A program made the position numbers and the translations under genes. A stretch of 37,410 nt of DNA from Ignavibacteria bacterium (GTDB lineage Bacteria > Bacteroidota > Ignavibacteria > Ignavibacteriales > Ignavibacteriaceae): assembly GCA_030684555.1 (NCBI GenBank), contig JAUXVN010000077.1, positions 1 to 37,410 on the forward strand, written 5' to 3'. Below, one piece after another: positions 1 to 37,410 of this stretch. Under the pieces are notes generated by a model that made no database searches, was not told the DNA's origin, and saw nothing but the letters and a program-made list of their open reading frames with translations. Positions within the stretch are counted from its first letter, which is position 1; every line of letters begins with the position of its first letter.

Positions 1-111
1 GCTTGTTTGTGTTTGTATTTTCTGTGGTTCATATAATTTCTTTTATTTATTACTATCGTAAAAATACAACTTTACGATTTCTATTCCTTTCTTTCTTTTA
101 CTTTTTATTAA

Positions 112-380
112 CTCTTGGGTGAGTTTTTAGAGATGCCCATAATTGAATCGAACAACAAGCTAACGAATTTGCGGGTAGACTTTTGGTACCGGTCAACAAA
201 CTCGAATCTTCGCTGAAAACAGTGCAACCCCAAATAACTATTTTTAAAAAGAACTTCCCAAATAGTGAAAATAATTCTTTAAAGGAACATATTTCAACAA
301 AGTTATGTAAAGAATTTGGTGTGTCTTATAATGTTATTCTGAAGCGTTTTGACAAAGAGAAATTAGATAAATATTTTTAA
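112..380 (+). pseudogene. ImmA/IrrE-family metallopeptidase remnant (C-terminal part, frameshifted)
   Basis: This is the only + strand coding trace I accept. The last 65 codons are open from a TTG at 183 to TAA at 378. Reading the same frame upstream to a TGA at 144-146 adds IEQQANEFAGRLLVP, which matches the QANEFAGRLLVP segment of ImmA/IrrE (COG2856) peptidases. The C-terminus KEFGVSYNVILKRF matches that family's usual FGVS-x-x-V-x-x-RL ending. Upstream of the TGA the homology continues in another frame (EFLEMPII, about 121-144), so a one-base loss near 148-150 broke the gene. The zinc-binding HExxH half is absent and the preceding frame closes at a TAA at 109-111. It is probably a relic of a toxin-antitoxin or prophage-type regulator unrelated to the operon on its right. 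The family call rests on short motifs. Confidence 0.6.
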
Positions 381-650
381 CATTACTGTTTATAGATCAA
401 AGTATTTCTTCAGAATGTTGGCTCCAAGACAAAGCCTCTCTGGACTTTACAATAATTATTAGTAAAGAATTCACCATTCTTTTGTCGTGCTTTCAGAAAA
501 GAAATCCATCTTTTTAGAAAAGCCTAAATAAATCTTTACTTGTAACTCCTTATAAATAAAAGAATTACCTTTTCTAAAAATCTTCTCACTTCTAAAGAAT
601 AGCCAAATAGGTTATGCTTACATAGCAAAACTAAATCTCATATAAAAATC
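381..650. other. intergenic AT-rich stretch without genes
   Basis: I see no open reading frame with protein-like composition and no RNA gene. The only structure is a perfect 12-bp inverted repeat, listed separately. This DNA lies between the decayed peptidase remnant and the terminator of the large - strand operon. Confidence 0.6.
511..580. repeat. 12-bp inverted repeat, arms 511-522 and 569-580
   Basis: TTTTTAGAAAAG at 511-522 and its exact reverse complement at 569-580 are separated by 46 bases. It could be a weak long-loop hairpin, a worn end of a small inserted element, or chance in AT-rich DNA. No target-site duplication or transposase is visible. Confidence 0.35.
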
Positions 651-688
651 AAAATGCCCGTAAGTTATAATTAACTCACGGGCATTTT
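651..688 (-). terminator. intrinsic terminator closing the 20-gene run
   Basis: Arms at 651-666 and 673-688 form a 16-bp stem with one mismatch (AAAATGCCCGTAAGTT against AACTCACGGGCATTTT) and a six-base loop. On the - strand the stem ends in TTTT and is followed by GATTTTTATA, a usable U-rich tail. It lies 23 bases past the stop codon of the last M16 peptidase gene. The stem ends in T-runs on both strands, so it could act in both directions. Confidence 0.85.
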
Positions 689-711
689 CTAAAAATCAAT
701 TATTTTAGATA

Positions 712-3510
712 CTATTTTCCTTCGGGATACAAAACCACCTTTACAAAATTATTCATATCAATATATTTTTTTGCGGTTTCTTGAATCAATTTACTTGTTA
801 AAGCATCAGTCAATTGATCACTGGTATTTAATTCATTCAAATCGCGATTGTAGTAATAAAAACTTTGTAAAGTACGCGCCCAGAAATCGTTTTGCTTTCT
901 TTGCACTTCCCTTTCACGCCGTTGAATCTCTTTAACTTTTTCAATATAACTCTCTTCAAGAGGTGTTTCAATCATTGTTTTGAGCTGACTTAGAAGTTCA
1001 TTTGTTAACTCATCAACGCGATCGGGGGCACAACCAAATTCAATTCTCACTTCGTATGAATCATAAGGTGTTTGTCTTCCCCCCGCTGAGAATTTAACTC
1101 CGTAAGTTCCGCCTTTATCTTCACGAATAATTTCTCTAATCTTAATTCTAAATGCGGCACCCATCGAACTTAATAAATGGCTCTCTTCCCTTGTCCATTT
1201 AAATGGTCCGTTAAAACTGATAGCGATATAACTCTTTTGTTCAATTCCTTTTTTCACTTCCTTTGTGATTACACCTTTAGGAGAAGGATTATCTGAATAA
1301 CGATAAGATTCATTTCTTTTGGTTGAAGGAAGATTTGATAAATATTTTTCCACCAAAGGTTTTAACTCTTCTTCTGTAAAACTTCCCACAAAAATAAATG
1401 TGAAATCAGATGCATCTGCAAATCTATCTTTATAGATATCAAGTGATTTATTCATATTAAGAAGCTCAAGAGTTTTTAGAGTCCACGGCATTCTGCGTGG
1501 ATGATAATTGTTAAGAGTTAAATCCAGTGTATCATTAAAAGCAGCATCGGGACTCGCCTCTCGGTTTTCAACAAAAGTTTTCATCCTTGACTTATATGAA
1601 AGAAATGCCGATGAATCAATTCTTGGTGAATTAAAATAAGCATATATCAACTCGAACATCGTTTCCAAATCTTTTTTGGATGATGAACCAAGAAACCCTT
1701 CGGTTAATTCTGCGATATAAGGGTTAACATTAACAACTTTACCTGATAGTTTTTTTACCAAAGACGGATTATCAAAAACTCCGACACCACTTTGATTTAC
1801 CAATTGTCCGGCAGTAGCCGCAGGGATATAGTTATTATCGTCAATGAGAGAATTACCACCGGGGCTATATGCCCGCATTAATATCTCATCATTCTTAAAA
1901 TCTGTTGGTTTAAGAATTACTTTAATTCCGTTAGAAAGTTTCCATTCAGTAACCTCAAAATCCTTTATCTTTTTTTCTTCAACTATTTGTTGGGTCTTCA
2001 AGAGAGCCTCTACTAATGGCTGATCATCAACAACATCTTTATATGGTTCAAGATTTTTAGTTTTGACGTCTGCAAATACTTTACTCAATTCCCCTTCTGT
2101 TGGTAATGGAAGATTTTCTTTTTGAGGGGTGCTTACCATTACGACAGCGTTATTTTCATTCATCCATTCAATTGCTAATGCATTAATTTCTGAAAGAAGT
2201 ATTTGTGGAACAATTTCTTTTTGAAGTTCAAATTCATATTCGATTCCAGGAACCGGTTCATCTGCCAGAAAATGACGAATATATTCATTTGCATATTTTG
2301 CTGATTCAGATTTATCTCTTTCAGTGAAAGATCTTTCAATTGAAACTAATTGCTCATTTTTCGCGCGCTCAAATTCTGATTCAGTGAAACCAAATTTTTT
2401 AACTCTTTCGGCTTCAGTTAATACTGCATCCAACCCTCTTGCAATTTCTCCATCCTTAACTGTTGCACCGAGATAATAAAATTCACGTGTTCTTATAAAT
2501 GCTCCTTTTGATGAATTAGCGGAGGCATACGGAGGATCTGCCGTGTAAGTAAGTTCGCGAAGTCTTGCGCCTAACATTCGATTATATAAAACTTCTGCTA
2601 ACTTTTGTTTGAAATCTATAACTTTTTTATTATCACTATTTTTAACTTTATAATAGATGCCGACCGAAGAACCAGTTGCTTCAGGATCAGATGCGATTGC
2701 GAAGGACATTTTTTCTTGATCGGGAACGGGGAATAATTTCCTTTCACGCTTATCTTTTATTTGGTTGAGATTACTAAAATGTTTAACAATCATCTTTTCG
2801 ATTTCTTCTGTTTTAAAATCTCCAACCACAATAACAGCCATTAAATCGGGGCGATACCATTCATAATAAAATCTTTTTAACACATCATATTTGAAGCTCT
2901 CGATTATTTCTTTTTTACCGATTGGAAGTCGTACTCCATACTGAGAATTATCAAAAAGGATCGGGAATTGAGCATCCCGCAAACGTGCACCTGCACCGCG
3001 TCCGAGTCTCCATTCCTCAATGATTACACCACGTTCTTTATCAATCTCTTCATCTTCAAATGAAAGATTGTGTGCCCAATCTTCTAAAATCTGAAATCCT
3101 TTTCCCAAAGTTTCCATATTATCTGTCGGAAGCTGGAGCATATATATAGTTTCATCAAAACTGGTATAGGCATTTATATCGGGTCCAAACTTCATTCCAA
3201 TAGATTCAAGATAATTAACGAGTTCATTCTTTTTGAAATTTTCAGAACCGTTGAAAGCCATATGTTCTACAAAGTGAGCAAGTCCTTGTTGATCTTCATC
3301 TTCGAGTATGGAACCGGCATTTAGAACTAACCTAAGTTCAGCACGATTTGCTGGTTTTACATTTTCACGAATGAAATATTTTAGTCCGTTATCAAGTACA
3401 CCTGCTTTAATTTTAGTATCGAACGGGACTTTATCATTAAGATCAAACTTTTGTGAGTAGGATGAACTTATCAGAAATAGTGTAATTAATAATACTTTTA
3501 TGGATCGCAT
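712..3510 (-). CDS. secreted/periplasmic M16 family zinc peptidase (PqqL-like)
   Basis: This protein of 932 residues has a signal peptide (residues 1-20, ending SSSYSQ) and the two-half pitrilysin architecture. The inverted zinc motif HFVEH is at residues 79-83, and the likely third ligand is in GVIIEEWRLG around 165-166. The C-terminal half (about 540-932) has the M16 fold pattern but no HxxEH, as is usual for the non-catalytic module. The length equals that of E. coli PqqL (931 residues), a periplasmic M16 enzyme encoded beside a TonB receptor. There is no T9SS tail, so a periplasmic location is expected. The start is supported by AAGGA seven bases upstream. It is the last gene of the run, 20 bases after the C25 gene, and a terminator follows. 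Inferred role: degrading imported peptides or proteins. Confidence 0.9.
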   Translation of the reverse strand: MRSIKVLLITLFLISSSYSQKFDLNDKVPFDTKIKAGVLDNGLKYFIRENVKPANRAELRLVLNAGSILEDEDQQGLAHFVEHMAFNGSENFKKNELVNYLESIGMKFGPDINAYTSFDETIYMLQLPTDNMETLGKGFQILEDWAHNLSFEDEEIDKERGVIIEEWRLGRGAGARLRDAQFPILFDNSQYGVRLPIGKKEIIESFKYDVLKRFYYEWYRPDLMAVIVVGDFKTEEIEKMIVKHFSNLNQIKDKRERKLFPVPDQEKMSFAIASDPEATGSSVGIYYKVKNSDNKKVIDFKQKLAEVLYNRMLGARLRELTYTADPPYASANSSKGAFIRTREFYYLGATVKDGEIARGLDAVLTEAERVKKFGFTESEFERAKNEQLVSIERSFTERDKSESAKYANEYIRHFLADEPVPGIEYEFELQKEIVPQILLSEINALAIEWMNENNAVVMVSTPQKENLPLPTEGELSKVFADVKTKNLEPYKDVVDDQPLVEALLKTQQIVEEKKIKDFEVTEWKLSNGIKVILKPTDFKNDEILMRAYSPGGNSLIDDNNYIPAATAGQLVNQSGVGVFDNPSLVKKLSGKVVNVNPYIAELTEGFLGSSSKKDLETMFELIYAYFNSPRIDSSAFLSYKSRMKTFVENREASPDAAFNDTLDLTLNNYHPRRMPWTLKTLELLNMNKSLDIYKDRFADASDFTFIFVGSFTEEELKPLVEKYLSNLPSTKRNESYRYSDNPSPKGVITKEVKKGIEQKSYIAISFNGPFKWTREESHLLSSMGAAFRIKIREIIREDKGGTYGVKFSAGGRQTPYDSYEVRIEFGCAPDRVDELTNELLSQLKTMIETPLEESYIEKVKEIQRREREVQRKQNDFWARTLQSFYYYNRDLNELNTSDQLTDALTSKLIQETAKKYIDMNNFVKVVLYPEGK

Positions 3511-3530
3511 TGTTTTTCCTTATAAACTTT

Positions 3531-5759
3531 TTATGGAATCATTAAATTATTAAGACCGGTTGTTAATCTATTTTTTGTTCTGAGAGCTTCACTTTTTATT
3601 GAAGATTGGGAGTTTGCATCAGCAATAACTTCATTACAAAAATCAATTATAAGATTTTTTCTGAATGATAAATTAAACCACCCAAGAGTTTCGATTATTT
3701 GAACAACAATTTTTTCATCTTGTGTTCTATCTTTAGCAATTTCAATCAACCATGGCACCACTTTATGAAATTTGTAATTACGAAAGGTCTTAATCTCCTG
3801 AAGTTTATTTCTAATTTTTAGAGTATCACTTTTTATATTCGACATAATTTCATTATCAACCCACTCAATATTGCGCTTGAATGAATTAAGCATAATATTT
3901 TTATTGGATTCTTTCGACTTAAAATCGGGCATTTTTTCAAAATATTTTTCAGTCAATTCAATTGATTTTTCTGAGCTGATAAAGGACATTGCACTTTTTG
4001 CATTGAACGGTACACGGGGCGATTCATCAGTAATACTCACTTCAACCAAATACGGGAGGTATTCTTCTTTTCCAACTTCTCCCATCCAAATTGAGGTATA
4101 CTTTCTAATCATTTCATACGAATCTTTGATTGATAACTTTAATGTTTCATGGAATTCGTTTCCGCCGGATTGAGCAAGGAACTTCAGTGCATGTAAACGA
4201 ACGTTAATAGATTCATCATTTTTATAAATATTAACAAGTTCTTTATCGAATGATTTACCTAATTTTTCGTAAAGAATTCGAACTGCCATTTCTCTGATTG
4301 TCGCCGATTTATCTTTAAGAAGTTTCATCCAATAATCATTATTCTTTGTGTTAGCATTTCTAAAAAACAACTCCAACTCTTTTTGTGAAAACGAAACAAA
4401 CCTGAAAGTTGGATCACCGAAAAGGTGAGACTCAAGCATATTTACAAGCCGATGTCTCTCACCAACTCTAACCCCAAAGTTGAGCATTCCGAGATATTCA
4501 TTCGCCCATTTATCTTGAAGGCTATTTACCGAATTTCCTTCTGCCACAATTACATTGCCATTCCCAAAGATATAAGCTCCTGCTACGTAATCTTCTTTGT
4601 GAAAAGAACCATTAAAACATTGATCAAACATCACAAACTTTGCTTGTGGTGAAATTGCAGCGATATCTTGGGAGTAAATATCAAGTCCGTAATTAAGAAG
4701 TGAATCCGCTGCAATAACAGAATCTACAAATGCACCATCGAACCATGAATCGGGAACATCAAGCCACTTTTGAAAATACTCTTTAGCTTCATCGATATTC
4801 TTTTTGCTCTCTTTTGCCGAGCGAATTTTACTTCTGAGATAAAGTTTAACCTCATCAATTTTAGATTGCGGGTTTTCACCTCTGGGGTATTGATTTAAAA
4901 GCTGCATATCAACTGCCCCATGAGCATGAAATAAGGCAACATCCAAATCTTTCTTTTGAAGTTCCCGTAAAATAACTTCCTTCATATTATAACCCATTGC
5001 ATGGTTATAATGCTTCACCCGATTTCCCGCATGATATAATTGTGGAAATTGTTCTCTGATAGAAAGTCTTTCATCAGCCCAACCTGCAAGTGAATTAGAA
5101 TAATAGCCATGTCCGGTAAATACAAACATATTATTGATCGGACTTGATTTCTTTTTTTCAGCAACTACTTTTGCGAGAAATTTATTTATTAGTTCATAAT
5201 TAGAATCACCTTTTACTTGAGGTATAATTCGAGCTGAATAAATTTCTCTTTCAATTCTTTGAGGAGAATTCTCATCTAAAGAATAATAATATTGAAGCGT
5301 GTTAACAGTATCGCGTTGAATAAAATTAAATTTCAAATCGAAATCATCATAGAAACGATCCGAAGGAACACCTGTTCGAGTAAGCGGATAACGATCTTCA
5401 GCAAGTTTATATGCCGATGTCATGTGTTGAGCTTGAATTACCATTGGAATCGGGATATCACCAATAAATACAACTCCTTCGAAACCGGAATTCTCTTTAT
5501 ATAATCTTTCAATTTCTTTTTTAACTATATCAGGAGTCTGCCAATTATCAACAAGAATAAAAGTTGATAATCCATCATTCTCAATAGCGTTTTTATAATC
5601 GTGAATTGCACTCTTACACTTATCGTAAGTTAAATTATCGACTATAATAGCAAATGAACCGGAATGTTTTTGAACCGGTTTTATTTCTAAAACTTGCGCA
5701 TAGAAATTTATGTTAAACAATATTACAATAGTCAGTATCCGGATAAAACTTGATTTCAT
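3531..5759 (-). CDS. C25 (gingipain-like) cysteine peptidase with C-terminal HEAT repeats
   Basis: This protein of 742 residues has a signal peptide (residues 1-22). Residues 30-455 follow the caspase-like C25 layout: FEGVVFIGDIPIP at about 93-105, candidate catalytic histidine H280 in FHAHG, candidate nucleophile C381 in FDQCFNGSF, and the family signature LFGDPTFRF at 446-454. H217 in FTGHG resembles the gingipain TGHGS motif and is an alternative catalytic His. H280 is favoured because its strand is the motif-bearing one nearest the Cys strand. A helical insert (about 300-370) separates His and Cys more widely than in gingipains. From about 465 to 720 the sequence consists of HEAT-like helical repeats. 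Unlike secreted gingipains there is no T9SS tail and no visible prodomain. It sits between a YCF48 propeller gene and an M16 gene, in the place occupied by M28 in the other half of the locus. Confidence 0.82.
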   Translation of the reverse strand: MKSSFIRILTIVILFNINFYAQVLEIKPVQKHSGSFAIIVDNLTYDKCKSAIHDYKNAIENDGLSTFILVDNWQTPDIVKKEIERLYKENSGFEGVVFIGDIPIPMVIQAQHMTSAYKLAEDRYPLTRTGVPSDRFYDDFDLKFNFIQRDTVNTLQYYYSLDENSPQRIEREIYSARIIPQVKGDSNYELINKFLAKVVAEKKKSSPINNMFVFTGHGYYSNSLAGWADERLSIREQFPQLYHAGNRVKHYNHAMGYNMKEVILRELQKKDLDVALFHAHGAVDMQLLNQYPRGENPQSKIDEVKLYLRSKIRSAKESKKNIDEAKEYFQKWLDVPDSWFDGAFVDSVIAADSLLNYGLDIYSQDIAAISPQAKFVMFDQCFNGSFHKEDYVAGAYIFGNGNVIVAEGNSVNSLQDKWANEYLGMLNFGVRVGERHRLVNMLESHLFGDPTFRFVSFSQKELELFFRNANTKNNDYWMKLLKDKSATIREMAVRILYEKLGKSFDKELVNIYKNDESINVRLHALKFLAQSGGNEFHETLKLSIKDSYEMIRKYTSIWMGEVGKEEYLPYLVEVSITDESPRVPFNAKSAMSFISSEKSIELTEKYFEKMPDFKSKESNKNIMLNSFKRNIEWVDNEIMSNIKSDTLKIRNKLQEIKTFRNYKFHKVVPWLIEIAKDRTQDEKIVVQIIETLGWFNLSFRKNLIIDFCNEVIADANSQSSIKSEALRTKNRLTTGLNNLMIP

Positions 5760-5794
5760 TTAAATCTCATAAATATTATTACTAGAAAACTTCA

Positions 5795-8014
5795 TTACTT
5801 TGTTAAGATCATTTTTTTAGTTTCAATTCTGTTTGCGGTTGTTATTGTGTACATGTAAACGCCGCTCGATAATTTTGTCCCTGTAAAATCAATCGAATGT
5901 ACTCCGGCTGATTTTATTTCATTCACCAATACTTCAATTTCTCTTCCAAGCACATCATAAACTTTAAGCAGGACATGCTCTTTATTACTTAATTGAAATT
6001 CAATTTTGGTCGATGGATTAAAGGGATTCGGGTAATTCTGTTTTAAGACAAATTTTTCAGGTTGGAAATTATCTTTGATTCCAACAATAGTTCTTTCACC
6101 CAAAATATAACCGGATGATGTTCCAAAGAATGGTTTACCTGTCTGCGAAATTCCTGCACCAAACATTAAAAACTTACCAACAAATGTGGAATCATAACTC
6201 CAGCTATTTCCCAAGTCTGTAGTTCTAAGAATGCCGCCGTTGTATTCAGCTGCATAACCTAAAGAGTCGCCGGAAAAAGCTACTTTATAAAAACCCGAAT
6301 CGATATCAGCGATACCGTGATTTATATAATTCCAGTTTGCTCCTTTATCGGTAGTTAAACAAAGAAATTTTTCACCAATAGCAAAAGCTCTTTGGTTATC
6401 AATTTTAGCTACTTGCTCAAAGTCTGTTCCTAATGACAATCCCGCCGGGAAGTTATTTAATGTTGCCTGTGCCCAATTTGCTCCTCCATCAGTGGTTCGC
6501 AAAGCCCAACGATCCGGACCCAATGCAACAGCGTTATCTGCATCAAATGCTATCATGTCTCCGGAAATGTAACCGGGACCGGCAGTCATTAAAGATTGAT
6601 TCCATGTTTCACCTGCATCTGTGGTTTTAAGGATATAATATTCACTATAATCATTCTGACTGAAAAAAGCGTAACCGGTATTATCATCAGCAAAATCAAT
6701 ACCGCCCACAAGATTCCTTGCATTGGAGCTAACCGGTTCTGAAACAGTTCGCCATGTTTGGGCAAAATCAGTTGATTTAACTATATGCCTATTCTCTTTA
6801 AGAATAAAAAGATTATTATTTGAAGTAAAAGTCATTGCGCTTGAAACATTTTTCCCTGCTTGCGATAGGTAACTCCATTCATGCCCCTTACCGTCTGCGT
6901 TGAAATAAACGTCACCATTTCTTGAGACTGCAAATCCTTTATTATCAAAAAACTTTATTGACACAACCGATGTTGGGGCTTTTAAAGGAAGTATTTGCCA
7001 GTTATTTCCAAAATCATTTGAATAAATAAAATGTCCTGAGGTCCCGAGTGCAAATAAAAAGTCACCGTTTCCATAAAGTGCTTGTAATCCGAATGCGAAA
7101 TCGAGCGCTGTAGATGACCATGTTTCACCACCATCAACAGTTCGTGTAAAGAATGCTTTACTGAATCCATCACTTCCTACAGCAACACCTTCAAGACTAT
7201 TTTTAAAGTAGCCTGATCGTACACGGTCAAAAATATTTGTGAATGATTGACTTTTCTTCGTCCAGGTCAATCCTTTATCCGTAGATTTATAAACCGGAAC
7301 CATTACACCGGAAAATTCATTCCCTTCTCCCATGGCAATTACATCTGTGTCAGTTAAAAACTTCACATATTTTAGATCGCGGAAAAAATTATCAACTATT
7401 GCTGTGGAGAGTGTCCATGTTTCACCAAAGTCAGTTGAATGTTTTTGTAAATCTTTTTTATCACCAACAAGCACACCATCATTGCCGTTAAAAGTAATAT
7501 CGTACCAACGTCTAAGAAGAGTTGCTGAGACAAGAGAATCTTTAACTGCCCAAGTTTCACCACCATTAGTAGTTTTTAAAAGATAAATTGATCTGAGTTT
7601 CCCGGCAATTATGAAACCGGTATTAGCATCAAAAAATTTCATAAGATCAAGAATGCTAAACGTCATTGTTGGAACAGCAGCAGAATATGAAAACTCGTTC
7701 CATGTAAGTCCGCCGTCAGTTGTTTTAAATACCGAACCGTCAACTGTTCCCATCCAGCCGTTATTGACGTCAGCAAAAGAGACTTTCGCCAAATCTTTAT
7801 CAGTATTAGTTGTTAACTCGGTCCAACTTGTACCACCGTTCGTTGTTTTATATAGAGTCCCCTTATTGCCTGCAAGCCAGCCATGTGTACCATCAACAAA
7901 AGAAATATCTCTTATAATTTCTTTAATATCCGGTGTTGAAAGTATCTCCAGACTCTGAGCATTGACTAAGAAAGTAAATGCAAAAAGAAAAATGATTAAG
8001 AATAATTTTTTCAT
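5795..8014 (-). CDS. T9SS-secreted YCF48/BNR-type beta-propeller protein
   Basis: This protein of 739 residues starts with a signal peptide (to about 19, VNAQ) and ends in a T9SS sorting domain (QNYPNPFNPSTKIEF, then LSSGVYMY and a lysine-rich KKMILTK end). In between I count 13 copies of the hK-T-T-D-G-G-x-x-W strand motif of YCF48/sialidase-like propellers, for example VFKTTDGGLTWNEF and ALRTTDGGANWAQA. A further half-blade precedes the tail, which suggests two seven-bladed propellers in tandem. An AGGAG lies upstream of the start. It is expected to be exported and attached to or released from the surface. The ligand is unknown, and the YCF48 name does not imply photosynthesis. It follows the DUF6850-type barrel gene by 21 bases. 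Confidence 0.88.
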   Translation of the reverse strand: MKKLFLIIFLFAFTFLVNAQSLEILSTPDIKEIIRDISFVDGTHGWLAGNKGTLYKTTNGGTSWTELTTNTDKDLAKVSFADVNNGWMGTVDGSVFKTTDGGLTWNEFSYSAAVPTMTFSILDLMKFFDANTGFIIAGKLRSIYLLKTTNGGETWAVKDSLVSATLLRRWYDITFNGNDGVLVGDKKDLQKHSTDFGETWTLSTAIVDNFFRDLKYVKFLTDTDVIAMGEGNEFSGVMVPVYKSTDKGLTWTKKSQSFTNIFDRVRSGYFKNSLEGVAVGSDGFSKAFFTRTVDGGETWSSTALDFAFGLQALYGNGDFLFALGTSGHFIYSNDFGNNWQILPLKAPTSVVSIKFFDNKGFAVSRNGDVYFNADGKGHEWSYLSQAGKNVSSAMTFTSNNNLFILKENRHIVKSTDFAQTWRTVSEPVSSNARNLVGGIDFADDNTGYAFFSQNDYSEYYILKTTDAGETWNQSLMTAGPGYISGDMIAFDADNAVALGPDRWALRTTDGGANWAQATLNNFPAGLSLGTDFEQVAKIDNQRAFAIGEKFLCLTTDKGANWNYINHGIADIDSGFYKVAFSGDSLGYAAEYNGGILRTTDLGNSWSYDSTFVGKFLMFGAGISQTGKPFFGTSSGYILGERTIVGIKDNFQPEKFVLKQNYPNPFNPSTKIEFQLSNKEHVLLKVYDVLGREIEVLVNEIKSAGVHSIDFTGTKLSSGVYMYTITTANRIETKKMILTK

Positions 8015-8035
8015 TTTTCGTAACTCCTGTTTTAT

Positions 8036-9550
8036 TTAATAAACTTTTATTCTGTATTCTATAAAGGCACTTAACTTAGAATTTGAAGAACCGCTAAACG
8101 AGGAGTTGACATCCGGTTTTAACAGTAAATAATTTAAGTGCAAGTATATAAGATCAGATTGATTTATATTTAGTGCAGCGGTTGCTGTAATGATGTGTCC
8201 GCTATATTCGGATTGATCATAAAGCAAATCATATTTTCTGAACAAATCATAATATGGGCTGCTTCCTGAATTTGTGATTTGATTATTTGAAACGGTTTTG
8301 ATTAAATATGAATAACTAATTATGGTTTGCAGATAATCAGTAATCTTTGAAGATGCCCCGCCACGAATAAATACGTTAGTAGAATTATAGTTAGAATTTA
8401 TTGCTGAATAATGATCAACCTCTTCATTTTTCTTAAATTCTAAACCGGTTTCAATTCCCACGCTTACATTTTTTACCAGGGGAGCTTTCAATCCAGCTTC
8501 GACTGAATGATTACTTATTTTCCTATCGTAATAAAGGACATTATAAGGTGAGTACTTTGCCCAACCATCTTCACTTTTAAATTTGTAAATTAATCCGGTT
8601 TGCCATCCTTCGGAAATATTATGAAGATATTGCAAACCACCATGAATAATATCATTGCTCCAGAATCCTTCTGACTTTGGGCTTATAGCATCATCTTTCA
8701 AATTTGTTTTAGTAAATCCGGTATAAAAAAATCCGGTTACAACACTCGAAGAAGAAGGATTTAATGTAAATGTAAGTCCGCCTGAATAGCCGTTTATATA
8801 TGAATATCTTGTCTCGGTCTTTTTCCTAAAAACATTCGGATAGTCGTAACCTTTGAATTTAATAATGATTGTTTCTTGAGTGAGTGCTCCTTCATCTTCA
8901 CGGTATGCAATTCTCTCATTGTTATCATAAACATTAGCTACCAAACCCATTTGAAAATTAGAAGACAGCTTATAATTAATTCCAATACTCGTATGAATAT
9001 CGCGATGAATAGCCGTAGGACGGGGTGAAACCTGTTTCATAGCTTCGTCAACAGAATAATTTAATAATATGCCAGCGGAAATATCATTGGACAAGTTAAT
9101 TGAATATTCTGCATTAATTAATATTCCATTTATTCTAGTATTACCTGTGGTGCTGTCACCTAATAAGAATGGATTGCCGGTCTGATATTCTCTGGTAAAA
9201 ATCCAGGTCCAGTCGCGTCTTTCGTTTCGTTGGAAACCAAAACTTCCCTTAAAGCGTTGATTAGCATCAATCTCTTTTTTACCGGATGCACCGAGATAAT
9301 AATTTCTTAAAGATTTTGGTTCAATAAATTTTTTAAAATCCCCATCGGTTAGATCATTTTGCGATTTGATTGATAGAAGCTCATCGCCGGTTTCAAAATC
9401 AAGAACAGCAGGATTATTTCCAAAATAATATGAATTAACTTCATTAAAGTTTTTAAATATCGTACTGAATCCTGTTGGAAATTCTTTAATCTCTTGAGGG
9501 AAAAGTGTAGTGCAAAAAGCGAATAAAAATATTACTGTATATCTTTTCAT
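8036..9550 (-). CDS. DUF6850-type outer-membrane beta-barrel protein
   Basis: This protein of 504 residues has a signal peptide (1-19, ending LFPQ) and alternating aromatic/polar strands typical of an outer-membrane barrel. Motifs I associate with the DUF6850 group are FGNNPAVLDF near the N-terminus, NPFLLGDSTTGN, a charged SPRPTAIHRDIHTSIGINY segment and FKGYDYPNVFRK. It ends in a hydrophobic/aromatic strand (FIEYRIKVY), fitting barrel insertion. The barrel encoded at 26914-28374 is a distant paralogue with the same order of motifs. It lies between a DUF4876-type lipoprotein gene (16-base gap) and a YCF48 gene. No transport substrate can be read from the sequence. The DUF assignment is from memory and less certain than the barrel call. 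Confidence 0.7.
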   Translation of the reverse strand: MKRYTVIFLFAFCTTLFPQEIKEFPTGFSTIFKNFNEVNSYYFGNNPAVLDFETGDELLSIKSQNDLTDGDFKKFIEPKSLRNYYLGASGKKEIDANQRFKGSFGFQRNERRDWTWIFTREYQTGNPFLLGDSTTGNTRINGILINAEYSINLSNDISAGILLNYSVDEAMKQVSPRPTAIHRDIHTSIGINYKLSSNFQMGLVANVYDNNERIAYREDEGALTQETIIIKFKGYDYPNVFRKKTETRYSYINGYSGGLTFTLNPSSSSVVTGFFYTGFTKTNLKDDAISPKSEGFWSNDIIHGGLQYLHNISEGWQTGLIYKFKSEDGWAKYSPYNVLYYDRKISNHSVEAGLKAPLVKNVSVGIETGLEFKKNEEVDHYSAINSNYNSTNVFIRGGASSKITDYLQTIISYSYLIKTVSNNQITNSGSSPYYDLFRKYDLLYDQSEYSGHIITATAALNINQSDLIYLHLNYLLLKPDVNSSFSGSSNSKLSAFIEYRIKVY

Positions 9551-9566
9551 TTAGTTCATTTCTTAA

Positions 9567-10757
9567 TTACTGATGATATCTTCCGGGTGATGGGGTAGTT
9601 AAAATTTTAAAATCGACTGATGAATTATTTTCATCTTTTAAAATTTTTCTTCCAAGATCAGAGATTAACAACCTCTCCATTGATTTGCCGGTATAGAACT
9701 GAATACTTCCTGTTGCTCCCGCATCAATCCCTTGATTTAATATTTTTTTGTCTAATCTTGTTGGGTCATCAAGATATTCAACACCATCTAAAACCGCTGT
9801 GTAAGGAATCAAAAAATGATCATCGTAAGGGAGAAGTGAATCCGCTGAAAATTTTGCTAAAACCAACGCCCCCCTTTCGCCTGCAATTAACCAATCATTC
9901 CCGGCATCTTGATAAATCCTAATCATGTTTGGGATTGCAGGATTATCAACGTCAGGAGCATCGTCTTTATAAAATTCAAAATCAGCATGAGACAGGTCAA
10001 CACTATTGGGAGCATTTATTCGATGATCTATTGCATCTTGTGCGCATAGAATAAACTGTCCCGGTTGAATCGGATAATCGGTTCCGTTGCCGGGGAAACT
10101 CCAAATACTTTTTGAATGAATATATGCGGGGTCATTAACAAAATTTAAACCGAGATACCCACTATAGTAAACAACAGCAATAATAAGTCCATCAAGGTAT
10201 AGAACAGAATCAGTCTGATTAAAAATCTCAACATATTTATCATGATAATAAAGCCCCGATCCTGACGGTCCTGATGCGTATATTTCACTTATAATTAATG
10301 GAGAAGAACCGACTATCATTTCCATTTCAACTACAATCAGATTATTATTACTTGCATTTAATTCAATAATACGATTGTTTTTGTTTGTCAATTTTACATT
10401 TGAAGCCGCTGTTCCACTGGCGATTACCATTTCTTCAGGAGTAATAATTCTATTTGCTGTAACTAAATAAACATCTGAAATTACTTTGTTGACATTAATT
10501 ACTCCGTTTGAATCAGATTCAAATGTGTATTCTTCTCCGAGGAAATTTGATTTCAATGTAACAGTTGCATTTCTGACAAAATCAGTTCCATATATTGAAT
10601 TCATCAAACCGGAATTGTCCTTCAAAACCAATTGAAAGTTTACTTCTCTTTCTGTTACTTCGGGTTTTGGATCGATACCAAGTATATTACTGCATCTAAT
10701 TGAAAACAGACTAAGCAGCATTACTGCGGTTAAAATTATACTCTTAAGATTTTTCAT
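9567..10757 (-). CDS. DUF4876-type lipoprotein (carboxypeptidase-regulatory-like plus lamin-tail-like domain)
   Basis: This protein of 396 residues has a lipoprotein-type leader with candidate acylated cysteine C22 (FSIRCS, a relaxed lipobox). Residues 35-145 look like an Ig-like carboxypeptidase-regulatory domain. From about 155 the DUF4876 pattern appears: ISEIYASGPSGSG, DKYVEIFNQTDSVLYLDG, SVDLSHADFEFY and DVDNPAIPNMI, reminiscent of the lamin-tail fold. Its paralogue at 31226-32320 shares each of these blocks. Like SusD-type partners it directly follows a TonB receptor gene (27-base gap), so it is probably a surface or periplasmic accessory of that receptor. Function is otherwise unknown. 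Confidence 0.78.
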   Translation of the reverse strand: MKNLKSIILTAVMLLSLFSIRCSNILGIDPKPEVTEREVNFQLVLKDNSGLMNSIYGTDFVRNATVTLKSNFLGEEYTFESDSNGVINVNKVISDVYLVTANRIITPEEMVIASGTAASNVKLTNKNNRIIELNASNNNLIVVEMEMIVGSSPLIISEIYASGPSGSGLYYHDKYVEIFNQTDSVLYLDGLIIAVVYYSGYLGLNFVNDPAYIHSKSIWSFPGNGTDYPIQPGQFILCAQDAIDHRINAPNSVDLSHADFEFYKDDAPDVDNPAIPNMIRIYQDAGNDWLIAGERGALVLAKFSADSLLPYDDHFLIPYTAVLDGVEYLDDPTRLDKKILNQGIDAGATGSIQFYTGKSMERLLISDLGRKILKDENNSSVDFKILTTPSPGRYHQ

Positions 10758-10784
10758 ACTATTCTCATTTCATTTATCATATCG

Positions 10785-13457
10785 TTACTTAAAGTTAAAA
10801 GTTGAGCTGAAATCAATTCCGTAAAAGATACCGGGATTTCTTCGTTCATAAGTTGGAGAGGAAGCAGAACTTCTTCTTACTAAATACAAAGGTTGATTAT
10901 TAAAAAAGTTGTTCACATAAAACGAGACTACAGCTCCACGCCATAATGATTTACTAACCTTCAAGTTGAACAACCATTTGTTCGGTTTATCTTCTTCAAA
11001 TAATTGAAAATCTTGAATCGTTCTTCTTATTGAAGAATATAAAACATCGGCTCGTTCATTTTCAGGAATCATAACCAATTGACCCGAGGCTGAATAATAA
11101 CCAAGGGCTAATGTATCGGCAATATTCCTTCGACCGTTAATCTCCATAAGTTTCTGTTGAATATGCAGTGTTAGCCACATCCCCAAAGTTTTTGCTTGAA
11201 TTTCAAAACGATAATTTATCAGCAAATCTTTATAATAATTTTCCTGTTGAGTATACAACGGCATTACTGTGTCATTTAGAGATTGAGCAACTCGTGATGA
11301 AGAAAAATAAACACCGTTTTTAGTTCCGTTTTCAGAATATGTATAGGAAGCATCAACTTTAATAACTGCATTAATTATTGGAATCCTTTTTGTCGTCAGT
11401 GAGGCTTCTATTCCTTCAACATTTTGCCAGCCATTATTTGCATAACGTGAATACGATTCAAGATATAAAGTCGTGATATGTGATGTAGATTGATCGGGCC
11501 AATTAGGAAAGGCTCTTTTATATAAAGTTGTCGGTTCACCGAATCCTTGAAACATTCCATCCGATTTATTTTTATAACCGGTAATTGATATTCCCAAAAA
11601 TTCATACTGATGATCGATGCTGAACTCATATTTTTTTTGAGTATATCCTCTAAGACTCGGGTTAGCCTGTTGGCGTATGAATGTTGAAACTATTGAAAAA
11701 TTACTATCCGGATACTGTGGGTTCACAACAGCTACAGTATCAATAATATCGAAATATCTTTCTTGAGCATATATCATTCCAAGCGGCGGCGATTTTGATG
11801 TTACACCATATCCAAGACGTATTTGTGTATCCTTAGTTAAGTTCATTGAAAATGTAATTCTTGGATTGAAAAAACTTCCGTTCTTGGATTTTATTAAATC
11901 TCCTTGTCCAATTAGACCTTTAATATCAAAGCCATCAGGTCTATATACTTCATATCTAAATCCGGCTTGAAGTGTAAACGGTTTCCAAAGCGTCCCTGTA
12001 ATTCTATCTTCAGCATAGAAACTTAAAATTGTATATTCCGGAATTGAATTATATGACCTTAATCTCGGTGTAGTAACAGAAATAGAGGGAGGGAAAAATG
12101 GATCGAACACAATTCCTTCACCCTTGTTAAAATCATTACGGTAAGTCAGTCCAAATAATAAGCCATTTAAATAATCACCAAAGAAAAATTTATGATTATA
12201 ATTTACATCAGCATAAATATTCCAAACATCCCCTTTAATATTTTTTGAACCAAGATAAGAACCAAATACAATTCTTCCTTCTTGTGAACCTTCTGTTAAA
12301 CGTCCGGAAAGTACAATGTTATCGCGTGAGACTAATCTTTGGTCATACGAATTTTGTTTAGTATATGAAACCGATAGCTTTGTAGAAAGTTTGTTAAAAG
12401 AATCAAAGTATTGCGAATAATCACCGGTGTACTTAATATTTACATCTCTATTGTACCACGCTTCCCTTAAAGCATAACCCGGTTTTTCTTTATACTCATC
12501 AAATGAACGTGTGAAGTATAGTATGTTTTTGAAGTTGAAATCTTCTGTATCATTTTCTAATGACAATTGAGCGGCTACTCTCGTGTAACCATCCCCTTCA
12601 ACACGAATATCTCTTTCAGAAGAAGCTAAATTAAAATTGCCGTTCAACACCCAATTATTAAAATCATATCCCGCACTGAAATTCATTTCATAAAGTTGCG
12701 GATTATATTTCATCTTCATTTTTGGCATTTCAGCATTTGCTTTTGTTTTAACTAATAATAATCCGTCTGTTAGATCACCATACTGCACCGAAGGAATTCC
12801 TCTTATTACTTCGACTTCTTTGATGTTCTCAGCCGGAATAGAACGAAGATCGATTCCACTGTTTGCTGTAGAATAACCGACTCCAACCTGCAAGTTTGCA
12901 TTATTTGAAATCGGAATACCATCTAAAATTATTTGAGTACCGAGCGCATCGCCACTTCTGATCTGAGCTTTTTCGGCATTATTTAATGTAGGATTTGAAG
13001 TCTCTACTCCTGGAGTAAGTTTCATTACATCGTTTAAACTTGATGCCTGCATATGTTCAATTTCACCGGATGAAATTGTTGTTTTTGTTTCGGCAGTGAT
13101 AGGAAGAAAATCACTCTTTGCAACTACTTCAATTGTTCCAATTTCAAATGATGTGTTCTTTAGAAAAAAGTTTTTCTCAATTACTTTATTATTTATAATT
13201 TCTATCGACTGTGTAACTTTTTCATAACCTATAAACGAGACTTCGATTGTGTATTTACCGCTTCTCGAAATTATTTTGAAATTCCCTTTTTTATCAGCAG
13301 CGGTTCCGTTGTTTGTCTCTTTTAAAATGATATTAGCAAAAGAAAGAGGTTCACCTTTTTCATCGGTAACTTTACCCGTTACAGTTCCAACATTTGTTTG
13401 TGCGAGAATACTTCCCGCAAACAAAAATGTGATTAGTATGAGATAATAAATTTTCAT
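10785..13457 (-). CDS. TonB-dependent receptor without STN domain
   Basis: This protein of 890 residues has signal peptide 1-20 and a carboxypeptidase-regulatory-like domain at about 24-100 (GTVTGKVTDEKGEPLSFANI). The plug spans about 115-235 and includes TTISSGEIEHMQASSLNDV, LDGIPIS and SVQYGDLTDG. The rest is a 22-strand-type barrel ending in an aromatic strand (FSSTFNFK). Plug and C-terminal segments are close in pattern to the receptor at 32304-35306 (both have NKWLFNL...SFYVNNFFN), so the two are paralogues. It lacks the N-terminal signalling STN domain, which implies that it transports without signalling to FecR. I see no Shine-Dalgarno sequence. A 108-base gap with a hairpin precedes it, so it may head its own transcript. 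Confidence 0.93.
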   Translation of the reverse strand: MKIYYLILITFLFAGSILAQTNVGTVTGKVTDEKGEPLSFANIILKETNNGTAADKKGNFKIISRSGKYTIEVSFIGYEKVTQSIEIINNKVIEKNFFLKNTSFEIGTIEVVAKSDFLPITAETKTTISSGEIEHMQASSLNDVMKLTPGVETSNPTLNNAEKAQIRSGDALGTQIILDGIPISNNANLQVGVGYSTANSGIDLRSIPAENIKEVEVIRGIPSVQYGDLTDGLLLVKTKANAEMPKMKMKYNPQLYEMNFSAGYDFNNWVLNGNFNLASSERDIRVEGDGYTRVAAQLSLENDTEDFNFKNILYFTRSFDEYKEKPGYALREAWYNRDVNIKYTGDYSQYFDSFNKLSTKLSVSYTKQNSYDQRLVSRDNIVLSGRLTEGSQEGRIVFGSYLGSKNIKGDVWNIYADVNYNHKFFFGDYLNGLLFGLTYRNDFNKGEGIVFDPFFPPSISVTTPRLRSYNSIPEYTILSFYAEDRITGTLWKPFTLQAGFRYEVYRPDGFDIKGLIGQGDLIKSKNGSFFNPRITFSMNLTKDTQIRLGYGVTSKSPPLGMIYAQERYFDIIDTVAVVNPQYPDSNFSIVSTFIRQQANPSLRGYTQKKYEFSIDHQYEFLGISITGYKNKSDGMFQGFGEPTTLYKRAFPNWPDQSTSHITTLYLESYSRYANNGWQNVEGIEASLTTKRIPIINAVIKVDASYTYSENGTKNGVYFSSSRVAQSLNDTVMPLYTQQENYYKDLLINYRFEIQAKTLGMWLTLHIQQKLMEINGRRNIADTLALGYYSASGQLVMIPENERADVLYSSIRRTIQDFQLFEEDKPNKWLFNLKVSKSLWRGAVVSFYVNNFFNNQPLYLVRRSSASSPTYERRNPGIFYGIDFSSTFNFK

Positions 13458-13508
13458 AAAAAGAAGTTTTGAGAAATTGAAAGTTGTCTGAATAATCTAA
13501 GTTTAATA

Positions 13509-13531
13509 AATGCCGGGACAAGCCCGGCATT
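13509..13531. repeat. perfect 9-bp stem hairpin, REP-like
   Basis: AATGCCGGG (13509-13517), a five-base loop, and CCCGGCATT (13523-13531) form a perfect stem much richer in GC than its surroundings. It lies in the 108-base gap between a YCF48 gene and the second TonB receptor gene. On the - strand only a weak TTTATTAA follows, so it is a poor intrinsic terminator. It could be an mRNA-stabilising or attenuating hairpin, or a dispersed palindrome. Confidence 0.7.
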
Positions 13532-13565
13532 CCATTAAGAACTGAGTAAGCACTGTACAAAAAAG

Positions 13566-15962
13566 TTATTTAATGAGAATCATTTTTTTCTTAGCGTTAA
13601 ATGAACCGGCGTTAATCTCATAGAAATAAACACCACTGGAAAGTTTTACAGCATTAAACTCAACCGAATAATTTCCGGCATCTTGAGTTTCGTTAACAAG
13701 TTGTGCTACTTCTTTTCCAAGAATGTTATATATCTTAAGTTCAACATTCGCTTTAGCTGCCAATGAATATTTGATATTTGTAACAGGGTTAAATGGATTC
13801 GGATAATTTTGCGCTAATTCAAATTTAGCAGGTGCTCCGATATTAACTTCCACTACTTGAGAATAATCGTATGTACCATCAAAGTCAACTTGTTTCAAAC
13901 GATATTGAACAAGTCCGTTTGATTTAGGATTATCAACATAAGAATAGTTAGTAGCTTCAGTGGTCGTTCCTTTACCATTTATGAAAGAGATTTTATTCCA
14001 TCCAAGTCCTAAATTTCTTTCAACTTCGAAACCTTTATTGTTAGTTTCAGTAGCTGTTTTCCATGACAAGCTAACTTCATTATTCACTACATTAGCTGTG
14101 AAAGAAACAAGGTTTACTGGAATAAATGGACTTGAGTATCCTTTTAGTATCGTCCCCTGTGTACCGGAGAGCCACATCTCATCTCCAACAACAGCAAAAC
14201 TATACAGGGTATTTCCAGTTGCTGGCTTTGTATTATTCCAACTTGTACCGCCATCAGTAGTATAATAAATTGCTCCGTTGATACCAGATAACCAATAAGT
14301 TTCAACGCTTCTGAAACCAACTCCCCAAAGACTGTTACCGCTGAACTCTTCAGGTAGAACCAATGGAATCCATGTGGTACCTCCATCAGTGGTTTTACTT
14401 GCTACAGGAGCGGGTGAGTTAAATCCGGCGATGACACCGAAATTAGCATCATAGAATCTGACAGTAAAAAAGTTCCCCGGAATGTTAGTCGTTAATATTT
14501 CCCATGTTGTACCGCCATCTGTAGTCATGTATGCTTTTGCACTTCCTCCAACAGCGATAACTTTATTGGCTGAGAAAACATGTGCAGCATAGATTACAGT
14601 TGTTCCGAATGGAGTATTTGCGTTTGTCCATGTTGTACCACCGTCTGTCGTTTTGATTATTCCGCCTGTAGATGTAACTGCATAACCATTATTTTCATCA
14701 GCAAAGCCGATATCATTGAAATTCGGAGTAGCTGTAATCGGTTGAGTTTGTTCTACAAAGGTCGCACCACCGTCCGAAGTTTTGAAGATTGCATTTCTTC
14801 CACGTCCAACATACCATGTTGTAGGCGAAGGTGTTGCAACGGAATAAACAATATTCTTGAAATTGTAACCAACATCTGACCAGGTTGCCCCGCCATCAGT
14901 CGTTTTAATTAAAAAGCCTAATGAGTCACCGGTTGTGGTTGAACCTGCAGTACCGATACCAAGATTAGCGTTGATGAATTTAATCATCCTAATTTGAGTA
15001 AATGTAACTTTAGAAGTCAACAGTGTAAAATTTGAACCATTGTCAGTACTACGGTAAGTAGTACCGCTTCGTCCGACTGTGAAAACATTTGTTCCACTTA
15101 TATCCGAACCATATTGTTGATCTTCTGTTTCAAGCTGAGTCCAGGTAGCTCCACCATCAGTTGAAGTAAACATAACGTTTGAGTTAGCTGTAACAACACC
15201 ATTTGTCGCATTGCTAAAGTAAATTGAATTAGGTACTATAAGTGAAGCAGTAGTAGACTCAACCCAGGAAGTTCCACCATCGGTAGTCCTAAACACTTTA
15301 CCAAGACTCTGAACACAAATCCAGCCTGTGTTAGCATCAATAAAATGAGCACCCCATATTGATTGGGTTATTCCGGCAGGAGTGATTACAGTCCATGTTG
15401 CACCACCATCAGTAGATTTCTTGAAAGAACTGGTTGAAGCCGTACCGAAATAAATTGCGTCAGCCGCCGGGGTTGCTATTGAATAAATAGCCTGAGTAAC
15501 TCCGGAGGTTAATGGTACCCATGTTGCACCACCATCTGTTGTTTTCAACAGAGTTCCTGATGCACCACCGATATAACCGGTATTCGCATCAACAAATTCG
15601 ATATCATAAAAGAGAACGTCTACTCCTGAATTTACATAAGTGAATGATTCACCGCCATCAATGGTTTTCATCAACAAACCATTTGAACCGCATATAAATC
15701 CGGTAGTAGAATTGAAAAAGTAAGCAGCTCTAAATTCTCTGGATAAAGTATCTACATTTTTAACACTCCAGGTAGTACCATTATCTGTTGATTTCTGAAC
15801 TGTTCCCGCTGCGCCAAATCCAAGCACAGTATTTGGGGCAATAACCTTAACCGCTCTCATAGCATTTCCATGAGGTTTTGGATTAAGCCAATCCCAGGTA
15901 AACGATTGCGGATAACTGTTAACTAACAGCAATCCGACTAATAATGTGAGCATTTTTTTCAT
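13566..15962 (-). CDS. T9SS-secreted YCF48/BNR-type beta-propeller with FnIII-like linker
   Basis: This protein of 798 residues has signal peptide 1-19 and 13 T-T-D-G-G-x-x-W propeller motifs (for example LLKTTDGGATWVPL and IIKTTDGGTTWTNA), followed by a terminal GTILKG half-blade. An FnIII-like stretch (PVNLVSFTANVVNN...VSLSWKTATE, about 620-705) comes next, then a T9SS sorting domain (QNYPNPFNPVTNIKYSL ... KKKMILIK). The motif repeats are more uniform than in the other two YCF48 proteins. AGAGG lies a few bases upstream of the start. It sits between the polyferredoxin gene (40-base gap) and the second receptor. It is predicted to be an exported, surface-exposed binding protein with no known ligand. 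Confidence 0.88.
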   Translation of the reverse strand: MKKMLTLLVGLLLVNSYPQSFTWDWLNPKPHGNAMRAVKVIAPNTVLGFGAAGTVQKSTDNGTTWSVKNVDTLSREFRAAYFFNSTTGFICGSNGLLMKTIDGGESFTYVNSGVDVLFYDIEFVDANTGYIGGASGTLLKTTDGGATWVPLTSGVTQAIYSIATPAADAIYFGTASTSSFKKSTDGGATWTVITPAGITQSIWGAHFIDANTGWICVQSLGKVFRTTDGGTSWVESTTASLIVPNSIYFSNATNGVVTANSNVMFTSTDGGATWTQLETEDQQYGSDISGTNVFTVGRSGTTYRSTDNGSNFTLLTSKVTFTQIRMIKFINANLGIGTAGSTTTGDSLGFLIKTTDGGATWSDVGYNFKNIVYSVATPSPTTWYVGRGRNAIFKTSDGGATFVEQTQPITATPNFNDIGFADENNGYAVTSTGGIIKTTDGGTTWTNANTPFGTTVIYAAHVFSANKVIAVGGSAKAYMTTDGGTTWEILTTNIPGNFFTVRFYDANFGVIAGFNSPAPVASKTTDGGTTWIPLVLPEEFSGNSLWGVGFRSVETYWLSGINGAIYYTTDGGTSWNNTKPATGNTLYSFAVVGDEMWLSGTQGTILKGYSSPFIPVNLVSFTANVVNNEVSLSWKTATETNNKGFEVERNLGLGWNKISFINGKGTTTEATNYSYVDNPKSNGLVQYRLKQVDFDGTYDYSQVVEVNIGAPAKFELAQNYPNPFNPVTNIKYSLAAKANVELKIYNILGKEVAQLVNETQDAGNYSVEFNAVKLSSGVYFYEINAGSFNAKKKMILIK

Positions 15963-16002
15963 AGTAACCTCTTTTTATGTGATAAGTTGATTAAATATTT
16001 TC

Positions 16003-17961
16003 TTAATCTTCTTCTTCAATATCAATATCCACTGCTTGTCTAACTATACCATTCGGAACTATTGTAAAAGGATTTTTCATATCCTTTGTCTCTGTTTCAG
16101 ATGTGAAAATAGTTAGCACTTCTTTTGTTAGTGCAACCTTAATTTTTTCAACATCTGTTTGCGATGGATCAAAATACAAGAAAGCAGTAGGTTCTTCAGT
16201 AAACCTTGTAGAAAGTCTAACGATTCCATCATCTGCCGATAAATGACTTGTCAAAGAACCAAAATATCTACGCAAAGCCGGGACACCCGCTTCAGGCATC
16301 GGGAAAATGAATACTGAAAGTTGTTCGGGTTTATAAGTTTTATAATCGTTAAATAATCTATCATAAGGTCTGAAAATTCGTTTTGTATATTCAGCGAATT
16401 GGATGTACCCTTTATTTTCACCCTTCTTCTCAACATCAAAATTTAATTCTATTTTTTCAACACCTTTTAGCTTCTTTGCCATTACATAATCTTTTTCGAT
16501 CTGTGTAATAATTTTATCCATATCAGTAAGTGAAGGATCATAAAATACAGTTGCGGTTACAGGTTCACCGAAATGAGTTTCAAAACCATAAACGCCTTCA
16601 TTTTCTTTTAATGTATAGAATAAATTATTAAAATCAATTAAGTCGAATAATCCGTTAATTCCACCTTCCCAAACAGCAAGCGAATCTATTTTATCTTTAG
16701 CTTTTCTTACTTCCATTTTGATTGGAGTGAAAAGTGATTTTTTAACTTTCTGTTCGGATATTACAGCGGGATCATAATATAAAACCACTGTGTGTGAACT
16801 AGCATAAGCATCTAAGCCAAAAATTCCATCAACATTTTCAAGTTGATTTTTAAGTGACATCGCACTGCCGTAGCATTTAACATTCTTTAAACCTGATTGA
16901 GTATAAGTTTGAATGTTTTCAACTTTGTCAAAATTTCCCCAACGCTCATCTATGGTAGTAAATTCAAAGTTATAAGAAGCACCAAAGCTTAATAATATTA
17001 AAACTACTGTTGCAATCGGAGCAAGATATTTTAACTTTTTATTGTCATGGATTTTCAATGAATTTCTAACAGGACATGCGTAAACACAATCTGTACATAA
17101 GTTACAATCAATATGATCAACCTTAGTATATTCTGAAATTATGATTCCCTGCGGACATTTATCGTTACATAAACCGCATTCAGTACATGTGTTAGTATTA
17201 CGAACTATTTTTGGAAGAGGCATGAAAAAACTCTTCATAAAACCGAGTTCGTTAATTAACCCTACTATTACGATTCCCAAAACTAACCATACAAGACTCA
17301 ACTCTGCACCGAGTGCATTTGCAATAATATATAATATAATTACTGCGGAGACTGCAATAACATTCAAAAATATATTGCTAATTGCGCCTAACGGACATAA
17401 ATATTTACACCAAAATAATCTGAAGAATATCGATCCAAGCACGGTTAAAAGAAATGCCGGGATAGCAAAATATAATGCGATATCAGAATTGCTAAAAAGA
17501 TTAACCGATGCAAAGTATGGATCAAACTCTTTGCAGAATAATTCACTGCTTGTCATTGTATAGTATAAGGTGAAAAACAGTATTACATATTTCAAAGAAC
17601 GAAGCGGTCTATCTAAAAACTTCGGCATCTCCATTCTGACTTTAAATTTCTCGCCGAGTTTGCCAAGCCATTCAGTTATTGAGCCGATAGGACATATATA
17701 ACTGCAAAATAATTTGCCAATAACTATGACTCCTATAAGAAGCCCAATACCGAGTAAAACTTGTGTTTCACTCATGTTGCATGACATAGTCCCCTGGTTT
17801 AGTTTACTACCGAGGGACGCCAATCCACCAAATGGGCAGTAAGATTCAAAATCGGCTACATAAACCGGATCAAAAACCGGTCTAACTGCTACATAACCTA
17901 TTAATAATAAAATTATGCTTTGAAAAGCAATTCTAATTTTATTTGTATACTTCATTTTCAA
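16003..17961 (-). CDS. polyferredoxin membrane protein with three HMA-like domains
   Basis: This protein of 652 residues has about seven membrane segments in residues 1-330. It carries CxxxCP pairs of the NapH/FixG/NosR type (C86/C90 in FCSYICPIG, C185/C189 in WCKYLCPLG) and two 4Fe-4S ferredoxin motifs (C259/262/265/269 and C286/289/292/296). Extra cysteines occur at C42 and C61. After the last membrane segment (about 311-330) come three ferredoxin-fold modules resembling heavy-metal-associated domains, at about 357-413, 440-495 and 548-620, each with a V-x-x-Y/F-x-D-P strand. The CxxC metal site is lost: the first keeps only C363 (KCYGSAM), and the others have none. The start has AGGGGA seven bases upstream. 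Probable role: moving electrons across the inner membrane, perhaps to reduce a metal or cofactor taken up by the receptors. The electron acceptor is unknown. Confidence 0.85.
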   Translation of the reverse strand: MKMKYTNKIRIAFQSIILLLIGYVAVRPVFDPVYVADFESYCPFGGLASLGSKLNQGTMSCNMSETQVLLGIGLLIGVIVIGKLFCSYICPIGSITEWLGKLGEKFKVRMEMPKFLDRPLRSLKYVILFFTLYYTMTSSELFCKEFDPYFASVNLFSNSDIALYFAIPAFLLTVLGSIFFRLFWCKYLCPLGAISNIFLNVIAVSAVIILYIIANALGAELSLVWLVLGIVIVGLINELGFMKSFFMPLPKIVRNTNTCTECGLCNDKCPQGIIISEYTKVDHIDCNLCTDCVYACPVRNSLKIHDNKKLKYLAPIATVVLILLSFGASYNFEFTTIDERWGNFDKVENIQTYTQSGLKNVKCYGSAMSLKNQLENVDGIFGLDAYASSHTVVLYYDPAVISEQKVKKSLFTPIKMEVRKAKDKIDSLAVWEGGINGLFDLIDFNNLFYTLKENEGVYGFETHFGEPVTATVFYDPSLTDMDKIITQIEKDYVMAKKLKGVEKIELNFDVEKKGENKGYIQFAEYTKRIFRPYDRLFNDYKTYKPEQLSVFIFPMPEAGVPALRRYFGSLTSHLSADDGIVRLSTRFTEEPTAFLYFDPSQTDVEKIKVALTKEVLTIFTSETETKDMKNPFTIVPNGIVRQAVDIDIEEED

Positions 17962-17978
17962 TTCCCCTATGAAAATCT

Positions 17979-18013
17979 GAGAGGTTATTCGATTTCTAAA
18001 CGAACAACCTCTC
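17979..18013 (-). terminator. hairpin after the SBBP gene, possible internal terminator
   Basis: Arms at 17979-17991 (GAGAGGTTATTCG) and 18001-18013 (CGAACAACCTCTC) pair over 13 bp with one mismatch that becomes a G-U pair in the - strand RNA. The loop has nine bases. It lies between the SBBP gene stop and the polyferredoxin start. The tail on the - strand is short (AGATTTTC), so termination may be partial. The better T-run (CCATTTTTTTA) is on the + strand, where no gene ends. Confidence 0.6.
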
Positions 18014-18021
18014 CCATTTTT

Positions 18022-19977
18022 TTATTTCGTTAAAATCATTTTTTTAGTGCTGATGAAATTTTCACCATTTGATTGAACTGCATTAATGCGATAGAAATAA
18101 ACCCCGCTATTTAAATTTGAAGCATCAAAAGAAAACTCATGTTTGCCTGCTTCTAATTCTTTATCAGTAAGAACTGCTACTGATTCACCAAGAATATTAA
18201 ACACTTCGAGATGTACTTTTGCATTCATTGGAAGTGAAAACATGATTGATGTATTCGGATTAAATGGATTCGGATAATTTTGAAGAAGTTCAAATTTTTC
18301 CGGTAGTTGTAAATCAACTGAAACAACTGATGAGTATGTGAACGTTCCATCCATATCAAGTTGTTTGAGTCTATAATAATACTTGTTTGCTAAAACATCA
18401 TTATCAGAATAAGAATATTTATTTGTTTCAGTTGATGTCCCTTTTCCCTGGATAAATCCGATTTTCGTAAATGTATTATTATCGATACTTCTTTCAATAT
18501 CAAAACCGTAATTATTTAACTCTGAACCTGTAGTCCAATCAAGAGTAATAATTCCATTTAAGTTTTTTACATTAAATGATGTCAACTCAACAGGAATTTG
18601 ATTAGTGCCGATTTTAGTTACGAAAACATCCTGAACACCTGAAGAGACTAAAGAATCGGCTCCAAATTTTGCATAAACACTAAAATATCCTGTGCCGTAA
18701 AGATTACCCCCTCTATCAACAGCAGCACCGGAAGCAACATCCGCATCCGAGCCACCACCTTGTTTTACCCAAATTATTTCGCCGGCTGCATTACATTTTA
18801 TGAAGAAAATATCACTTGAACCAATTGCTGTGAGATTTGTTGTTCCGAAGGTAGCAGTTCCGTTGAAATAACCTGTTCCCAGGATGTAACCCTCTGCATC
18901 AACAGCAATATCATTAAAATAATCGGCTCCGGTTCCACCCCAATTTTTTACCCATTGGAAGTTTCCGTCGTTATCATACTTTGCAAGAAAAGCATCAGTA
19001 CCGCCATTGCTAATTACTTCTGTGGTTCCGAAAGTTGCTGCACTATCAAATCTTCCTACAACATAAACACCACCGAAATGATCAACAGCAATTCCGCTAC
19101 CATCATCTGATGTTTTGGCACCACCTGCTGATTTAGCCCAAACTAATGAACCGTTAGGATCATACTTTGCGATAAATATTTCGCCTAAACCATTTCCATT
19201 TAATACCGTTCCTGAAAAAGTCGCAGTGTCTAAATAGATGCCAGTAACGTAAATATTTCCGGCAGCATCAATAACAACATCGTTTGCTTGTTCACTGGAT
19301 TTTAACCCACCGCCGGTAACGCCCCATTGTGCAACGCCATCACTATTATATTTTACGACGAAAACATCGCGTTGTCCGTTTGTAGTAATTTTTACATCAT
19401 CAAATCGAACAGAATCTACACTTGAACTTCCGTAGTATCCAACGATTACAACGTTACCCAGTAAATCGGTCGCTAAACCCCTTGTTGTTGCTTGAGATAC
19501 ACTTTTACCTTCTTTAAACCAAAGATAATTTCCTGCTGTATCAAGTTTAGCAGTAAAAACATCCAGGTTACCTGAGCTATTAACAGTGTACGAACCAAAA
19601 GTTGCAGAACCAAAATAATGACCGGTTACATAAGGATTTCCGTTTGGATCAAATCCCACACCATATCCTCGATCCGTCAATGTTCCGCCACCGCTTACCC
19701 CCCAAATAGCTGTTCCATTAGGAGAAAATTTGGTTAAAAAGAAATCACAGTTACCGGTTGCTGATCCGGTACGAACTAGGAACTTACCTGGAAACCACAA
19801 AGTATCAGAAAAGAATTCACCAGTTGCGTAAATATTTCCATTAAAATCAACGGCTATCGCATATGGCGCATCTCTAAATTTACCATTGCCTGCAAAGCTC
19901 CAATGATAATCGGGAATTTGAGCAAAGATTGAAACTGAAATCAGTAGAAAGAAAATGTAAATTGTACCAAGTTTCAT
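18022..19977 (-). CDS. T9SS-secreted SBBP-repeat beta-propeller protein
   Basis: This protein of 651 residues has a signal peptide (1-19, ending IFAQ) and about seven SBBP-like repeats between residues 25 and 460. These have the pattern YVTGxFxxxATFG...xDxFxxKYDxxGxxxWxxxxGG and probably form one seven-bladed propeller. An FnIII-like segment follows (PVELTSFNVKNLNG, about 465-555), then a T9SS sorting domain (QNYPNPFNPNTSIMFSL ... KKMILTK). The start has an AGGAGG five bases upstream, the strongest ribosome-binding site in this run and a sign of high translation. It lies between the two duplicated halves of the locus. It is predicted to be exported across the outer membrane. No ligand or enzymatic residues are recognisable. 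Confidence 0.87.
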   Translation of the reverse strand: MKLGTIYIFFLLISVSIFAQIPDYHWSFAGNGKFRDAPYAIAVDFNGNIYATGEFFSDTLWFPGKFLVRTGSATGNCDFFLTKFSPNGTAIWGVSGGGTLTDRGYGVGFDPNGNPYVTGHYFGSATFGSYTVNSSGNLDVFTAKLDTAGNYLWFKEGKSVSQATTRGLATDLLGNVVIVGYYGSSSVDSVRFDDVKITTNGQRDVFVVKYNSDGVAQWGVTGGGLKSSEQANDVVIDAAGNIYVTGIYLDTATFSGTVLNGNGLGEIFIAKYDPNGSLVWAKSAGGAKTSDDGSGIAVDHFGGVYVVGRFDSAATFGTTEVISNGGTDAFLAKYDNDGNFQWVKNWGGTGADYFNDIAVDAEGYILGTGYFNGTATFGTTNLTAIGSSDIFFIKCNAAGEIIWVKQGGGSDADVASGAAVDRGGNLYGTGYFSVYAKFGADSLVSSGVQDVFVTKIGTNQIPVELTSFNVKNLNGIITLDWTTGSELNNYGFDIERSIDNNTFTKIGFIQGKGTSTETNKYSYSDNDVLANKYYYRLKQLDMDGTFTYSSVVSVDLQLPEKFELLQNYPNPFNPNTSIMFSLPMNAKVHLEVFNILGESVAVLTDKELEAGKHEFSFDASNLNSGVYFYRINAVQSNGENFISTKKMILTK

Positions 19978-20042
19978 AACGACCTCCTGTTTTTTTAGAG
20001 GAACAACTGTCGTTGATTTCTCATCGGCAGCATTACTATTAT

Positions 20043-22856
20043 TTATAATTCACTTATTAAGTTATCAAGTGCATTTTGCTCAATCGGACCGTCAACAACA
20101 ATCATAAATTTGTCTGTGGTCAAATATTTTTTGGCTACACGCATAACATCATCCTTAGTAACAGCTTTAATGCGGTCAGCTTTTTTATCAAAATAATCAA
20201 ACGGTTTTTTTTCTTTAATTGAATCAAAAACAATTTGTGCTACATCATCCGGAGTTTCAACATGAAAAGGAAGTAGTCCGAGTTGACGATTTTTTGCTGT
20301 TGTTAATTCTTCATCGGTAATACCATGTTCAAAGAATTTTTTAATTTCAGTAAAAATTCCTTTAATAACTTTTTGAGTATTTTGCGGTCCGGTTTTAGTA
20401 TTAAATTTCCAGTAACCGAAGTTATCACTGGTTGACCAGAGTTCACTTTTAATTCCATAAATCAAACCTTGCTTATCGCGGAGTTCAATTCCCATTCTTG
20501 ATGTAAGCGCACTTGAAGCTAAAATGTAATTCATTACTGCAAGAGGTTCAGCCTCATTTAATAAGACTTCGTTGGTCGGGGCAAAACCAATATTTATTGT
20601 ACACTCCGTATACTCTTTTTCGGGAAACACTTTAACTATTTTTTCATTCAACTCTTTAATTTTAGGAGAAGTTACCATTTCGAAAGAGGGTGAATCGCTT
20701 TTCCAATTACCAAAATATTTATCGGCTAAATCACGCATTTGGTCAGGTGTCATATCTCCAATCATTAAAATTGTAAGATTTTCCGGTTTGAAATATTTCT
20801 TATGCAGATTTATTAAATCGTCTTTTGTTATTGATTTTATTGACGCTTCCGTACTATTGTATTTTGTTATTGGATGATCACCCATTAATGTATTAAACAT
20901 TTCATAGAATGCTTTTATACCGGTCTTCTTGAAACGATTTTTTGCACCATTAATATGACGGGGTTTTAGTTTGCTCATTTCTTCATCAAGAAGTGCAGGT
21001 AAAGTTACCATATCATAACCGGTTTTAAACATTTCATCTGCATCTTCAATTAATGAATTACCCTGGAAATAAAATCCACGATAACTACCGCTGACTGCAA
21101 ATGTAAATGGAACAAATGCCATGCGTTCCGATAGTTCAGTGTAATTCATTTTTTGTGAACCACGATTCATTAAATCGGGCAAGAAGTTTGCAATACCGGG
21201 TTGTTTCCCTTCAAGATTTTCGGGAATATAACCGGTTTCAATCATTCCAACAACAGAGACTGAAGGGACAAGATGATTTTCGATTGTATGAATTTTTACA
21301 CCATTTTTCAGTCTCATCGTTTTGATAAGATGAGCTATCGGTTTTGGCTTAATTATATCTTCTTCAACATATACAGGTTCAAAATTATTAATAATCTCTA
21401 ATGCTTCAGTTGGTGGTTGAAAATAAAATTTATCCTGGTCTGAAAAATGATAATCTTCACTGTCAGACTTCTCTTCTGACTCATCACCGCTATTTGCTTT
21501 CTTTCCCTTTTTAACTCCTTCTTTAGGTAACGAATAAGCAATAGAAACTTGTTCATCAGTAAAATAAGTTTTGAAAACTCTCAATATATCTTCTTTAGTA
21601 ACATTCATAATGCGGTTATCAAATTCTTTTTGGAATTCCCATCCGAAGAAAGTTTCGTAACGGCTTATTCGTGATCCGATGTCAGCATTCTTTATATAAG
21701 AAGTAACTTGATTGAATTTATATCTGTTCTTCACTTTCTGAAGTTCGTGATCGGATACAGGTTCCGATTGCATCACTTTAATTTCATCCCAGATTAGCTG
21801 TTCAATTTTATCGAGACTACTATCAGGTTTAGCTGTAGTACTTATTGAAAAGAAAGTGGGATCTTTTGTCATGCCAAAACCACCTGCAACAGAAGAACTT
21901 ATCTGATGTTTTTCAACTAATTTTTTATATAAACGTGCATCTCTACTTTTCTCACAAAGGATCATTCCGCCAACACGTAAAGCCGGAGCATCTTCACTTT
22001 GAAAAGTAGGGACAATGAAAGCCATTCGCATACTCGACTCAGAATTATCAGCATGACGAAGAGTTAACGTTTTTCTTACATTCTGTTTTTCTTGATGAAC
22101 ATTTACATCTTTAACTTCAGGACCTTTTGGAATTTTGCCGTAATACTTCTCAACTTTTTTAATGATTTCATCCGTCTCAAAATCACCTATTAAAACTAAG
22201 AATGCATTATTAGGAGTGTAATATTTTTTGTAATAAGTATAAGCTTCATCTCTGTTCATATTTCTTAAATCAGTAGGCCAGCCGATTATCGGATCACGAT
22301 TAGGATGCGAAGTAAAAACCAACGAATTAAATACCTCACGCATAATTCCGCTTGCTCCACTTTCGGATCTCATTCTTCGCTCTTGAATGATAACTTCTAT
22401 TTCAGATTTAAACTCTTCCGGATCGAAAGTTGCGTTTTGCATTCTATCCGATTCAATATCAAGTGCAACATCAATTTTGTTAGCCGGAAGATATTCATAA
22501 TAACTTGTCATATCATTCGCCGTAAAAGCATTAAAAATTCCTGAATTTGTAGAAATAGTTTTTGATGCTTCACCTTTTCCATATTTCTTCGTCCCTTTAA
22601 ACATCAAATGTTCAACAACGTGTGAAATACCTGTAATACCAAGTTGTTCATTTCTGGAACCGACCCTATAGGTTAATTGATGATAAATTAACGGAGCGAT
22701 GTGACGTTCCATTGTTAAAATAGTTAATCCGTTTTTTAACTGATGCTTATAAATTTTTCCTTCTTCATATTTTTTAACGCCCCCGGCTTCCAATCCCGCC
22801 GATAAAAAAATTATTAAGATGAAAATGTGAACTGAAATTGAACTGAATTTTTTCAT
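20043..22856 (-). CDS. secreted/periplasmic M16 family zinc peptidase
   Basis: This protein of 937 residues has a hydrophobic signal peptide (1-25). The zinc motif HVVEH is at 79-83, with third ligand E159 in EVIIQERR, giving the usual HxxEH-x75-E spacing. The second M16 half (from about 515) lacks the motif. A lysine/glutamate/serine-rich linker (about 450-475, GKKANSGDESEEKSDSED) joins the halves. No T9SS tail is present, so a periplasmic location is expected. It is a paralogue of the M16 enzyme at 712-3510, but clearly diverged. It follows the M28 gene by 25 bases and closes the first half of the duplicated locus. Likely job: cutting oligopeptides or small proteins after uptake. Confidence 0.9.
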   Translation of the reverse strand: MKKFSSISVHIFILIIFLSAGLEAGGVKKYEEGKIYKHQLKNGLTILTMERHIAPLIYHQLTYRVGSRNEQLGITGISHVVEHLMFKGTKKYGKGEASKTISTNSGIFNAFTANDMTSYYEYLPANKIDVALDIESDRMQNATFDPEEFKSEIEVIIQERRMRSESGASGIMREVFNSLVFTSHPNRDPIIGWPTDLRNMNRDEAYTYYKKYYTPNNAFLVLIGDFETDEIIKKVEKYYGKIPKGPEVKDVNVHQEKQNVRKTLTLRHADNSESSMRMAFIVPTFQSEDAPALRVGGMILCEKSRDARLYKKLVEKHQISSSVAGGFGMTKDPTFFSISTTAKPDSSLDKIEQLIWDEIKVMQSEPVSDHELQKVKNRYKFNQVTSYIKNADIGSRISRYETFFGWEFQKEFDNRIMNVTKEDILRVFKTYFTDEQVSIAYSLPKEGVKKGKKANSGDESEEKSDSEDYHFSDQDKFYFQPPTEALEIINNFEPVYVEEDIIKPKPIAHLIKTMRLKNGVKIHTIENHLVPSVSVVGMIETGYIPENLEGKQPGIANFLPDLMNRGSQKMNYTELSERMAFVPFTFAVSGSYRGFYFQGNSLIEDADEMFKTGYDMVTLPALLDEEMSKLKPRHINGAKNRFKKTGIKAFYEMFNTLMGDHPITKYNSTEASIKSITKDDLINLHKKYFKPENLTILMIGDMTPDQMRDLADKYFGNWKSDSPSFEMVTSPKIKELNEKIVKVFPEKEYTECTINIGFAPTNEVLLNEAEPLAVMNYILASSALTSRMGIELRDKQGLIYGIKSELWSTSDNFGYWKFNTKTGPQNTQKVIKGIFTEIKKFFEHGITDEELTTAKNRQLGLLPFHVETPDDVAQIVFDSIKEKKPFDYFDKKADRIKAVTKDDVMRVAKKYLTTDKFMIVVDGPIEQNALDNLISEL

Positions 22857-22881
22857 TGTACTAATCCGTTTTATAAAATAA

Positions 22882-24663
22882 TTATTGTACTACTTTTTTA
22901 ACTTCCGGTCGATGTTTCCTTTGTCGAACTAATGATTCCTTAACAAGATCTGCTTTTTCATCATTTGATAATGCTCTGTAAGCCGGAAGATCATCGGTAT
23001 TAGCAAGAATCCATGCGGTTACATAAGCTAATTTGGAAACCTTTTCTGTTTTCTCGAAATCAATTTTATCGGCGTCATCCAATGGTGTATGATATTCATC
23101 ATGTAAACCCGAATGGAAGAAAATTGATGGAACTTCTCTTCTGATAAAAGGACCCTGATCACTTGCGAAAGTAAGAAGACCAACATTATACAATACTTCA
23201 AAATCAAATTTCTGATTAGCCTCTTCAACAACTTTTTTCATATCGCTTGAATAAAATATTCCGCCTGCCCATACGAGTTTTGATTCATTTCTTCCAATCA
23301 TATCAAGATTAACCATTGCTTTAGTAACATCAATTTTTTTGAATGGATTTTGATAAGCATAATATCTTGAACCAAGCAAACCCATCTCTTCAGCGTTGAA
23401 TGCAATAAAAACCACACTTCTCTTTGGACGGTTTTTTGAAAAGGCTTCTGCAATTTCCAAAACACCTGCAGTACCTGATGCATTATCATCAGCACCATTA
23501 TGGATTTTGCCGACATCTGATTTATTCATTGCTCCGAAATGCCCTACTCCCACATGATCAAAATGAGCGCCGACAACAATATATTCATTCTTTAACACCG
23601 GGTCGCTGCCTTCTAAATATCCGACAATATTTTGAGAAGGGATTAACTTTGTATTGTATTTCACATCGAGTGTAAGAGTTTTATCTTTTATTTCATGTGA
23701 TATTGGTTTTAAAGTTGATTCAAGTTTTGTCAGTTCATCTTTCAATCCTTTTAATGAATTATCAAGAATGGAAGCTATTACATTGTTATCAACGTACACA
23801 ATTGGTGCTGCTTCGGATGTTTTAAGTTCAGGTAAAGAATGCTGCTTTTTTGCAAACATATTCAGATAACCCTGGTATGAGACAGCAAACGGAGCGTTAT
23901 CTTTTAATGGAGAACGAATTACGATTACAGCTAAAGCTCCCTTTTCAAAAGCGACTACTGCTTTTTTCTTGACGCTAATAAAATTAGAACCTTTTACATT
24001 CTTGTTGAAAATACTATTCGGATCACTTTCCAACGGGTAACCTTCAACTATAACTACAATTTTATCTTTTACAGAAATATCTTTTCCGTCTGCTGTTTGA
24101 TAGTCACTGTAATTCCACGATGTTTTATCAATGCCGTAACCAAGAAAAACAATCGGTGCACTCACAAGAATATTTTGCGGAGTTTTATAATCAACAATAA
24201 ATTGCGAACCAAATTGGAATGATGCTTCTTTTTTAGAATTAGTTTTTGAATAACTGAGTGTTAAAGAACTTGCATCACTCATTTGAGATTCAAGTATAAA
24301 AAACTTCTGGAAATAGAGATCAGAATAATCTTTCTCGCTTTCATCATTAGTTTTAACCATTGGTCCATCAGTATCATCAGCAGTATCAAATATTATTCGT
24401 TTGCCTCTCCCCTCGTCAAAAGGTTTTAATTGTAATTCATAAAAACGATTGGCAATATATTTTGATGCAATCATATTTTCTTCAGTGCCTGCTGCTCTTC
24501 CTTTTAGGTCATCTGAAGCGAGATAAGTAATATATTCTTTTAGGTCGCTGCTTTTAATTACTTTTATTCCATCTTCATAACCGGATGGAATCTGCGCAAA
24601 AGAGTTTACTGAATAGAGCAGAACAAAGAGACAGACATAAAACACTGAACGGGATTGTTTCAT
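22882..24663 (-). CDS. secreted M28 family zinc aminopeptidase with PA-like insert
   Basis: This protein of 593 residues has signal peptide 1-24. An N-terminal cap contains LASDDLKGRAAGT (48-60), typical of bacterial M28 enzymes. A protease-associated-like region spans about 130-300. In the catalytic domain all expected ligands are present: H367 in GAHFDH, D392 in GADDNASG, E425/E426 in NAEEMGLLGS, D454 in NLDMIGR and H525 in EYHTP. It should therefore be an active di-zinc aminopeptidase. There is no T9SS tail, so it is periplasmic or membrane-associated. AAAGGAAA precedes the start. It lies 15 bases after a YCF48 gene and 25 before an M16 gene, in the slot filled by C25 in the other half. 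It would release amino acids from peptides made by the M16 enzyme. Confidence 0.92.
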   Translation of the reverse strand: MKQSRSVFYVCLFVLLYSVNSFAQIPSGYEDGIKVIKSSDLKEYITYLASDDLKGRAAGTEENMIASKYIANRFYELQLKPFDEGRGKRIIFDTADDTDGPMVKTNDESEKDYSDLYFQKFFILESQMSDASSLTLSYSKTNSKKEASFQFGSQFIVDYKTPQNILVSAPIVFLGYGIDKTSWNYSDYQTADGKDISVKDKIVVIVEGYPLESDPNSIFNKNVKGSNFISVKKKAVVAFEKGALAVIVIRSPLKDNAPFAVSYQGYLNMFAKKQHSLPELKTSEAAPIVYVDNNVIASILDNSLKGLKDELTKLESTLKPISHEIKDKTLTLDVKYNTKLIPSQNIVGYLEGSDPVLKNEYIVVGAHFDHVGVGHFGAMNKSDVGKIHNGADDNASGTAGVLEIAEAFSKNRPKRSVVFIAFNAEEMGLLGSRYYAYQNPFKKIDVTKAMVNLDMIGRNESKLVWAGGIFYSSDMKKVVEEANQKFDFEVLYNVGLLTFASDQGPFIRREVPSIFFHSGLHDEYHTPLDDADKIDFEKTEKVSKLAYVTAWILANTDDLPAYRALSNDEKADLVKESLVRQRKHRPEVKKVVQ

Positions 24664-24678
24664 TAGTTTTCCTTTAAA

Positions 24679-26892
24679 TTATTTGATTAACATCATTTTG
24701 CGAACGAGCGAATTATTACCGGATTTAATATTATAGAAGTAAACACCGCTTGATAATTCTTTTGTTGTACTATTAATTGCGTTAAAACTTACACTATAAA
24801 TTCCGGGCTGTTTGAACTCGTTGACTAATTCAGCTACTTCATTACCGAGTATGTCATAAATTTTTAGATTAACAATATCAGCAGTAATAATTTCGAATCG
24901 GATAACGGTTTCAGGGTTAAATGGATTCGGATAATTTTGTTGTAATGAAAAACCTTTAGGTTGTCCTAATTCTTTTGTAATACCATCAGGCAGCGCATTC
25001 GTATATATTGTACTTGATGAAGCACATATAAAAGCATTTCCCGCACTATTGTAGGCGACATCTGTTACCGTCTTCATTGTATCAAATACTGAATAATCAA
25101 CTCTGTTAGTCCAGTTAACTCCTCCATCAGAAGTATATAAAAGAGCGATTGACCGGGGAGAAGTTTTAGCTCCAACAGCCCAGCCATTTGTTGGGTCTTT
25201 GAATTCAAGTCCTGTAAGTACTTCAGGTACTGTAGCACCTGAATTACTCCAATTTTTACCAGCATCGTTTGAAACCATCACCATAGCATCACCAACTGCA
25301 ATTACAGTATTTGAATTTATAAATGAAACATCTCTAAAATTTGGTGTGCCGGTAATTGTGGGTAAAGTTGCTGGAGTCCAATTCACTCCACCATCAGTTG
25401 TAAATCCAATTTTATATTTTTCACCAACAACAACCCCGATATTTTGGTCTGTGAAAGCAACACCGCGCAAATTTGTAGCAAAAATATTTTCTTTCATTAA
25501 CCATGAAGCGCCGCCATCGGTGGTTTTAAAAATACCATCCACATTATTGGCGGTTTTAGCAACAACAAAACCATAATTTTCATCAAGGAAATGGATACCG
25601 TAGTTCGTCCAGCCTACTGCAATAGTATCTTTCATCACCTGAAACCATGAATTTCCGCCATCTGTAGTTTTACTTATCATTCCATAACCATGAGATGCAT
25701 AACCAACATTTTCATTTACGAAGAAAATATCTTGAGCATTTGGAGCAGCATTATTAGCGCGTATTGTACTTGCAGACCAATTTCTTCCTCCATCAACAGA
25801 TTTAAGAAATACTGCATCAAATCCGGCTGCAACAATAAAATTTTCTCCTATCGAGTGCATCGCATATAACGATAATCCCGGGATTGGATTCATTCTCTGC
25901 CATGTCGTTCCAAAATCAGTTGATTTTAAAACATAATTACTTCCGCTTATTATCACCTCGTCACCAAATCCATCGATGCTTTTAAGTGTACCGCCACATG
26001 GAATATTTATTGGTATCCAGTTAATACCTCCATCGTTTGTACGAACACAAACAGTACCTCTTGTAGCTCCACCTGTGGCAATACCATTATTAGCATCTTT
26101 AAAGTAAACTCCCCACAAATTGTCGTAGGTTTTATTCTCTGCCTGTTGTGCTAAAAATGTCCAGGTTGCACCACCGTCAGTAGATTTAGCATGTATGCTC
26201 GCTTGAAGACCAATAAGTGAACCCCATCCAACGAGGTAAGCTAAATTCGCATCTTGAATATGAATTGCTCTGAGGTCAGAACGTGAATACCCTGGGGGGA
26301 GTGTTGGTGGAATAGCTCTTGTCCAGGTTGTTCCGTTAGCAGTATAATAGATGTCCATTTTACCACCACAAACGATTCCGGTTGTACCATTATAGATTTT
26401 TAGAGCATCTAAACTTCCGGTGGGATTATCCACAACAGTAGTCCAGTTATTCCCTCCGTCTGTTGTATACAAAACTTTACCAACTGATGATGTAGAAGTT
26501 GATACCCAACCTGTATTTTCATTTAGGAAGTGAATTCCAGTAACCTCACCGCTACCACCAGTAACAGGAATCGCTGTCCAACTTAAACCACCGTCAGTGG
26601 TTTTATGAATTAATGCTGCATTATCACCGACAAAACCAAATAGTTCGTTCAAAAAATAAGCTTTCCATAATTTGGCTGTTCCTGCCGGAGCCAATAAGCT
26701 CCAATTTACTCCTGAATCTGTTGTTTTCCTTACAGCACCTCCATCTCCTACACAATAGCCGAGTGAAGTTGTTAAGAAGTGTGAACCGTTTATTATTGGT
26801 AAAGTCTCAGTAACGGCAACTCGCCATTCTTGTGAATGAATATTGACCGATAACAAAATTGCCAAAGTTAAAAAGTAATAAATACGTTTCAT
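24679..26892 (-). CDS. T9SS-secreted YCF48/BNR-type beta-propeller protein
   Basis: This protein of 737 residues has signal peptide 1-20 (ending NIHSQ). It carries 13 propeller motifs of the T-T-D-G-G-x-x-W type (for example IHKTTDGGLSWTAI and IFKTTDGGASWLMK), then a weak terminal half-blade (SSSTIYTNAL). The T9SS sorting domain begins QNYPNPFNPETVIRFEI and ends VRKMMLIK. Length and motif number match the YCF48 protein at 5795-8014, which holds the same position after a DUF6850-type barrel gene. AGAGGA precedes the start. It is predicted to be surface-delivered. The ligand is unknown; partnership with the preceding barrel is inferred from conserved adjacency. Confidence 0.88.
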   Translation of the reverse strand: MKRIYYFLTLAILLSVNIHSQEWRVAVTETLPIINGSHFLTTSLGYCVGDGGAVRKTTDSGVNWSLLAPAGTAKLWKAYFLNELFGFVGDNAALIHKTTDGGLSWTAIPVTGGSGEVTGIHFLNENTGWVSTSTSSVGKVLYTTDGGNNWTTVVDNPTGSLDALKIYNGTTGIVCGGKMDIYYTANGTTWTRAIPPTLPPGYSRSDLRAIHIQDANLAYLVGWGSLIGLQASIHAKSTDGGATWTFLAQQAENKTYDNLWGVYFKDANNGIATGGATRGTVCVRTNDGGINWIPINIPCGGTLKSIDGFGDEVIISGSNYVLKSTDFGTTWQRMNPIPGLSLYAMHSIGENFIVAAGFDAVFLKSVDGGRNWSASTIRANNAAPNAQDIFFVNENVGYASHGYGMISKTTDGGNSWFQVMKDTIAVGWTNYGIHFLDENYGFVVAKTANNVDGIFKTTDGGASWLMKENIFATNLRGVAFTDQNIGVVVGEKYKIGFTTDGGVNWTPATLPTITGTPNFRDVSFINSNTVIAVGDAMVMVSNDAGKNWSNSGATVPEVLTGLEFKDPTNGWAVGAKTSPRSIALLYTSDGGVNWTNRVDYSVFDTMKTVTDVAYNSAGNAFICASSSTIYTNALPDGITKELGQPKGFSLQQNYPNPFNPETVIRFEIITADIVNLKIYDILGNEVAELVNEFKQPGIYSVSFNAINSTTKELSSGVYFYNIKSGNNSLVRKMMLIK

Positions 26893-26913
26893 GTTATCCT
26901 CTAAATTATAAAT

Positions 26914-28374
26914 CTAAAAAGTGTTTAATCTCATTGTAATGAAAGTCGATAATCCGCTTCGGTGTAAATCAACAATATCAGTGGTTGAGAGTTTTTTATA
27001 CTGAATATTAGCGTTGATATACAATACAGAAGAAACCGGTAAACCAAATCCCGCTGTCAATAAAAGTGATTTTACATCACTTCCACCGGACAGTAAATCA
27101 ATTTCATTGTTGCCATAATTTATCCCGGCTCTAATGAAGTGATTAGTCATAAATTCGTACTCAGCCCCGAACCTTACTAAGTTATTAAATGATGTTACAT
27201 TAATAAAACGAGTATCAATATATTTTGAAGAATCAGCTTTAAGAGACGAAAATTCAATTTCCCCGCCGATAAGAAGCGGAAGGAAATCAAATTTATATGA
27301 TGTACCAATACCACCGAAAATTTCGTTTACATCCCAATCCCAAAGCAGTAAATTCTTTTTGGAATTGTTTGACCAACATTTACGGTCATTATATCCGGTT
27401 GAGATGCCCATTAGCCATGCATCAGAAATCGAATATTGACTTTTGAATTTAAAATCTATCGTATGGAAATCCGTATAACCTTCTTCAACATCAATTAAAC
27501 CGCTTTGAGGAACAAGTACTTTCGCAACCTGGGGAGTAATTGTAGTTTGTAAAGCCATTGAGAGTCGGTTAGACGGCTGATAAAACAACTGCCCGGCGTA
27601 TTCAATTTTCTTTCTGTTTAATTTTTGAGTTACAGAAGAACCCCGTTTTCCGACAAAGTATGTATCACCACGATAATTAAAGACTTCTACTTCTAAAAGA
27701 TTTACATCTTTTGCTTCAACAGTTTCTTGAAAATCTGAATATTTAATGTTCGATGCTATTACAAATTCATAAGAGAGTTGGTATGCTAAACCAACATTAA
27801 CCGCTACTTCGCGATAGATTGACTGTGCGTTTGTGTATACTTGTTTTAACCCATCTAAAATCTGATAATGCCCGGACACACCAGCATAAAGATTGTCAAA
27901 AGGCTCCCAACTGTATGTGAGGTTTACGATAGGACCGCTATAACGAAAATCACCTTTCGTTGTATCAATCATGAAAAAAGCTTCACCGGAATATGTATCG
28001 CGGCGTAAAGTTCGATATAAGTTTCTTACGATTTCATAATTATAAGAGGTGAATCCGACGAAAGTTCCTTTATCTTCCAATCGCTTAACACCTTTGAATG
28101 CTGTTCCGTAATTGATTGAACCTTCTGAATCGTAAGTTCTTCTGTAGTCACCCCAACTATTTTGAACGGATGGAGTTATATCAAGGAACGTTTCCACTTC
28201 GTCTTTCACAATCCAGGCAGGATTACCGCCAAAATTGTATGGAGTAAGAGAAAAATCCCTATCAACAATACCGTATGTCAGCCCCCCCATCGCTGAGGTT
28301 CTGCTGATTTGTGCGTTGACATTATTTACTGAAAAGAGCGACATTAAAACTATTATAAATAATAACCTTAACAT
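26914..28374 (-). CDS. DUF6850-type outer-membrane beta-barrel protein
   Basis: This protein of 486 residues has signal peptide 1-21 (ending NVNAQ). Its barrel-like alternating strands show the same order of features as the protein at 8036-9550: FGGNPAWI near the start, RRDTYSGEAFFMIDTTKGD, AQSIYREVAVNVGLAYQLS, and NYRGDTYFVGKRGSS in the middle. The C-terminal strand ends STFITMRLNTF, with the terminal Phe typical of outer-membrane barrels. Its ATG overlaps the stop of the DUF4857-type gene (TAATG), and GGGAG lies seven bases upstream, so translation is probably coupled. No substrate is readable. The DUF label is less certain than the barrel call. Confidence 0.7.
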   Translation of the reverse strand: MLRLLFIIVLMSLFSVNNVNAQISRTSAMGGLTYGIVDRDFSLTPYNFGGNPAWIVKDEVETFLDITPSVQNSWGDYRRTYDSEGSINYGTAFKGVKRLEDKGTFVGFTSYNYEIVRNLYRTLRRDTYSGEAFFMIDTTKGDFRYSGPIVNLTYSWEPFDNLYAGVSGHYQILDGLKQVYTNAQSIYREVAVNVGLAYQLSYEFVIASNIKYSDFQETVEAKDVNLLEVEVFNYRGDTYFVGKRGSSVTQKLNRKKIEYAGQLFYQPSNRLSMALQTTITPQVAKVLVPQSGLIDVEEGYTDFHTIDFKFKSQYSISDAWLMGISTGYNDRKCWSNNSKKNLLLWDWDVNEIFGGIGTSYKFDFLPLLIGGEIEFSSLKADSSKYIDTRFINVTSFNNLVRFGAEYEFMTNHFIRAGINYGNNEIDLLSGGSDVKSLLLTAGFGLPVSSVLYINANIQYKKLSTTDIVDLHRSGLSTFITMRLNTF

Positions 28375-29636
28375 TATTTAACTCCCGCAGAGTTTTTTTG
28401 ATTAAAATCTCTAATTACACTCACCGCTATCACTCCATAAATACCACCGACAGCAATAAGCAGGAACTGAAAAATATTCTTACTTAAATCATATTTTTTG
28501 TATTTAAGAAATCCGGCAAATAAAATCACCAGGATGAAATTTATAAGTAGGAAACGGAAATCTTTATAATCGAAATCGAAATTGATAAAAAGTGATTTAC
28601 TACCGGCAAGTGTAAAGGTGAAAGGGAAAATATAAGCAGCCGTTACACCAAAAGTTGTCTCATCTTTATGAATAACTGAATCTTTATAAGAAGTAATCAA
28701 TTTATAACTTCGATCATATACAAAAGTCGAAATTTTATTATCGTTCATGATATTGACTCTTCTATAAAGGATATCGCCATTCAAGCCCATTACTGAATTT
28801 TTATAATCGTAATCTTCTATTGGAATGTTTACTATATGATAATCACCTTCTCTTAACATATAGAATTTACTATCATCCGTAACAAAGTAACCAAAGAATT
28901 CATGTAAATCTCTTTCAAGAACTTCCATGTGAACGACTTTACTATTCTCCGGTAATTTTACTTTATGAACGTACGGTTTATTCTTAACTCTCTTTAAATG
29001 AAAGAATTGATCTTTGCTGTCAATTACGAAATAACCTTCATCAAAAGGTTTACGGGTTGTTGGGTTTCCGAATAACTCCTTAGCCGGAAATGTAAAATCT
29101 TTATCCATTAATTCTGAGGTGAATAAGTCAGACATTTCCTCGTTGACTATATTTGTTCGACAATCAACTATCTTCATTCTCTTTTCGGTTATCGAGAAAA
29201 ATTCGTTCGGAAAACTCAACGATGCTCTGTTCGGTTTTGATTCAATCAACGGATGCATTAAAAGTTTGAAGGCATCTATTTTTGCAGGTTCAACCCCTGT
29301 TCTATACAAGTTTTTTCTTAGTTCAGAAGCTGTGAATGCAACTCCTTTTACTGTATCAGGAAGTTTTCCGAGGAAGAGTAATTGTGTAAATGCAGTTTGT
29401 GGAACAAGTGCCTCATATTCTCTGGTGTTATAGCTGTTCCCTTTGAGGTCAACAACCATTGATTCCTTAAAATCACCTTTAATTATTAAGATATCATCAA
29501 GTATTGGACTGTAAACTATACGGGGTAAATAATATCTTTGTGGAAAAGTTTTCCAGAATATTTCAGGTAAATATATTGATGCAATAAATATAATTACCAA
29601 CGAGAGAATCAATTTTAAAAATATATTATTTTTCAT
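28374..29636 (-). CDS. DUF4857-type inner-membrane protein
   Basis: This protein of 420 residues has one N-terminal membrane segment (about 7-27), a large middle part of about 330 residues and two C-terminal membrane segments (about 360-380 and 388-410). The middle part, presumably periplasmic, carries motifs I associate with DUF4857: PRIVYSPILDDILIIKGDF, LPDTVKGVAF, HPLIESKPNRASLSFPNEFF and KPFDEGYFVIDSKDQFFHLK. Its start overlaps the permease stop by four bases (ATGA) and has AGAGGTG upstream, and its stop overlaps the next gene's start. This tight coupling to an ABC ATPase and permease suggests a third subunit of that transporter. Function is unknown. Confidence 0.75.
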   Translation of the reverse strand: MKNNIFLKLILSLVIIFIASIYLPEIFWKTFPQRYYLPRIVYSPILDDILIIKGDFKESMVVDLKGNSYNTREYEALVPQTAFTQLLFLGKLPDTVKGVAFTASELRKNLYRTGVEPAKIDAFKLLMHPLIESKPNRASLSFPNEFFSITEKRMKIVDCRTNIVNEEMSDLFTSELMDKDFTFPAKELFGNPTTRKPFDEGYFVIDSKDQFFHLKRVKNKPYVHKVKLPENSKVVHMEVLERDLHEFFGYFVTDDSKFYMLREGDYHIVNIPIEDYDYKNSVMGLNGDILYRRVNIMNDNKISTFVYDRSYKLITSYKDSVIHKDETTFGVTAAYIFPFTFTLAGSKSLFINFDFDYKDFRFLLINFILVILFAGFLKYKKYDLSKNIFQFLLIAVGGIYGVIAVSVIRDFNQKNSAGVK

Positions 29637-30313
29637 TTCACACCTCTTTTGTAATTATTTCCGGACCAGAGGATAAGTGGTGAAATGATTATAATCATTA
29701 TCACAAAATAGAACCACGACTCCGAATAAGAATAAGTAGTCCCGCCATACATAGTGGACAAGTAATAGTTGTTTACAAATGCTAAACCGGTTAAACCGAT
29801 TATAGCACGTCTACTCCATGAAGTATCAACAAAAATAATTGTTATAAAGATATAGATAACAAATCCTGCCAATAACCAGGGGAGAATCGAAATAAACATT
29901 CCGTTAATTATTTCTGACGGAAAGTATTTTGATGAAAACCATAACAGAATTATAACATCAACTGCAAAAATTAGAAACATTGAACCAATCCCGAACAGTT
30001 GCATAGTCATTAATGCTTTACTTTCTTTCATCGGGAGATGAAGAGTAAGCTTGATTCTGCTTGAATTTATTTCAGGATAAAATTGAACTATTCCGAGCAA
30101 TAGACCTGTTAAAAATGGGATGTATAACAAGTCGTAATAAAAAAGATTTTGAAGAGCAACTATGTCACCATAAAGTTTGCTTGCATCAATAAGACCAAAA
30201 GCATTTGCAATAGATACACATGTGCTCACAACAACTAAAAGGTTTAGCATACCAAGTGCAATTAATGTCCATCTGACTTTTAACCATTCTTTGTAGATAA
30301 GAGATTTAATCAT
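29633..30313 (-). CDS. ABC-2-type transporter permease subunit
   Basis: This short protein of 226 residues has six predicted membrane segments, at about 16-38, 57-78, 98-122, 138-162, 165-187 and 197-218. A charged cytoplasmic N-terminus (MIKSLIYKEWLKVRW) is typical of ABC-2-like permeases. AGGAA precedes the start. It lies 10 bases after the ATPase gene and overlaps the DUF4857-type gene. No substrate-specific motif is visible, and ABC-2 permeases more often export than import. Confidence 0.8.
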   Translation of the reverse strand: MIKSLIYKEWLKVRWTLIALGMLNLLVVVSTCVSIANAFGLIDASKLYGDIVALQNLFYYDLLYIPFLTGLLLGIVQFYPEINSSRIKLTLHLPMKESKALMTMQLFGIGSMFLIFAVDVIILLWFSSKYFPSEIINGMFISILPWLLAGFVIYIFITIIFVDTSWSRRAIIGLTGLAFVNNYYLSTMYGGTTYSYSESWFYFVIMIIIISPLILWSGNNYKRGVK

Positions 30314-30323
30314 TTTTTTATTC

Positions 30324-31214
30324 CTAATACTTTCCTGTTAAACCGATAAATGCATCTTCCAAACTCATTTTAACCTGCTGAACACCATGATGTTTTAACC
30401 CTAATTTTTCAAGGTGATTTAATAAAACGGATTCTTCGGCAAAGGTAAAAAATGATGTTTTGTTCTTTAAAATTTCAACATTTTTAATAATGTCATCTTT
30501 TTGAATGACCGGGGGTGGGTTATCAAGGATACATCTAAAATGTTTGAACTCATCCATAAACTTTTTAATTGGCATTGTCATTAAAACTGTTTTATAGTCA
30601 AGTATAACACAATCATCCAGCAGTTCTTCCAAATCTTGGATAATGTGTGATGTTATAAAAACAGTTTTTCCTTCGGCTTGAATGTAATCACTTAGATAGT
30701 CAAGGAATAGCCTGCGATAACCAGCGTCAAGTCCCATCGAGAAATCATCAAGTATTAACAGGTCTGGATTTTGTGCGAGTAATAAACCAAGTGCGATTTG
30801 TGATCTTTGACCGCAAGACATTTTAGAAATTTTTTGCGTTTCTGTTACTTGAAGTTTTTTTAATAATTCCCAATAAGCTTCTTTTTTCCAGTTGGGATAG
30901 AATCCCGAATAATACTTTTCTATCTGTTTAATATTCATAAATGAATATTGAATATGTCCTTCAATAAGAAAACCAACACGTGATTTAGTTTGAGGTGAAA
31001 GCTTGTGTGAGTCTTCATCGAATACTAAACACTGCCCGGAAGTCGGCTCTAAAAAACCATTCAGAATATTTATTGTTGTGGTTTTTCCCGTTCCGTTTTT
31101 ACCCAGCAACCCGAAAATAGATCCTCTATTAATTTGAAAATTTAGATTTTCAAATATTAATCTATCGCCGTAATGGTGGGTTAAATTTTTAACCTGAACA
31201 ACTGCGTTACTCAT
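30324..31214 (-). CDS. ABC transporter ATP-binding subunit
   Basis: This protein of 296 residues has Walker A GKNGTGKTTT (about 38-47), a signature loop MSCGQ (132-136) in place of LSGGQ, Walker B LLILDD (152-157) and switch histidine H190 in ITSHI. The usual catalytic glutamate after Walker B is aspartate (D157), and the second signature position has Cys. ATP binding seems intact, but hydrolysis may be slow. About 80 residues after the H-loop form a small C-terminal domain seen in ABC-2 exporter ATPases. AAAGGAAA precedes the start. It is encoded 11 bases after a DUF4876-type lipoprotein gene and pairs with the permease that follows. Confidence 0.92.
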   Translation of the reverse strand: MSNAVVQVKNLTHHYGDRLIFENLNFQINRGSIFGLLGKNGTGKTTTINILNGFLEPTSGQCLVFDEDSHKLSPQTKSRVGFLIEGHIQYSFMNIKQIEKYYSGFYPNWKKEAYWELLKKLQVTETQKISKMSCGQRSQIALGLLLAQNPDLLILDDFSMGLDAGYRRLFLDYLSDYIQAEGKTVFITSHIIQDLEELLDDCVILDYKTVLMTMPIKKFMDEFKHFRCILDNPPPVIQKDDIIKNVEILKNKTSFFTFAEESVLLNHLEKLGLKHHGVQQVKMSLEDAFIGLTGKY

Positions 31215-31225
31215 ATATTTTCCTT

Positions 31226-32320
31226 TTAATGAAAACCGGGTGTTGCTGCCGGGATATTTTCCCAGTCAAGCAAGCCGTCATTTGTGTCAACACCGGGTTC
31301 CCGGCGTCTCATTGATTTACCACTATATTTTACCGGACTCAACATATAACTTTTATCTACACGCGAGTCTAATGTTTTACGTGTTGTGTGACTTGATTTA
31401 TATTGTATTCCGTCTATAATTGTCGAAATATCAATACCATCTTCCCAAACAGAATCAACGCCTGAAGAGACAACAATAACATCGCTCACAAGGTTAATTA
31501 AAAAATCGACTGTCCTATCCGATCTCATATTAATTAAGTTGGGGACATTAGGATTATCAAAGTCAGAGAATGAATATTGATTATAAAATTCCCAATCGGC
31601 GTTACTTAAATCGACACTTGTTGCTACAGTATTCTTATGATTTACTGCGGTTGATGCAAGCACTTTATAAGTTTTTGGAAGTATCGGATGATTTGTTTCT
31701 CCAGGTTTACCCGGGAATTTAAAAACATAAGTAACACCATCAATATCATTGTCATCACCTTCATCGGCTCCGGGACCTTTACCATCGCTATTTCCTGATA
31801 CCCGCATCACCATCATTCCATCAAGATATTTAACGCTGTCACCGTAATTATATAGTTCAATAAATTGATCATAAAAAAAGAAAATATTATTCAAAGGTCC
31901 GCCTGCATAAATTTCATTAATAGCGATTCCTGTATTAGCAATTTGGCTTGCATAAATAGTATCGATAAATCTTTCTGCACCCAAATCGATTTCTCTAAGA
32001 TTCCCTACTAAAAGTATATTAGGATTTAACGGATGTGACATCCTCACTGTAATAGAATAAATTGAAGCAGGTAATCCATTAAGATTTAATACTCCGTTTT
32101 CATCAGTATATTTTATCATCATACCATATTCTGAAGCAAGAATAACTTTAGCATTAGTCATTTTAACAAAAACCGGTGTAGAATCAACTAATGCAGTATC
32201 ACCCATTGCATATATTGTCATCTCTCCCCGCCCATCAACAGCAAGTGGAGGTTCTTGCCGGCATGAAGCCAACAATATTATAACTGTGATAGTTAATAAA
32301 TATTTAATCATTTGATTCAT
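31226..32320 (-). CDS. DUF4876-type lipoprotein
   Basis: This protein of 364 residues has a clear lipobox LLASC with acylated C20. Residues 30-125 form an Ig/carboxypeptidase-regulatory-like domain (ENGVLNLNGLPASIYSITV). From 130 onward come DUF4876/lamin-tail-like blocks: NEIYAGGP, DQFIELYNYGDSVKYLDG, TSVDLSNADWEFYN and DFDNPNVPNLIN. It overlaps the receptor gene by 17 bases. A strong GGAGGT inside the receptor's end serves ATG 32320, and a second ATG at 32311 gives a shorter leader that would also work. It is a paralogue of 9567-10757. It probably works with the STN receptor as an outer-membrane accessory, by analogy to SusC/SusD pairs. Confidence 0.82.
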   Translation of the reverse strand: MNQMIKYLLTITVIILLASCRQEPPLAVDGRGEMTIYAMGDTALVDSTPVFVKMTNAKVILASEYGMMIKYTDENGVLNLNGLPASIYSITVRMSHPLNPNILLVGNLREIDLGAERFIDTIYASQIANTGIAINEIYAGGPLNNIFFFYDQFIELYNYGDSVKYLDGMMVMRVSGNSDGKGPGADEGDDNDIDGVTYVFKFPGKPGETNHPILPKTYKVLASTAVNHKNTVATSVDLSNADWEFYNQYSFSDFDNPNVPNLINMRSDRTVDFLINLVSDVIVVSSGVDSVWEDGIDISTIIDGIQYKSSHTTRKTLDSRVDKSYMLSPVKYSGKSMRRREPGVDTNDGLLDWENIPAATPGFH

Positions 32321-35306
32321 CTTTAATCATACCTCCAAATATTCCTTCTAATGACATACTAAATTCAATACCATAAAATAGAGGCGGGTTGCGGCTGTCT
32401 TCTGATTCTGTTGTTCTTGTTACAAAGTAGCGTCTGACTGCTGCATCGTTAAAAAAGTTATTTACATAAAATGAAATTTCTGCACCTTTAAATAAAGACT
32501 TACTCATACTCAAATTGAAGAGCCATTTATTTGGTCTAATTTTCATTTCTTCGTCAAAAGCTCGATCTAATTTTTGTGTCTCGTTAAGAAGATTGTAATC
32601 TAACGGTGTTAAATTATAATTCTGATTTCTTTCAAATACAAGTTGCTCGGCTCTTAGTGTTATCCATAGACCCAAAGGAGCTAACGTATATTTAATGTAA
32701 TAGTTCAATTGTAATCTATCATTCCATCTGCTGCTGCTTGGATAAATCCATCCGATTAATGTATCGATAGGCATCCCGGGCACAACATAATTAGGATATC
32801 TTCCTATCGACTGATCCGGATTTGAACCATAATTAAAACCTTTGCCCGGTGTATTAATATGATTATATGCTCCTGTAATCTGGAAGTCCATATTAAGTTT
32901 TTTTATCCTTGAAGTCCGCAGTGTGAATTCAATTCCTTTACTGTATGAAACACCAAGATTTTCAGGTAAAGAATATTGATCGATATAATAGACATAAACC
33001 TGATTATTATCAGTTGCACTTCTAAATACAGGATACGGAATTGATATCGGTGAATTTGTCCTCTCTTTGTAATACGCTGAAAGTGTAGTTCCAATCATAT
33101 TTGCAAACTTGTGATCGTATGCAATTTCATACATAGTCTCTTTATAACCTTTAAGTTCAGGGACTTGTTTATTGTATCGATAATAATCAATAGTACCATC
33201 TATCGGATTTCTCCACTTAAAAACTGTTTCCGGAGGATACAGAGTAGACATTGGCGGTGATTTGGATGATGTACCGGCACTTAATCTCACCTGATTAACC
33301 TCTGATAAATAAACCATGAAATTCATTCTCGGATTAAAAAAACTTCCTTGATGCGATTGAACTAAATCGCCATCACCCCACAGTCCGGATAAATTAAATT
33401 TATATGGACGATACATTTCATATCTAAATCCAACCATTATGTTATAATCAAAAATAAAATGTCCGGTAAGTTTATCTTCAAAATACATACTTGCCAAAAA
33501 TTGCCCGGGGACATCATCAAAACGATAGGGGCGTCTTCCCGACTCGACTCCATAGTAACTTAAAGATGTATCGAAAACAACTCCTTCACCCGTGTTTAGA
33601 TTGTATTGAGGATCAACACCAAATAGTAATTTATGAATGACATTTCCAGTATAGAAAATTCTATTATACTCCAACCGTCCGCCTAAAGTCCATTCAATAC
33701 CGCGAGTTTCAACCTTACCGATGTAACTTGAAGCAGTATCTCCATTCGGAAGAATAACATATTCAGTATTCAACTTGGATTTCATTGAATTTTCACGCCG
33801 CATAGTTCCATATAAATTATAATCTATTGCTGAGATTCCATCTTCAGGTCTGTACTTTCCCCAGGAGGATAAACTCATCGTATAACCACGATTATAATTC
33901 CGGGTCATCAGCATGTCTCCTTTAGGTTCTTCTTCATCCAAAACTCTTTGAAACATAATTTTATTGTTTGTAGTTAATGCTGTTCCAAGAAGGTTAGCTG
34001 AATAAACAGCCTGTCCGGTTAATCTGAAATACTCATCTCCTGTTTTTCTAATATCCCGTTCACTTTGGGCAACATTAAAGTTATAACTTACTGAGCCCTC
34101 GCCGACTAATACTCCTCCGCCGAAATTTCCTTCTCTTGTATCAGGATTATTTTTAATTTTTAATCGATGAGGTGCTTTACCAATCTTTGTTTGAACATTG
34201 ATAATACCGGCTGTAACGTCACCATAACGAACTGAAGGGAGTCCGGTTATAACTTCGATATCTTCAATATTATCGGCAGGAATAGTTCTTAAGTCAACAC
34301 CTCTACCTGTATTTGAACTACCGAATTTTGCTCCCTGCAGTCTTTCAAATTGCATATTAGCATTATTTGATACTGGCGTTCCATCAATAACGATTAATGT
34401 ACCGAAAGCTGTGTATTGATCAGCTTCATCACCACGAACTGCAATCTGGCTTGTTTTGCCCAAACCCGGGTTATCGCTTTTTTGAACACCCGGAACTAAA
34501 TCCAAAACATCTTTCAAACTTGATGCCTGGTAATGTTCAATTTCACCACTCGTTATCGTGGTTTTAGAATTGACATCTTTGGGTAAAAGTCCGCTTGAAC
34601 CAATTACTTCAATTCCACCGATTTGAAATGCTGTTGATTTAAGTGTGAAATTAATCTCCAATATCTGACCGGCAATTACCTTTACTTTACGAGAGATATT
34701 TTCATAACCAATGAAAGAAACTTCAATTGTATACTCGCCGGGTTTTAGATTCTTTATAAAATAATTCCCTTTCATGTCTGATGCGCAGCCTATTTTCAGT
34801 TCCTTAATCATAAGATTAGCCCGCCATAAAAGTTCACCGGAATCATCCTTAACAACTCCTTTAAGACCACCGGTTTTTTCATCAATTTTTGTACGTTTTG
34901 CTAAAGCAATTTTTCCCGCACCATATTCGTAAAAACTGATATTATAAGGATCTAATAATTCAGTCAAAACAGTATGAAGCGGCTTATTGTGGGATGAATA
35001 AGTAATATCCTTAATGTTTAAAAGTTTATCTTCAAACACGAAGTTAATCTGATATTCCTTAGAGATTGTATTAATAATTTGCGAAAGATTTGCATTTGAA
35101 AATTCTACAGTTATAACAGTATTTAAAAGAGAAAGTGATTTTGCACTGCTTTCTGCTTCAGTTACACTTGGTTGAAAGAAAAGAAAATTTTCGGTCTCTT
35201 CTAATTCCCCCGATGTTTCTGAAACCGGCAGCAATGCCGCATCCTGCCCATAACTTAGACAAAAACCGATAAAAAATAAGAACAATAATTGTATTGAATA
35301 TTTCAT
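32304..35306 (-). CDS. TonB-dependent receptor with N-terminal STN signalling domain
   Basis: This protein of 1000 residues has signal peptide 1-20 and an STN (secretin/TonB short N-terminal) domain at about 64-135. A carboxypeptidase-regulatory-like domain follows at about 146-222, then a plug at about 240-370 (TTITSGEIEHYQASSLKDV, IVIDGTPVS, SVRYGDVTAG), then a long barrel. The STN domain directly contacts FecR-type regulators in known systems, and here ECF and fecR genes lie immediately upstream (40-base gap). This receptor is therefore the likely sensor of the locus. A hydrophilic tail (GGMIKDESND) extends past the last barrel strand. It may not be native to the barrel, because its codons overlap the lipoprotein start. 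No Shine-Dalgarno sequence is seen. Confidence 0.94.
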   Translation of the reverse strand: MKYSIQLLFLFFIGFCLSYGQDAALLPVSETSGELEETENFLFFQPSVTEAESSAKSLSLLNTVITVEFSNANLSQIINTISKEYQINFVFEDKLLNIKDITYSSHNKPLHTVLTELLDPYNISFYEYGAGKIALAKRTKIDEKTGGLKGVVKDDSGELLWRANLMIKELKIGCASDMKGNYFIKNLKPGEYTIEVSFIGYENISRKVKVIAGQILEINFTLKSTAFQIGGIEVIGSSGLLPKDVNSKTTITSGEIEHYQASSLKDVLDLVPGVQKSDNPGLGKTSQIAVRGDEADQYTAFGTLIVIDGTPVSNNANMQFERLQGAKFGSSNTGRGVDLRTIPADNIEDIEVITGLPSVRYGDVTAGIINVQTKIGKAPHRLKIKNNPDTREGNFGGGVLVGEGSVSYNFNVAQSERDIRKTGDEYFRLTGQAVYSANLLGTALTTNNKIMFQRVLDEEEPKGDMLMTRNYNRGYTMSLSSWGKYRPEDGISAIDYNLYGTMRRENSMKSKLNTEYVILPNGDTASSYIGKVETRGIEWTLGGRLEYNRIFYTGNVIHKLLFGVDPQYNLNTGEGVVFDTSLSYYGVESGRRPYRFDDVPGQFLASMYFEDKLTGHFIFDYNIMVGFRYEMYRPYKFNLSGLWGDGDLVQSHQGSFFNPRMNFMVYLSEVNQVRLSAGTSSKSPPMSTLYPPETVFKWRNPIDGTIDYYRYNKQVPELKGYKETMYEIAYDHKFANMIGTTLSAYYKERTNSPISIPYPVFRSATDNNQVYVYYIDQYSLPENLGVSYSKGIEFTLRTSRIKKLNMDFQITGAYNHINTPGKGFNYGSNPDQSIGRYPNYVVPGMPIDTLIGWIYPSSSRWNDRLQLNYYIKYTLAPLGLWITLRAEQLVFERNQNYNLTPLDYNLLNETQKLDRAFDEEMKIRPNKWLFNLSMSKSLFKGAEISFYVNNFFNDAAVRRYFVTRTTESEDSRNPPLFYGIEFSMSLEGIFGGMIKDESND

Positions 35307-35346
35307 CTTGGTACCAAAATTTTTGTTAATACTTTCTTATTTCGTT

Positions 35347-36444
35347 TCAATTGACTATTACTTTACTTCCGGTATGATTTATCTTCACATCAAGTGCCAG
35401 ACTTATTATTGAAAAAATATTTTCGAGCGAACTTGAATCAAAAACACCGGTAATTGTTTTTCTTTTCAACTCCGGATTTTCAAAAATTATCGGGACATTG
35501 TAAAATCTTGATATTTCCTCCATAACTTGTGAAAGAGGAGTTTGAGAGAATGAAAACTTTCCTTTTCGCCAAGCTAAGTAATGATCTATACGAGCTTTAA
35601 TTGGTTGAGTAAAACCGTCAGTCTCTCTAAATGTAGTCATTTCACCCCGCTTTAAGCTAATGCCTTTATCGGAATATTTTTGATAAGCTTCAACAGATCC
35701 TTTTGTAACCACAATTCTTACAAGATTATTTCGATTGAGAATATTAAACTCAGTTCCTGTAACAACTGTAACGGTATTTCCGGAAATAACTTTGAAGGGT
35801 TTTAACTTATCTCCTTTTATACTAAAGTAAGCTTCGCCGGTTAGTTCTACTACTCGAGAATCTTCAGCAAAAATTTTCGGGTATGTTATCTTACTATCCA
35901 CATTGAGATATATAACCGAGCCATCCGAAAGGACAATAGTTTTCTTTTCCCCTTTTCCAGAGACGGCTGTATAGAATATTTGTGGTTCGGTTTTTACAGT
36001 TGCTATCGGCACCTTCACTTCTGCGGAGATAGTGCGATTATGATTATAAAGATAAGCGACTGCTATGAAGATCAGTAACATGGCAGCAAATCGTATTACC
36101 CAACCGTAATCTTTTCTCTGAATAAATTTACGACTACGATTTTGTGTCTTCACTTGATTAAGAGGAGTTATGATAGAGCCAGTATCAACTATCTTTTCAT
36201 CTTTTTGTGGAGTTGAATTAATGATTTCACTAATCTTCAACCATTGTTCTTCAGGTTCAGGAGGGTTTGGAATTCTTGAATTTCCAAATTTATCCCAAAT
36301 CAGGGATAAACTGCCATATTCTTCTTTATTCTCATCAGATTCATGCAGCCAAGTTTCAAAAAATTCTTTCTCTTCCTGATTTACTTCATCTCGAATCACT
36401 TTTACTAAGAATTGTGAATCGACTGTTTTTCGAAAATGTTTCAA
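35347..36444 (-). CDS. FecR-family anti-sigma factor
   Basis: This protein of 365 residues has a cytoplasmic N-terminal region (1-113) with the sigma-binding pattern EEKEFFETWLHESDENKEEY. It has one membrane segment (about 114-134), a periplasmic FecR domain (about 155-255, LSDGSVIYLNVDSKITYP and VELTGEAYF) and a C-terminal DUF4974/STN-like domain (about 292-363, WRKGKFSFSQTPLSQVMEEI). The start is TTG, supported by GGAAAA just upstream. The only upstream in-frame stop is at 36496-36498, and no ATG lies between. It should hold the upstream ECF sigma factor inactive until the STN receptor is occupied. It follows the sigma gene by 108 bases. Confidence 0.92.
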   Translation of the reverse strand: MKHFRKTVDSQFLVKVIRDEVNQEEKEFFETWLHESDENKEEYGSLSLIWDKFGNSRIPNPPEPEEQWLKISEIINSTPQKDEKIVDTGSIITPLNQVKTQNRSRKFIQRKDYGWVIRFAAMLLIFIAVAYLYNHNRTISAEVKVPIATVKTEPQIFYTAVSGKGEKKTIVLSDGSVIYLNVDSKITYPKIFAEDSRVVELTGEAYFSIKGDKLKPFKVISGNTVTVVTGTEFNILNRNNLVRIVVTKGSVEAYQKYSDKGISLKRGEMTTFRETDGFTQPIKARIDHYLAWRKGKFSFSQTPLSQVMEEISRFYNVPIIFENPELKRKTITGVFDSSSLENIFSIISLALDVKINHTGSKVIVN

Positions 36445-36552
36445 TGCTTTTCCGTATATATTAAAAAATTGAAGTGCTTGATTTCTAAAAAATTTTTAAT
36501 CTCATTATAAGTGATACACATTAAACGGGAAAAAGTACTATGTCAGTGGAAA

Positions 36553-37107
36553 TTAATTTAGGTGTGATTGAAGTCTTTTTCTGAGGACAGACAAAGCTTT
36601 GTTCATTTGATTTTTAACAGTCTGTAATGATATTTCCATAGTTTCAGCAATTTCACTATAATCAAAGCCGTTGAAACGACTTAATAGAAAAACCGTTTTG
36701 CATCTTTCGGGTAAAGAGTTTACAGCTTTTTGATAATCATCAACAAAAAAGAGAGAATCAATTTCAGCTTCGCTTCTTCTGCTGAAATAGATTAATAGTG
36801 ATTCATCCTCATCATACGAAATAGTGGAATGCTTTTGCCTGATTGAATTTAGTGCGAGATTTCTTGCAATCTTGTAAAGATATGCTTTGGGGGAAGAATT
36901 AATATCAATTTTTTCTGAGCATATCCAGAATTTAAGAAATGTTTCCTGAGTTAAATCTTGTGCTAATGATTTATCACAAGTTAACCGGATCAGGTAATGA
37001 AAGATACCGGGTTGAAATATCATAAAAAACTCACGAAATGCTTCGTGATTTTTTCCTTTAATTCCGGTAATTAACTCAGCGAGTTTTTTATCATCAACTT
37101 TGTACAT
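36553..37107 (-). CDS. ECF (sigma-70 family) RNA polymerase sigma factor
   Basis: This protein of 184 residues has region 2 at about 18-92 (AQDLTQETFLKFW and SSPKAYLYKIARNLALNSIR) and region 4 at about 128-180 (LPERCKTVFLLSRFNGFDYSEIAETM, SLQTVKNQMNKAL). It is a full-length, compact ECF sigma of the type that precedes FecR and SusC-like genes in Bacteroidota. It stands at the head of the 20-gene run and presumably directs that run's expression, and perhaps its own, when released by FecR. I found no confident promoter match upstream. The ATG start has no clear Shine-Dalgarno sequence. Confidence 0.93.
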   Translation of the reverse strand: MYKVDDKKLAELITGIKGKNHEAFREFFMIFQPGIFHYLIRLTCDKSLAQDLTQETFLKFWICSEKIDINSSPKAYLYKIARNLALNSIRQKHSTISYDEDESLLIYFSRRSEAEIDSLFFVDDYQKAVNSLPERCKTVFLLSRFNGFDYSEIAETMEISLQTVKNQMNKALSVLRKRLQSHLN

Positions 37108-37220
37108 TTAACGATTCACGATTTTAAGTGAACTGAAATTAAGATAACATTCAAAAAGTAGTAAATAATCGAATTAAAAGAAAATAAAAATCATATAAAA
37201 TTTCTTTAAGTGATTCTACC

Positions 37221-37248
37221 TTTTTCCCAAGACGATGCTTGGGAAAAA
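37221..37248. repeat. perfect 11-bp stem hairpin
   Basis: TTTTTCCCAAG at 37221-37231 and CTTGGGAAAAA at 37238-37248 pair perfectly around a six-base loop. Its right arm supplies the T-run of the adjacent terminator on the - strand. It lies about 115 bases upstream of the sigma factor start. It could be part of a bipartite terminator or a binding palindrome. Confidence 0.6.
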
Positions 37249-37267
37249 AGCCCCGATGAAATCGGGG
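37244..37267 (-). terminator. intrinsic terminator upstream of the operon
   Basis: On the - strand CCCCGAT-TTC-ATCGGGG (37267 down to 37251) is followed by C and TTTTTT (37249-37244). This is a compact rho-independent terminator. It would stop transcription arriving from beyond the right edge, so the promoter of the ECF-led operon should lie between it and 37107. Confidence 0.8.
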
Positions 37268-37410
37268 GAAAAATTAATGCAAAATATAAATGAGTCCGCT
37301 TTAAAATGTATGTCATAATTAACCTTATTACCTTAGTAACCAAGATAATCAAAAGAATATCAACCTTATTACCTTATCTTCCATCATAAAGAATTCCGAT
37401 ATTATTTTAT
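37268..37410. other. non-coding right edge with paired TAAGGT direct repeats
   Basis: No open frame of note is present. AACCTTATTACCTTA occurs at 37321-37335 and again at 37362-37376. Read on the - strand, each copy contains two TAAGGT hexamers eight bases apart, and the pairs recur every 41 bases. A DNA-binding site array or remains of a tandem repeat are both possible. Confidence 0.5.

Follow-up and report, generated by a model that had tools for sequence, protein, structure and literature searches.

Why does an Ignavibacteria bacterium encode, one behind the other, two similar sets of genes for a TonB-dependent receptor, an outer-membrane barrel, a propeller and peptidases, and what might such sets do? 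The window analyzed here, a stretch of 37,410 nucleotides from contig JAUXVN010000077.1, was originally predicted to contain two diverged tandem copies of one module, halves A and B. Inspection of its open reading frames and Pfam matches confirmed two modules on one strand, with the order and coordinates given in that prediction. The locus is larger than the two halves, however. Genes for an ECF sigma factor and FecR are assigned to module A, and a third YCF48 gene and a 4Fe-4S gene also fall outside the halves. All twenty genes lie on the minus strand with intergenic gaps of -17 to 108 bases. They are given below in transcription order, half A extending from receptor A to M16_A and half B from receptor B to M16_B.

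36553..37107 (-): ECF sigma-70 factor, module A (TIGR02985 above its cut-off)
35347..36444 (-): FecR anti-sigma factor, module A (FecR and FecR_C above cut-off)
32304..35306 (-): TonB-dependent receptor A with N-terminal FecR_C-like signaling region (Plug and CarbopepD_reg above cut-off; A clade)
31226..32320 (-): DUF4876 protein A with lipobox, LASC (PF16215; lamin-tail-like region under cut-off)
30324..31214 (-): ABC ATPase (PF00005)
29633..30313 (-): small hydrophobic protein, presumed ABC permease partner (hydrophobic sequence; position between ABC and DUF4857)
28374..29636 (-): DUF4857 protein (PF16149, E 9e-79)
26914..28374 (-): DUF6850 predicted outer-membrane barrel A (PF21012; a row in the alignment behind the copy-B model)
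24679..26892 (-): YCF48-type propeller A with T9SS tail (PF14870, PF18962)
22882..24663 (-): M28 peptidase (PF04389, E 3.7e-46)
20043..22856 (-): M16_A, resembling a fused active and inactive M16 pair (PF05193 twice; PDB 4nnz/3amj by halves; HxxEH at residue 79)
18022..19977 (-): SBBP-repeat T9SS protein, a variable companion (PF06739, PF18962)
16003..17961 (-): NapH/NosR-like membrane polyferredoxin with HMA-like C-terminal region (Fer4_5; NapH_ under cut-off)
13566..15962 (-): third YCF48 T9SS propeller, companion of module B (PF14870, PF18962)
10785..13457 (-): TonB-dependent receptor B (Plug, CarbopepD_reg; B clade)
9567..10757 (-): DUF4876 protein B (PF16215, E 1.6e-29; solved relative 4q1z)
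8036..9550 (-): DUF6850 predicted outer-membrane barrel B (PF21012; AlphaFold model)
5795..8014 (-): YCF48-type propeller B with T9SS tail (PF14870, PF18962)
3531..5759 (-): HEAT peptidase, predicted gingipain-fold domain plus HEAT repeats (HEAT Pfam profiles; predicted fold)
712..3510 (-): M16_B, a putative FusC/PqqL-type M16 peptidase (PDB matches near full length; HxxEH at residue 79)

Although the two modules lie side by side, identities of 22–34% and the grouping of A and B rows apart across genomes rule out a recent tandem duplication. The best blastp segments between A and B proteins of the window are 34% identical for the TonB receptors (899 columns), 29% for DUF4876 (401 columns), 22% for DUF6850 (320 columns), 29% for YCF48 (772 columns) and 26% for M16 (253 columns, N-terminal part only). 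The window's third YCF48 gene resembles YCF48_A (29% over 731) about as closely as YCF48_B does. All trees were of a quick kind with SH-aLRT support only and midpoint rooting; for the large ones, rows were chosen from an eligible 45 of 80 named loci and 25 of 36 neighborhood sets, giving 71 TonB and 76 DUF4876 rows. A, B and Bacteroidia rows separate in both the TonB receptor and DUF4876 trees, whose main groups agree. In the DUF6850 tree, B does not form one clade (2 changes). The YCF48 tree is weakly supported (27 for the YCF_A branch), and propellers from the B loci of G093 and G212 are placed apart from the other B propellers in it. Both modules were seen in eight class genomes and are unlinked in three of these, no B occurs without A among 20 class genomes, and the A and B pair is also found in Neomarinimicrobiota (L123, L130). 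These comparisons argue that A and B are two old, separately inherited lineages that recur elsewhere.

Five gene classes were predicted to recur in the same order. They do so. The M16 genes, however, are of two different kinds, which leaves four candidate duplicates. M16_B matches near their full length 9ldy (E 1.9e-166), PqqL 6ofs (1.9e-74), 6b03 (7.5e-60) and 6brs; 6b03, which is called a "putative zinc protease" in its PDB entry, we take to be FusC. The best PDB matches of M16_A are single-unit M16 chains (4nnz/3amj), which match it by halves. Both proteins contain the HxxEH zinc motif at residue 79. Judged by these matches, M16_B is a FusC/PqqL-type relative located in the cluster of its receptor, whereas M16_A falls outside that subfamily and resembles two M16 units of another kind fused together. 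Duplication of an M16 gene is ruled out by these different kinds and by the N-terminal-only similarity; the two genes appear to have been recruited separately.

The middle peptidase of half B had been designated C25. Pfam detected only HEAT profiles in this protein up to E 0.01 and no C25 match; the C25 reading stems from a predicted fold. The protein has a signal-peptide-like N-terminus, a gingipain-fold domain at about residues 31–456 and then HEAT repeats. Because the repeats dominate the Foldseek matches listed, the gingipain fold is absent among them and emerged from further structural comparison. The predicted model matches RgpB 1cvr with a Z of 30.1 (295 residues, rmsd 2.8), 4ief with 30.1 and Kgp 6i9a with 28.8. 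Gingipain catalytic domains as a whole score 28.6–30.1 at about 15% identity; the next family scores 16.6. H280 and C381 are invariant in all 48 HEAT peptidase sequences and were equated with the RgpB residues by order (His before Cys), not superposition. A T9SS C-terminal tail is a feature of gingipains; Pfam found no Por_Secre_tail in the HEAT peptidase up to E 0.01. We regard this gingipain-fold protein, with its conserved His/Cys pair, as a predicted peptidase.

The original prediction held that the gene order itself is functional. Synteny recurs in records from Ignavibacteria, Bacteroidia, Neomarinimicrobiota, KSB1 and Calditrichaceae, and the components travel together; the positions of the ABC/DUF4857 cassette and the peptidases vary between genomes, so that gene content is more conserved than full order. 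HEAT loci were the best 80 of 222 relatives, kept best first and hence not an unbiased sample, with genes labeled by best profile match rather than by trees; six (L076, L079, L080, L084, L085 and L096) are, judging from their lengths, contigs also present in the genome set. The strict order TonB, DUF4876, DUF6850, HEAT peptidase is found in 59 of these 80, and TonB is beside HEAT in 65. Among the 21 loci without the strict core, 14 have two or fewer genes between HEAT and the sequence start; DUF4876 is still nearby in six of the other seven, and L074 has a HEAT gene with the core absent. M16 adjoins HEAT in six of the 80 loci (L084 and L085 divergent, L140 truncated) and in the window; 72 of the 80 have no M16 adjoining or within two genes, some owing to sequence ends.

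DUF4876 is present in 14 of 148 genomes of the phylum, each with DUF6850 within about 4 kb, an association that exceeds chance (12 by Pfam, G009 and G035 by phmmer; DUF6850 and DUF4857 of G014 were missed by simple ORF calling and seen by Pfam). Six of the 18 genomes with a DUF6850 match lack DUF4876, and only G076 among them exceeds the DUF6850 cut-off. DUF6850 was assigned by position in L056–L058, with phmmer scores of 27 bits for L057, 21 bits for L058 and none for L056. The full-length HEAT peptidase occurs in three of the 148 genomes, all with module B; partial matches in 16 genomes, mostly to HEAT repeats, were left out of the family. Within the phylum sample, the seven DUF4876 loci from Bacteroidia (L049–L055) contain no window-type HEAT or M16 gene, and Bacteroides/Prevotella records with the whole core (e.g., L101, L138, L139, L147) contain no propeller. 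Counts of M28, M16, Fer4_5, SBBP and ABC genes in A loci are lowered by contig ends (G160, G300, G035, G256). The TonB receptor, DUF4876 protein, DUF6850 barrel and, in B, the HEAT peptidase constitute a conserved gene set.

The AlphaFold model of DUF6850_B (pLDDT 91.4) is a β-barrel that resembles many known barrels at similar Z (CymA 19.2, FhaC 18.9, porins about 15–17), for which reason we call it a modeled outer-membrane barrel rather than a PorV/FadL homolog. DUF6850_A has a weak PorV_fam match (E 1.6e-4) that scores 21.4 bits where the cut-off is 90; PorV is not among the structure matches listed for the DUF6850 model, which excludes nothing. DUF4876_B matches the solved "putative lipoprotein" 4q1z (E 3.6e-21). 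A loose pattern applied to uncurated start sites found lipobox-like motifs in only part of the DUF4876 proteins of A (15 of 24), B (5 of 8) and Bacteroidia (7 of 10), and none in DUF4876_B of the window. Both receptors match the SusC-like plug region TIGR04056 far below its cut-off of 368.25 (84.1 bits for A, 71.5 for B), which places neither in the SusC family. Receptor A alone has a PqqU plug match (E 5.7e-5, far under cut-off). Phmmer against PDB chains at E 0.001 listed no FusA entry for either receptor, and a miss by sequence is weak evidence.

Module A contains all parts of a signaling system: a sigma factor (TIGR02985), the anti-sigma factor FecR and a receptor signaling region in which FecR_C scores just under cut-off. 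No such region was found in receptor B. Of the 20 class A loci examined, 13 have FecR near TonB_A. Receptors in these 13 loci are 958–1005 amino acids long and the four complete receptors without FecR are 880–912, a difference that fits signaling since the longer receptors go with FecR.

Other companions recur with the core. The 4Fe-4S polyferredoxin gene accompanies A in other genomes; its product has a Cys/His set invariant in 10 relatives and an HMA-like region under cut-off, and by sequence it is a candidate inner-membrane reductase. Some Bacteroidia relatives contain CCP_MauG (L049, L054) or PepSY_TM (L056, L057). The cited section of PMC13038864 describes PepSY_TM proteins as metal reductases, and the survey sections cited here report that FusA has cytochrome c peroxidases as neighbors in multiple instances without FusC (Grinter 2019, PMC6793856). 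Orthologs of the third YCF48 gene lie beside B in five other genomes (G062, G345, G269, G181, G160), and the SBBP-repeat T9SS protein is present in 5 of 20 A loci. The small hydrophobic protein, which has no Pfam or NCBIfam match, separates ABC from DUF4857 in 9 of 12 sets with part of the cassette (window counted). The ABC-membrane-DUF4857 cassette accompanies the core at two separate tree positions. The HMA-like region of the polyferredoxin and the MauG companions would suit copper equally well.

Dipyridyl can bind metals besides iron. Iron chelation with this compound in Bacteroidetes relatives, rather than the source genome, induced BT3625-33 by 36.7–128x, BT1933-39 (which holds HEAT, DUF4876 and TonB genes) by 3.5–7.4x and PG1019-22, in whose description there no peptidase is named, by 20.8–214.5x (PMC10434189, cited sections). 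A P. gingivalis DUF4876 gene is reported among the most under-expressed in excess haemin, with a log2 change of -5.42 (PMC10470040).

Ferredoxin uptake by Pectobacterium is a documented case of proteolytic import through TonB receptors, and YddB/PqqL a proposed one. The best reading of the observed synteny is a Fus-like import-and-proteolysis system for iron acquisition, whose substrate and activity we infer. We put it at an even chance that A and B are paralogous modules for TonB-dependent uptake of a protein or peptide, most likely one that bears iron or haem, and for its processing in the periplasm. These considerations suggest a model in which the DUF4876 surface lipoprotein captures the ligand and hands it over to the TonB receptor, which would import it. 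Periplasmic cutting would be performed by proteins without T9SS tails: the gingipain-fold HEAT protein and FusC-like M16 in module B, M28 and the other M16 in module A. A membrane redox protein (the Fer4_5 polyferredoxin here, PepSY_TM or a MauG-type peroxidase in Bacteroidia) may then reduce and free the metal, and the ABC/DUF4857 set may handle a product or clear the periplasm. The DUF6850 barrel could be a second pore or a receptor partner and the YCF48/T9SS propellers surface accessories. Module A would sense the ligand through FecR and the ECF sigma factor; B would not, and may depend on induction by A.

It is tempting to speculate, with somewhat less confidence, that these loci represent an unnamed protein/peptide-piracy system of the FCB group. 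Its hallmark would be a periplasmic gingipain-fold HEAT peptidase combined with TonB receptor, DUF4876 lipoprotein and DUF6850 barrel; two ancient paralogous forms would often occur together, with FusC-type M16 and membrane reductases recruited repeatedly.

The modules might instead import peptides or proteins as a source of carbon and nitrogen, as RagAB does; the peptidases would then serve digestion, and metal would play no special part. The TIGR04056 matches (under cut-off), the several peptidase kinds and the T9SS surface proteins are compatible with this explanation. We consider it unlikely in view of the recurring 4Fe-4S, PepSY_TM or MauG companion and the iron regulation of relatives; moreover, a Pfam scan of 19 window genes up to E 0.01 found no SusD domain. 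Import of a small, possibly copper-binding, methanobactin-like peptide metallophore, cut by the peptidases to release its metal, would account for the HMA-like region (under cut-off), the NosR/NapH kinship of the polyferredoxin and the MauG-type partners in Bacteroidia, and would have an analogy in MbnT/MbnH. The published induction by iron chelation or low haemin and the lack of recognized metallophore synthesis genes in the window make this quite improbable. A role for barrel, propeller and peptidases in type IX secretion or surface assembly, with the receptor incidental, draws on the Por_Secre_tail of the propellers and the PorV_fam match of DUF6850_A. It is very unlikely, given the TonB-HEAT adjacency described above and the Bacteroides/Prevotella records that have the whole core without a propeller; gut Bacteroides are not known to have T9SS. 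Mere co-location of two iron-uptake receptors with hitchhiking neighbors, which the variable peptidase and ABC positions among A loci might suggest, is the least credible given a four-gene order kept across phyla and TonB and DUF4876 trees that agree in their main groups.

If the Fus-like import reading is correct, a TonB receptor and a gingipain-fold peptidase are paired across Bacteroidota, Ignavibacteriota, Neomarinimicrobiota and KSB1, the logic of proteolytic import reaches common gut and environmental bacteria, and DUF4876, DUF6850 and DUF4857 gain candidate functions. Bacteroides thetaiotaomicron, in which relatives are reported to be iron-induced, is a tractable host.

In line with the original prediction, literature searches found no named system of this composition, although related loci under iron regulation have been recorded in Bacteroides and Porphyromonas. 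Module A, with its ECF sigma factor, FecR and FecR_C-like receptor N-terminus, resembles FecA/FecR/FecI signaling; none was found for B in the window. As in SusCD/RagAB and BtuBG, the TonB receptor has a surface lipoprotein as its neighbor (a probable one here), but the DUF4876 protein is not SusD and the modules have dedicated peptidases. The HEAT peptidase shares with gingipains (C25: RgpB, Kgp) the predicted catalytic-domain fold and the His-before-Cys order; it differs in its low identity (about 15%), its C-terminal HEAT repeats and the T9SS tail, which was not found. The iron-stimulon loci BT3625-33, BT1933-39 and PG1019-22 share the DUF4876 and TonB core. BT3625-33 adds ABC ATPase, DUF4857 and PepSY_TM in the gene order of L057 plus one extra gene annotated as fimbrillin, and BT1933-39 adds a HEAT protein; the cited sections describe no YCF48 propeller, M16 or A and B pair at these loci (PMC10434189). 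Closest in logic are the Fus and YddB/PqqL systems, in which a TonB receptor gene is clustered, as in module B, with a FusC/PqqL-type M16, the alternative companions are other proteases or cytochrome c peroxidases, and iron regulates expression, as in relatives of the modules. The survey sections cited describe FusA relatives in Proteobacteria, whereas the modules occur in FCB phyla (Grinter 2019, PMC6793856). Unlike these systems, the modules have receptors not recognizably FusA-like by sequence search, module A uses another kind of M16, and a DUF4876 protein, a DUF6850 barrel and a predicted gingipain-fold HEAT peptidase are added.

The window is one entire contig (C49) of a 4.34-Mb genome in 152 contigs. 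Its 20 genes all lie on the same strand, with intergenic gaps of −17 to 108 bases. Profile annotation confirmed the gene classes and coordinates of the original prediction, with the exception of the gene assigned to C25. The features considered here are as follows.

35306–20043, minus strand: module A (TonB receptor, DUF4876, ABC ATPase, small membrane protein, DUF4857, DUF6850, YCF48 propeller, M28, M16)
17961–16003, minus strand: NapH/NosR-like polyferredoxin, by profile matches
13457–712, minus strand: module B (TonB receptor, DUF4876, DUF6850, YCF48 propeller, HEAT peptidase, M16)
5759–3531, minus strand: HEAT peptidase of module B, the former C25

Contigs of other genomes were scanned with the HEAT peptidase alignment, and the best 80 of 222 relatives were kept. 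The strict order TonB, DUF4876, DUF6850, HEAT, with at most two genes separating the last two, is found in 59 of these 80 loci, 19 of which have a YCF48 propeller interposed. Among the 21 non-strict loci, 14 contain two or fewer genes between the sequence start and HEAT; DUF4876 lies close by in six of the other seven, leaving L074 as the sole locus of the 80 with a HEAT gene outside the core. The records derive from Bacteroides, Prevotella, Pedobacter, Alistipes, Balneolales, Neomarinimicrobiota, Calditrichaceae, and KSB1; both Balneolales records (L117, L131) end before core genes could appear. The conserved synteny that the original prediction named as support for a module recurs in several phyla, and in our judgement the core is very probably a genuine functional unit. 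Two Neomarinimicrobiota loci (L123, L130) read TonB, DUF4876, DUF6850, HEAT, M16_B, ABC, membrane protein, DUF4857, TonB, DUF4876_A, which is the window’s A and B pair in another phylum with B leading; in L123, a single opposite-strand gene separates M16_B from ABC. The nearest named relative among the best 80, a scan from which the window’s own genome records may be left out, is an Ignavibacteriaceae MAG locus (L070) whose HEAT protein is 69% identical and whose TonB receptor is 82% identical to TonB_B. TonB and DUF4876 of module B in L087, labelled Pseudomonadota, are identical to those of an unplaced bacterium (L086), probably a binning error. T9SS proteins with HYDIN/ASH-type Ig domains lie within or adjoining the modules of genome G093 (L029, 7190–8923; L028, 14558–18166).

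The A/B pairs, proposed as diverged copies, align but are far apart (TonB, 34% identity; DUF4876, 29%; DUF6850, 22%; YCF48, 29%). Of 148 phylum genomes, 14 carry DUF4876, as do 20 of the 245 class genomes; its neighbourhoods were fetched and genes assigned with phmmer and profiles. All 20 class genomes carry module A, eight also carry module B, and none has B without A. The modules are adjacent in four genomes (G000, G062, G345, G269), probably also in G093, where two contig ends fit, and lie on separate contigs in G212, G181, and G160. In TonB and DUF4876 trees, A and B, which we read as two old lineages, separate across genomes and with the Bacteroidia rows make three distinct groups (SH-aLRT 95–100). 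When named loci are added to both trees, A remains a single group (support 100) and now also holds the second module of L104 and those of two Neomarinimicrobiota genomes; in the TonB tree, the second module of KSB1 locus L091 falls within it too. Because the A group spans other phyla, either A and B diverged before spreading across them or the pair moved between them together, the root of the trees being unfixed. Module A occasionally contains tandem DUF4876 duplicates (L034, L036, L037, L043); the copies are mutually nearest rows within G323 and within G156, and G181 and G160 have both copies in common. Module pieces stop at contig borders in G035 (L045, L059) and G093 (L028, L030), which suggests assembly breaks inside the locus.

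The C25 assignment is visible in the predicted fold only. The HEAT protein model is confident (pLDDT 93.1), and its first 456 residues match the gingipains RgpB (Z 30.1, with 15% identity and rmsd 2.8 over 295 residues) and Kgp (Z 28.8), followed by separase (Z 16.6). H280 and C381 are invariant in all 48 aligned copies. The N-terminus resembles a signal peptide, and Pfam detected no T9SS tail. Several HEAT copies occur in 16 of the best 80 loci; three to four consecutive genes are seen in Bacteroidales loci L108, L116, L120, L134, L135, L138, L139, and L148.

The M16 genes had been counted among the duplicated classes, a pairing rejected for their separate kinds and for 26% identity over just 253 N-terminal residues. 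M16_B gives near full-length matches to PDB chains 9ldy (E 1.9e-166), PqqL (E 1.9e-74), and 6b03 (E 7.5e-60), the last of which we take to be FusC. The halves of M16_A match M16 chains of the single-unit kind, 4nnz and 3amj among them, and its match to PqqL or 6b03 is limited to its first part. This difference in kind indicates that the M16 genes entered the two modules separately. In Neomarinimicrobiota locus L092, an M16_A-type peptidase (988 bits), not M16_B, follows HEAT; HEAT-type modules thus occur with both kinds.

DUF6850_B is modelled as an outer-membrane β-barrel (pLDDT 91.4), for which the structure matches listed single out no specific near relative. Among solved structures, DUF4876 has a single relative, 4q1z (“putative lipoprotein”); a loose lipobox pattern, scored from uncurated start sites, appears in 15 of the 24 module A proteins, 5 of the 8 from module B, and 7 of the 10 from Bacteroidia and was not found in DUF4876_B of the window. 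ABC ATPase, small membrane protein, and DUF4857 genes occur together as a set. DUF4857 is present in six of the 148 phylum genomes, each of which also has DUF4876, and in two of 198 Bacteroidia genomes, again adjoining TonB and DUF4876 (DUF6850 being named there by position). These two fall among Bacteroidia rows, apart from A, in the TonB and DUF4876 trees; the cassette therefore either joined the core at two tree positions or was ancestral and often lost. The polyferredoxin accompanies 9 of 20 class A loci and occurs in 5 of 80 HEAT loci; Cys363 and His390 in its C-terminal HMA-like region do not vary across 10 full-length relatives. The proteins that may correspond to it in Bacteroidia are PepSY_TM proteins (L056, L057) and MauG-type peroxidases (L049, L054). 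Module A includes sigma and FecR genes. Receptors measure 958–1005 residues in 13 A loci with FecR and 880–912 in four complete receptors without it, as expected if an extra N-terminal region contacts FecR.

The evidence for regulation by iron comes from Bacteroidetes relatives. In transcriptomes published in PMC10434189, iron depletion by dipyridyl induced BT3625-33 36.7–128-fold, BT1933-39 (described as HEAT, DUF4876, TonB, and others) 3.5–7.4-fold, and PG1019-22 20.8–214.5-fold. In PMC10470040, a P. gingivalis DUF4876 gene ranks with the most strongly under-expressed genes when haemin is in excess (log2 change −5.42). The gene order of BT3625-33 as given in PMC10434189 is that of Bacteroidia locus L057 save one extra gene annotated as fimbrillin, which speaks for import.

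Searches of open-access literature turned up the DUF names in three papers only and yielded no named system of this composition, in line with the original prediction. In Fus systems, as described in PMC6793856, a TonB receptor is paired with FusC, and multiple cases without FusC have a cytochrome c peroxidase instead. Both kinds of companion, M16 peptidase and peroxidase, also occur around the modules described here. We therefore favour, with roughly even credence in the mechanism, a scheme in which an imported protein or peptide would be cut by periplasmic peptidases and release its metal. Sequence search did not recognise receptors A and B as FusA-like; the modules are thus better described as working like Fus than as being Fus.
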